Made by a program: the position numbers and the translations under genes. The notes beneath the pieces were generated by a model, which saw only the letters and a list, made by a program, of their open reading frames with translations, was not told where the DNA came from and made no database searches. Shown here piece by piece: positions 1 to 64,000 of a stretch of DNA of 64,000 nucleotides. The DNA comes from Macrocystis pyrifera (lineage: Eukaryota; Sar; Phaeophyceae; Laminariales; Laminariaceae). Each line of letters begins with the position of its first letter. Within the stretch, counting starts at the first letter, position 1. The stretch spans positions 868,001 to 932,000 of the forward strand of contig JASSKH010000021.1 of the NCBI GenBank assembly GCA_031763025.1. Reading direction: 5' to 3'.

Positions 1-342
1 CGCTCGTGCGCGCTATACCCAAGCTACACCTCTCGAGCCTCTGTGCTCCCAGCGGTTGTCGTGATGCGTACGGCAAGCAGCATGGTGGCATGGAAGATGC
101 TCGGTGTTTTGATCCTTCGAGATTTGAGTTGCGTTCTGCATCGGGATAATGCTCGATGCGTGTAGGCCGATGAAACAGAGAGCCAAAAGTTCCCGTAACT
201 TTCGCTGAAATCCTGACCTCGCTGAAGTACTTTTCGGCCGTTTTTTCAGAAATTTACCTCAAAAATTTACCTCGGGAGAATTTTTAGAGAAGTGAAAGTA
301 AAAAAATAAAATCGCAAACACTCTATTTCATGTACGTTTTCT

Positions 343-398
343 TCCTGAGCGAGCGTAGCGGGCGGCGTTGGCCACCCGCGGAGCGAAGTGCCTTGTAA
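343..398. repeat. GC-rich dispersed hairpin, copy 1
   Basis: A short palindromic unit built on GAGCGAGCGTAGCGGGCGG, followed after a few bases by CCCGCGGAGCGAAG and the tail GCCTTGTAA. The two halves can pair as a stem. A near-identical copy lies at 36094-36152, and partial copies at 8767-8811, 33911-33957 and 35901-35947. It stands out as an island of high GC in AT-richer flanks. Confidence 0.75.
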
Positions 399-563
399 AT
401 AGTACCAAGACACAAACAAGCCCTCCTTGAAGGGTTGTAAACTCAGATCGTAAAAAACGAGGAAGGTACAAAATTTATACGGGAATTTCGGAGAAATGGT
501 GCTACAAGGCTTAGTTTGGGGAAGCGATCAAATAAGTTTTTACCACCAGCCCAACGGAACAAA

Positions 564-760
564 ACCTCAACAAATGGCGTCGTCGGCAGCACATGGGTCG
601 TTGGGCATAAGTTCGAATGTATAGTCCACCATGAAAAACACTTTTAAAGAACATTGAAGTTCATCAAGGATCTGAAACTATTTTCTGGATCCCCAGACAT
701 TGGAACCGCGTGTTGGTGACACGCGTCGACCCGTATATCCGGTCTGTTCCAGGGGCGGGG
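564..760. repeat. Composite dispersed repeat (SINE-like piece plus partner), copy 1
   Basis: The stretch at about 566-645 matches, with changes, the tRNA-like repeat at 23245-23395: it shares the block around GTCGTCGGCAG, CATGGGTCGTT, AGTTCGAAT and the GTCCACCATGAAA end. The stretch at about 672-760 is the reverse complement of 22530-22615, sharing GGATCCCCAGA, GGAACCGCGTGTTGGTG and CGTCGACCCGTATATCCGGTC in order with small indels. The same two modules therefore sit together at two places in the window. Confidence 0.6.
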
Positions 761-956
761 AGGGGGATTACATGCATTTTTACTTCGGGTAGGCCATCGA
801 TCAGCCCTTTACCCGTAGCCCAGCGGACCGAGACCTCAAACCAAGCATTTCGCTCCTCGACAAAATTATATCGAGCAAGTGTGACGTAACTCAACAGGCG
901 TTGAGATTGCTCAACCCAATGTGCAACAAAAAAAAAAGGCTGTAGTCGAGTTGGAA

Positions 957-1069
957 CTATTACGGGGGACCATAGTAAATAGGACTACCGTATAACCAAA
1001 AACTTAGGTATTTACTTATTTTTACTCACAATATTTGGTTCTACTTACTATGGTCCCCCGTAATAATAG
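957..1069. mobile_element. MITE, full-length copy 1
   Basis: About 110 bp with long terminal inverted repeats: CTATTACGGGGGACCATAG at the left and its complement at the right (CTATGGTCCCCCGTAATAATAG, with an extra AAT). The interior is AT-rich (TTTACTTATTTTTACT). No coding capacity. Related copies are at 15158-15220 plus 20355-20408 (split), 20593-20652, 23098-23155, 30311-30421, 31920-32034 and 51163-51275. It is a non-autonomous DNA transposon; the superfamily is not certain, although a TA duplication would fit a mariner-like source. Confidence 0.85.
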
Positions 1070-3089
1070 TGTACGAACACCATTGCTCAAAAAGTAATTT
1101 ATCCCCAAAACGAGCCTAAAAAATGGCTATCTGTGCAAAACGTGAGTGATTTTAATCGCGCGTGGATGCATTTCTAAAATGAGAGAACAAAGGGGCGAGG
1201 CGAGTTCTGCCGGTAGTGAACCTGGATCAGCATCTACGTGGCGCTGAGATGATCAAAAGAGCGTTTGGTGAGAAAAACAAGTACCAGTGTGGTGTAACCT
1301 TAGAAATTGCTATAATAGCACAACTCAGCATTGTACTGTGGGGAATGCACCTGCTGTAGCTTTGTATGCGCCTAGTATTGTATGGCGTATACAATAAAGG
1401 CGTTCGGCATCAACTGGTGGAGCCTCGGGTGGACAGAAAGCGAAGGGGAGTTCACCAGACGCACGCCGTCTGAGCTCTGGGGATGTTAGCACATGCTCTC
1501 GAATACACTGCAGCAGTCACGCCGGGAAGGTTCAGCGACAAAGAAACAGCATTCAGACTCCCCCTAGAGCTTTACGGTAATGAATTGAGAACGCACTGCG
1601 AGCATGCGACCTGTGTGGACAGGTCTTGAAAGCACTCGGGGCAAATCCACGATCGAGGATGGTGCATGAAGAGCCTCATATAACACAGAGCACAGTGCCC
1701 ATGACATATGATACCTTTGTCAACTTGTTGTATACTAAGCCTTCCACCTGTTTCCGGCTTGGTTGAGACCCTTGTACGTACCTGTTACAGGTGTTTATAG
1801 GTCAATTTCCTATCCGCCACAGATATCGAAAACGTTTCTCAACCTTGGGTGTCGCACTCGCGAGGCTTCGATTTGGAACCTGGCGCCTTTCCCACCGCGA
1901 GGCACAGGGTCAGTTTATTTATTGTATTGGTCCAAACACATGGGCGCTCGTTTTGTGACGTTCTTCAAAAGAAACCTGCCGGAGTCCGTCCGTCTGCCGT
2001 ATGGGCCGCCTGCGTTGGGGACGTTTACCCTTTACCCGTCCAACAAATGCCCATGCTCCGCCATGCTCCCCTAACTACCTTCCTTGAGCGTGCCGATGTG
2101 CCGACAACCAAAGTTGCCTTAGCAGCAGCTCAAAAACAGATCTAATTAAATAACGCTATTGCCGAGCTTGACGCTTTTTATACTTGCAAGTACGAAATAC
2201 CTTGGTATTCAATGCTTCGGAGCCATATTAGATCTCCATATTTTCAATACTTGAATACAGTGAATATCACTCCTGCCATGCCAATACTATAGCGATACCG
2301 CTGTCCCATGCGATAGAGTCACGCTGTAAGACCACAGAAGAGAACCATATAAGCTTGGAGACGTTAAAGGAAAGAGAAGAGCAGAAAAAACACCGATCCC
2401 TATGCCGTAACAGCACCATAAACCTGTTCAAGTGGAAGAGAAAACGGGCGATTGAACGATTAAACATCGGCATGAGCACGCAGGTGTAAAGCGTGGTCGG
2501 GGTAGAAATAGATGCTGTACATCGTATGCACTACCAGATAATTGTAGAAACGTTTTGTAAACGTGCCGATAAACCCCCGGGCTATTATTTTTCATCATAT
2601 GTACGAAAATAAGTTTTCAAGAGTATCCTATTTGTTAAAATGATGTTTGCGATGGTAGGTGAACAACGTCTTCGATGGATTCCTCAAGCGCAACCACGAA
2701 TTTGAGTTACAGTCAGTATTATTTTCCCGCCGAAACAAAATAACCTACTAAGAGCTGGCCATGCTAACTACACAGTGCAGGTGGAGCCTGTCGCTTATTC
2801 AACATTAGCGTGAATCCAAAATGTGGGCAAAATAAATGGCGCCGCCCGATCAACGTTGGAACAGGCACCGTAAGGTATCCACATCCACTCGATGCATGAT
2901 CTGGGGACCGGAACTTTCTCCCCTTCTTGCTCATGCCATGAAGAGAGCGAAGACTAAAAAATATTCGGTGACAAGCCTCGATCGGCATGGGACATATCGA
3001 GCATACTTGGTGGTACGCTATCTCTTCGCTGACCCGACTCGTCTGGATTCAGCACATATGAAATGCAGAATATACCCACAGTAGTATCA
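1070..3089. other. Gene-poor stretch
   Basis: I see no exon series, RNA gene or clear repeat here. Open frames of 70-103 codons exist but have no conserved motif and no coding-like composition. The region lies downstream of the RCE1-family stop codon and would hold its 3' UTR and polyadenylation site. Confidence 0.5.
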
Positions 3090-6000
3090 TCAGAACACGA
3101 AGAGATCACCTGCTCGGTGCTTGTACAGTACAGAAGTACTAGTTGACTCTCGTGGGTTCCCAGGCGCCACGCTGAAAGTGATGTCAGGCACGCCCATAAT
3201 ATTGCACAGCACATGTACCAGAACAGCAGAAACGAGGTGTCCTGCTAACGAAGGGAAATACACGATGGAGTAGGAAATCTTGCTGCAGCAGAAATAAATA
3301 TACTAGTGTGCACATAAACAAGGTCGTAAGTACCGAGCTGGGGGAGCGTAGAGACTGTTTACAGTATACGATATATTATAGTATACCAGGTATAAACGTT
3401 CGACTGGCTGTATAACCACCTTGTATTCCACATGAAGTAGGAAGTGATCATTGAAATTGGCAACACCGGCCTTGACACAAAAAAAGGGTCAGGAGACTAT
3501 GAAAAAATTGTGGTTGGAGTCGATTATGACGACAAAATCCACTGAAGAGGTACATAGTCTAACATGCCGAAATTCGATACTGACATCAAAGTGAATTTTT
3601 TAATACTGTGGATCAAGGTGAAACTTGATTCTTACAATACTGAGAGCTCACGGAGCCGATGGAGTTGTGTTGCACCCCCCAGTCCGTGATCAATGAAGAG
3701 ACGGTGTGTGGTTACATGGTTACATTCCATGATAATATTGAGGGGCAAAAATGACACGTGATTCATAGCACACCAATAAAAAACCCCACACGCGTTCGTT
3801 TTCTTGACGTGACTTCGTACAAAACTAACGCCCGACATATCCTCAAAACTGGAGTAGTTCCTGGAAAAAAGCGAGACCGCCTTTGGAAATACCCGTGAGC
3901 AACCCATGTTCTTCATGAGCTCAGAAATCGCGCAATCGAGGTAGTCTAGCTGACGTAAGCTTCAAGTGGGCACATTGGTTGGCTACAACAGTCAAGATGG
4001 ACGAAGCGAGAGTGCGGCGAGTTTCATGCGGCTGCTGGCTATGATAGTGACTCTGACTGTGATCGAGCTGGTGACTATGATAGTGACTGAGCTACCGACC
4101 ACGCCATACCTGTGCGTAGCTGTACGAAAACCGCGAATGCCCCAAAAGCAGAGGTGTACGCCATTTGGAACAACACGCCAGTCAGCACCATTTGTGCGGA
4201 ATACCCTTGCCGAAGCCACTCCAGCGCATGATGGAAATGTGCTGGAAGCGGAATCGGGTCAGCACACATTCAGGGCAAAACCAGATATGTTAGCATTATT
4301 TGAAAGGATGCAGCATGCAGGGGCTGTAACGATCCGCGCACGCGTATCTAACACCAGAAGCAACGTACGTGCGCTCGACTACAGTCGGCTTTACGTGCAA
4401 AATACTGCGTGTCACTCTTGTGAACATTTAAAACGAGAAGAACATATCTGAAAGACTGTCTTCAGCGTTTCGCAAATGCAACAAAGCACCAATGGGGTCA
4501 TGAAGACACAAGACAGGTGCCAAACGTTGACTACCCCGGGGATCACGATCACATCATCAAGCTTTGCAGCAGCGCCACAACACCATGGAGTCAACACCAA
4601 GTATGTAAACACACGCAGGCTAGACACGTCAATTTCCTTAGGACAAGGTGTTTCTCCAGGTGCGCCAGTCAGAAGATTTCGCTGAGTATCGCGCGGACAG
4701 CAATTTTGTCAAAGTTTACCTGCCAGGGCCCCGGCCACCTACGGCAAAGACGTTACAGATGCAGATAAAGATACAGATACAGATTCAAGAGTCGTCCAAC
4801 CAACGACGAATTTGCCATCACGGGTGTGTGGTTATGTCGCGTCGGCCACTCGAACACCCACATGAGCACTGCTCGAGCTCATGGAATTTCGGTAAACTCG
4901 TCGGTTGCGGATGGCTTGCTACAAGGCCTATTGGGCGTTGCAGTAGGTATATATTCAATTAACATGGAAATCGCGTTGCGGCTCTGCTGTAGACGGCGAC
5001 GGCTACCGTGCTTGAAGCGATCCACAAGGTATAGTAGAATTTGACGCAAAGTTTGCCCATGTGCTCCTTTGCAAGCGAAGCAAGGCAAGCCAACGCAAGT
5101 GGCGTCACAATCATTGGTTCTCACCGAACCCGAACAAAAGCGGGCTGAGCCATATTATTTTCGTCCTCGACACTGCAGCACCAAGGAGCACCGGGACGAA
5201 GCAACCGCGAAACACAAGCTCCTCCGCGAGAGGGCCAACCTATACGCCACGTCGAAGAGAGGAAGGTCGAAAGGAAGGCGGCGGCAGCAAAGGGGCACCA
5301 TTTTGGCAGTGGGGATGCCTTGGCACAACAGGGCCACGTGATGACAATGGCGCGACTTCAAAACAAGGAGCAAAGGGCAAGTATTGAAACACGCGACAAC
5401 AGACAAAGCGCCCGCCAAACATTAAACGAACAAAATTAAACTCCATCCGAGTCTTTAGCTGAGCATAAGCTATTACGTATGACCATATAATAGAGAAATA
5501 TAGCGCGCTCCTAGGGTTTGAATGGAACGCCCCACGGAAAAACCGGCTTCACTCTATTCAGACGGTTTTCCCTGGGCTGTGTTTCGCTTTTTCACAGTGA
5601 ACAACGAGACCAATTTTCGTTCTGAGGCATGCTGTCCCGTGTTAGGCGATTCTTCTAACCATACACTGGTACAATATCAGAAATTTCTCAGCTTCAGGCC
5701 ATAGGGTCTCACATCTTGTCATCTTCCAGCGACGACTTTGATTCCAAGGACAGTATAGAACACAACGAGTAACTGCGATGGATACGCGGCAATCGCCATT
5801 AGAAGACTTACCACCAGATTCCGCACGACGCTGCACGTTCCACTGTGCAGGTTTGCTTTCTTCACCAACTCCCCCCAGGCGACTAGGTGCAATGGCCGGG
5901 GACGTGCCCGAGGCTGCTCAAGTCCCACTCCTGTGATCTGGAACGTAGCAATACAGCGAGAGTCAAAGACGCCCCCCAAAAAACGTTTGGACATTACTCC

Positions 6001-8111
6001 AGCGAGTATAAATACTATCGTCAACATGATCCAGTTTTGTTCGATGGAGAGTTCATGGGATAATTTCAAGGGAATAATAGCAAAAAAAAAACACGTGGTC
6101 ATGGTCTTCTACCCTAGCCCGTGACTGCCGTCACTGAATACGTCACGTAAGTGCTTCTCGCGATAGCTTACTACAATGCATTTGCAGATGGCCATGGGAC
6201 AACACGTGAAGTACCACACTCGTCGTAACCGTGCAGCAGCATATACGCAAAGCTCTTAGAGACATGATTCGATGTTACACACCTACAGCAGAATCTACAG
6301 TACCTGCTACATGACTGCATCACACTTATTCGGTCGTCCACATTCGAGGTTGAGCATTGGTCCTACTTGTACCTACTGTATATTCTGTACCAGGTATATA
6401 GCACGTTCAACCTGCAAGCATATCGTACGACGGGAATGGAAACTACCCAGCGTCATGATTGTCGAATCATCGATCGACCCGTTTTTTTTTACCGTTCTTC
6501 GTTGCCTCGCGCACACGTGATGCGAGCTCTTAAGGTGACAAGGAAGCAAGAGGACTTCCGTAAGCTGATACATTAATTCGCATCGAAATGACATGCAAAT
6601 GGCGCTTCGCCCTCCACATGAATTCCCATGTATACACGAAAGCGACGATTCTGTGGCATGTCACCCCGTGTCCGCCATCGTATCGCCAACCGCACCTGTG
6701 GATGCTCTTGTAGTACCTACCTATTAATAGTACTTGCTTTGAACAGTATAGTATACCATCAACCCCCGCCATACAATTTATAGGCACATGCCACATGCCA
6801 CATCGGCACCTTGTCTCGCACGCGAATGCATACCTCATATAGGGTGAATTTGTGGGTCATCCACGCCATTGTCACTAGCGGCCCAAGAAATAGGCAACAC
6901 GTTAGCGCCAGTGGCAGTACCAGCGCGACACCGAGGTTGTTCGTGTCTACACCAATCCATGTTCTGAGCGGCAGTCCGTCTTCCATCTGCAAGTGCGCGT
7001 CAAATACACGAAAAACGTTCAAACTTCTGCTGTTATATCTCGGTGCTCGCTACTATTAATAGCAAACAAACCACTTCAGGGCGAAGGACTTTGATTCAAC
7101 CGCGGGTGGAAGCAACGAAACCAAAAAACGAGCACAGGAAGCCGAAAAAAACTGACGCCAGTTTCGAAAGTCCACTGGCCCGTAACCTTGAGCACCGACA
7201 CGGCTTCTACACGCTGGGAGCGACATTTAAGTAGCCGCGCGACGCGCAAAGTCGCCAATCGCATCAGCACAGCTGCAGCAAAGCTACTATTAATGGAAAT
7301 ACTGCTGTAGCCCCATGTGCTACATAGGCATGGGAATATATTACTGCTGCATTAAATAGTACGGAGCCGGACCTGATCGGTAACCAGCCACTAAAACGGA
7401 ACCACAGTAATACCAGTATCGGCGGATCAACATGCTGCAAAAGAGTGGAGGTGAACACGATGATATGATATGATGGCAACAAACGAAAGCCCTGGGCAAA
7501 GAAGAGATGCGAGGCACAGAGACAGTTGGAGCAATGTGGCACTACGAACAACATAGTACCAGGTACCTCGTAGCCAGGGAGTAATACGACAAATCTCCGC
7601 AAAATATTTGTGGGTGGGAAGGCGTACCAGTAACTGGTAAGAATGCAAGAATAGCAACGCTATTAATAGTCTAATGCTGTGGCGTTTCCAGGCGTTTTTG
7701 CGCCAAAGTTGCCACCATACGTATATAGCTGAACGGGTTAAACTAAAGGGCTTGAACCGCTGTAGACACTCAAGCTCAAGACTCCAATTCATACTCAAAG
7801 AGGTACCCTTATTAGTACGTAACTCAAGAGTCTGTGTACTTGCTGGCTCAGAGCCGAGACGTCGATCGATTCTTGAAGATGCTCACCGGTCGAGCTAGGT
7901 GAGCCGTAGCCACTACAGTCACAAAGCTTGTACACACAACGGCCGCGAGTCTTGCTTTGATCTGCGAGGGAATATCAACATCAGGCATTAGGAGTGAGGA
8001 CATCAAGACGTGGAGGGCAAGATGCGGCGTATTTACGTATTGAAATATTGCAAACAGCAGCGCCGTAGACCTGTGAGCTCGTGAGTGTGTGAGCTTGTAG
8101 GCTCTATTCAT
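3090..8111 (-). CDS. RCE1: CAAX prenyl endopeptidase 2 (RCE1 family), complete, 6 exons
   Basis: Membrane protease of the ER that, in this family, removes the last three residues of farnesylated or geranylgeranylated CAAX proteins. Exons, 5' to 3': 7887-8111, 6834-6986, 5812-5913, 5125-5239, 4110-4241, 3090-3241. All join in phase (0,0,0,1,1) at GT-AG borders and give 292 aa, a normal family length. Exon 1 starts MNRAYKLTH and holds a first membrane segment (ALLFAIFQYV). Exon 2 carries CCLFLGPLVTMAWM. Exons 3-4 join as RNLVVGPLAEELVFRG, the EExxxR catalytic motif. Exon 5 gives AHFHHALEW, the conserved His box. Exon 6 gives RTGHLVSAVLVHVLCNIMG, with the conserved H and N. The stop is TGA at 3090-3092. 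The family call is secure. The least certain choice is the start: an in-frame splice acceptor near 8073 would allow an earlier first exon. Confidence 0.93.
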
Positions 8112-9560
8112 GAGCTGGGCTTACTAGCTCCGTACTGAGGTAGGATATATGCCCGAGTGCGAGAACAGGGGTTGGAATGTTCACTTTTATCTGTGCACGG
8201 CTCGTGGCACTGAAGCAAAATCTGCAGCGAGGACTTCAAACAGGTGCACATTCATATAATACCAGGTATATATAATATCGATACCATTCGAGGATGAAGA
8301 TCGAGGTGCGGGCTGGCTGGACTTGATCGCTATTGATATTAATAGTTGCTACTCATAGATTATTTGGGAGGCGAAATACATAACCTTGATATTTATCTCC
8401 ATTGCTAAAAACACAGTTCGAGCCACGAACGCACCAGTCAGATCAAAAGACGCAGAACTCCGCAAATTTACCGCACGCAACTATTAATATCAATATTACT
8501 AGTAACTGCTGGAATACCCGCCGACTATTGATTACTATTGATAGTGGGCGACTTTTAGTGAGCCAACTCACAGCCCTAGACATTTGATATAGGCGTCCAG
8601 CTAGCTTGGCCAGAGCTCGGGGTCCGGGGCATCTACTGGTCTACGACGTACACAGTCTCAGAAGAAACCGGAAATGCTGGCGTATGATGTACCAGGTATG
8701 GTACAGGCTGGATTTCGTATTTTGACAGTGTGTTTCGCATTATTAATAACTTCAGTACAAGGGGGGCTTCGCCGCGGCGGGCTGACGCCCGCCTGCGGCT
8801 CCGCGCATGCCCGTAATGGCTAAAAGGGCGTACCGGTGTGCAACTCGAGGCTGTTAGTGCGACAGTACTGCCAAGGGGTGCATTAAAAAAAAACATTTTG
8901 AGTGAAGAGAAAGAAAACGCTGCAGACACGAGAAAAACAAACATTGCCATCCGCCATCCGGCCCAACAACACATATCTCGTTCGTATACAGCAGCAAGCA
9001 GCACTACAATGTACTACGAACGAGACGCTCGGCGTCCGTACTCTATACTTCCTGTACAGGTAGATACTAACATTAAGTTGAGCAGCAGTCGATCGAGTTA
9101 ATCAACAGTTAGGGGTGCTAATTTGTGCTTATCGACCACAAAAAACAGCGACATCGACCAGCAAAAACAAAACATCCCCGCCAAAAACCGACGCCTCCAC
9201 CCACCGTAGAATTACTTGATTTCGGTGTATAAAATTCCGCATTATTCAGGAGCATAGCGCGGGAGATCGCGCGTGAATGTTGAACTTAAAGTTCGTGTAC
9301 GTCTCCAGACCTAACACGCCTCAATGGTGCAAAGGTTTAACTTTACATTGAAAAACAAACCAAGGTGAAATCGCCGCAAAACTGGCTTTTTTGGGTATAT
9401 TTCGAAGTAATGTAGACAAATCTCGACATCATTAGTTGTAATAGATGAAAAAAAAAACCTTGCCACCAGGATGACTGGGTTATGTACCATCTAGTAAAAC
9501 AAACCCCGCTTTATTTCACTACGTTGGAGCGGAGGGCTAGGTCTTTAAAAATAGGGTAAT
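8112..9560. other. Upstream region of the RCE1-family gene and intergenic DNA
   Basis: No recognisable exons. It contains several TATTAATA palindromes (8334, 8482, 8743), TACCAGGTA copies (8262, 8688) and a GC-rich palindrome at 8767-8811 related to the dispersed hairpin. The promoter of the minus-strand gene starting at 8111 should lie at the left end. I found no clear TATA element to name. Confidence 0.5.
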
Positions 9561-10180
9561 ATGGGCAATAAACGCAAGGGAAAAGTTTCGCATGGGCCAC
9601 GGGCAAGAAAAGCAGCCGCGAAACGAGTTGCACGCGCTTACGAGGAGAGGACCGATGGCGACACCATCCAACGAGCGGGGGGGCGTGCTGTCCACGAGGA
9701 TGCGTTGCGACGCGGCGGCCTCAAGGCGTCCGAGGCATGTCGGGACAGAGCGTTGCTAGAGCGGGACAGATGCGTTGCACGAGAAGCCGATGCCGAATTG
9801 AAGAGCCGTGATGCGGCAAAAAAAATATCTGAGATGGAGGCGAGGGTGTCTTCGGAGAAAGAGCTTAGCCTTGCCGCTGAAGTTGTCAAGCTTAAGGCGG
9901 AAGAGGACAGAAGACAGGCGGAGTTGGCTCTGCGACAGAGCGGCAGCGTCGGTTTAAGGTAGCTGAGGAGGCGGCCGCATCCAAGACGGATCTGGAAGCC
10001 TTGCGCAAGCAGGTCTCTAACCTGAAGCAGCAAAAGCTTGGCTTCCTGAAGGCTAGCGGTATGGGCGGCGTTCCTTACGAGAATCAGCGCACCGAGAGGA
10101 TGCGCTCGCCTGAAGAAGAAGTCGTGCATCAGAGATTGGAAGTTTCGCGAGGAGGACGGTTGTTGAGGGCTCGGTGCTGA
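9561..10180 (+). pseudogene. Frameshifted coiled-coil ORF, unknown family
   Basis: The frame opening at 9561 (MGNKRKGKVSHGPRARKAAA) encodes a very basic N-terminus, then a long charged alanine-rich helix (for example KKISEMEARVSSEKELSLAA) typical of a coiled coil, and stops at about 9962. From about 9941 the other frame continues the same kind of sequence without a break (RRFKVAEEAAASKTDLEALR, then KQVSNLKQQKLGFLKASG) and ends with TGA at 10178-10180. One single-base indel near 9935-9945 would join both parts into about 206 residues. Such a basic plus coiled-coil layout can come from a transposon ORF or an orphan gene. I do not recognise the family. It could be a broken gene, a programmed frameshift or a sequence error. 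Confidence 0.55.
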
Positions 10181-10227
10181 TGGCATCTCGTCCGCAGGTT
10201 CCGCGATCGACATGTTGAGGCCGCGTG

Positions 10228-11060
10228 TTCAGCGCGCTTGCTGCTGCTGCTTCAGGCAGCAGCAGCAGCAGCAGACAGAAGCAGCAGCAGCAGTGCGACT
10301 CCCGTTGAACTATTCAGCCTATTTTGGTGATGTGTGTGACATTCCGCTACGTTTTGATTGGTTTATCGATGATGAATTATTTTAAACTAATAACGGCCAA
10401 AAACCACTTTTTTCGCCTAAAAAAAATACAAAATAGCACCCCTAACAGTACGAAGCACCGGCGATTACGTTGGTATAGCAAGTTCAGCAGCGGCAAGCAG
10501 CAGCATAGCGTACAGGTACATATCATACGAAAATCACGCTGGCACGAGACCTCCGCCGAGACGCCATACAAATATCAATTGCGAAACGGTACTCGTACAG
10601 CTTCCGAAGCAGATGGGTCCGTCTTTCAGCATTAAGATGCGGAGATACATCACCGAGGGTTGACTTGCACAATAACCATGCTCACACGGGGGTTGTAGCA
10701 AAAACATATCGCAGACAAAGCAGCAGCACTAGCAGCAGAACGGAACAGCAACAGGACATACATAGCAGTAGCACCAGGGCAGCGGATGAACAGCGGTAGC
10801 AGCAGCAGCAGCAGCAGCACATCATGCACACCCGAGGCTGCCCCGGGCTCAAAAGTCGGGGCAGGGGAGCCCGGTGGCGCACGAGGAGGAAAGGCACAAT
10901 AATATGTATCAGGCCGACCTACTCCGTGAGGGGGGCTGCGTGAGAAGCAGCAGCAGCAACAGCAGAACAACACAGCAGTTGCCCCTAGCAGTAGCAGCAG
11001 CAGCAGCAGAGCAGCAGCAGCAGGGTAGCGGTAGTAGCAGCAGCAGTAGCACATCACGCA
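10228..11060. repeat. (CAG)n-rich tracts
   Basis: Clusters of CAG/CTG triplets at 10228-10297, about 10710-10830 and 10940-11050, interspersed with unique sequence. At 10228-10265 CTG units face CAG units and could fold back. The polyserine and polycysteine readings of these tracts are low-complexity artefacts, so I do not call them genes. Confidence 0.8.
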
Positions 11061-11265
11061 CGCCCGAGGCCGCCCACGGTACAGCAGTCGAGACAGGGGA
11101 GCACGGTGGGGCACGACGAGGAAAGTTATAATGGCGTCCCCGATGGAGTTACTTTGTAGTTGGCGAGTTTCGTCCCCACTAAAGTCAAGTTGTGGGGTTA
11201 CACGATAAAAAATAAAAACGCCTTCACAATACAACCGAACCTCCACGCCTCGTGTGATACTGGTG

Positions 11266-11300
11266 CCCAATGGCAATGACGGGTACTCGTCATTGCCATT
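11266..11300. repeat. Short perfect palindrome around GGCAATGACGGGTACTCGTC
   Basis: TGGCAATGACG and its complement CGTCATTGCCA face each other across a few bases. A related unit with imperfect arms, AATGGGAATG...CATTCCCATT, is at about 14707-14735. No gene is linked to either. Confidence 0.5.
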
Positions 11301-11865
11301 GCTGGTGCCTAATAAGAATAACTATAGTCCTTCCCATTGATGGCAACCATTGTCATTGCTGCTGCCTGCTGCGTGTAAACAAAAAACAAAATCGTGACAA
11401 CGTTTTGTACCTCCACCACTCTACCGCTCCTCCCGCATTGTCGACTTATCCGATTCGGCCAAAACCAAAGAACCCGTCTTTACTGCCTCACGGAGCTTGG
11501 TCGCCCGGCGTGCACAGCAGCCGGAGAGGCGTGACGCTCGTTTACCGACCATATGATAGCCTACGAATCTCATCATTTTTGCGCAAAACCAGTGCTTTCA
11601 CACGTAAAATAGCCCGAATCGGAATTTCGACCCTCGTTTCTGGAACTTCCAACCCTTAACGCAGAAGCAACGGCGGAGCATGAGATCGGCCACCCCAGCC
11701 TATATTCCCCACACTCTTGTCGCCATGAGCTGTCGAAAGCCGCGGAGGATTCGGCCTCTTCCGTTTCGGCCAAAGGAGAAGAGGTCTAATCTGGGTGCTG
11801 GCATCGAAAACAGAATATTTTTACCGTCACGAGCGAGCATAGATGTCGGTTGACGGCACATTTGC

Positions 11866-12250
11866 CCCTTGACAGGCAGCCGCCAAGGACATCCCAATGA
11901 TCAAAGCTACTATATTCCAGAAGAGGGTTTGACGGGTCAAAGGTAGGCCGTCAACCAAAATCTTTGGCGACGAGACTGTGATAAATCGAGTATCAACCAC
12001 TAAACTCGTCCAACTCACAGCTCATGTTTTTAAAAAAAGCTTCTGCAAGAAACGAGCACAGCACACCCGGCCACAGCGGTCAAGGACATCCTAATGGTGA
12101 AAACTATAATATTTTCGAAGAGGGTTTGACGGGCCAAGAGAAGGCCTGACGGGGCAAAGGTCAGCCGACAACCAGAATTCTTTGGCCACGAGACTGTCAT
12201 AAATCAAGTATAGACCACTCAACTGGTCCCACTCACAGCTGACGTATTCA
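11866..12250. repeat. Imperfect tandem duplication, two units of about 190 bp
   Basis: Unit 1 (about 11870-12030) and unit 2 (about 12078-12245) share in order AAGGACATCC, AGAGGGTTTGACGGG, TTTGGC-ACGAGACTGT, ATAAATC-AGTAT and ACTCACAGCT. Divergence of roughly 15-20% suggests an old duplication. No ORF is conserved between the copies. Confidence 0.7.
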
Positions 12251-12901
12251 CACCCGGCCAACCGACAGCCAGGGCAAGGCGCAAGCACGCCCGAGGCCGC
12301 CCCCGACACAGTGGTGATCGGGTATCACGATGAGGCAGTTTCGTCCCGTGGGGTGAACCTCATCTGGCGCTAGCACGAACAGCGCAAAAAAATACGTCTA
12401 AGAAACGCTGAGGAGCGCTGAGAGCACAGGGCCAACAATATCGTACACCTGGTATATATGTATACGTACGTTTGTCAAATTTTCGAACTTTTGCCAACTT
12501 TTCTCTTCGCACGAGCATTTTTCGGCAAAACAGTAAGTACTCCGACACGGGAAACCCGGCCGGACACATTGGTCTAGGTCTCGGCGCGATCTGTGCTCTC
12601 TGAAGCTCGTGGCGGGCGCTCAAAGTATTTTTTTGCGGCGGGAATGGATAAGACGATTTCCCTGGTTTCAGTACGAGAGGCCATATTTAGTACGTACGTA
12701 CCTCTGAAATGTCGCATCTTTTTGGTCTTTCATGTGCCAGTTTGGTGCTGTTGGAGTATGTACCAGTATCATTTTTTTGCTTCTGAACACTACAGACAAT
12801 TCCATACAGCAGCTGACAATACACAACACAGACAACAGACAATTCAATACACCAGCAGAGCAGAGAGCCCCAGCTGCATGCAACACTACAACCCTGCCGT
12901 T

Positions 12902-12940
<39 letters not shown>

Positions 12941-14770
12941 CAGCACAGTGGGCAGCCACGGGCACGTGTGGCAGGTCTACGTGCGGGTAGGTATGCGCTG
13001 TATTGCTGTTGCTAGCAGCTTTTCTCTGACCCTGAGATCGATCATTCCGCAACAACACACCTCTCTCTCTATTACGCTGTGCGCGATCGTGCGATCGTAC
13101 AACATGTTGGGGCTGTTGCACACAGCAGTGTGACTCTGGCAACAGACATCGACACCAGCAGCGCAGAGGGCGTGCTGACTGCCAGCTAACTACAGCATCA
13201 ACAGTCGGCAACACCATGCACGTGTGGTAGAGCCGCGCTGTACGGTGGATGGTTAATTATAGCCTGTCTGTGCTTGCTGTGTAAAGATATCATATGAGAC
13301 ATAATTTTTAGCCCATGACAGAAAGCAATTTTGCCTCGACTGACACCAAAATACTACTACTTACTATAGGTAGGTTTTAGTATTGAACACTCGGCCCTAC
13401 ACCCTCGACAGTTCACGTTTTGCCTTGATTGACATGTCTCCTGGCATCTTTGGTGTGTGACGGCACAAATTGATTTCTACTGCTGGCGTGCCCTTCTTTT
13501 CTGCTTTAGTTGTAGATAGACAGCAGCAGAGCAGCGGCAACACTGAAGCAGTGGTGCGATGCTCGCAGCAGCGGAGAGGCCAGCAGTCAGCAAGTATGTG
13601 CCTACGAGTACCTGTTGCTCGTTGCTGTTGTCATGTTGGCTGCTATGCACCATGCACACAGCTACTTGCTCGGCTTGCTGCAGTCTGCAGGCACTTTTTG
13701 ATTTTTTTTTTCTAGGCACCCAAGAAGTGGAATCGATTCCTGCCCCCAGTGTAAGCTCTCTCATACCACCAGGTATGAAACATGTCATGTACACTACTAA
13801 TACGTCGTTCGCACAATTATCGTACGACGAAGTACTGACTGATGTTTACCCTACCTTTGCTGCTGCAGCTGTACACTACCGGGTTTTTCCTACAGCGAAC
13901 AGAGTAATAGTAGTATAGCGGTGTGATTAGTACAGTCAACCGAATGGGTACAGTATGGGCAAGCCTGAGATTCTTATTGAAACAACCTTGTCATGAGCAT
14001 ACTATTAGGCTATTCTACAGGATTTAGTGTAGAGTTCACTACTGAGCCGTTTTTTTTAACCCAATTTTCTTAGCGTTCTCCAAAAAGTGAGCATTATGCT
14101 CTTATTGGGCATTTTCTTTGTAGCGGGCCTATACTGTAGTAGTACCCGTCCTACCGGTACCCTCTTTTAGTATCTACTACAAGTAATGATCCAGCACTTT
14201 CCACAAACAGCAGCAATGCAGCAGTTCTTCTGTCCTCAAAAATATGTGCGTGTGTTCTCCATCACATTAATAGTGATGGGCGGGATGCAGTTAGTTTTAA
14301 ACAGGTGTGCAGGTAATACATCCGAGTATTATTATTTATTGTTTCGTTCTTGCGCCACTCCCCTAGGCACTTCCCGGAGGGGAACCTTGTATACATTTAT
14401 AACTTTCGTATTTCCCTGGAAATGTTACTCTGTATGCCAAGTTTTTCGTTGTGCTCTTCCTTGCGGTACTCTTTGTAAAGGGGGCCGAATATCAGCTGTC
14501 GACGTACAGACAGTCGAGCGTTTATGACTTGTTCGCCCGCAATAAAAGCAACAACGAGGAGGACAACTCATACGGTAAGTCAGAATACGCAGCACACGAC
14601 GTTTACAGCAAGGCAAAATTTATACGTCACGTGACAGCTTTCGCGGACTTTAATTGCGCGCCGCACAATGTATATAAAACACCTGTTCTGGCAGGTTTGT
14701 AGATTACAATGGGAATGTTTAGTCATTCCCATTGCTAGAGACTATAGCCAACTTTTATAAGAATCCTCGG
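12251..14770. other. Gene-poor stretch with a long (CAG)n tract
   Basis: A pure (CAG) run of about 14 units lies at 12903-12945 and gives polyglutamine, polyserine or polyleucine in the three frames. At 14403-14573 one frame reads a hydrophobic start (FFVVLFLAVLFVKGAEYQLS) and then soluble sequence up to a good donor (G/GTAAGT). It has no clear start or acceptor, so I leave it uncalled. I see nothing else. Confidence 0.5.
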
Positions 14771-14772
14771 CA

Positions 14773-15157
14773 GACATCGATCGACAAAACCAACGACACC
14801 GTCATGAAATCTTGACGGAATGCGCTGGTTAAGGTCTCTGACTCACCCTAGTGTCACAGTGCTCACACCTCGGTCGGTGATATGTGGCGTGGGCTGACCA
14901 GGTGTCTGATGAAAAAACATTTTGGCGCTGGTCTGTAGAAGACAGACGACAAAAAATCTCGACCCCTCTCCGATGGCAAGAAATAGACCATGTTTCAGGT
15001 TTGACATCGATCGACAAACCCAACGACTACGTCACGAACTCTGAATGAAGCGCGCTGGTTAGAGGCTCCGACCCACGCTAGTATCACAGTGCTCACACCT
15101 CTGTCGGTGATACGTGGCGTGGGTGGGCCAGGCGTCTACTAAAAACATATTTGACAG
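14773..15157. repeat. Imperfect tandem duplication, two units of about 229 bp period
   Basis: 14773-14925 and 15002-15155 share GACATCGATCGACAAA-CCAACGAC, GCGCTGGTTA, TCACAGTGCTCACACCTC, GTCGGTGATA-GTGGCGTGGG and the CCAGG-GTCT end. The linker at 14934-15000 (GACAGACGACAAAAA, CCTCTCCG-TGGCA) is itself related to the repeat at 20409-20830, so this family occurs on both sides of the large tandem array. Confidence 0.75.
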
Positions 15158-15220
15158 CTATTACGGGGGACCATAGTAATTAGGACCAAATATTGTTAGT
15201 AAAAATAGGTAAATACAAGA
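15158..15220. mobile_element. MITE, left half of a split copy
   Basis: CTATTACGGGGGACCATAG followed by AATTAGGACCAAATATTG and AAAAATAGGTAAATAC matches the left half of the intact copies (compare 957-1069 and 51163-51275). It stops abruptly where the 15221-20354 tandem array begins. The missing right half is found at 20355-20408 in the correct orientation. Confidence 0.8.
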
Positions 15221-17870
15221 GCTTCGCATGGGTGTGCACCCATGCTCCGGATAAGGAAATATACCTCAGTGCCAATTCGTGATTACTTTTTTTAGCAGTA
15301 TAAATACGCCATTCGATCTTAGAAATAGTACGAACGTGATCAGGTCAATGCCAAGTGGTGCAGGAAAAAGGCAATGCCGAGTTTAAGTTCTCAGTTTTGA
15401 ATATGTCTCACTCGCATTACTATTGACCAACTTTTACTTGACTTTTATTATTTATTTTTGCGACGTTGTTTCGTTTTTTTTTCAGCGATCTCTGAAGCCG
15501 AAAAATCAGAACCGTCTACTATTAATATTATGGGGCAGGAAACCACCGATACTTTTGATCTTTGTCCTGGAGGGGGCAGAAGTCAGCTCAGATCTGAGAG
15601 GTTTCTCACATTTCTCAGAACTGAGATTACTTGCATTTTGTGGACCATAGTACTGCTGCCCTTTATCTGCCCAGTTGCCAAGTACCCCATACCCACGCCG
15701 AAGTATCATACGCACCTATCTACGGCAAGCTGTACCTACTGCCAACGGTGCTTGTGCAGGAGAGATGGCCTCTCCTTTTCACATGAAAGCGATAGCAGCA
15801 GTAGCAGCAGCAGCACAACAGCCCCATTGCTGCTGCTGCTGTGTGCGGACGCAGCCGCAACACCAGCAGCAGCACTACCGAAGCAGCAGCAGCAACAGCA
15901 GCAGCAGAAAACATATCAGCTTGCAGTATCCGCCCAAATTACTGCTAGTACAGGACGCGTTACGCGTATTTTTACCAACCAGTATACGCGCATTATCTAC
16001 ACTGGTATGAAATACTCCATCATGACTACCGGCAGTAATCGCAGCAGATATTCCGAGATGCTGCGAGTAGAAGCAGTATCAAACACCTGATACCTGATAC
16101 TTGGTACCTGATATCAATCGGCAATACAGAACAACCTGACAACCGCAAAGTACACTGCTAACATGGGCTGAATTCTCAGTGTGAACCCCGAATAATTCAG
16201 GTCGGATACACGTGAAGCACACGCAGCACAATATTCACAGCACCACAGAACCCCGATATACTGCCAGTACTCGCAGTGGAAGCAAACAGTGTCGAACCCT
16301 CGATTACCTCCAGTAGTGCTCGCCGAAATAACTTAACGTGTTTTCACCAGAAAATGGTAAGGCGAACATATTTATCTTGCAGTAGCATACCGGTACCTGG
16401 TAACGAAGGATCGTATCTTAAAGCGTGACTGTATGAAATAGTATCTTAAATTTCTTTATTAGTAACAGTATATACCTGGCAGCTGGATATGATTGAAAAA
16501 AGTGAAAACCGTCTGCTGTGAGTACGACCGATTGAGTGGTTGAAACTCAACTTTGTAAGCTGCGTTATTGCGTGATACGTCAGACACGCTCATCGGGCGC
16601 GCTTGTTATGGATATTGGGTTTTGCTTTGTACATCTTCCAAGTAGAATACCTCTGACCTACTGCTGTACTGTTGCTGGCGTAGTAGTACTCGTATTTCAA
16701 TGCGCCTCGAGAGATCAAACCTTGCAGCAGCAGTAGACAGTCCGGGCATGTACGACCACCTGTATGATATCCTCCCATGTATTTGGTCGGTTTTTCTTAT
16801 CGACCACACTCGGTCGAATTCATACTCTCCAACAACCTCCATCCCATTCCTCCGGCGAAAACAAATGACGTGCCGATTTTTATCCAACGATCTGGTAGCA
16901 AGAGCGGCGCGACTCCAAGAAGGCCCGTGTAGTCGACTCGAGAAGAGAGATGGGCAAGGGAAGACAGCCACCGAGTAAGGCAAGACCGAGGGGGTCGAAC
17001 AGGCCGATGGCGGCCCGCAAACCAAAGGAGTCGGGAGAATAAAGCGGTAGCATCAGCAAGGCCGAGAATCGAACCTCGGATAGGAAAGAACTACAATAAT
17101 AAGATCAAGTCTGTCTCTCTTTGCGGAGCAACAACAGCGAAACAAATCTCCAGGACCGCGAAAAATAGAACGTCCGTGTCTCCTCTCCGCAGCAAATATC
17201 CCTCGAGTTCGGGGTCGCCGCGCTCGTCGGCAGCGCGAGACTCTGAGACGCGCGCACGGGAGAACACCCGTCGGAGGTCGGCTCGCGCGACCGTCGAGGA
17301 AAGCGGTCGAAAAAGCAAGCACGAAAGCAGGGAAGCGAAGGCGTCCGGAGTCCCAGACAAAGTTGAAGATAAAATCGGAATTTTAGGGTTCGCTCACAGC
17401 GGCCGAGAAGGCGGAGAAGGATAATGATATATTTAGAACGTCCGTGTCTCCTCTCCACATTCATCGAGTTCGTGGTCGAAAACGGGACTGTCAGTTTGAA
17501 CCAATAAAAAATCGTTCGGATCCTGAGTACACGACTGCTGTTCACGCGTTCATGCGTGCCACCCTTGGACCTTTTAGAACGACAGGGAACTCAATTTCCA
17601 GGAGGGAAGAAAATAGAACGGTCGTGTCTCCTCTCCGAGCAAATATCCCTCGAGTTCGGGGTCGCCGCGCTCGTCGGCGGCGCGAGACTCCGAGACGCGC
17701 GCACGGCAGAACACCCGTTGGAGGCCGGCTCGCGCGACCGTCGAGGAAAGCGGTTGAAAAAGCAAGCACGAAGCCAGGAAAGCGAAGGCGTCTGGAATCC
17801 CAGCCTAAATTCAAGACGAAATCGGAAGCGAATGCTTCGCTCTCGGGCGTCGGGAATCATTGTATATATA
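15221..17870. repeat. Large tandem unit A (about 2.65 kb)
   Basis: First of two direct copies. It opens with the perfect hairpin GCATGGGTGTGCACCCATGC (15226-15245), then GGAAATATACCTCAGTGCC, which recurs at unit B. It carries CAG/CTG runs (15799-15910) and ends at GGGAATCATTGTATATATAT. Relative to unit B it has an extra segment of about 270 bp (17184-17457) flanked by the direct repeat AGAACGTCCGTGTCTCCTC. The TTCGATTC-containing stretch at 17055-17085 reads on the minus strand as a tRNA T-arm (CCGAGGTTCGATTCTCGG). ORFs up to 210 codons occur but are not conserved as frames between A and B, so I call no gene. Confidence 0.85.
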
Positions 17871-18448
17871 TCGCATGGGTGCCTGCCGGCACCCATGCTC
17901 CGGATAGGGAAATATACCTCAGTGCCAATTCGTGATTACTTTTTTTAGCAGTATAAATACGCCATTCGATCTTAGAAATAGTACGAACATGATGGCAGGT
18001 CAATGCCAAGTGATGCGGGAAAAAGGCAATGCCGAGTTTTCAGTTCTCAGCTTTGTCTCACTCGCATTACCATTGACCAACTTGTACTTGACTTTCAGGA
18101 TTTTTTTTTGCGACGTTGTTTCGTTTTTTTTTCAGCGATCTCTGAAGCCGAAAAATCAGAACCGTCTACTATTATGGGGCAGGAAACCATCGATACTATT
18201 GATCTTTGTCCTGGAGGGGGCAGAAGTCAGCTCAGATCTGAAAGGTTTATCACATTTCTCAGAACTGAGATTACTTGCATTTTGTGGACCATAGTACTGC
18301 TGCCCTTTATCTGCCCAGTTGCCAAGTAGTACCCCACACCCACGCCGAAGTATCATACCAACCTATCTACGGCGAGTTGTGCCTACTGCCAACGGTGCTT
18401 GTGCAGGAGAGATGGCCTCTCATTTGCACATGAAAGCGATAGCAGCAG

Positions 18449-18484
<36 letters not shown>

Positions 18485-20354
18485 AACAGCACCATTGCTG
18501 CTGCTGCTGTGTGCAGACGCAGCCGCAACATCAGCAGCAGCACCACCGAAGCAGCAGCAGCAGCAGCAGCAGACAACATGTCAGCTTGCAGCATCCGCCC
18601 AAATTACTGCGAGTACAGGACGCGTTACGCGTATTTTTACCAACCAGTATACGCGCACTATCTACACTGGTATGAAATACTCCATGACTACAGGCAGTAA
18701 TCGCAGCATATATTCCGAGATGCTGCTATTAATAGTAGGAGCAGTACAGTATCAAACACCTGATACCTGATACTTGGTACATGATATCGATCGGCAATAC
18801 AGAACAACCTGACAACCGCAAAATACACTGCTAACATGGGCTGAATTCTCAGTGTGAACCCCGAATTCAGGTCGGATACACGTGAAGCACACGCAGCACA
18901 ATATCCACAGCACCACAGAACCCCGATACACTGCCAGTACTCGCAGTGGAAGCAAACAGTCTCGAACCCTCGATTACCTCCAGTAGTAGTGCTCGCCGAA
19001 GTAACTTGACGTGTTTTCACCAGAAAATGGTAAGGCGAACATCTTATCTTGCAGTATTAATAGTCGTATACCGGTACTTGGTAACGAAGGATCGTAATTT
19101 AAAGCGGGACTGTATAAAATAGTGTCTTAAATTTCTTTATTTTGTAACAGTAGATACCTGGCAGCTGGATATGATTTTATAATGAACGAAGGCAGCTGGA
19201 TATGATTGAAAAAAGTGAAAACCGTCTGCTGTGAGTACGACCGATTAAGTGGTTGAAACTCAAGTTTGGAAGCTGCGTTATTGCGTGATACGTCAGACAC
19301 GCTCATCGGGCGCGCGTGTTATGGATATTTGGTTTTGCTTTGTACATCTTCCAAGTAGAATACCTCTGAACTACTACTACTACTATACTGATGTACTGTT
19401 GCTGCCGTCGTAGTACTCGTATTTCAATGCGCCTCCAGAGATCAGACCTTGCAGCAGCAGTAGACAGTCCGGGCATGTACGACCACCTGTATGATATTCT
19501 CCGATGTGATTGGTCGGTTTTTCTTATCGACCACACTCGGTCGAATTCATACTCTCCAACAACCTCCATCCCGTTCCTCTGGCGAAAATAAATGACGTGC
19601 CGATTTTTATCCAACGATCTGGTAGCAAGAGCGGCGCGATACCCCGGGAAGGCGCGTGTAGTCGACTCGCGAAGAGAGAGGGGCGAGGGAAGACAGCCAC
19701 CGAGTAAGGCAAGACCGAGGGGTTCGAACAGGCCGATGGCGGCCCGCAAACCAAAGGAGTCAGGAGAATAAAGGAGTCGTTAGTATAAAGCGGTAGCATC
19801 AGCAAGGCCGAGAATCGAACCTCGGATAGGAAAGAACTACAATACAATAAGATCAAGTCTGTCTCTCTTTGCGGAGCAACAACAGCGAAACAAATCTCCA
19901 GGACCGCGAAAAATAGAACGTCCGTGTCTCCTCTCCATATTCTTCGAGTTCGTGGTCGAAAACGGGACTGTCAGTTTGAACCAATAAAAAATCGTTCAGA
20001 TCCTGAGTACACGACTGCTGTTCACGCGTTCATGCGTGCCACCCTTGGACTTTTTAGAACGATAGGGAACTCAAATACCAGGAGGGAAGAAAATAGAATA
20101 TCCGTGTCTCCTCTCCGCAGCAAATATCCCTCGAGTTCGGGGTCGCCGCGCTCGTCGGCGGCGCGAGACTCCGAGACGCGCGCACGGGAGAACACCGGTC
20201 GGAGGCCGGCTCGCGCGACCGTCGAGGAAAGCGGTTAAAAAAGCAAGCACGAAGCCAGGAAAGCGAAGGCGTGTGGAATCCGAGCCTAAATTCAAGACGA
20301 AATCGGAAGCGAATGCTGCGCTCTCAGGCGTCGGGAATCATTGTACATATATTT
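17871..20354. repeat. Large tandem unit B (about 2.48 kb)
   Basis: Second direct copy of unit A, opening with a hairpin at 17873-17898 (GCATGGGTGC...GCACCCATGC) and ending at GGGAATCATTGTACATATAT. Most of its length is above 90% identical to unit A by eye. It has longer CAG runs (18437-18575), a CTATTAATAG insertion at 18726-18735, an extra CTACTACTACT run at 19370-19386, and lacks the 270 bp segment present in A. Confidence 0.85.
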
Positions 20355-20408
20355 ATATAGGTTTTTGTGTTTACCATAGGTCCTATGTACTATGGCCCCT
20401 CGTAATAG
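20355..20408. mobile_element. MITE, right half of the split copy
   Basis: ATATAGGTTTTTGTGTTTACC, ATAGGTCCTATGTACTATGG and CGTAATAG match the right half of the intact MITE at 51163-51275. With 15158-15220 it completes one element interrupted by the 5.1 kb tandem array. Confidence 0.8.
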
Positions 20409-20830
20409 TGTGCAGAAAACAGACGACAAAAACTCTCGATTCCTCTCCGTTGGCACAAAACAGAACCTTTTGAATGTTTTGACGAAGAGCGTAGGACGCC
20501 GCGGCCAACCTCTCGCTCCCTAGATCACGGATTGTAATGATACCTCCGAGGCCATCATTTACACTCATTGGCCTTGCCCGGTACGAAGTAAATATATAGG
20601 TTTTTGTGTTTACCATAGGTCCTACCATATGTACTATGGCCCCTGGTAATAGTGTGCAGAAAACAGACGACAAAAACTCTCGATTCCTCTCCGTTGGCAC
20701 AAAACAGAACCTTTTGAATGTTCTGACGAAGAGCGTAGGACGCCGCGGCCAACCTCTCGCCCCCTAGATCACGGATTGCAATGATACCTCCGAGGCCATC
20801 ATTTACACTCATTGGCCTTGCCCGGTACGG
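20409..20830. repeat. Tandem repeat, two units of 244 bp period, with a MITE half in between
   Basis: 20409-20590 and 20653-20830 are almost identical (TGTGCAGAAAACAGACGAC, then CTCTCGATTCCTCTCCGTTGG and so on to CATTGGCCTTGCCCGGTACG). A second copy of the MITE right half (20593-20652) sits between them. The duplicated unit was therefore MITE half plus downstream flank, which dates the duplication after the MITE was split. Confidence 0.85.
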
Positions 20831-22450
20831 AGCTCGTTGGCCGTGGGTGGATTATATGTCAAGATCGAAGGTCAATCGTCGCGTCACTGCGGGTGTGCGA
20901 GCTGCGAGCTGTGTCTTTCTTCTTATTTTTGTGTGCGGCGTGATTTAGCGTGGTTCCCGTTAATACAGCGATTTTATTGGAAGATGGCTCCCGTCGTTCG
21001 CGTTATTTCAGCCATTTGATTGGAAGATAGCTGGCGTCAACTAATAACAGCAGAACAGCAGTAGATTTGAGATTTGACCCTTTGCTCTGGGCTGCATGTC
21101 GAGGATATACCGGTAGCAAGTTATCGGAACGACAGGGTGGCGACGCGGTAGGAGTGCTGGACCGCTGGTGCGAGCCACGGAGCATTCGAGGCTACAACAA
21201 TAGTTCGCACAGATATACCAGTACGAGTACGAGGCATCCTCTCATTCGAGCTTCTCAGGATCTACGGGCATTTTACTTCTAGCAGGACGCCAATGCATGC
21301 TGCGAATGACGTATTTCTTTATGTCATACCTGAGAGGGATGGCTTCTTGGCAACTTCCTCAACCTTCCGGGGACAAGGTACAGACTCACGACGAATGCTA
21401 TGCTTCCGCACCAACACCATGCCCATGCTTGCCACGGTGGCCTGTTGCCGAAATCGAAGCCGCTCATACACGAGGTGTGGCCTTAGGGATAGCGTTGCAG
21501 CGTTGTCCGGAAAGGCTTACGGTCTCCGCTGTACTGGTACGTATGATGAATACGCCCACAGAATTCAAATTTTAATGCAGGGTGTTCCAAGCATTTTAAA
21601 GGCGGGCAGTACATTGTGTAAGATGTCCCAATGTCCCCTTGAAAAAAAGATCGAGTAAAATACGTACCCAGGTACAGCCATCATGGTATGTATACTCGTG
21701 GTCGTGTACCCCGTTTATCTATTTTCTACTTCTTGAGGTTGCCTTCAATAACCAGGAGGCGCTGTATGTAGTCAACACGAACATATCTCTATTGCTCTGC
21801 TGGTTGTTCTCATGTCAAGACACGAACAGAATGAGCGATACGCACACTGACTGACGGCCCTCCGTGTACTGGTAGTATTTTTCACGCAGAAAGAAGAATA
21901 AAGCAGTGAAAACTATTAATAGGTCGGGTCGAGGCGGGCCTCTTTACACTCCTCTAAGACTTGCACTCTCTGGCCGTACGAAGGGGGCGGGGGGTGCCGT
22001 TTGCAAGGAATGTCGAACAGACCGTACAGAAAGATGTTTGTTGTAGGGTAGCTTTCTCTAGGATATCGCGCTGATGGATTCCAGTAATAATATGTCGACA
22101 AACTAAAACTGCCTCATCACGACCGACCGTGACTTGTTAATTGTACTTTTATTTTCGGCTTCGCCAAAATGGCGTAACATAATGTTACTGTACCAGAGCT
22201 GGGCGAGACCGAGCAGCAAGATGACGTTAAGGTACGTGCACGTTCGTGGGTTTCCAGTTAACACTGTGTTATACCGCGTTGCCGTGTGATCGCTCCTCCT
22301 GTCAGTGCTATAACACTATGTTACGTTGCCACGTTCGTTCCTGTGTTAGGCCCCATAACGTAGATAAAGGTGTTATCCGAGTGTTATTACGTTATCCGAG
22401 AAACGTAGTGCTCCAACGACGCATCAACAAACAAACCAGATAGATAGGTA
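20831..22450. other. Gene-poor stretch
   Basis: Open frames of 60-121 codons at 20837-21660 have no recognised motif and overlap in several frames. A CTATTAATAG palindrome is at 21913-21922. I see no exon series and no RNA gene. Confidence 0.45.
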
Positions 22451-22453
22451 TAT

Positions 22454-22640
22454 ATGTTAAGGTCTTAGTCCGTTGGGCTAAAGGTTAAAGGTTAACCAAT
22501 CGCCTACCCAATCTAAGCCTCATAACACTCTCCCCCCCTGGAAGGGACCGGATATACGGGGGTCGACGCGTGACACCAACACGCGGTTCCAATTTCTGGG
22601 GATCCAGAAGTATTTTGTTCTCCCCGAATCCGGAAAATAA
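22454..22640. repeat. Composite dispersed repeat, copy 2
   Basis: 22458-22510 (TTAAGGTCTTAGTCCGTTGG, GGCTAAAGGTTAAAGG, CAATCGCCTACCCAATC) repeats 23317-23388. 22530-22615 is the inverse of 672-760. It directly precedes a telomere-type repeat tract. Confidence 0.7.
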
Positions 22641-22649
22641 ATAATTATT

Positions 22650-22685
22650 CCCTAACCCTAACCCTAACCCTAACCCTAACCCTAA
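22650..22685. repeat. Interstitial telomere-type repeat (CCCTAA)6
   Basis: Six perfect tandem CCCTAA units, equivalent to TTAGGG on the other strand, bordered by AT-rich sequence. TTAGGG is the usual telomere repeat in many stramenopiles, animals and fungi. Its place in the middle of the window points to capture during break repair or to a transposon tail rather than a chromosome end. Confidence 0.9.
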
Positions 22686-22699
22686 TCTCTTCCTATAAT

Positions 22700-23240
22700 A
22701 TTTTCTGATATAATAAATAATAATTAAATATCAGAAAAATAATATTTATTAAAAATCATACCTGATGATACCTGGTGCGAAGTATGGATCCTTCCAGCAA
22801 GAGGTTTAGCAAAGTAACGTCGTCCAGGTCACGGGTGCGAACCTCACTTCGAATGTTTTTTTTTTTACAGAAACGCTTGCGCGTGCCTACAAAACAAAAC
22901 ACATGTCCCTCGTTCTCCAGGAAATAAAACGAAGCGGGTAGGGCAGCGTACAGACGTATACGGTTCTGACGCCCTAAAGATCCCGCTGTTCAGAGGGGGG
23001 GAGAGTGTTATAAGGATTATCCTGGGCTGGGTATTCGATCGATCTTTTACCCCTATAGCTCAGTTAGTAACACCCTCACATAAATATATATTAATACCAG
23101 GTAGGTTTTTATGTATATCATAGGTCCTATCAACTATGGACCTCCGTTATAGTAGTAGTCGTAGCAGAAGCAGTGGCAGTAGTAGTAGTAGTAGTAGTTT
23201 TTGTCAGGTTCTTGACATGAGGAAATTCACTTTTCTTTAA
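22700..23240. other. AT-rich spacer with a MITE remnant and an isolated tRNA A-box
   Basis: 23043-23075 contains CCCTATAGCTCAGTTAGTAA, which matches a tRNA D-arm and pol III A box, but no matching tRNA body follows. 23098-23155 is the right half of a MITE (GTAGGTTTTTATGTATATCA to CTCCGTTATAG). A short (GTA)n tract lies at 23150-23200. Confidence 0.55.
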
Positions 23241-23244
23241 AAAG

Positions 23245-23395
23245 CGATTTCATGGTGGACGTGAGATTCGAACTCACGACCAACGACCCATGTTCTGCCG
23301 TCGTCGCTATTTGTTAAGGTCTTAGTAGTCCGTTGGGCTAAAGGTTAAAGGGTTAACCAATCGCCTACCCAATCTAAGCCTCGTAACATATACCA
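23245..23395 (-). repeat. tRNA-derived SINE-like element
   Basis: Read on the minus strand: TAGCCCAACGGACTACTAAG resembles an A box and D-arm. About 70 nt later GTGAGTTCGAATCTCAC forms a perfect T-arm with a B box, followed by GTCCACCA, which looks like an acceptor end with CCA. The spacing and poor anticodon region argue against a functional tRNA. Partial copies at 566-645 and 22458-22510 show it is a dispersed element. Confidence 0.55.
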
Positions 23396-23980
23396 CTCAC
23401 CATTATTATAATATTAAGCTTGCCATCCGACAATGATGATGTGTAGTGTTGTTCCAAAAAACGCTATACTCACCATTGTTGTCGGTACTACGCTACGAAC
23501 TTCTGTCGCCATAATACTGCAGGTGAATACATATATACAAAAAAATATATTGGCCGTGCAGACACCTCACAATCAAGCATTATTGCCATTATTCGGAATG
23601 TATTCCAGCTCTGCCTGTCTTTCATCTCCGCTCCTTCCTATGTAGTACTATTTATATGGTCGCCTATTATGTGCCCATCCCTCTCAAGTCACATACACAC
23701 ACGCCGGCGGTGCATTATTTCCTCGAATCCTCCAACACGATACGTTCCTTCGGTGAGTTCCGGCTATTATATTCGTGTTTATCAACGAGCTTGTACATGC
23801 CAGAATGGGCGGCGGAAAGCGCAGGAATGAAAGAATGGCTGCACCACAGAGTGGTACCTATGAAAGGGCTATACATGACACAAAGGCTGTCGACGTAAAT
23901 CTATATTAAGCAGCGAGACCAAGAAGGGTTTGCAATTCGCCAGAAAGAAAAAGAAAAGCACCACAATATTCAGAATACCA

Positions 23981-25172
23981 AGTGCTTCCCCTCTTCCATG
24001 ACGAGCTGTGCATCCCCTAGCGCCGCAGAGCAGCGGCACTTGCGCCCCGCCTCGCCTGACTGCATTCACCACGCACCTCGCATGCGTTGTATGTTGACGT
24101 CCACAAAGTAACCCCATCACTCGGTGCCCAAGAGCAATCATTGCCCTACAACCCCCGCAGGTCGTATCGCTTTGGTCGTCTGCGATGAAAGCGTGAAGTT
24201 GCGATACGCTCTCTGGTGCGGACCTCCTCCTTCTCCGTCCCCTCCTTCCCTGCGAAATCCACTTTCTCCTTCGCCACCCCCTTCCTCGCCAGGGGCCATG
24301 GGCGGCTCGCCGCTCCCGGGTCGGGAGATTCTCCCCCGGCTCGTGGCGACCCCTCTTCCACTTATCGCCGCCCGTGATCACCTTCCAGATCCGCGCGGTC
24401 GACCTCGCCTGCCTCTTGCGCTCCCCCCCCCACCCTCTACTGCGCCGGTGGGCGTGGACGCAGTTGCTCCAGTTGTTGACGGGGTGATACTGGGCTGTGT
24501 CAGAGGGGGGGGCAAGCGTCCCGGCGCCGTGGCCTCCCTGTCCCTTGCGGTATGGGGGTTGTGGGGGTCACCCACAACCCCCATGACCCCCACAACCCCC
24601 ATACCGCAAGGGACAGGGAGGCCACGGCGCCGGGACGCTTGCCCCCCCCTCTGACACAGCCCAGTATCACCCCGTCAACAACTGGAGCAACTGCGTCCAC
24701 GCCCACCGGTGCAGTAGAGGGGGGGGGGGAGCGCAAGAGGCAGGCGAGGTCGACCGCGCGGATCTGGAAGGTGATCTCGAGCGGCGATAAGTGGAAGAGG
24801 GGTCGCCACGAGCCGAGGGAGAATCTCTCGACCCGGGAGCGGCGAGCCGCCCATGGCCCCTGGCGAGAAAGGGGGTGGCGAAGGAGAAAGTGGATTTCGC
24901 AGGGAAGGAGGGGACGGAGAAGGAGGAGGTCCAGCACCAGAGAGCGTGTCGCAACTTCGCGCTTTCATCGCAGACGACCAGAGCGGTACGACCTGCGGGG
25001 GTTGTAGGGCAACGATTGCTCGGGGGCACCGAGTGGTGGGGTTACCTTGTGGACGTCAACATGCAATGCATGCGAGGTGCGTGGTGAATGCAGTCAGGCG
25101 AGGCGGGGCGCAAGTGCCGCTGCTCTGCGGCGCTAGGGGATGCACAGCTCGTCATGGAAGACGGGAAGCACT
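23981..25172. repeat. Head-to-head palindrome of retroelement DNA (about 590 bp arms)
   Basis: 23981-24570 and 24584-25172 are inverted copies separated by a 13 bp loop (24571-24583). At the centre TATGGGGGTTGTGGGGGTCA faces its complement. Both arms encode the same RING-like cysteine cluster on opposite strands: the right arm at 24970-25150 on plus, the left arm at 24000-24180 on minus. The arms differ at scattered sites (for example GAGCAATCATTGCCC against GGGCAACGATTGCTC), so the duplication is not brand new. Confidence 0.9.
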
Positions 25173-25910
25173 AGAAGCGGCAGTTCAGGCAGACCCCGGA
25201 CTGAGCGTTACGGCAGCGGGACTCGGAGGGAGACCTGACGACCGCGAGGATGGCCGCCGGGATGGGCTCCTCTATCCCTGGGACCAAAATACGCTGGGGA
25301 TCGCAGGACCAGTCGACCATGTTCCCCTTAAGGACCTCCAACAACGTTATGTCACTGTTATTAAAGTGCAGTCAAGATTGGCTACTGCTCACGCCAAGCT
25401 TATCACCCACGTGCTTGGCCTCGCCCTGGGAGAGCATCGCCCACACAGACAGTCGGAGACGCCGACCTCGTCATCGAGGCGGGAGGACTCCGAGATGCTA
25501 CGGCATCAAAGTATCGCGATAAAGCGATACTCCTCGACGTCACGTATGCGGATCCACAAGCGGGGATCCACATGCGGGCAGGCAGCGCTGACCGAGACGG
25601 ATCAGCTGCTTCCACTTCTGAGGCGCGCAAGCGCAGTCACTACGCTCGTCCGGGACAGGTGTCCTTCGACGAGCGCAGCTGCAAACTCGCCACCCTCGCG
25701 GTGGAAAGCTTTGGGTGCCTCGGAAAGGAAGGCAGCGATCTAATTGATCAGTTGGCGACAAGCATAGTTGGAGGGACGGACGGATCGTCCCTGGCGCGGA
25801 AGGGCGTCTGCAAAGAACGCCTCTTCCAGATCATCTCCGTGACTACACAGGTTGCAATTTCACGTAGAGTACACAGGTATACTTGCCCTGAGGGACCGCC
25901 AGGCCGCTAG
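24853..25910 (+). pseudogene. Retroelement 3' end: RING-like zinc cluster plus restriction-like endonuclease region, frameshifted
   Basis: The first frame (from 24853) contains CGGCRATIARGH, then LPCGRQHAMHARC and PLLCGARGC, a C-x2-C...C-x3-H-x2-H-x2-C...C-x4-C arrangement like a RING-type zinc site. It continues through KDLQQRYVTVIKVQSRLA to THVLGLA. From about 25425 the sense continues in another frame: VGDADLVIEAGGLRD, then KAILLDVTYADPQAGIHM, then SHYARPGQVSFDERS and KERLFQIISVTTQVA, with stop TAG at 25908. DADLV...LLDVT resembles the R/KPD...D signature of the restriction-like endonucleases that follow the reverse transcriptase in some non-LTR retrotransposons. No reverse transcriptase core is present. 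It is a 5'-truncated relic broken by about one base near 25425. Confidence 0.6.
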
Positions 25911-26127
25911 GGGAAGGGAGGAAGAAGCCGGAGGAATGCGGCCAATGACATGGGGATTGAACGTCGATTAGGAATATAATATACTATACTGGTAGCTAGA
26001 ATGAAATGTGGGGAATGGGAATTTGGAAACGACATGCAGAGAAGTATATGAGAGATACTACTGATTTAAGGAAGGATATTTGGTTTATATAGGGACGGCA
26101 TCTACGCTATTTTGTCAGAAGGCAAGC

Positions 26128-26180
<53 letters not shown>

Positions 26181-27677
26181 ACTACTACTACTACTACTAA
26201 TAATAATAACAATAACAATACTAATACTAATAATAACAATAATAATACCAAGGCATATAGCAGTGGTGTGGTGGTATTACCACCAGGTATACCCCAGGTA
26301 TAAAAAGTGAAGAACCTGGTGCCAGGTATTAAAAGAGTGCTGTATTTAGCCATGACGTCAATAAGCTCTACTCGTATACTCTACGACTTGAGAACGGCGA
26401 TACTTGATGAGTCTGCGAGGGAAGGAAGTGTTCATGGCCCCACGCATGATAAAACACAAACCATCTACAAGTAGTCTTTTTTATTAAATACAACACATAT
26501 ACCGTCGCGGGATGAGGGGGGGGGCTCTGCTTTGAGGCTTCGGGTCTATAAATGAATGCAGGCGAAAGGAGGGAAAGACATCGAGCCAAGGAATACAAAC
26601 AGGAATAAGCAAAGCATTGTTGTATGCAAATAAAAATCATACCTCGTGGTACATACTACCGTACTTAAAAATCATGGCAGCGTTTGTTTGAACGAGATCG
26701 GGCGCCCCTTCACCAAGTTAGTTGGCGACTTCGCCAATGGATCATCCGGTAGAAGAGAGAAAGACATTTCGTGCCCGCAGTTTTCTGATTTTCAAATAAT
26801 AAATACTAAAATCAAGATTAAAATTATAGTTTTTTTCGGATATATATATCATCATAAAGTACAGAACGTTTCAAGATTTTTCTTTTTTCGGTGGGGCTAA
26901 GTTTTTTACATCATTTCATTCTATACTTGATTTTGATACATATTTTATATCTCTGCATTTTGGGACTGGGTCGACGCACACACATGACGAGGTTTCGTAG
27001 GAATTTCGGAGTGCACCAAATGACAAGACATATGCAACCGCCAACAACCACTCACATGCATACAAGGCGCATAACTCTTGACGGATAACAATCAACACCA
27101 GATCGAACCTCACTCGCTCACAATTGTTACCTCTCGCACGCAGAAGGATTCTATTATTCTTACCCACAAAGCACCGTATTTTCACCGTGGTCAACGCTTC
27201 GCGTGGAAGTGAGAAACAAAATGTTGGCTCACTTCAAAAATAAGACTTTGGCACCATCCACGACTGTGTCACCTCTGAGCAGCTACCGGCGGTGCTACGT
27301 GGAGCAGGTGGACCAGGGCGCGCCCCCGGCAAACAGGAGCAACGGGGGGCGGTACTTGGGGCCCCGAGGGGACACTTATCGACGACAGGCCGTCCTGGGA
27401 CGGGGTTCAGGGTTTGCACCTTGTTTCCCTCCTCCACGGGACCGGGACACAAATGGTTTAACTCGCATCCACTGGCGGGAGATCCCAGTCTCCAAAGTCT
27501 TCAAAAGTTGGCGAAAAAGGTACTACAGAGAGAGAGGCATAAATATGCCGCGCCGTGCCAAAATGACAGATGGTAGAAGCGGCGCTGCAGTAACGGTGAG
27601 ATGCGTCGAACGCTCTCAGAAGACTTTTAAGAGTTACCTGGTACGAAATACTACAAATATTTACAGTACAGCAACAT
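25911..27677. other. Spacer with a long AAT/ACT microsatellite
   Basis: 26128-26248 is a compound trinucleotide repeat: (AAT)n, then (ACT)n, then AAT/AAC mixtures. The rest has TACCAGGTA-like motifs and no exon series. The right end is the 3' flank of the minus-strand BSD-domain gene (stop at 27678). Confidence 0.7.
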
Positions 27678-30600
27678 TTATCCTTCCCCGAGCTCCGCCG
27701 CAATTTCCGCCTCCAGGGCAGCGTCGATACTGTCGTCACTATCATCACTATCACCGTCCAGATCATCCAGCTCGCCAAGATCGGAGAAGTCGTCATCTGC
27801 AGCATCGCAGGTGTCATCATCAACGAGAAAAACGGTACCACATACATAACGTGTTGAAAGGGTGTGTAGAAGTGCTTCTTCAGTCGGTATGGAGTACTAT
27901 TGAGAATCATGCAAGGCCGAATAAAGGCTGCGAAATGACGCAAAGCGAATCGACGTCCTTATCGAAGCAGCATCTGCAGTGCACCCGGGCGCGATGCAAA
28001 GCAAACACGAGTCAAAGCTTTGCAGAAACCTACAAATTGTGAATTCCCTTAGAAAACGATACACAGGCAGTACCGGTGGGTAGTTTAAAAAAAAGACGGG
28101 GGGCGAGCGAATCGAAGGTGCGCTGTTTTACGCAGGAGGACGTTAACCGGAAACGATTAATCATAGCACAGCGTATACCTGGTACCAGATAAAGTCTACC
28201 TGTAGTAGGTATTGTGTGACTGTGACTGCATTGAGGGAGGCAAAGCAAACGGCTAGACCGAGCGAAACGGACGTTGGCTTCGTGGCAATACGAGAAGGCG
28301 CCTGAACATTACCTCCACATTGCTAGCAATAAGACCATCACACCATCAGCACGCAACGTGAACACCACGAAATTTCACGTTGAGAAAACGCACGCATACC
28401 TGAAAACAAAACAGAGCAATACACAGCAGACTCGGCAGACCGGGTTGCCACCGTATTATTGGAATACAATAAAAGACAAACCCCTCTGATGATGCTTGTT
28501 TTGTAAAAATGTCTCAAAAGCAATACCTGGTACATTAATCGGTAAATCGGGCGTGAAATATGACCTGCATGACATAGGCCTCACCATCTTCTGCATTGTC
28601 CAAGTCGTGGCCTTTCTCGGCGGGTCGCTCGGACGGCGAAGTCATGCTCTGCACGTCTTCATGAGTAACCTTGTCATATTCTTCGCTGGTAGACGTTCCG
28701 GACGCGTCCTGAAACGGCGTACAGCGTGGGCCACCAAACGGTAAGTTAGTAAATTCAGCCAAAAGGAGCCGTGTCGCGTGTTACCTGACGTATGTGCGCA
28801 ACCAACGCCTTTATAGTCGAATGGGCGTTGCGTGACGCCAACAATAAGATATGGCAGGGCACCACGTTGTTGGCGCTGATTTAACGGGCGTGGGTTGTTT
28901 GCTTGTTGACCGTTCTTCCTTCTTAAAGGCGACTTGCTTCCTTTGCAACGAACTATTTCCCTGTTCCACAGTCGTCGCGCGGAGGATGTTCCCAAAAGGT
29001 CGCAAAGAGCCTATCGGGCATTCATTCTCGCATCGCCCAAGAAACCAGCCGGAGCAGCAGAACAGACACGAGTCCGTGGGACGACAACTGCAACGAGGGA
29101 AAATACTAGATTTCCGCAAAATATCATAGCGATAAACAGCAGTTGCGGCGTTTGGCGGTTTGTGTTTGTTCTATAAATATTCTAGTTGAAAAACAAAGTA
29201 CCTGTGGTGCCTGTAGCACGAAGAAAGAAGCGACCAGAGCAAGCGGGAACATTCGTTGCTCTCAGCAGAAACCTCAACCGTTGTTATATCGCGCAAATAA
29301 AAAATAATCGGCCACCGGCGCAGCAGAAACACTTGGCGACATCGGTCAATGGGCGTGAAGTGGTATTTAGCGTTGTATGTACGTACGATTGGGAGACAAA
29401 ACATCCAACTACCGTGCTGTAGCATCGGCTGCAGAAACTACGCCTCGATTTTACTTTGAACAAGGCATGCGCTGGGACGCGCATTAGGACAAAAACCCTA
29501 TTCAGTCTTGCGACGAGCTTCTATTGTTTACATAATATACATATTAAAAGTACGTTTGCTCCAAAAGCGGAGGAGGTTCTCAAGGTCTCCAGGAAACGCC
29601 GAAGCTGGCCACAAGAAGCGTTAGACGTCATGCGGTAAACGTCAAGTCCCAGGACCCTTACCTGAAGTAAGTCTTCGCATAGTGGCTCAAGGCCCACCTC
29701 TGTCCGAAGGGCGGCAACTCGTGAAAAGTAGTGGTGCCAAAACGTTTTCTCTGGTAAACGCGCGATGAGGCGGGCGTGGATCTTCGCCAAGTTTGGGTCG
29801 AGCGACAACATCTTTACGGCCACGTTAATATGTCGCTCAAGCTGAAATCCTGCCCCTGCCAGACTGCCAGCAGCATATCTAACGTCGTCCTCGTTCTCCT
29901 TGCCATGCGCCCCTTCTTCTTGGGCGGTCTTCTGTGAAAGCAAAAAAACAAGTCTTAGTAAAGCGTGCAGTAAAGCAAAGCAGTGAAAAAAATCAGGTAA
30001 GTTGTACTTTGAATATCGCCATCAGCTGCCTATTCGTCTGCACCTCGATCCTGTATTATTTACATTTGAAGGTGCTGAACCATCGAGGTTTGGCTTGAAG
30101 AACAAGGCACCGAGCTTTGGCTGTGTATATAGACACTAGATGACCCACACTTACCGAACAACGTACAGCACTCCAGGCATAAAAACAGTAAGTACAAAGG
30201 CACTAGATGCGGCGCAAGGCGCGAATACGTTGAAATCACTCGTATTAGCCGCCATGGAACGCACTATAAATAATGACCGATGACTATTAACAGCTCCAGA
30301 GCGATATATGCTAATACGGAGGACCATAGTAAATAACACCTGCGGTACACACAAAAGACTATTTATTTACTTATTTTTACTAACAAAATTTGGTCCCATT
30401 TACTATGGTCCACCGTAATAGTGACGCACATAGATCGGGACCTGGGCAGTCAACCTCATCGGGAAAATTGCGTCTAACCGCGCATACTTTAATGTGCTCA
30501 CCGGCGTCGTTTCAGTTGCAGGAGGGCCTGTCGTGAAGTTCGACTCTTCTAAAGAGAGAGAGAGGACCTTCTCCATCAACCCCTTGGAGTTTTTACATTT

Positions 30601-32935
30601 TCCGAAGTTAGAAAACAACAGCGGGCGACACGCGAAGCGAAGACCAAAAATACATTACGCGTTGAAGACTCCACTCGGCATATGATATCGAATAAAGCAG
30701 TGTCTTTTTCCCAAAAGCGATACCTGGTGCGACGGTAAAATGATGCCAAAATGGTTTGGATTGCAGATCAAGTCAACACGCCTCGGCGACTAAGCACATC
30801 ACGAGTACCTACCCCATTCGGTTCCTCTCTGACCGGCACTACTGACTAAGCTGTGCGGATAGGTTATGGCACACAAGTCAAAGAAGTGCGATAGCCCTAG
30901 AAAACGCCTCATGCTTGTCTGTTGCCAGCGACAGCTCTAGGGCTAGCGTCGGACAGAACCCCTTCTTTCTTCCTTCTTCCTTCTTTTGGCAGTGGCTCCA
31001 AGCGTTCGACAACCGCAACCCACTCGTTCAGCTAAGGGGCCTCGGATGCAGCAACAAACATCAGCTGCATCAATTTCAGACCAAGGTTTGGAGTAGGGTA
31101 TCCCCCCGCATGGAACGAACTGACTGCTTCTGAGATAATAGGGGTATTAATTTGCTACTACTTGCAGACTTCTGCTGCAAGTAGCTGTAGAGCTTATCCC
31201 ACGTCACTCATTCAATTTCTCAATTGCAGTAAGGCCACGCATCTACAGTAGTCCTGGTACTGACCCGTAAGCCTGCGCATACTCCGATCGGAGCGCGCGT
31301 GGTTGGCGGCTGTTGGAAGCCTGTGACACACATTGTGTACTCACGTGACTGAGTATGGTCTTCTGCTCTATGCGAGTCTCCCAAGGCAATATCTTGACTT
31401 CTGTTTGCTTCAGGCCAGCGTCCTCTGCGTAACACGAACGGAGAAGGGCGTAAAAAAAACTACTCGAGGTGCCAAGCGGATCAATAACATGTGCTGTGGT
31501 CTGCGATTGATCGAACGACAGTAAACGATCCGTGCAAGAAGGCATGAGCCAATTATTAGAAGCCATGAGAAGTTCGCGAGTGCACATAATGGCGAAGCAT
31601 TGTAGTGTGCTAGTACAGTACAGAAAAACAAAACATAAGAGTAGTTCCGGACAGAGTGGTGGTGAAATCATTGCAAACAGATATCCTGTCAAGACAGCGT
31701 GCCCCCAGAAGATCAGAGCTGTGGTGGCTGCTGCTATATATTGGTATCAGTGTCACTGCCGGTGGCTATAGGGGCTGTGTAGGTGGGTGGGTGGATGGGT
31801 GCGTGACTGAGCGGGTGGGGGGGGTGATTGGGTAGGTGGGTGGGTGAGTAGCTGGGCGAGCGCGTAGGTGGATGGGTGGGCGGGTGGGTGAGTGGCAAGG
31901 AATCGTACGAGTGCTGCTACTATTACTGGGAACCATAGTAAAAAGGACCAAATACAGTTATTAAAAATAGGGAAATGTATAGATTTTTGTGTACCGCAGG
32001 TCCTATTTACTATGGCGCCCCGTAATATTAATAGCAGTACTCATAGAAGTACGTGCAACAAACATACTCGCAGGCACAGGACTGCTGCTGCCGCTCCTGT
32101 ATATAGGCAGGAGCATAGCGATGGTGCCTTCCTCAAGGTGCGCTCGTACTGCTGGTGGGGCTTTATATGTGGTTGTGTGTGTCCTGATTCTGCTGCTGTG
32201 ATCCGCTGCCGCTGGGCTATGTGTTGTGTGGGTGAGTGCGCTGATGATGCTGCCGTGATGCTGGTCTGTGATGCTGGTGGTGTTACGTATGAGTGCTCGT
32301 GCCGTATGGCATGGCGTTTTCGTTGGTAAGGGGCTGGCTGGTGACGGAATTTGAACCAGTCCCACGAAGGATTAATGTGCCAGATCACAGGGTCTTCAAA
32401 AAGTGGCCTCAAATCTCCGTTTTAGATCCTCGCTTCAGATCTCCGTTCATAATGATATATTATATGTAGTGGTATGAGATTAGTGGTGACAGAAAACACT
32501 CTTAGGAATATGAATAGGGCGGGTGTATGGCATGGTGCAGCAAGATGGCTCCTGGGACCGAAGTGCTCAAGGGAGAACGTTAGTTCGTGCAGCAGTACTG
32601 CTGTAGCACTACAGCACGTGCGGCACCGTGATATCAGAGGTGAAAATAATGCACATAATTATAAATAATACTAAAGTAGAACGGAAGATCACCTTGCTTG
32701 ATTCTCGTTTCCTCCGACACAATGTCGTCTTCAGCATTCTGAATAGCCTTGCCGATCTCCTGTTACCAAGGGGAAGCAAGGCAGACATCACAGCAGTATT
32801 AGCCCGGTAGTCCAAGATGGCGAGAAGTCGCATGACGTCATAGAAGCTTACTTGCTGTATGTAGTAGTATACTCACACTCTCTCGTGCTGGCACCGGGCA
32901 CCGTCCGAACAGAATCCAACAGTGTTGGGGACAAA

Positions 32936-32966
<31 letters not shown>

Positions 32967-35900
32967 AGGTCCGGATTGGTTTCAAGCGTACGAAAAAGTA
33001 AAGCAAAAAGGACAGGCGTCCCCAAGGCTCATCAGACTCCCAAACCTATGGAGACGGTGTGACTGGGTTTTAGGGTCCGTACGTGCTCAAATCAACGCCA
33101 CGAGTATACACATACCTTGATATGCATCAGGCACTACAGTAACTCGGGCTCCGCCGTCTGTAGCGCGCAGCGCAACACGCCTTCCGGCTCCTGTAGCGCT
33201 TCGTGCAACAATAGGCGTGTTGCGCAAGACACGATGCGCCGCAGGTGTGCTAGCCGGCCGTAGGGAGGCCCGGAGGGCTCCCGGAGGGCCGCCGGAGCAA
33301 AAATGCTATACATTCATGGATAGATGCCGGAAAACCACTTGGCAAAGCGCGTTTAATAGAGCTGTGAATTGGTGACTAAAAGTCGCCAGCTAGATATTAG
33401 TTGGCTAGATATTAGAGTTGCAGCGGTGCCAACTGTCCGATTATTTGGGTTTCCTTGTATATGAAACGCTTCTTTGCTACGGGGTGCGCATTTCCCCGTG
33501 AGACCACTCGTTCAGAGAGGGAGAGCGGGCTGAGAGCTTTACTGCAGCACATCAAAACCCATCGCCATCGACGGTGCCGGTGTCGATGGCAGTGTCGAAG
33601 GCCATTGGCATCTGTTTCACCATATTTGTGAAAAATGCAACCAAACAGCAAGTGCCGACTAGCCAAACAAAGGCAGTTGGTTGGTTGGTTTCGCCATCAA
33701 ACTACACGGTAATAACTTGCCGCGAAGTCCAGCCAACACACAGCTCTACTTAACCAGGTACTGATAGCGTTTACTGTAGACGTTTTTTTTTCGCCCACGG
33801 CAAACGTAAAAAGGTGCCTGATTTTTTTGCTCGCCTCCGGCGAAAAAGGCAGGCAACAGAAAAATGTTGCAACACCTTCCGGCACAGCGCAACAGGTGAC
33901 AAATACAAGGTGCTTCGGGTAGCGGGCGGTTCCGTCTGCTACGCTCGCTCTCGCAAGCAAGAACGGAACGGAACAGATGGTCCAAAATTTAAAGGGCAAG
34001 CAGGCGACATGCAAATGCCAAAAGCTCCATCCTGCACAGGAAAACAATCCGGACGCCGTGTGCAAGTACATACCACACAAAAGAGAAAGCACAGCACGGC
34101 ATACAGAACCGGAAAAAAATGAAAATCAGCTGAAGACGAAAAAATTTTAAATGATTTGAAAACAAAAGTCGTCGTCCCCTCTGATTCATGTGCTCCCCTC
34201 ATCCTTGGAACTCCTAGAGCCGTTCAAAAAAGTACAAAAAAATTCGAACATCTGCGAGTCTCGTACGCTCCCGGTCTCTCTCGCAACCACCTCGCCACCG
34301 ATTCGGTCCCGGCCGAGCTTTCATTTCTCTCTGCCCCAGCGAGCCCCGTGGCCCGCCTCGCGTGAACCCCGGTGCTCACCGTGGCCCTTGTTCGCCAGCT
34401 CAAGCATGTTGGTGCTCAGACCGCTTAGCTCTCTCTGAACTCCGACTTGATCGCAAAATAAGCACCGCCCGATTGTTCTTTTTTACGCACCAAAACGACC
34501 CGTATAGATTTGTACATACCTTGTATGATATTCACCTGACATCAGGAAAGTCCATTATCCGCTTCCCTTGTGTATCGATGGACACGCGACGCCTAGCCAC
34601 GAAAAAAGCGACCGACCTCCTTCCAAACCCCTCTACCCGCCAGCTCCCGCCGACACCCGCGATGGTGCCGCGCTCGCCCGGGTACACGCACGCACACAAC
34701 AGCTGAAACATAAATCACGAAAAACAAAAAAGGTTCTTCTCGCCGGCAAGCAATAGAAGGATACGTAGTTTATATGGGAGCTCTGAGAGGCCAGGGATGT
34801 GCCAACCGAGCCCGCTCAGGAAAAAGACAACATAAACATAACTTACGTTTATCTTTTTTTTTACTTGAATATAAGGACCTGCGTCGCGCTCAGCGAGTCT
34901 TACCACGATTTTTTGTCGCTTCTACGATCTTTGCTTTCTTCGCTTCTTTTGATTTCTTTGCGTGCTTGCTTATCGTGCCACACTTTTTTTCCCGGAAAAA
35001 GAAAAAGTCGATTTTGTTTTTTCAGCAGTCTGGCAGGCTCTCTTTCGCTCGGTTGGTACATCCCTGGCCTCTCAGAGCTCCCACTTGGACAACGCCTCCT
35101 TCGCTTACTTGCCGGACCTTTCCAGCGGTTCTTTGTTTTCTCCATTTTTTTGGCACTTTCGGTTATTTTTTCCTCTTTTCTTCTTTCGTTTCGTGTGCGT
35201 GCGTGTACTTCGAGCAGGGCACCGCGGGCGAGCCCGGCGCCGTCCCGGGTGTCAGCGGGTGCTGGTGGGTAGAGGGGGGGTTGCAAGGAGCGCGATCGCC
35301 GTACTCGTGGCTAGGCGTCGCGTGTACCTCGAGACACGAGGGAAGCATGAATGGGCTCTGTCTGGCCTCCATCTGACGAATTTGATAGAGTATGTACGAG
35401 TCATATGGGTCGTTCGGGATTACAAGACAAGATTCAAGCGATGCTTATTTTTGCGACCGAGCTGAAGCTCACAGAGACAGCTACGCGGTCTGAGCACCAA
35501 CATTGTCGAGCTGGCGAACGACGGCCACGGTGAGCACCGGGCTTAGCGCGAGGCGGGCGACGGGGCTCACTGTGGCCTAGAGTGAGGAAGCTTTACCCGG
35601 ACCGAATCGGTGGCGAGGTGGTCGCGAGAGGGGCGGGCGGCGTACGAGGCTGAGAGAGAAGCTATGCTGTTCGACTTTTTTTTTTTTTGACCGGCGCAAG
35701 GTGTTCCAATCAGGCAGAAAATTATTACCTGGTACATGAGAGGGCGCGAAGATTTTTTTTTCTTTCCGATATTTTAATTTTCATTGTTTTTGCGGTGCTG
35801 CTGTGCCGTTCTGTGCTTCCTCTATCGTAGATACACATACAGCGTATCACAAGAAGAAAATAACTACCCTACCTGGGGTATGTACGTACCTACGGCATGT

Positions 35901-36633
35901 GAGCGAGCGTAGCGGGCGGAACCGCCCGCGACGCAAAGCGTATGTGGCGTCGGAGCTGTTTTCTCCTGAAGCATGGCGGCGGGACTCTTGGCATTATCAC
36001 GTCGCCAGTTTGCAGCTACAGCAGTAATGTATAATAAAAAAGTATATTCAATCAATAGACCTCTGTCCGCTTCGCATAATTTGATGTGCTTTTCCTTCCT
36101 GAGCGAGCGTAGCGGGCGGCGTAGGCCGCCCGCGGAGCGAAGCGCCTTGTAATAATTACTGCTGTTGCCGTACGAAAGTAATATGCACCTACTCTGACGT
36201 GAGTTCGTGTATTTTTTTCTTGCTGCTTGCATCGAACGCGAAAGAGCAAATCAGTTGAAGCTTCCCATTAATAGTCAGTATGTACGAGTACGAGTTGAAG
36301 AAGACGTGCCGGGTAAAGTCGGACCGTTCAATGCTCTACGCTTGTGGGCTACTGACCTCGAGATCGAATGCAGCCAAGGTATTGACCTTCTGCTGTATAT
36401 CCTCGCCCATTTTGGCTGCACTTTCGCCAATGCTCTGCGTTAGTCCGCTTACCTATGACACACAGCAAGCACAGCACAAAGTGAAGGTACATGAGAAGTC
36501 GTACCAGCATGAGTACAACAGAGCATCTCGGGGGGACTTACAGGTTTGCCTCGGTTCCATTCTACCTTTGACACCGTTTACACACCTGGGCCCCGATAGT
36601 ATCGAGGTTCAAGGTGCTGAACCATCCTGCCAT
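27678..36633 (-). CDS. BSD-domain protein, complete, 8 exons
   Basis: Exons, 5' to 3': 36586-36633, 36357-36434, 32693-32759, 31345-31424, about 30502-30570, 29662-29931, 28585-28708, 27678-27796. Phases match at each join and give about 284 aa. The start MAGWFSTLNLDTIGAQ is followed by an amphipathic helix (SIGESAAKMGEDIQQKV) and EIGKAIQNAEDDIVSEE. Next come LPWETRIEQK and LSLSLEESNFTTGPP, the conserved lead-in of the SYAP1/BSDC1-like group. Exon 6 carries the BSD domain (HARLIARLPEKTFWHHYFSR, with the FW pair). The last two exons are acidic (DDFSDLGELDDLDGDSDDSD) and end AELGEG-TAA. Proteins of this group are cytosolic or membrane-associated adaptors of poorly known function. Introns hold two MITEs and a large inverted repeat. 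The acceptor of exon 5 (30567 or 30570) is uncertain; either keeps frame. Confidence 0.88.
30311..30421. mobile_element. MITE copy in a BSD-gene intron
   Basis: CTAATACGGAGGACCATAGTA at the left and TACTATGGTCCACCGTAATAG at the right, 111 bp, with the interior TTTACTTATTTTTACTAAC as in copy 1. It lies between exons 5 and 6 of the minus-strand gene, so it is tolerated in transcribed DNA. Confidence 0.85.
31766..31895. repeat. GGGT/GGTG minisatellite
   Basis: Degenerate tandem GTGGGTGGGTG, GGTAGGTGGGTG and CGGGTGGGTG units over about 130 bp, in an intron of the BSD-domain gene and directly before a MITE. G-runs on the plus strand could form quadruplex structures. Confidence 0.8.
31920..32034. 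mobile_element. MITE copy with TATTAATAG at its right edge
   Basis: CTATTACTGGGAACCATAGTA at the left; GGTCCTATTTACTATGG and CGTAATATTAATAG at the right. The right terminus runs straight into the TATTAATAG palindrome that is scattered through the window. It lies in an intron of the BSD-domain gene. Confidence 0.8.
32335..32380 (-). repeat. tRNA-like 3' half (T-arm and acceptor only)
   Basis: On the minus strand GGGACTGGTTCAAATTCC and GTCACCAGCC look like a tRNA T-arm plus acceptor strand. No complementary 5' acceptor strand or D-arm precedes it, so this is a tRNA-derived fragment, not a gene. Confidence 0.4.
32938..32964. repeat. (CTG)9 microsatellite
   Basis: Nine perfect CTG units in the long second intron of the BSD-domain gene. 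Confidence 0.9.
34250..35665. repeat. Older large inverted repeat in a BSD-gene intron
   Basis: About 580-620 bp arms (34250-34830 and 35040-35665) around a loop of roughly 210 bp. Matching blocks include GGGAGCTCTGAGAGGCCAGG at 34776 against its complement ending at 35082, TACCCGCCAGC-CCCGC, TTGGTGCTCAGACCGC, and CACCTCGCCACCGATTCGGT at 34288 against its complement at 35601. Many substitutions and indels mark it as older than the 37634-39939 element. No transposase frame is seen. Confidence 0.8.
36094..36152. repeat. GC-rich dispersed hairpin, copy 2
   Basis: TTCCTTCCTGAGCGAGCGTAG, CGGGCGGCGTAGGCCGCCCGC and GGAGCGAAGCGCCTTGTAA, nearly identical to 343-398 over its full length. The centre (GGGCGGC-GTAG-GCCGCCC) is a strong hairpin. 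A partial copy is at 35901-35947. Confidence 0.8.
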
Positions 36634-36919
36634 GATGAAGAGGCTGCTAAGTCAGAAGTTTGTCAGAATCGGTCTGCACTATTATTAATTATTAATATTT
36701 GAGATGTAGAGAGGTACTCCTTTTGTTGCTCTCCTGGTGGCAATTATTTTTTCTCAATTTTAAGGAGTTCGACTGGTTCGGGTAGCATGTTGGTTCAAGT
36801 TGGCTTCGAAGACTTGCCAGCAGGAACATTTTACTTGTACAAGTTTACAAGTTTACGTTCCGACACCTCACTGCACTGCACTGCGCTCTGCCAAGTGCAC
36901 AGGGACGCAACGACACGCG
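36634..36919. promoter_or_regulatory. Putative divergent promoter between the BSD-domain and AMP deaminase genes
   Basis: Only 286 bp separate the ATG of the minus-strand BSD gene (36633) from the candidate ATG of the plus-strand AMPD transcript (36920). The middle is AT-rich (ATTATTAATTATTAATATTT near 36681-36701; AATTATTTTTTCTCAATTTT near 36740). Its role as a shared promoter is inferred from position only, and depends on the first AMPD exon being right. Confidence 0.45.
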
Positions 36920-37003
36920 ATGGCTTTGCCGCGGTTTCAAGAGGACGATGGAATCCGAGAGCGTGCAATCCAAGCAATTGCGGAAAGCACCCTCAACAAG
37001 CAA
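36920..37003 (+). CDS. Candidate first exon of the AMP deaminase gene
   Basis: ATG after GACACGCG opens 28 codons (MALPRFQEDDGIRERAIQAI, then AESTLNKQ) and ends in phase 0 at a good donor, CAA/GTGAGA. The composition is coding-like (charged, helical). The phase allows direct splicing to 41617, the first exon clearly in frame with AMP deaminase, across a 4.6 kb intron that holds the 37634-39939 foldback element. The N-terminus of this enzyme family is poorly conserved, so homology cannot confirm the link. It might instead begin another small gene. Confidence 0.45.
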
Positions 37004-37633
37004 GTGAGACGGACGTGGTAGTTCGGTACGGTAGGTAAGGTATCGATCGAGAACCTTGAAAACTTGTACCAGGTACCTGCTGCTGTTAGTCGACGCGAGC
37101 CATATAGGCAACCTACGGTGGGAAATAAATAGCGCCGATTCGACGACGCAATTATCTGTTGATTAGTTATGGCCCGTGGAGCTAACATCAATCACATTCA
37201 CTATCAAGTAGGGAGTATGGTGTCTGATGCCAGATACCTCCTGCCTGGAATTCGAGAAAATGCGGAACATTTATTTGTTTTTATTAATATTAATAGCAGT
37301 ATTGATAGAAGCATTGATTGAAGAGATACCAGGTATCCATGGACTTTACCTACAGTACGCATGGTACGTGCTTACGAGTAGCCAACATCAACATGCATAT
37401 GTTGCACCCTACACCATCGAGCTTACCCGTTATCCGTGTTGGTTCTCCATCCTTTCGTAGACATCCTATCATATCATAGGCAGAGGCCCCTGGTATGGTA
37501 TCATACGAGACAGAGAAAAAAGTACGTTGTAAAAGATTTGCGATACTCAACAGCGTATCTGACGGTACCTGTTTCATACTCTGGTATACAAGCATACACC
37601 CGGTACGTACGTACCTGTGATCAATATATAATA

Positions 37634-39939
37634 GGGCAAATGCCAAAATCAGGTATACCTGATCCGTTTGAGCCAAAATCAGGTACATGCTAAAAACAAG
37701 TAAAAAACGCGCGCCACGAGCGGTGTGATGTACATGACAATCCGGTATAAAAAGAGTGCGCCTAAAGCACTAAGCGTGCCACATGGCTTCCAAAATCTGA
37801 ATCGTTTTGTTTTCTTCAGGGTGTAGGTACCACGGGCTCCACTTGGACCTGCAGAGAGTCACTATTAATATGCTTCGTTTGTTTCGCCATGGCGGGAGCG
37901 CCAAGAGTATTTACTCTGGCGCCCCCCCCCCGTTGACAGCTTTAAAGCTTCCAGACCGTCCTCGCGGAACCGCCTGCTCGGCACGAAATTATCTTGCCGT
38001 ACCAAACCTGAGACCACCTCGACGCGGGGTGGTGCAGACGAAATGCCGTGTGGCCATGGTGCTGTAAAGACTGCTGTGAACATAGAAAACAGAGTACAGA
38101 CAACAACTAACTGAAGCACATCGCACACCCCAAAGGAGAAAAAGTGAAACCAGCGCACGCATGTATGCATGTATACACGTACTTTTACGTACGACGTACG
38201 AGTATGTACAGAATTTATACGTCAATACAGAAGAATTTCACCGAGGGAGGGCAGACGCATACGGAGAGAAAACACAGTGTACGTATGGCCTCTCTGATTT
38301 GTTCAAAGTTGGCCAAAATCAATTGAAAGCTAGACAGAGTAAAAAACAGGTATACCTTGGCTTTTTCGAGCCAAAATCAGTTACGATGTCAGCCTGGCCA
38401 ATAGCAGGGCTCCAGGGGTGTGTTTTGTACTTGTTTTTAGCATGTAACTGATTTTGGCCGAAAAGTGGCCAGGTATACCTGATTTTGGCTAAAACCCTAT
38501 ATAATATTCAGCGCACACCCGGGGCCACGACCTTTCGGCGTTCGGGCAAATTTGGTGAACGTGCGGGCACCGTCAGCCCTTGTTTGTGCCGAAGTACGTG
38601 AGATTATCCTGGTATTTCGTACCGTATACCTACCTGTAGTACCAGGTACCGTATACGGCGGTACCAGGTACCACGGTATGATAGTCCAGACCAGGCGGCC
38701 GGCCCGTGGTGTGGCCCCCGCACCACGAGCCAAAGGCAAAGTGCGCCCCCCCGCCAAGGGCCCCGGCGGGCCCACAGACGGCCACAAAACATGTACCTTG
38801 TATGTACATAAATAAAGTCAAAAGGTGCGCCTGACCCCACTGCTTTTACCGTCTATTAATAGTAGGCGGGCGTCAGGCTCGTCCTAAATGCAAACGAACA
38901 AGCACACATTTAAGATAAACATGAGCCTATCAAGCTTCTATGACCTCTTTGGTAAGACAGGATGCTAGCTAGTATTATGCTGATAATGATGATGCTCTCA
39001 TAGTATGTATGGCTCCTTGGCCTGAACCTATTATTAATAGTAGCCCGTTTTTCACGAAAGAGGTTAATAAAAATGGTTTTTAGCCAAAATCAGGTATACC
39101 TGGCCACTTTTCGGCCAAAATCAGCTACATGCTAAAAACAAGTACAAAACACACCCCTGGAGCCCTGCTATTGGCCAGGCTGACATCGTAACTGATTTTG
39201 GCTCGAAAAAGCCAAGGTATACCTGTTTTTTACTCTGTCTAGCTTTCAATTGATTTTGGCCAACTTTGAACCAATCAGAGAGGCCATACGTACACTGTGT
39301 TTTCTCTCCGTATGCGTCTGCCCTCCCTCGGTTGAAATTCTTCTGTATTGACGTATAAATTCTGTACATACTCGTACGTCGTACGTAAAAGTACGTGTAT
39401 ACATGCATACATGCGTGCGCTGGTTTCACTTTTTCTCCTTTGGGGTGTGCGATGTGCTTCAGTTAGTTGTTGTCTGTACTCTGTTTTCTATGTTCACAGC
39501 AGTCTTTACAGCACCATGGCCACACGGCATTTCGTCTGCACCACCCCGCGTCGAGGTGGTCTCAGGTTTGGTACGGCAAGATAATTTCGTGCCGAGCAGG
39601 CGGTTCCGCGAGGACGGTCTGGAAGCTTTAAAGCTGTCAACGGGGGGGGGGCGCCAGAGTAAATACTCTTGGCGCTCCCGCCATGGCGAAACAAACGAAG
39701 CATATTAATAGTGACTCTCTGCAGGTCCAAGTGGAGCCCGTGGTACCTACACCCTGAAGAAAACAAAACGATTCAGATTTTGGAAGCCATGTGGCACGCT
39801 TAGTGCTTTAGGCGCACTCTTTTTATACCGGATTGTCATGTACATCACACCGCTCGTGGCGCGCGTTTTTTACTTGTTTTTAGCATGTACCTGATTTTGG
39901 CTCAAACGGATCAGGTATACCTGATTTTGGCGTTTGCCC
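37634..39939. mobile_element. 2.3 kb foldback element with 0.86 kb inverted arms
   Basis: Left arm 37634-38496 and right arm 39075-39939 are inverted copies differing at only a few positions. Both begin GGGCAAA(T/C)GCCAAAATCAGG at the outer edge and carry the same internal frames in mirror image. The motif CCAAAATCAGGTATACCTGA recurs at outer and inner ends, so each arm is itself bounded by a subterminal palindrome. The 578 bp centre (38497-39074) contains dense GGTACC/TACCAGGTA motifs and two TATTAATA sites. No transposase is recognisable. It lies in the inferred first AMPD intron. A clear target-site duplication was not found. Confidence 0.85.
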
Positions 39940-41616
39940 TCAATAAAGCGTACGTACACCCGAAAAAATAAGAAAAGGAAAGGAACCCGAAAAAAATCGC
40001 ATGCGGCGAAAAGTGAGCCGCACTATTAATACGAGTATCTGTTCTGCCTGCGACGGTAAAGGATGCGGCCCTCGAAAGTACAAGTGCGACAAATCGCACA
40101 TTGTGTCCTGCACATGGTGCGCTAAGCGGAAATCTGACGAAAAAAAAGTGTTCCTGCGCGATGATTCGTCAAAAGCGACAGCGCTGCTCATTTTTTGTGG
40201 CAGCGGCGGATTGCTCGCTCCTTGAGCCTTGTGGGTCGATGAATTGATTGATTGACGGGTTGATTGATGGATGATGAATTGATCGCGGCTGTTCGGTTTA
40301 GTTCACCCTCTCGGAGACGTCTTGTCAAAAAGAATACATGAGTGACAATGTTTGGTATGGATTTCCGGGAATGTGAGCCCCGTGTGGTTCCAGTATTCTG
40401 AGACCAAATACACACCAAACTCTACCCTAACTCCAACCCCGACCCCTGCCCTACCCGGAGGAGTTTTGTCCGACGAAATTCCGGCAAAGCAAATTAATAA
40501 AAATGACTTCCACAGTTTCCCCTGTTTTCTATTATTTATCCCATATGTTAGCCCTCCGCCTCCACTAATATGTCCCTGGTATAATTAGTATTAGCTCACG
40601 TGTTGATTAAATTCGGTCCAACTTTTTGTTTAGTGTGTCAAACTGAGCCCCACCGCGTGCGTATGTTCGCTTTTTTGTATTGTCAAACTGGGCCCCATCA
40701 CCCATACGCGCCCTCCCAACACAAGAGAGAACAGACCCAACCCCTCGGTCTCCTCGACTCACACAGTACAAGTGGAACTACGAGTACTGTCTGTTGTGTA
40801 GTTTCATACCAAGGTATCTAAAAATCGTGGGTTTCACATTTTACACCCTTCTCGTCCCATGAGGTACAGTTCAAGACAGCAGCAGTACTCGTAATATGCA
40901 ACATTATCGAATGTTATCGATTGCCTGACATTGAGCTACAGCGCCGGGGAGCCCTCATACCACTCCAAACAATGTCATATAGTGCATCACTGCTCTTGCT
41001 AAATCGTTGTGAATTACTCACTCGTACGACACAATAGTATGAATACCACCGGTACCTGGAATCAGACGCAGACTGCTGTAGATCCATTCTCCCTGGACGG
41101 GGGAAATTTGTAAATCGTGTTCTTGTTTTGAAATAAGATGATCTTAAAACCCTAGCCATATCAAGATACTGTGCGTACTTTTGGTTGGTTGCTTTTTTTT
41201 TTTTTTTTTCGTTTTTTGAGGACCTATTTACGGACGATGTGGCGACGAACAGCTCCTCGGGTTTTGTGACGCGGGAAGACAGGACAATATTATCATTGCT
41301 TTGGTTGGTATCATACTTGGTACCTGGTATACGGTAACCGTTGATGTGCTTGAGAATGGGGCCGGGCGCGTGCTGTACCGAGCGCGCCATGTGTGCCAGA
41401 AGGGCACTCAGGCATGCTCACATGCAGCAATAATTGGGTTGCCTTTAGACCCAGATATTCTGCAGGCAACCGCAATCAGCGCCAACGCCAAGTGCTTCAA
41501 GCTCGCCCTAAAAAACCTAACTGGCTGTCGCTATCTACTCCGGAGTACGTGCAAACCTGTCGCCAAAGAGTCGGGTCGATTTCCACTTGCGCCGTTGAAT
41601 GGAATGAACTGTTCAG
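39940..41616 (+). other. Rest of the inferred long AMPD intron or 5' flank
   Basis: A frame at 40001-40225 encodes a cysteine-rich stretch (CSACDGKGCGPRKYKCDKSH, then CTWCAKRK) that I cannot assign. Frames at 41301-41728 overlap the AMPD exon in other phases and lack homology. A (TTGAT) rich patch lies at 40238-40285 and a T17-like run at about 41192-41209. Confidence 0.4.
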
Positions 41617-44600
41617 GCTAGTAACCGCTTATGTGGCGTTGGCGGTGAAGATGGAAGCATGGACGGCGAAAACGCAGGGGGCGCGTTGGGACCAGCAGAT
41701 ATCAAGGAAGAGCTGTTCGACAACGTAAACGTTCACTATCGTCAACCATCGGTGAGCAAGGGCGTTGCGCGCATTGTTTGAACTCTAATAGCTACCAGGT
41801 ACGTATTGAAAGACTTTTACTGGAGACCACCCCTTCTACTTCGGCAACACGGCCATGTACTGCGGCACATCTACAATAGTGTTGGACAGATTCTACTACC
41901 AGCTATACGTCTACTGCTGTATTTCCACCGTTGTACATCTACTGCTGTACTGGTATGATGTGAGCGGGTATTGTTGGTTGATGGATTTCCCGCAATTTGT
42001 TTTGGTGGGCTTGAGCGGATATGAATGATATCACTGCCAAAAGCGGCAACGCTCGAGGCATGAGCCATTGGTTCGTTCGGAGTCCAGCAAACTCTGATAC
42101 AGCTCCGTAATGTGTACCTGGCCCTGTTATGCTAGGGTCGGTCACTGCGCAGAAACGATTGACGAGGGGGGCTTTTACGGTCAATGTTATCATCGGCACT
42201 ATATGATATGACTAGTACCTGGTACGGTATTAATATTGTACTATACGGTATGCTTTACAATAGTAGTATGTAGTATGACGCTGTGCCGAAGATGAAACGT
42301 CTAACCCTCAGTTTATGTCTCATGTCTTTCATGTATTCCGTTAGGATTTCAAGCGCGTGCTAATCTACGGCGGAGAGGACGAATTCGTGAACGAAGACAT
42401 GAGGAAATCCTGCAGCGAACTCATGGTGATTTGGTTATTGATGGATACCGTCATCTCAAACCGTACAAGAGAAGCTGATTGGGGTTCTTTCTGCACCATT
42501 CTCTATTCGAAATGAACTGTGGACGATCCTATATCGAAATCACAGGCGACTGCTTGAGCGCGTGTGTAACCATACTGTTCATAGCCATGAGCATATAACT
42601 ATGATGTCGCTTAGGGGGAGTGGCCACCCCGCACGGCTGCACTCGCTGACACATACGTATGAGTATGTATGAGTATGATGGCCCTAACCAGACCTGTTAT
42701 CGATCGCTATTTGTTGCTGCTGATGCTGGTATAGACTGCACTAGACCTGCGCGAGAAATGGACGACGCTTGGCCCACCAAGGCCCTGTGAGGGAGCGCGG
42801 TGCATACCACCTCCTCCGTCGCCCCGTACTGACACTGGTGAGCCACAAGTGCAGTCACAAGTGTGCCGGTCGGCTTTTATTATGTCGGACAATAATATGC
42901 ACTACACTACTGTACATGCCCATGCCGCTTCCAACCCGGGTCATTTGTCTTGCACGTGTTATACGAGACTGTGATGTGGTGTTAATCACGGCGCACCTGA
43001 AGCCCATTTGGCCCTTGACCCTGACCTTAACTCTTGCACGGAACACGGAAACCAATTATAGGTACGTATACATGGTCAGAATAGCAACGCACTCTAGCCA
43101 TACGCCTTGCATGGAAACATGTCACACCACATTTCACGGCCTATTTTACCGCTTCAAACCCCTCTCATTTATGTATCACGTACAAGATCGTGCTACAAGT
43201 ACTCAAGCCGCAACCTTAGGTCATTACGCCCTTGATTCCCCCTATCCTTGACCCTCCCCTGTAAACTTCAGTAGTCATCTTACAACGCCACCTACTCTAC
43301 CGCTGCGGCACTGTTTTTTGTAAGTGCAGGTGCATCTCCTGAAAAGCCGGTGGAGTTTCGTCGAAGGCCCGAGCCTGAATACAACCCTTTCGCCCCTGAC
43401 GATGTGCCCAAGACAGCACACCACATAGAGGTTGTCGAGGTAAACTTTGGCGTCTCCTCCCCATGATATTATGGTAGATTATGGTATATCATGGTATCTG
43501 ATGTTTTTGCTGGCGTTGTTTGTCCGTTTTCTGCTGGCGAGCTTTATGAGGTTTGTCTAGGGTTGACCCTGCCACCCGCTCGCTGCACTTGACGTTGCTA
43601 GGGCATTTACTACGCGCTGGAAGAGGGAGAAACGCTCGATACTCCTGGAGTGCGACTGCCGTCGGTGAAGGAATTTTACGCGGACCTCAGTACGCTTAAC
43701 GGCATCATCCACCACGGTGTGTAACATGTATTATTTCATTGTTATTAATAGTATGTTGTTATTAGCATGCCGTTGTCCTTCAGTAAAGAAAAAGTCGGTA
43801 GTGCCCCTCGACTAAGCACTCAACAACCATGCGGCGCTGCTAAAAACGGGAAATGGGAAATGAGAAATGCCGCAATTTGGTCTTGTTGAAACGGGAAATG
43901 CTGCATGCTTCTTTGTGTGTATTTCAAGGCAGTGTTGTGAAAACTATCTTGACGACAGATAAGGCACACGTTCGCTTCGTCGCTGCAAGCGCTTGAGCAC
44001 TGAAAATGCTAAACAATTTGGTTTGTTGGCTATACTGCACGTACGTACATGCAATCACGATACAATTTGAACGTGCGATTGCCCCGGCCATAACCACCTG
44101 TCGCAGGCCCCGTGAAATCGTTGTGCTTCAAGCGCATGCAGCTCCTGGAGTCGAGGTTCAATCTGCACGTCATGCTTAACCAGGAAGCAGAGCAGGCGGC
44201 ACAGAAGAGCGTGCCACACCGAGACTTCTACAATGTTAGGAAGGTACGGTTTGACGATACCAGTCGACCTTAGCACCAGAACACCTTAACCGTTTATTTC
44301 TAGGCATTCCAACTACTCTGGCTAGTCCCCAAAAATTTGGTTGCACTTCTGAAGTACTTATTCTTGTAGGGGTCAAGTGGTTCTAGAGTACTCGTACTAT
44401 CGACGATATCGGAATCGCATGGTCGTGCGCAACCCGTGCCGGTTTTCAGGTCTCGATGTGCCTACGCCTGCTCCGTCGCGTTGAAGAAGCAGCAATGGGC
44501 TTGTTTTCCAAAAGTATAATACCTCAATTTTACTAAGGTACCCCGCTGGGTGGTCTTGGCCTGCTTACCTCCCTGAATAGGTGGACACCCATGTGCATCA

Positions 44601-47600
44601 CTCTGCGTGCATGAACCAGAAACACCTGCTGCGCTTCATCAAGCACAAGCTAAAGCGGTGTCCCAACGAAGTCGTCAGCTACCGGGACGGGCGCTTCATG
44701 ACCCTCAGCGAGGCAAGCTACAGTAGCTGACCAGAAAACAATCAAGGTAGCCTGTGGAAGGCCATTGGTATGGTGATGTTACCCTTTGGTGGCAAGGAGG
44801 AATCAACGGAACGTAAAAGTACAACCATCATAACTAACTTATTTGGGCGCGAGTTTAGAGGGCTACGACAGTAGCATGTACGAATTATTACTGCTTTTGT
44901 TGTGGTCATCAGCTTCTCGTCATTGTGTACGTGAGAGTGACCAATACGTGACCAATACATGCCACGAGGTTTTCATGTATTTTTGGGTGTGACCTGGCCA
45001 GTTATGTAGAGAATTGTTGTTGGCTTCATCTCCTAGGTTTCTTGTGGCGCTCGTCAGGTTCTCATCATTGTTAGCGTCAGACTGACCAACACCGCCCTCA
45101 AACATGCGGCCCAGGTTTTCAAGTCTCTGCGGCTTAACGCTTACGACCTGAGCGTCGATACGCTGGACATGCACGCCAGCAACACTTTCCACCGCTTCGA
45201 CCGCTTTAACCTCAAGTACAACCCAGCGGGCCAGAGCCGCTTACGAGAGATTTTTCTCAAGACCGACAACCTCATCGCGGGCCACTATCTCGCACAGGTG
45301 CTGTGATGCGTAAGGTACAGACAGGGCATGCGCACTTACGCTACTGTAGGAGTGAAAACCGACAAAGTTGAAAGTTGGCAGGATCTTCTAGAGGCTTGTC
45401 ATCTTATAGAGGTGTGCAGTGAGGCGTATGATTGTGTAGGGGTCATGTAGAGCGTGCGAGCTAAGTGATGGCGGACAAATTTGGCAGGCGCTTCTGTTGA
45501 TGGATATTTTTGTGATGTAGAGGTGTACCGTACCGTACTATGCACTGCCAGGCACGGCGTATAGGGCATACGCGCTAAAGCTACTGTTGGAGTGATGACG
45601 GGCAGAGTTGGCAGGCGTTTCTAAAAGCTCATCATATTCTGGAGGTGTACCGTACTATACACTGGCAGGCAAGCCAAACAGCATGTTGCTTAGCCTTCGG
45701 GTTGTCATCCGTCAGTCACGCCTATTTCGTGTGGATGTTATGTCATGTAAAAATGCAGGTGACTCGTGAAGTGATATCTGACCTGGCGGCGAGCAAGTAC
45801 CAGATGGTGGAATGGAGGTCAGTGTTAGGCTCTCGCCTGGGGGCATGCCGGGGTTCGTAGTTCCGGCTAATCGGTATTTGGTGTCGTTGGGGCTCGTTAG
45901 GTCCCTTCCACACGTCGGACATATCACCACCTACACCAAAAAACACCATGTACACCCTACAGTCTACACTAAATTATGTAGATCATCTGAATGCTAACCT
46001 ACCATTGTGAGATATTGTGCAGGTTATATCTGTAAGTACACAGATCCACTCAGGAAAAGGGTGCTAGATCATCCATATTATACGGCGTCCACCCTACCCT
46101 AACACAACATGACCTACATACAGATCATACAGATGAGGGATCTATTTATTCATCTGATCTATCTGCCCTGAAAGACTTACAGATCCGTCCGATGTGTGGT
46201 TTCTTCGAAAGACTGCTTTTAATAGTGGGCTCAGAGATTCCTTTGTCGTGTTGCCGCGGTGGCATTCTGATTCTCCCCTCTCTCTATCGGCGCTGCGAGC
46301 TACCTTCGGTTACATTAGCCTTTGCAGACCTATAACAGTGAGAGGTGGTCTAGTCTAGTGTGACTGAGAGATATCATGTTCCGCAAGTGTCGTATATGCA
46401 ACGCGTTGAGTCGTAATTCGGAAAGTAAAGCACACTTCGCCACCCATCCGTAGCCCGGTAGACAGACATCGCTGCTTCGTGAGGTCGATATGCTGTAATC
46501 AGTAGTAATCGTTATTTTACGTCATCAACCTCCCTCTCTTTTCTGTCGTCAATTTTCGCCTCTGAAGTCCTGAGAAGGTTGATTGACATTCTAGTGTCCC
46601 CTCGTTTATGCTACCGAACTCAGATTGAGCATCTACGGTCGGCGACTGAGCGAGTGGGATAAGCTCGCACGCTGGTTTTTCACGAATCGGTTGGCGCACA
46701 ACAACGTCCGGTGGCTGATCCAGATCCCTCGGTTGTACTACATCTACAAGAAGATTGGCGAGGTACGGGAAAAAGTCCGCCAATCTCCACAACTTGCCGC
46801 CCTCCCATTGAGTGCATGGTAGACTTCCGTAGGGTGAGAGAAAAGCGTTTCAAACATCGCACAGACCATCGATCCCTACGTGATGAGCTCGATATTTCAG
46901 GGAAGATATATTCCCGATATGTATGAGCTAGCTCATGTTGCCGGGTGGGACCCGTATTTTCTGCATGATCTGGCACATGTCTCCTAGATCTGTACTGTAC
47001 AGATCGTGCACAACAACTCACAACGGCATGCTAGAATCTTCTTGTCTATCTGATCTTGATCGTGATTTGTCCTGCAGTAGATATGAACTTGTGCGCTGAA
47101 GCACACGGATTGTGGAGGTTGGACCGTAAATCGTACTAATTCGAGCAGAGGTGAGTATGAATTGCACTCGATGTGGGCGCTCTGACAATGTCGAGTCTTG
47201 TTATTTCCAGAGTTTACGAAACGCTGCGAGTGCTATATCGAACGCTGCGATTGCCGTTTACGAGAGGTTGGAATCAGTCGGTATACTCAGTATGGGGTTG
47301 AGCTGCCTCTCTGCTGGAACGTGGTGGCTTGTATTGTCAGGATTGCCGCCGACCAGCGAGTGCCGGCTCTTGAATACCTGGTAGCTATTAATAGCTCTTC
47401 TGTTACGTACTCGTAAGGATCGCGCCCTGTTTGCACCGCGTTGAACATAACGGCAAGTGCTTTGTCGTTTCCAGGTGCACGTGTTCTCCGACATGATCAA
47501 CAACATCTTCGCGCCTCTTTTCGAGGTGTCGGTCAACCCAGACGCAAACCTCGCTCTGCATGCCTTCCTCAAGACCATCGTGGGCTTCGACTCCGTTGAC

Positions 47601-50600
47601 GACGAAAGCAAGAGAGAAACGGTACAACTACACCACAACAGGTACAATACATGCGGTATATATAATACATCCGATGCCGAAAGTCGCAAGTGCACGCCAA
47701 AACGTGCGGTAGATTATAGTCCCGGTATGCGGATCATCCAGGCATTCGCCTCGAACTACACCACAACAGATACGCGCAACAGATACATGCGGTATGATAC
47801 GTGCGATGCGAAAAGTCACAAGTGCGTGCTGAAACGTGCGCTAAAATATATATGTTCCCATTGTGCGGGCCATCTATTAATAGGCGTTCGCACCGATGAT
47901 TTGGAAGGGCCCGCCTAATCTCTTACCTTAGTTGGTTTTGAATGCCATTCTCAGCAGAAAGGAGGGAGTTTCTTGTTGTGTTCACACCGCCTGTATCGTC
48001 AAAACTGCTCCCAGCGTGGCTTATATCTTCTAATAGTGGTGTAAGAGTACTGTAAGAGAAAGCGGCAATCACGACTAAGCTGACGCAAGTCAACAACCGG
48101 GGTTCTGCATGAACCCAATGCGCGACACTAAATAAACCAGGAACCGGGGCAGACAGACAAAAGAGGGCAGGCCTGCATGCCTTGTTCATGAAGTAAGCAT
48201 CACGTAAAGTCACCAAACTGAAGCTTTAAGCTTTTCAATCGATCGGCTGTTGGCCTCGAGTCAGAGTATGTCGCTGGACTACAAAACTGCCTGGGTATTA
48301 CAAGTACCGAAGTGGATTGGTGCAACTTTTTGTTCTCTGTGTGCGGCGAAGCCTCCAGTTTTCTCAGGGAAGTTCTAGTTGCGGTGACCGCCATGATCAT
48401 TCTGGTGGCTTGACTGTTGTCTTACAAGTAGTCATAGAATGTAAATGTAGTCGTTCGCTAGCGAAATGTGAGGCTTCATGTATTCAGGGGGACACTATTT
48501 GCTGCAGACCGTGACACTCATGGACCTATTCCATGATTCCGTGCCGGCAGATATCTCCCTACTCCGCAAGAGTGGGATCTGGCGGACAACCCCCCATACT
48601 CTTACTGGAGCTATTACCTGGCTCAGAACATCGCCAGCCTCAACCGCCTGAGGATGTCCAAGGTATCGCATTTTAATCATGTTTGTGGACCGCAGGTTAC
48701 ACAGCCGTCTCCGTGTGTTGCATGTTTGTGTTTGACATCAATTTGTGAAGTGAAGTTAATGTACTTTCTCGTGCAAATAAAGCTGCCTTGATGATCAGCC
48801 GATGTGGTGAGCATAGCTATTGCGGTCGTTGGTGCGAGCAGCGTGTCGTAGGATGGTCTTGTCCGGGAAGGCCGACTATGCGCTTCTGGTACCCTCAACT
48901 CGTAGACCCATACCCGACCGTGGGCGTGCGTGCGTGTTGGGTTCGTCTTGAAATGCTTAGGGGGCTGAACACGTTCGAGTACCGTCCGCATTGTGGAGAG
49001 GCAGGCGACGTTGAACACCTAGCGGGGTGCTTCCTTCTAGCGGACCAGATCAACCACGGCCTCCTCCTCCGAAAGGTCCCAGGTAGGCGCTGGCATGAGG
49101 GGGGGGGGGTACTGCAGTCTCATTCCTTAGGGTAAGGGTGAAGCGGCGAATCTAAAACATGCCTCGATACATCGGAGTCTCTCACGAGCGACAGATGTAT
49201 ATTTGCGATGTGCCGTGTTGGTATCATTGGTGCCATGTGATTCGTGCGGCACGTCCGGTTGAAGTATCTAAATGCTGACCGGATGCTACATGAGCTACGA
49301 GCTATCAAGGGGGGAGGAAGGAGTTTCGCGTCGCTGCCCGGATCTTTTGATATGTTTGACACTCGCTACTCGATGCGGCGACATATAATATGACATCCTT
49401 CTCACGCGTGCCACACACCACAAAAGGTCTCCAGTACCTCTACTACCTCAAGCAGATAGGCGTTGCGATGAGCCCGCTGTCCAACAACAAGCTGTTTCTC
49501 GACTACGCGAAGAACCCGTTTCCACGGTACTTCGCTCAAGGCATGAACGTGTCTCTCTCCACCGACGACCCGTTAATGCTGCACTACACCAAGGATCCTC
49601 TGCTCGAAGAATACAGCGTCGCGGCCCAGGTACAGTGTAAAATATACCTTAAGGTACATGGTATGATATGAATACACATTCGTTCCGCCCGTCGGGCTGG
49701 TGGAGTTGGCGTGTTGGTGGCAAGCTTTGCACATCACTTCTAAAGCCACTGGCTCCTCGAGGCAATGCGGCCGGTCCTATTGAGTGTCATTCTGGCGCAG
49801 ACCGTGCGTACTATCAAGAGGTACCATGGCGTCACTATCTGATGATGATGAGGATGATTATGTTCTCCCATTAGGTCAGTTCGCTGAAGTCTACCCCGTG
49901 GTCACAAAAAAGGCTTAAAAGCGCCCCCATGGAAAAAAAAAAAACAATTACAATAATACGCGGACCGCAGTACAATACGCAAGGAAACGGGTGATACGGG
50001 CTGTAGTATACCATCCCGTACCACTTGTAGACTAAATTATACTAGAAAAATATACGTTGTACTACCGTACTACCTGGTATGATGTAGCCGGTAGCATTGT
50101 GTGCGTATTGAAGCCTTCGAACCATGTATGGTATTGCTGTGATTTTTCCGTTGGCGTGGACGTGATATAGGTGTGGAAGCTGTCGTCCGTGGATCACTGC
50201 GAAGTCGCTCGCAACAGTGTGCTGCAAAGCGGCTACGAGCACCGCTTCAAGCAGCACTTCCTGGGATCGAGATATGATGAGGTGTGCTATATTTCCCGCA
50301 TATTGGTCGTGAAATACCGGAGTTGCAGATCGTGGGCATCCGACGGTAAAGCAGCACTGTAGAAGAGACCACTTGACAAAAGTATGCTGTGCCTGGTACT
50401 GCTCTAGCAGGTATGTAATACTGGTACGTAGGTAAGATCCTGGTGTGGTATGATATGATAATTCGAAGTATGATATGATCCTGATATGATATGATGTCGT
50501 ACGATATGATATAATTGGTATGATATGATGTGATACGATATGATAGTATACGATGCGATACGATACTGTACGATATTATCACCATGTGGCGAACGCATCG

Positions 50601-50864
50601 GTCGGTCGCTGAACGTCCGTCTTGTAACAGGGAGCGGACGGCAACGACATCAGCATGACCAACGTGCCGGACATTCGCCTGAGGTACAGACATGAGGTGA
50701 GACCTCTGGGTGAAGCCGTCTACCCTACTACAGAAAATGTGAAGCCTTTGACGGATCCGCGCCGCCCGACCGAAAATCTCCTCAAACAAGTTTGTTTGTA
50801 TGCCTTCCACCCAGCGCACACAGTTGACAACAGTACTGTAGACAACACTGTAGTAGAGTTATGA
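41617..50864 (+). CDS. AMPD: AMP deaminase, 16 exons
   Basis: Converts AMP to IMP plus ammonia in the purine nucleotide cycle (cytosol). Exons: 41617-41751, 42345-42425, 42735-42837, 43330-43439, 43602-43716, 44107-44243, 44581-44712, 45115-45297, 45759-45817, 46624-46762, 47475-47641, 48551-48662, 48961-49082, 49427-49629, 50171-50281, 50631-50864. With the candidate exon at 36920 this gives about 741 aa, normal for the family. Key motifs: [42 protein letters not shown] joined to [19 protein letters not shown] (zinc-binding HxH); [73 protein letters not shown] (catalytic region); [12 protein letters not shown]. The exon ending at 44712 uses a GC donor. The join 48662/48961 is one base out of frame (see findings). 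The last exon may end at the GTGAGA donor after 50696 or read on to TGA at 50864. The start at 41617 is an acceptor, not a start codon. Confidence 0.95.
46005..47015. repeat. AGATC-rich dispersed repeat pieces in AMPD introns
   Basis: 46010-46200 (GAGATATTGTGCAGG, ACAGATC-ATACAGATGAGG, GCCCTGAAAGACTTACAGATC) and 46890-47015 (GATATTTCAGGGAAGATA, TGTATGAGCTAGCTCATG) belong to a family also seen at 61100-61275, 62868-63010 and 63245-63440 in the ammonium transporter introns. No coding potential. Confidence 0.65.
50441..50578. repeat. (TATGA)n degenerate pentanucleotide satellite
   Basis: About 140 bp of TATGATATGA and its one-base variants (TACGATATGA and others) in the last AMPD intron. Its reverse complement reads as [11 protein letters not shown]-like peptide, an artefact. 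Confidence 0.85.
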
Positions 50865-51162
50865 ACATCCTATCATCCACCAGCGTAGTTTCTACCGCAG
50901 GTAGTTTAACAATCCCACAGCACAGCGAAACAGCGGTGTTTGCCGACGCGACTGGCTGTGGAAATAGGCCCAGGGTGCTGCGAACGAGGTGCTTGCAACG
51001 ATGACTGCAGGGCGGCAAAACCAACCGCGAGTTTTAGTTACGAATAGCACCTGTGCGATCACCTGTGTGATATCCATAGGCAGGGAAAACTCTACTGCCG
51101 CGGTAGGAATGCACCTGCAATTTTCTGAAGCTTATAACCTCACTTGAGGAAGTCTGTTGTAC

Positions 51163-51275
51163 TATTACGGGGGACCATAGTAAATAGAATTAACAAATGT
51201 TAGAAAAAATAGTCAAATATATAGGTTTTTATGTATACCATAGGTCCTATTAACTATGGACCCCCGTAATAGTGT
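51163..51275. mobile_element. MITE, full-length copy with intact termini
   Basis: CTATTACGGGGGACCATAG to CTATGGACCCCCGTAATAG, with interior AAATATATAGGTTTTTATG as at 20355 and 23098. This copy shows how the two halves at 15158 and 20355 fit together. Confidence 0.9.
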
Positions 51276-54200
51276 AGATTGGTTGACTGCCCCTATCGGA
51301 GTATTCGGCCCTATAATGGACCTTTTGACCAAACGCCAAGTGTGTGATTATCCATCAACACTGTCGTCAACTGTAGAAATGATGCGCCGCATTGTTTAAG
51401 CCCGCGTCCCCGGCGGTCTAGTAGCACTACTGTAGTGGTAAACCTCTCAACTACTAAGGTGGATTTCGCGAGCCCCCCTCCCTAAGGAACTTTTTCTTGT
51501 GCAAAAATTGACTCGCAAAAAGCGCCTATTGTACCAGGTGTATGCACAATTCGACGCGAGTAGACGAGACAGAAACGTACTTTAGTCTTCTATTGATAGC
51601 GATCAAAACGAAGGCGCGCCCCGTATGGGCGGAAGGGAGGAGTGCCTGCTCTGTCACCCCGGATATTTATTACGCAAAGGAAGGAGCTCGAGAAAATAGG
51701 GCAAAGATAATAGATGGGATAAAAAAATACCAGGCATAAATTTAATCAAGTAGTTGGCAATTTCGTTATGCTGTATCTGGAACAGAAGAGATAACTGTGA
51801 CTTTCTGGCCAGCTTGCACCGTCCGCCCCCTTGAGATGCCCTGGAATATGGACAGTACTCTTACGGTTTGTTCCCGGACTTGCACGCAGCTGATGAGCCC
51901 CGTTTACTAGGGCTGTGAGTTAGCTTCCTACCAAAGACTACACTGCCACAGTACTGCTACAGTAGAAAGCAGCCATACCTGACTTGGTATCTTATCAATA
52001 ACAAACACGTCCAGCCACAAACACGCCAGTCAGAAGGTACATACCTGGTACCAAGCAGACGCAGAATTCTGCGAATCACCATGCGCAACTAACTGAAATG
52101 CCTACCATGGTAACAGCCAACTACTCTACAATAGTGGTAGTAACTACCAGGTAGTTGGCGACTTCTATAGTAGTCACCAGACCAACTCACACCCCTACCG
52201 CTGTACTGTTTGTGCTGTTTCTACTGCTTCTATTGTTTCTTCTGTTTGTACTGGTTCGATTGGTCTGGGGGACTATTCATTCGAGGTGCTTACGTCCGAG
52301 CTGCAATTCGTCAAGATGGGCGGGGACGTTAGGCTGTCGCTTGAGGAGCGGGCGGTAGCAACAGCCTCAGGGGAGAGACGCACGTAACTGCTGCTGCTGC
52401 CGCTGCTGCCTCCGGCTTTCCAAGTCGCACGCACAGCTTGTTATTTTTTCCCTATTTCGAGCCACTCCCATGTGCTCCTACGAGTACGCGTACCGCTGCA
52501 TATATCTACTACTGCAGCTTCCAGCTTGCTCCCTAACCCGGGCCCCCCTTATCTTTGGATAATGTGTGGTGAATATGTTTATATACGCAAGGTTAGGTGT
52601 GCTGCCATTTAATATCTGGTAGTAATAGTACCATCACGGGGAAGATATACTACAGTAGTTATAGTATCTATAGGGCAGGCGGTTAGTTGTTAATTTGTGC
52701 GAAGCAAGTCACAGCAGTATTCGCAATTACGTTGGTGTAACTATATACCCGGTACGACCATAAATCATACCTGATACTAGGGGTACAATCATATTAATAG
52801 TCTACTATTGACACTGTAGTAGTTGATTGTAGGGCAGGGCAAGGGTTGCCCCGCTGTTCCCTAGGGTTTTACCATAAAAGTAGGGCAGGGCAAGGGTTGC
52901 CCTGCTGTTCCCTAGGTGGTACCATATAACAAAAAAAGGTTGGACAGAGGTATGAAAATTCTTTCGCGACGTCGATATTTGCTTCGTAGAATATTACTTG
53001 TTTGAAGATGCTGCGGTTGCCGCTATTTCGAAGCATAAAAACAAAACATAACTTCACAGTCGCATCGCGCAGATTGCGATGACCTCGTCGAGTCTACTAT
53101 TGACACTGTAGTAGTCGATATCAATAGTGTGTTATTCGATCAACACATGCATTGATGACTGAGTATGCCTTCATGTCACAGCTATTGGATCGATGCATTC
53201 CATTTGAGTCTTACTGAGTCTTGTGATTGTGATAACAAGACAGTGCGCGAGGGGTACTGAATGTTGTGGCCAAATCAACATGAGATGATGAAAATCGACG
53301 AGCTATGATATGAGAATGCTGAACCCCATGCGCAACGAAAGCGAAGGCACAAAAAGCCATAGCGGGCGGGGGGAGGGAAGACACCTGTGAGCACGGCTAC
53401 TGCTTTGTACGTGTGTACGCTATGTGTGCTAGTACAGAACGCCGCTGAGGCTAAAACTCCCTGTGAGTTGAGCTGGAAAGTAAAAGTGATACCTGGTAAT
53501 AAATAAGAAAGAAAACATTGATGATCTCGATTATTGAATAGTTCTTTATATCACACTTTTTTGTAGCTCGACTGCTACAACCCAACCTAACCCAACCCGT
53601 AAACAGAAGACAGGGTTTCCAACCCAGCCCGTAGACACACGACAGGGTTAATGCCCACCCAGGCATGAAGTACAGCCAGTGCCAGAATTCCCGGTACGAC
53701 GTGAAGACCTCACTATGACTCTCAAACTCTTCACTCTAGCGCGTGGACTTCCTCTAAGCGCGAAGGCTAAAGTAAAACCGGGAGTAGTCTATTAAAAGGA
53801 ATACAAGGTAGATATATTTTCATTACTTCCAACACCCACCATCAACCACCCCTATGACTTTAATTTTTCCAAACTTTTCTGCAAACGGCAGAACGTTTTC
53901 AGATTCCCCCTCCCCCGCTCTCTCGCTTTCGTGATGGTTGTTTTATCTGCCTTACCCGTTTATCTCCAAGAGCAAGCAACGTACAAACAATGCACTGCTC
54001 TTATGGTTGTCAACTACCTACACTGTGAACCGCCGCAATACGTTAATGAAGAGAATATTTAATATCCGCACTTCGCCGCCTTATGTAGCCAAGGTGCCCC
54101 AAGCACCGGAGTACTCTTATTAACAGGAATGGCATTTACAAACAGGGAGTGAACAGGGAGTGAACAAAAAGCACCGACTAAGTGGTGACCTAGGTGTGCC

Positions 54201-54965
54201 GCTACTGTAAGCTACAGAGGCACCTAATACTATCCTCTGGAACGGACCTTAGACCGTATGTAAATGATGTGCATGTGTACACATCATCACCCGAAACGCC
54301 CGGAAACATCATATCATCTTACGCGATGCAAGACGCTCGTTACAAGCCGATTCGCCAGCTCGACGTTTTTTTTTTTTTTTAGCACGATATAACAAGTGTC
54401 TCTATCTTAGGGCGTAAAACACTCAAAATTCGACACGATTATCACGCCACCTTTACACCAACCATCCATCAACTACCCCGATGTATAATCATCTCGGTGA
54501 AGAGAATCAATTCTACAGTACTTCCTAAAATAGCAAACGCCTACCAGGTACAAATTAACAAAACATGGTCTCCAACTTGAGACATGAAAAAAAAATGAAA
54601 TTCCGAACAAACATTTGAACACCGAACAGAAAGAAAAAAGTCCTGGAGGACTCGGAAATCGACAGTATGCTAGTTATGTAAAGACAAAACCGCTCAAGGG
54701 GAGCACATGCGCTCGAAGGGAGCTCTGCAACAGCCCGCCCGCAAGGAGCCAAGGAGCCCCGCAAGTCTGCCTCAACCTCGTCGTCTCCTATCGCTGTACT
54801 GCTGTTAAATAATAATAGTAAAAGTAGCTACGTACGCAGACTTTTTGATCGGCACGCCTGCCGCGAAATTATCCTCCCGAAACGTATATACGGTTTTCTA
54901 GTCCCTTTTTGACAGACTGCGTGGGGGGGTGCCAAGAGACGCTTGGCGACATGCACAAAATTTCC

Positions 54966-55215
54966 TTCCTGGCCTTCCGGATTCGCTCCTGGCCTGCCGA
55001 CTAGAGTGGCCAACGAGAGACGCTCGAAACCAAGCTGTTTTATAAGCTATAACAGGAGTTTCCTTCCTGGCCTTCCGGATTCGCTCCCGGTCTTCGAATT
55101 AGCGTGGGCCACCAAAGACTAGAGACGCCGGGAAACCAAGCCCTTAGATAACCTACGGACTTCCTTTCTGGCCGTCCGATTCGCTACTGTACCGGCCTTC
55201 GGATTAGCTTAGCTT
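54966..55215. repeat. Minisatellite, three units of about 80-100 bp
   Basis: Units start CTTCCTGGCCTTCCGGATTCGC at about 54963, 55060 and (diverged) 55160, and each ends with a CAACGAGA-ACGCTCGAAA-like segment. It lies within 100 bp downstream of the ammonium transporter stop codon, probably in its 3' flank. Confidence 0.75.
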
Positions 55216-55307
55216 AGGGCTAGTGGCCAACGAGAACGCTCGAAAACAAGGCGATAAGATAAGCTAGTCCCTCCAGTGTGACAGCATCGCCGGCGCGGGG
55301 CGAGGGC

Positions 55308-58300
55308 TCATCGTCTGGGAAGACTTGAAAGAAGGCCTGTGGCTTGACGTCGAACTGCTCCGGTTCTCGTGCGCGGCTGCAGAACGCAAGGCTTGCCGAA
55401 GGGCGATGGAGCCCCTGCTTTGCCGCCCATGCCGTGACCTGAGAAAGAAACACAGGTAGGCGTTTTTATCGCGGAGGTGCTTGTTAAACCCTCTGGCACT
55501 TATAACCCCTAACGAACTGAACAAACGCTTTGGGTAACACAAAGTTGGAATTGTAAGATTTTTTTTGTCAGCGGTGAAAGGGGTAAGAGGGAAAAAAGAA
55601 CAAACGACGAATCTAGAAACATTCAAGACATCACAACCGTAGGTTGCACAAATCAGACTGGGCTGCAGCTGGGTTAGTCTATTCATAGGGGACGACACAT
55701 GAACTATTTGAAGTCCCCAAGTGTGCTGCTACTGTATAATAGACGACAACATGGCTGCGCGTTTACTCTACAAATGCACACCAGGTAGACGGTTGCTAGC
55801 ATCGTACTTGAAACTGGTTCGCCCCGTATACCTGGGTCTGAAAAAGGCTCAACCTACCAAGGCTACCACGAAAGCGCTGCGGTACGGTGTCGACGTGGGG
55901 CGGAATTGTGGGAGGCTGGCATTTAACATTGCACACAAAAGCAGACAGAATATGCGGCAATGCGGTCATACACATGTACGGCTGTTTTGTTGGGCTTACT
56001 GCACTAAGGCGAGGCATGCCTTGATGTGACTTGATTGACAAGGCTACGACAGTAGCGAAATAAGCGAAAAGAGTGAAATAAGCCAAAGAGCTGCCGTAGT
56101 ACACTAAAAATTTGCCTTACTGTTATTACTAATAATGAGAAGGCTAGTTACAAGTTGGTGGCCAAAAAGCCTACGAACTGCCTCAGTCTTGGCCACTAAA
56201 AAACCCAATTGGAGCCACAAATGCGGCAGTCAGTTATACACAAAGGAAGATAGACAGACGCCTTACTCGGAAAATTACCGCTCGCAGCAATACCTAGCCA
56301 ACTAGTAGCTGGTGAGCGATTCCTATTAAAAGTGAGCCAACTCACAGCCCCCGTGACAAGTGGTATAGTATGTACTGTAATACCCTCACTTGTCCATTCC
56401 CATTTCTTCCACATGCAATGGGACCCGCAAGCCCACAGAATATTTGATGGCAAGGAGACACAAGTAGGAGAGAGACCCAACCCACGCCACTATGGCTAGC
56501 ATGAAGACGACGTTAGCCCCCAGGAGGTTTCCCCCGCATCCGTACAGCACTGCCAAAACAGTCCAGAAGGGTCACCAATAAAGTTAGGGTTAACGAAGCC
56601 AAATAACGAAAGAGCAACAGCACAGGCAGTCAAGTCAGTCAGTCGGCCGGCCAATCAGTCGTTCAATCGAGTATTCATATTGCCATGTTTAGCATCTACA
56701 GACAGACAATGCGCACCAATGGTTGATGATGAGAGCCTCAACTGTGATCTGTCATAAACATTCCCAGAAAGAAGACAGCCATCGTTCGGTAGGTCTATTC
56801 AGCCACCGGCGGCAAGCGTGTCGTATCATCATCATAATTGATCATCATTATGCATCATGCATCATGCATCATCATACATTGTCCTCATACGGCGGCTAGT
56901 ATTCCCTATCAACAGACTCCTGGTGCACCGAAGCACTGCAAGTCAAGTCCAGTTCACGGGCGATGGATAGAGGTGAAGGGTTCATTCAGCCAGCCTCGCT
57001 TTTACTCATTCCATGGCATCTGCACTCCAGCAACAAAAGCAGCAGCAAAAACAGTCGCATAATTCTTGCGGTTCTGTTTTCACCGACAGCCCGCGGCGCA
57101 AAAAAAATAGAATCCCCCTAATACCCGATGACGACAATCCCGTCTCGATCTTCTCCGCATCACATGGAAACCGTAGCTCGTCGGACTGCCGTCCCCTTCA
57201 TCCTTATCACTTTCATCACTAGGAGGTACTAGCGATAGGGTAGCTCTCGCACAAATATCAACTCGCGCGGGTGTATGGTTGTGTTTAAGTCATGAACTGC
57301 TGGTGGAAGGCGCTTAATCTGCCTATGACTAGCTGGCTGCTGATTGGTTTGTGGTTTGGTTTGTCATCCGTTGGTTTCTCGAGATTGGTCGAAACAAAAC
57401 AAAAACACAACATTTTTGGGCGGACGGCGCGCGGAGACGTTCGACTTCAGGTCTCCTTTATCACCAATCTCAAAAATTCTAGGCAAGCCCTATCCCCTAC
57501 CTGGTACATTTTTTAGGAGACCATGAAAGTCAGCAACTCGCTTCGCCCGAAAATAATTATAATAATGACCAACAACGTATCACTGATCGCTAATGACGTG
57601 GCAATAAACCTATAAACTATTAACCGTAACAATCTCTTATTACTGCAGCCATTGTTTTTGGGACTGACTAGTTGGAAGCAGTGTGGGACACTCGCTATCC
57701 TTTTTTTTTAGTGTAAGGGTAACTCAATAGGTGGTCGGAATCTCTACCGCTGCTCACATCCGCAGCACTTTTTTTCCCCATCATCCAAGTTGTCCGACAT
57801 TCCGAAGTTGTAGACGTCTCGGTAGCGGCTGTCGCTGGTGAGCAGACCAGACGCAATCAAGCCCCAGATGCCGCACCCAAAGTGCACCGCCGAAGCTTGC
57901 ACCACGTCGTCGATCTTGTACCTGCGTCAACACCACCATACAGGAGAGATACGAGACGTACGGGGATCATATTCTGAGGCGTGGAGACCTGCTGATAATA
58001 AACATTTAACGAGGTTTTGTGTTTGGCGCCCAAAGCCGACCCTCCGACCCTAACCTTAACCCTAAGGCAGTGATATTGATACTAATAGGATGCTGTGCTT
58101 GGTAAGACTCTAGGTTGATTCGGCCAGCTTGAATGCTGTGCTTGGAAATACTCTACTATTGGTTGATTCGGCGCGCTAGGGATGCTGTGGCTTGGAAAAC
58201 TCTAGGTTGAATGAGCCGGGTATAATATATACAAGGTCCCCCCCCGGGACGTGCCCAGGGGAGTGGCGCAAGAACGTATTGAAAACGATAAAGCCTGCAA

Positions 58301-61300
58301 CATTGTATCATACGCGTATGCACGATACAATATTACGACGTTATGAAATATCTGCTTATTACTGCTGTACATAGAGATATGTACAGCAGAAGACTCTTTT
58401 AGAACTGCACCTACCTGTCATTTGGGGACAAAACATACATACATAGCAATAGTGTTGAGATGTTCCTATTGACTGAATCGCTGCTTTAAAAAAAATCTCG
58501 ATGACTCCGTCAAACATGTATCATATTTGTCAGTATGCTAATTAATGTACCATGGTATAGCTTTGTTGCGGCGCTGACGGCAAATAAGGCTTCTCCCGCA
58601 CAAAACCGAGGACTGCCCATAAAAAAGTTTGAAAGCACTCCACGCGTGACTCACACACGGCACACACGGCACACACGGCACACACGCGTAACACACGCGT
58701 AACACGCGTAACACACAGCAGTACAGGAGTGCAGGAGTGCAGGAGTGCAGGAGTGTAGGAGTACAGGAGTGTAGTACAAGTAGTGGGATAATATTTACAG
58801 GAATAGAAAAGGATGCGCCGAAGAAGGGGCCGGAACTGTTGACCACACTCGGCTGCCCACGAAAATTGCACTGCAGCAGCAGTGTTTTACCTGCACTGCT
58901 CATGTTGTAGCACGCGTGTGGGTTAGTAAGACGGTCACGATGCTCGATTTTGAACTTGAAGGCGCGAGTTACAGTAGATCCAAGCAGAGATCATGTCTTT
59001 TTTTTTCATTTTTCATTTTTTTTTTTTCAACTTTTTTTTTTATCATGTATGTAACCCAGACACCGCAGACAACAAACAGCACAACATGAGCAGACAGTAG
59101 ACAGCAGTGCAGGCCGCGTGCTACAACCAGCTGGCTACCGCAGGAAAAAATCTTTGAGGGCTTGCTGCGCGCTCTGGAGTGCACAGATCGCGCCCGGACC
59201 TCGACCAATGTGTCTGGCTGGGCTTCCCGTGTCGACTACGTAGCGTTTCGCCAAAAAGTGCTTGTACGAAGAGATATGTTCGAAAATGTACGAATTTTTC
59301 AGAATTGTAACTATTAATATACCCCTTAAGACAACAGGCAACCAGGGGACGCAAACAGCTACCTTAGGGAGATTCAGTATCGAAAAGTGTCCACTACTGC
59401 ATCTTCTGGCATGTCCACAGGTTTACTACTGATGTGTAGGCTTGTAGCTCTTACTCGAACCATAACATGCAACCGACATAGATACCTGGGAGCGTCGCCG
59501 ACAACGACCCATATATATACTATCACTCGGTTTCTCCTTCGGTAGTGACCTGAGTCCGTCTATCTAGCCCGATTGGCAGCGATGCTGGTTTAGGGCTCCT
59601 GCTGAGTTCAGGGGTCTCGGGGCTGGGACCGGCTTGCTTTCCTGGCGAAAACGTCATATATAGACGATCTAGATGGTGTAAATGATGCAGATGATCTAGA
59701 TGATTCGGTTTGGGGACCGAAAATAAGGTAATGTTTGTTATCCAGCACAGCAACGATTTGAACCGTGTACAGTAGTAGTATTATTAATAATACTGAGTAA
59801 TATTAATAGCAGTGTAAGCGCGCAGAAGTGCCAATGTATCAAATAAATCAATAGCATCACGCTGCACCTGTGTCGTATGAGTCCTCCTTCAATGCCTTCA
59901 ATGCCTTCAATGCTCTCAATGTTTTCAATGCCTTCAATCAATGGCTTCAATGTATGGAGCTCGGACAGCTCTACTGCTATAATTCACCATCTCCCAACCA
60001 AGCAGTGATCGATGAACCCTAATATGATCTAATTGCCATCATTTTTCCCGTCTGTGCTAGTGAAGGGGTCAACAACAGCCCCACAACGGTTAACAAAAGC
60101 CAGCAGCAGTATTACAGTAGTAGTGTTTTCATTGAGTGCATTCATTGAGTACATTGAATGTGCGCAATGGTCACCATTCGTCCGTGCCACGAAGAACATC
60201 AACCATGGGTCATGCCTGAAAATACAGCGGTATCATATACAAAATATGATAACTAATGGGTGCCTCTCGCTACTAATTATTTACACTATAGGAACTCGAG
60301 ATAGCGAATATCTGTAGCTGTCGACAACTGTGTCCGATGCATCTGTGCGAAAACAAAAAACGGAAGTTTCGGTCGGACGGCGCCTCAAAATTGATAAAAT
60401 TAAGCCATGAAGGCTTGTAGAGGCATGCCCTATTTATTAGCTGGCCGTGTACATTTAGCAACTCGCTCGTGATAACTAATCAACCCCTTACAACTGTACT
60501 CCCGTTTGGGGCACACATGACCTCAAAATAGAGTTGGATACCAAACATATGTTTCAGTAAAAGTGCTGCATTTTCTCGCGGGAAGTGGTGCATACTCAAC
60601 CGCAAGCGACGCGCGTTTTTCTGCATGGCAAGCTGTCATGCGCTTCCCTACACAAAAGCAGGCGATGCGCCGAAGTTTCGCATGACTACTGTACCTCTCC
60701 TGCAAACCTGATCATCCGGCCATATGTCTTACCGTCTCAGTCCCTCGACGCCAAGCAAGTAAAATGCACTGGCTAGAATGCCGACGATGAAGGCGCCCTC
60801 GGGGTAGACGAGCGGTCCACTAGCACTGATCGCCACCAACCCGGACAGAATGCCATTGTGCCATTGTTGAGCTGAAACCGCCACATCCACGTTGACAAGT
60901 TTACGACGAAAGAAGACAAGATGTTTTGTGTATCAAGGGAGAGGCTCGTGGGTAAGTTTCCGCTGGAAATTACGGACCGATCTCCCCAATCCGTCTGCTC
61001 AAGCCAATCATTTCACACATCGGACACATGAGCATCGAAAAAATCATCATCCTCATCGTCTACTACTACTACTAGTAGAGCTTAAGCTGCCATTGAGAGA
61101 TGTTGTGCAGGGTCCGCCTAGTTAACATCCAACCCGGAACATAGTGCTAGATCAATCAGAGTATACATCTCTCACCACGCAACATGAGCTAGATTGTACA
61201 GATCAGGACTACATTCGCCCTGAAAGTTGTAAATCATTAAACTAAGTGGGGGTGATCTGTAGGTGATATGTCATGTATGATATGTCATGTATGTAACCTA

Positions 61301-63842
61301 ATGTAATGTAAAGTAACCTTTGCTACTTGAGAGGAAAACCGTGTCGCAAATAAAAAGACGATTTGGCAAATGAAGGACAATTGTGTACGGTACTGTATCG
61401 GGTACAGGGCGCATGAAGCAGCCTTGGGTACATTGTGGGGCATGGGGCACGAGGCAGGGGATGCGTCCGAGCTGCACCACCACACTTCGCGCACCACGAC
61501 TGGTGGTACTCGTACTGCTGCAATGTCCTCGTGCCGGCTTGAAAACATTACACGAGTCGTTTTGTAGTAGACTATACTACACTCAAGCTAAAAAGGGTTA
61601 AGAGCGTTTACCGTGTGCCGGTACCAGCAGGGACAGAAAGGAGAAGACACTTTCAGCGTGGTCTCTTTATACTACATTATATCCACTCAACAAGCGACGC
61701 AAACCGTAATAGTCCAGTCGCCTACCTATACTGTACAGTATGCTGTTCAACAACCATAACCCCACTGTTTGGTTTCGACTCAGCGTGCTCTCTTTTCGTT
61801 TCGATTATTTTTCTACGTCGTATCGTACAACGTTTCATATCAGTACGACCTGGCATCTGATACCTGCTACGTACATACGTTGAAGATGTATACTCGTACA
61901 CTTACTTTGCTAGTTTGCTTGTTTGCGTGTTCGCTGTGTGCGATTTGCTCCAGTTTGTTTGCTATTTCCAATGCTCGTGTTCGTTTCCCTCCCCCCCTCC
62001 AGCGTTATTGGGGCCTGTCCTGTCACCACGGACTGCATTGTATTGCTGATTGTGCCCTTGAGGTATTGCGACAACAACAGCAACAACATCAGCACCGATA
62101 CCAACACCAACACCCCCAGCAACAGCAGCAACATACCTGGTAATTGTACCGTACAGCATAATTCGACCGCTCCCAACCCCCATCAAAGGTGACGCACGGC
62201 CACCAAAAACAACACCAAGGTTCGGCAAGTCGAAACACCCCTGCTCCGCCTCTATAACTCCCTTCACCCAACTCACGTGTGCCGAGTCGAACTTCTTGTA
62301 AATACATTTCATCAGAACCCCCATTGACAAAACGCTCGCAGCTGCCGCAATGGTAGTGTTCACCTGAACACAAGACAATGGGGGCAGATTTGCAACAGCG
62401 ATGGGTTGAAGAGGAGTTCGTATAGCGTCGAAGGATGAGCGCCGGGAATTTGTTGAGTCAGCACCACTCAGAACGCTCCTTTACAAACCAATCTTAAACT
62501 GCAAGCGTGCAATCACTTCCGCTCGCAGCTGCCGGAATGGTAGTGTTGACGAGGAATTCGCAAAGCGTGGAAGGATACGCGCCAGGCAGTCGTTCAGCTA
62601 CGTAGCACCCATCAGAACACTTCCTAAAAAAAAAGGCCAACCAGAAAAGTGTGGAAAAAAAGTAGTTACGTACGCGTCGTCACACCTAGGAGGACAGACA
62701 TCACGTGCCATCCAGGGGCTTTCCATTGATGAAAACACTTCCTTACGCAATGTGCCAGCCTTTGGACGCGCGGTCCCCACATTTCCCGGGCTTGAATAGC
62801 ATTCACTCATCCCCACCTTGCGGCGGCGTTCGCTGGCTGACAACATAACCATCTACCCTTGTTGCACACATCGGACACATCATCTATAGATCAACTACAT
62901 ATCATTTACAGTAGATCAGATAGATCATGTACTTGCCATTATGGTATGTTGACGTTATGCAGGGGCTGATGTTATACAGATCCCAGCCGGCACACGTGAT
63001 CTACTCTAGACCTTGCACATGAGGAACACATCGAAACCATCAAATGATGAAATGGTGATAAGGTTCGTCGGATGTGTGGTATGTGATGTGTGCAACTCTC
63101 TATCCCTAGCCCGATCGGTCCTCGACATATCACTTCAAGAGGGTGCCCGTACTATGCTATGCTGTGTGTATCAGTGTATCAGTGTATCACACGCCATGGA
63201 ACCCCTCCATGAAACGAACAGAAAGCAGTACGTACAACCTTACAGGAGCATCACAGCTGCAGCATGATCAGATCAGCATATGACACCATCACCCCCCCAC
63301 AACATGACCGCATCAAAACATCAACACATCGGACAGATCATATAGATCATTCTCAAGTGACGATCTGGATATTTCAAGGAAGATAGATCAGATAGATCGA
63401 TTCCTGATCTGTATAATCTAGCTCATGATGCCCACCGTGAAACTATACATATCCTGAACAGCATTTGTTATAACCCTTTTAGGAGTGCAGTCTCATTATT
63501 ATTAGATCAGTTCTTGGGGACAAACCAATCAAATGCTAAGGAAGTTTGTCCCCAAAATGATCAAAAAGAGACTGCAGGATATACTACAAGGGTTAACAGC
63601 AGGTTGGTATCTACAGTAGATTATACTTATGATTTGTATGATTTGTACGATTTGTAGCTGATCTGTCCGAAACATCCAACCATCAACATACGACACACAT
63701 AAAAATGGAACAGCTGACTCACCACGGCCTCTGCGACAAGTTCACTTCTTCCGCTCGACACAGACCCGACAGAGCCACCGTTGAACCCGTCTGCGCGCCC
63801 AGTCGCCCAGTCCAACAAGACACGAGGCCGAACAACGTCAAG
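55308..63842 (-). CDS. AMT: Ammonium transporter (Amt/MEP family), C-terminal six exons, 5' end outside window
   Basis: Plasma-membrane channel-like transporter for ammonium uptake. Exons, 5' to 3': 63723-63842, 62216-62363, 60733-60871, 57758-57921, 56391-56549, 55308-55438; all joins are in phase and give 286 residues to TGA at 55308. Family marks in order: DGFNGGSVGSV (FNxGS motif), VNTTIAAAASVLSMGVL, QQWHNGILSGLVAIS (NGxLxGLVxI), YPEGAFIVGILASAFYLLG, YKIDDVVQASAVHFGCGIWG (IDDxxxAxxVHxxxG), LLYGCGGNLLGANVVFMLAI, VGLRVP with an acidic residue pair, then SHGMGGKAG in place of the usual HGGxAY tail. TM helices about 7-11 are present; TM1-6 must lie to the right of 63842. Exon 62216-62363 uses the donor after CTT-G because the GTGAGT at 62276 would break frame. 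Introns carry minisatellites, an exon-end duplication and a small foldback element. Confidence 0.9.
58651..58774. repeat. CACACGG / CACGCGTAA / AGGAGTGC minisatellites
   Basis: Three abutting short-period arrays: CGGCACACA units, then CGCGTAACACA units, then GCAGGAGT units of 9-10 bp, in an intron of the ammonium transporter. Confidence 0.85.
59888..59950. repeat. TTCAATGCC 9-bp tandem repeat
   Basis: About seven imperfect TTCAATGCC units in the same transporter intron; the minus strand reads as an IEGIEG peptide, an artefact of the repeat. Confidence 0.85.
61100..61275. repeat. AGATC-rich dispersed repeat copy
   Basis: Shares GAGATGTTGTGCAGG, GTGCTAGATCA, CAACATGAGCTAGAT, TACAGATC and GCCCTGAAAG with 46010-46200 in the same order. 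Lies in an ammonium transporter intron. Confidence 0.6.
62333..62622. repeat. Local duplication including the 5' end of an ammonium transporter exon
   Basis: 62333-62362 (exon start, CGCTCGCAGCTGCCGCAATGG, TAGTGTT) recurs at 62520-62549. The intronic stretch 62411-62475 recurs right behind it at 62550-62622. The second copy lacks about 48 bp, including the splice acceptor, so only the 62363 exon is usable. Confidence 0.7.
62868..63440. repeat. AGATC-rich dispersed repeat copies
   Basis: 62868-63010 and 63245-63440 carry CACATCGGACA-ATCAT, ATAGATCA, GATAGATCAGATAGATCGA and ATCTAGCTCATGATG, matching the pieces in the AMPD introns. Located in an ammonium transporter intron. Confidence 0.6.
63470..63597. 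mobile_element. Small foldback (MITE-like) element
   Basis: Left arm TAACCCTTTTAGGAGTGCAG, TCTC, ...TTCTTGGGGACAAAC and right arm GTTTGTCCCCAAAA...GAGACTGCAGGATA, CAAGGGTTAAC pair imperfectly around an 18 bp loop. About 128 bp, no coding capacity, inside an ammonium transporter intron. It is unrelated to the CTATTACGGGGG family. Confidence 0.65.
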
Positions 63843-64000
63843 CTGAGGAGCAGGCGCACACACACATAGCAGTACAACTCTTGCAGAGCCATCTTCCTTA
63901 CATTACATGCACAACATGCAAAGCAAGCGCGTTGATTGTCCTTTGAGTGACGCGCGCTGTGAACAAGGACCCGATTGCGGGCAGCCTAAGAGGTCTCGCT

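Follow-up and report, generated by a model that had tools for sequence, protein, structure and literature searches.

What does a DNA transposon leave behind when it moves out? A single genome often preserves few countable traces of its excision. The footprint of Tc1 in C. elegans is TA-CA-TG-TA, piggyBac elements have TTAA duplicated on both sides, and hAT elements (Ac/Ds) duplicate 8 bp of target. Excision of Stowaway and mariner elements has been described to leave TA plus terminal bases, and in one case an element had gone back into the TA of a footprint left earlier (PMC1925063, PMC4561436). Excision of piggyBac is reported to be seamless at TTAA (PMC7351741), PIF/Harbinger elements (Tourist) have a 3-bp duplication and generally excise precisely (PMC4561436), and hAT elements make palindromic scars out of flanking DNA (PMC4561436). 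In the brown alga Ectocarpus, Mariner-Tc1 elements are abundant and mostly non-autonomous, MITEs included, and the main text of that report contains the words 'footprint' and 'excision' 0 times (PMC12477816). Among the open-access titles and abstract openings listed, none dealt with dense footprints of the kind described below or with the motif, which is weak evidence.

The window (the whole stretch of DNA analysed, 64 kb) holds a short MITE and a dispersed palindrome, TATTAATA, which is very probably the excision footprint of this ~105-bp TA-inserting (Tc1/mariner-type, Stowaway-like) element. The closest parallels are the grass Stowaway-like MITEs and Tc1-mariner footprints, which share the short non-coding element and the TA duplication and, on the footprint reading, also scars in which some terminal bases remain beside TA and an insertion at the TA of an earlier footprint (PMC1925063, PMC4561436, PMC3660474). 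Unlike in the grasses, the ends here are TTACGGGGG, the presumed scar word is uniformly TTAA, and 28 such words stand against 4 complete and 4 partial elements. Tc1 of C. elegans would be alike in that two bases per end are retained between two TAs, giving an 8-bp palindromic scar, whereas its ends are CA...TG and those here TT...AA, and no transposase domain was found by Pfam in 30 of the window's 148 stop-to-stop frames of at least 95 aa. Like the Ectocarpus MITEs, the system belongs to a eukaryote that is neither plant, fungus nor animal (PMC12477816). The remaining superfamilies were rejected: complete copies read TA..TA and not TTAA..TTAA (piggyBac), TTA on the left and TAA on the right do not form a direct repeat (PIF/Harbinger), and the scar letters TTAA stay constant across differing flanks, with no 8-bp duplication noted around complete copies (hAT).

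Anatomy of the MITE

A profile search of the window located the 4 complete and 4 partial copies (Table 1). The element is 103–106 bp long and non-coding, and its termini are CTATTACGGGGG...CCCCCGTAATAG, just as the original prediction gave them. Its ends are terminal inverted repeats, which over their first 16 bases show 0, 2, 3 and 1 mismatches in the four complete copies. A TA stands on both sides in 4/4 complete window copies and also in the copies on two MAG contigs, L001 and L002, on both contigs partly by virtue of the search pattern. These contigs (L002 is contaminant-like and was itself found with a MITE-end pattern) yielded their copies to patterns containing TATTACGGGGG on the left or CCCCCGTAATA on the right, so the conserved ends there are partly selection. 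MITE patterns gave 0 matches in viral contigs, and the window gave no match in Rfam at gathering thresholds and none with ARAGORN.

Which TA is the duplicated one? The element reads TA/TTACGGGGG...CCCCCGTAA/TA (slashes marking its ends), the duplicated target being the outer TA. The copy at 560 in L002 interrupts a (GTA)n run, and removing the element with one outer TA restores an unbroken (GTA)n, which the inner-TA parse does not do; the copy at 1607, in a TAC-rich stretch, also favours the outer TA, less clearly. The inner-TA parse, CTAT-TA/CGGGGG, was therefore rejected, both because only the outer TA restores (GTA)n and because the partners at duplicated loci, described below, have TA or GA. 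Under the outer-TA parse, C-TA/TTACGGGGG...CCCCCGTAA/TA-G, the data favour a bare TA as the empty site, frequently within TAC-TA-GTA-like surroundings. At 31921–32033 a MITE occupies one TA of a putative older TA-TTAA-TA scar, and the right end of this copy reads CGTAATATTAATAG, as previously noticed.

A dispersed palindrome and its duplicated loci

The longer palindrome CTATTAATAG occurs 8 times in the window, each exactly at its predicted position, against a mean of 0.08 and a largest value of 1 in 100 dinucleotide shuffles; it is TATTAATA that by chance lies between C and G. The core itself had been put at more than 20 occurrences and was counted 28 times, of which somewhat fewer are independent sites, as 8337 and 8482 lie in one structure and 37863 and 39703 are the two arms of a duplication. 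In 200 simulations each, Markov models of order 2, 3 and 4 gave means of 0.57, 2.1 and 7.1 and largest values of 3, 6 and 15. It is the commonest palindromic 8-mer in the window, the runner-up being GTACGTAC (10 times). Among the 16 palindromic TA-N4-TA words TTAA reaches 28 and the runners-up 5, and across the 16 palindromic contexts of TTAA the count is 28 for TA..TA and 2 for the runners-up. Footprint-like words adjoining through a common TA number 6 against 5.5 expected, no excess over chance, and chains of adjacent scars were rejected as extra proof.

Table 1. Positions of MITE copies, TATTAATA sites and the compared duplicate segments in the window.
Feature	Position	Strand	Basis
Complete MITE with flanking TA duplications (element 960-1063)	958..1065	.	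profile search
Complete MITE between TAs; mutated left end ATACGG (element 30315-30418)	30312..30420	.	profile search
Complete MITE; right TA is first TA of putative TA-TTAA-TA footprint, 32026-32033 (element 31923-32025)	31921..32033	.	profile search
Complete MITE with flanking TA, top profile score (element 51165-51269)	51163..51271	.	profile search
MITE left half, then tandemly duplicated unit of ~2.65 kb (match 15161-15216)	15159..15216	+	profile search
MITE right half with right TA (match 20346-20405)	20346..20407	+	profile search
Second (duplicated) MITE right half (match 20587-20649)	20587..20651	+	profile search
MITE right half with TA, then GTAGTAG (match 23100-23147)	23100..23151	+	profile search
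TATTAATA in CTATTAATAG	6722..6729	.	word count
TATTAATA in CTATTAATAG	7054..7061	.	word count
TATTAATA in CTATTAATAG	7661..7668	.	word count
TATTAATA, left inverted end of 165-bp TA-flanked structure (8331-8495); may not be an independent scar	8337..8344	.	
TATTAATA, right inverted end of same structure	8482..8489	.	
TATTAATA	8741..8748	.	word count
Copy 1 of paralogous pair for scar/empty test	15224..17217	+	
Putative footprint TATTAATA; only TA in the paralog near 18167, exactly 6 bp shorter	15520..15527	.	
Copy 2 of paralogous pair for scar/empty test	17871..19958	+	
Putative footprint TATTAATA within CTATTAATAG; copy-1 paralog exactly 6 bp shorter, GA for TA	18727..18734	.	
Putative footprint TATTAATA; paralog TA, 9-bp gap of TTAATA plus 3 bp beside	19055..19062	.	
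TATTAATA in CTATTAATAG	21914..21921	.	word count
TATTAATA, one TA common with TACCAGGTA	23089..23096	.	
TATTAATA	36690..36697	.	word count
Double word TA-TTAA-TA-TTAA-TA (sites 37282 and 37288)	37282..37295	.	
TATTAATA, one arm of 99.4% identical inverted duplication	37863..37870	.	
TATTAATA in CTATTAATAG	38854..38861	.	word count
TATTAATA	39032..39039	.	word count
TATTAATA, second arm of inverted duplication with 37863	39703..39710	.	
TATTAATA, one TA common with TACGAGTA	40024..40031	.	
TATTAATA	42228..42235	.	word count
TATTAATA	43743..43750	.	word count
TATTAATA in CTATTAATAG, upstream of AMP deaminase exon (probably intron)	47386..47393	.	
TATTAATA in CTATTAATAG, downstream of the same AMP deaminase exon	47875..47882	.	
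TATTAATA	52792..52799	.	word count
TATTAATA; diverged duplicate near 12455	59312..59319	.	
TATTAATA	59782..59789	.	word count
TATTAATA	59801..59808	.	word count

Duplicated segments offer a comparison of sites with and without the word. The two copies of a ~2-kb duplication (15224–17217 and 17871–19958) are 95.7% identical, and all 3 of their TATTAATA loci are insertions relative to the partner, of 6, 6 and 9 bp; copy 1 has one of them (15520) and copy 2 the other two (18727 and 19055). The partner carries TA twice and GA once (at 18727), never CTATTAATAG. Over 13 aligned duplications an insertion is found at 3/5 TTAA loci, all three from this one duplication, and at 0/26 other TA-N4-TA loci (Fisher p 0.002; 26 after dropping 2 that overlap the 15520 site); with the exact 6-bp gap only, the figures are 2/5 and 0/26 (p 0.02). 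At each of the three loci the difference might possibly be a 6-bp loss instead of an insertion. Two other comparisons lend no support: the arms of the inverted duplication at 37863 and 39703 are alike at TATTAATA, and the diverged partner of 59312 is equal in length. Among the copies compared, no locus paired a MITE-bearing copy with one that had a scar or plain TA.

The bases beside the TA point the same way. Those of occupied sites fit the TATTAATA sites better than random sets do, 0/10000 of which score as high, whether the matrix is built from the window copies or from the L001/L002 copies alone. With these matrices the TACCAGGTA, TATCATA and TACGAGTA sites do not fit, and TACAGTA fits weakly and with one matrix only.

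Footprint or something else?

How might the word arise from the element? The MITE, of ~105 bp and with ends 5'-TTACGGGGGACCATAGTAAATAGGACC..., would insert at TA and duplicate it, preferring TAC-TA-GTA-like surroundings. On excision a transposase, probably of Tc1/mariner type, would cut two bases in from either end, so that TA+TT would stay on one flank and AA+TA on the opposite one; host end joining would then fill and join them into TA-TT-AA-TA. Because the MITE ends are inverted repeats, such a scar would necessarily be an 8-bp palindrome. The original prediction had linked CTATTAATAG to the MITE and raised the idea of scars, and both hold up; its equation of the palindrome with the empty site does not, since the duplicates carry TA or GA and (GTA)n fits the outer TA. 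Precise excision is likewise unsupported, as under the outer-TA parse CTATTAATAG would mark imprecise excision.

Could CTATTAATAG be a pre-existing dispersed palindrome and a preferred target, the inner TA being duplicated and the element beginning with CGGGGG? Occupied sites do fit this arithmetically (CTAT-TA/CGGGGG...CCCCCG/TA-ATAG), and at least some Tc1-like elements are reported to favour AT-rich palindromes (PMC7913693). We nevertheless consider it improbable: the dispersal of the palindrome is left unexplained, partners at three duplicated loci have TA or GA and not the palindrome, and in L002 a palindrome must first have broken the (GTA)n run. Over-representation does not by itself make a palindrome of a eukaryotic genome a target or a binding site. 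A binding motif or other functional motif, or a repeated word dispersed by another route, which the MITE resembles by chance or uses, would suit a dispersed palindrome with a preferred flank, TAC...GTA; that flank preference is, however, that of the MITE insertion sites, and between duplicates the word comes and goes as a unit insertion at TA, leaving such a motif very unlikely. We give hardly any credence to slippage during replication or to drift of simple TAA/TAC repeats: TTAATA is no triplet repeat, at 18727 and 19055 no neighbouring copy is present on which the insertions could have slipped, and none of the remaining palindromic TA-N4-TA words exceeds 5, even if triplet runs are many in the window (TATTATTA is likewise found 28 times) and triplet changes account for several of the indels between duplicates.

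If TATTAATA is an excision scar, scars record more past insertions than the remaining element copies do. A scar that is a rare uniform word might allow one family's turnover (insertions minus survivors) to be estimated from one assembly, with the flank preference usable as a family label. Further families may have left scars of their own among the other enriched TA-X-TA words. Five classes, chosen for being enriched (TA-TTAA-TA, TA-CWG-TA, TA-CCWGG-TA, TA-CTCG-TA and TA-TCA-TA), sum to 146 in 64 kb against ~26–29 expected, about one excess word per 0.5 kb. It is tempting, if rather doubtful, to take the scars of TA-inserting families as a main short dispersed repeat and as a family-assignable count of transposition; were this true, past transposition could be read off, the letters and flanks of the scars telling which element family was at work. 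Separately, 5.1 kb lies between two MITE halves (15216–20346), which may belong to a larger element related to the MITE or may have been inserted into a copy of it.

A palindromic word and its partners in duplicated segments

The 8-bp word TATTAATA (TA-TTAA-TA) is probably the footprint left by imprecise excision, at a TA, of the MITE, a short non-coding element of about 105 bp with inverted-repeat ends TT...AA. The 10-mer palindrome CTATTAATAG, of which TATTAATA is the core, was listed in the original prediction, and its count and positions are exact (n = 8, against 0.08 expected from 100 shuffles of the window). The core, said to occur more than 20 times, was counted 28 times; Markov simulations (200 per order, largest single value 15) gave means of 0.57, 2.1 and 7.1 for orders 2, 3 and 4, the order-4 model itself including part of the signal. 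The pairing of TTAA with TA..TA is strikingly specific: of the 16 palindromic TA-N4-TA words, the one with TTAA reaches 28 and the runners-up 5; when TTAA is kept and its 16 palindromic contexts are compared, TA..TA gives 28 and the others at most 2. The 28 words, some of which are not independent, compare with 4 complete and 4 partial MITEs in the window.

Is the palindrome the empty site of the element, as had been proposed? The partner copies of a 2-kb duplication argue otherwise, showing TA or GA where the palindrome should stand (see the table). All three TATTAATA loci of this pair differ between the copies. The insertions fall once in copy 1 and twice in copy 2, a split that would suit gains after duplication. 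Thirteen aligned duplications were surveyed, with 5 TTAA loci and 28 other TA-N4-TA loci. An exact 6-bp gap was found at 2 of these 28, both overlapping the 15520 site; insertion is seen at 3/5 TTAA loci and at 0/26 of the remaining TA-N4-TA loci (Fisher p 0.002), and exact 6-bp gaps alone at 2/5 TTAA loci (Fisher p 0.02).

Features of the window
Position	Feature	Details
8331-8495	165-bp TA-flanked structure	perfect 16-bp inverted ends TTGATATTAATAGTTG, putative scar word inside the ends
15159-20407	Left and right MITE halves	flank 5.1 kb with a tandemly duplicated unit of ~2.65 kb
15224-17217 / 17871-19958	2-kb duplication	95.7% identical
15520	TATTAATA locus	copy 1 CTAC-TATTAATA-TTATGG; copy 2 CTAC-TA-TTATGG
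18727	TATTAATA locus	copy 2 GCTGC-TATTAATA-GTAG; copy 1 GCTGC-GA-GTAG
19055	TATTAATA locus	copy 2 GCAG-TATTAATA-GTCGTATACC; copy 1 GCAG-TA-GCATACC; gap 9
18745	TA to TACAGTA	the one such difference between duplicates
20623	TA to TACCATA	the one such difference between duplicates
23981-25172	Large near-perfect palindrome	arms in three successive pairs (239, 217, 151 nt), 95-97% complementary; centre 13 nt
29524-30021	BSD domain (Pfam)	frame on minus strand
31921-32033	Element, TA, TTAA, TA	in this order
37282-37295	Double TATTAATA word	
37633-39940	Inverted duplication	99.4% identity over an aligned length of 866, 577-nt spacer; CCAAAATCAG repeated within
37863/39703	TTAA locus	both arms alike
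47385, 47874	CTATTAATAG	on both sides of the AMP deaminase stretch
~47.5 kb	AMP deaminase match	Pfam E 1.2e-16; solved structure 2a3l, E 2e-11
59312	TTAA locus	diverged partner equal in length; supports nothing

The element and its target duplication

Eight complete MITEs of 103-106 bp were collected, four from the window and the others from two outside contigs, L002 (three) and L001 (one). All eight end in GTAA and seven begin with TTAC, the exception being a window copy that reads ATAC; the outside copies were located by patterns with TATTACGGGGG or CCCCCGTAATA, and their end conservation is partly selection. Just beyond the TA, window copies carry C at every left end considered and G at most of the right ends, and the outside copies have C and G on each side. 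Conservation thus stops at the TA.

Which TA is duplicated? The L002 copy at 560 argues directly for the TA outside the TT...AA ends. It breaks ...GTAGTAGTAGTAG-TA / TA-GTAGG, and removing the element with one outer TA restores an unbroken (GTA)n, whereas the inner-TA parse of the original prediction leaves TATTAATA within the repeat. The copy at 1607, in a TAC-rich stretch (...GACTACGAC-TA / TA-CTACGCTACGAC), favours the outer TA too, less clearly; the L002 copy at 1420 and the L001 copy are uninformative.

Flanks join word and element. A score matrix built from the first three positions beyond the TA at occupied MITE sites was applied to TA-X-TA words, a test that alone is neutral between the two parses. 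With the window matrix (9 flanks), TATTAATA flanks (52, from 26 of the 28 sites) score 0.20 against -2.33 (sd 0.37) for random TAs, and with the matrix from L001 and L002 only (8 flanks) -0.71 against -2.35; none of 10000 random sets scored as high in either case. Since they outscore random sets in both matrices, the TTAA words carry the MITE target preference.

How could such a word arise? PMC4561436 describes TA duplication and staggered cuts within the ends for Stowaway-like and mariner elements, with TA plus some terminal bases remaining after end joining; PMC1925063 describes footprints keeping 1-4 bases of the element ends, and an older footprint whose TA had received a new element. If the ends are TT...AA and the stagger is two bases, excision would yield a TA-TT-AA-TA scar, palindromic because the ends are inverted repeats. 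The arrangements at 31921-32033 and at 37282-37295 each look like a site used more than once. No transposase was found in the 30 of 148 window frames (at least 95 aa) scanned.

The 15159-20407 structure could be either a MITE interrupted by inserted DNA or a larger relative that shares the MITE ends; ten frames scanned in its interior gave no Pfam match.

Other TA words and the genomic setting

Four further TA-X-TA classes are enriched (order-2 Markov, both orientations): CAG/CTG (TACAGTA, 38 against 13 expected), TCA/TGA (TATCATA, 36 against 9), CCAGG/CCTGG (TACCAGGTA, 26 against 0.8) and CGAG/CTCG (TACGAGTA, 18 against 2.6). Words from triplet runs (TA-CTAC-TA and TA-ATAA-TA, for example) are enriched as well and were left out of the tally. 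The four classes may be scars of other TA-elements, which is a hypothesis; an element whose ends match was found for none of them. In the duplicates, 4/4 TACGAGTA words and 4/5 TATCATA words are alike in both copies, and the one TACCAGGTA word has no clean gap. Against the MITE matrices, the flanks of TATCATA, TACCAGGTA and TACGAGTA do not exceed chance at the 5% level; those of TACAGTA do by the window matrix (114/10000 random sets) but not by the L001/L002 matrix (1216/10000). Repeated use of a site is not general: across the five enriched classes, words have a TA in common in 6 cases, where 5.5 are expected.

The window looks eukaryotic in character because of its 48.6% G+C, CAG/CTG runs and sparse coding. 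The same MITE lies within L001 (1-115) and L002 (1-2060), contigs assigned to bacterial bins (Saprospiraceae and Phycisphaera). Judged by eye, L002 appears eukaryotic over its first ~2 kb and not in the remainder, so our guess is that this contig is a contaminant or chimeric, perhaps from an algal host. It carries one CTATTAATAG, at 1539.
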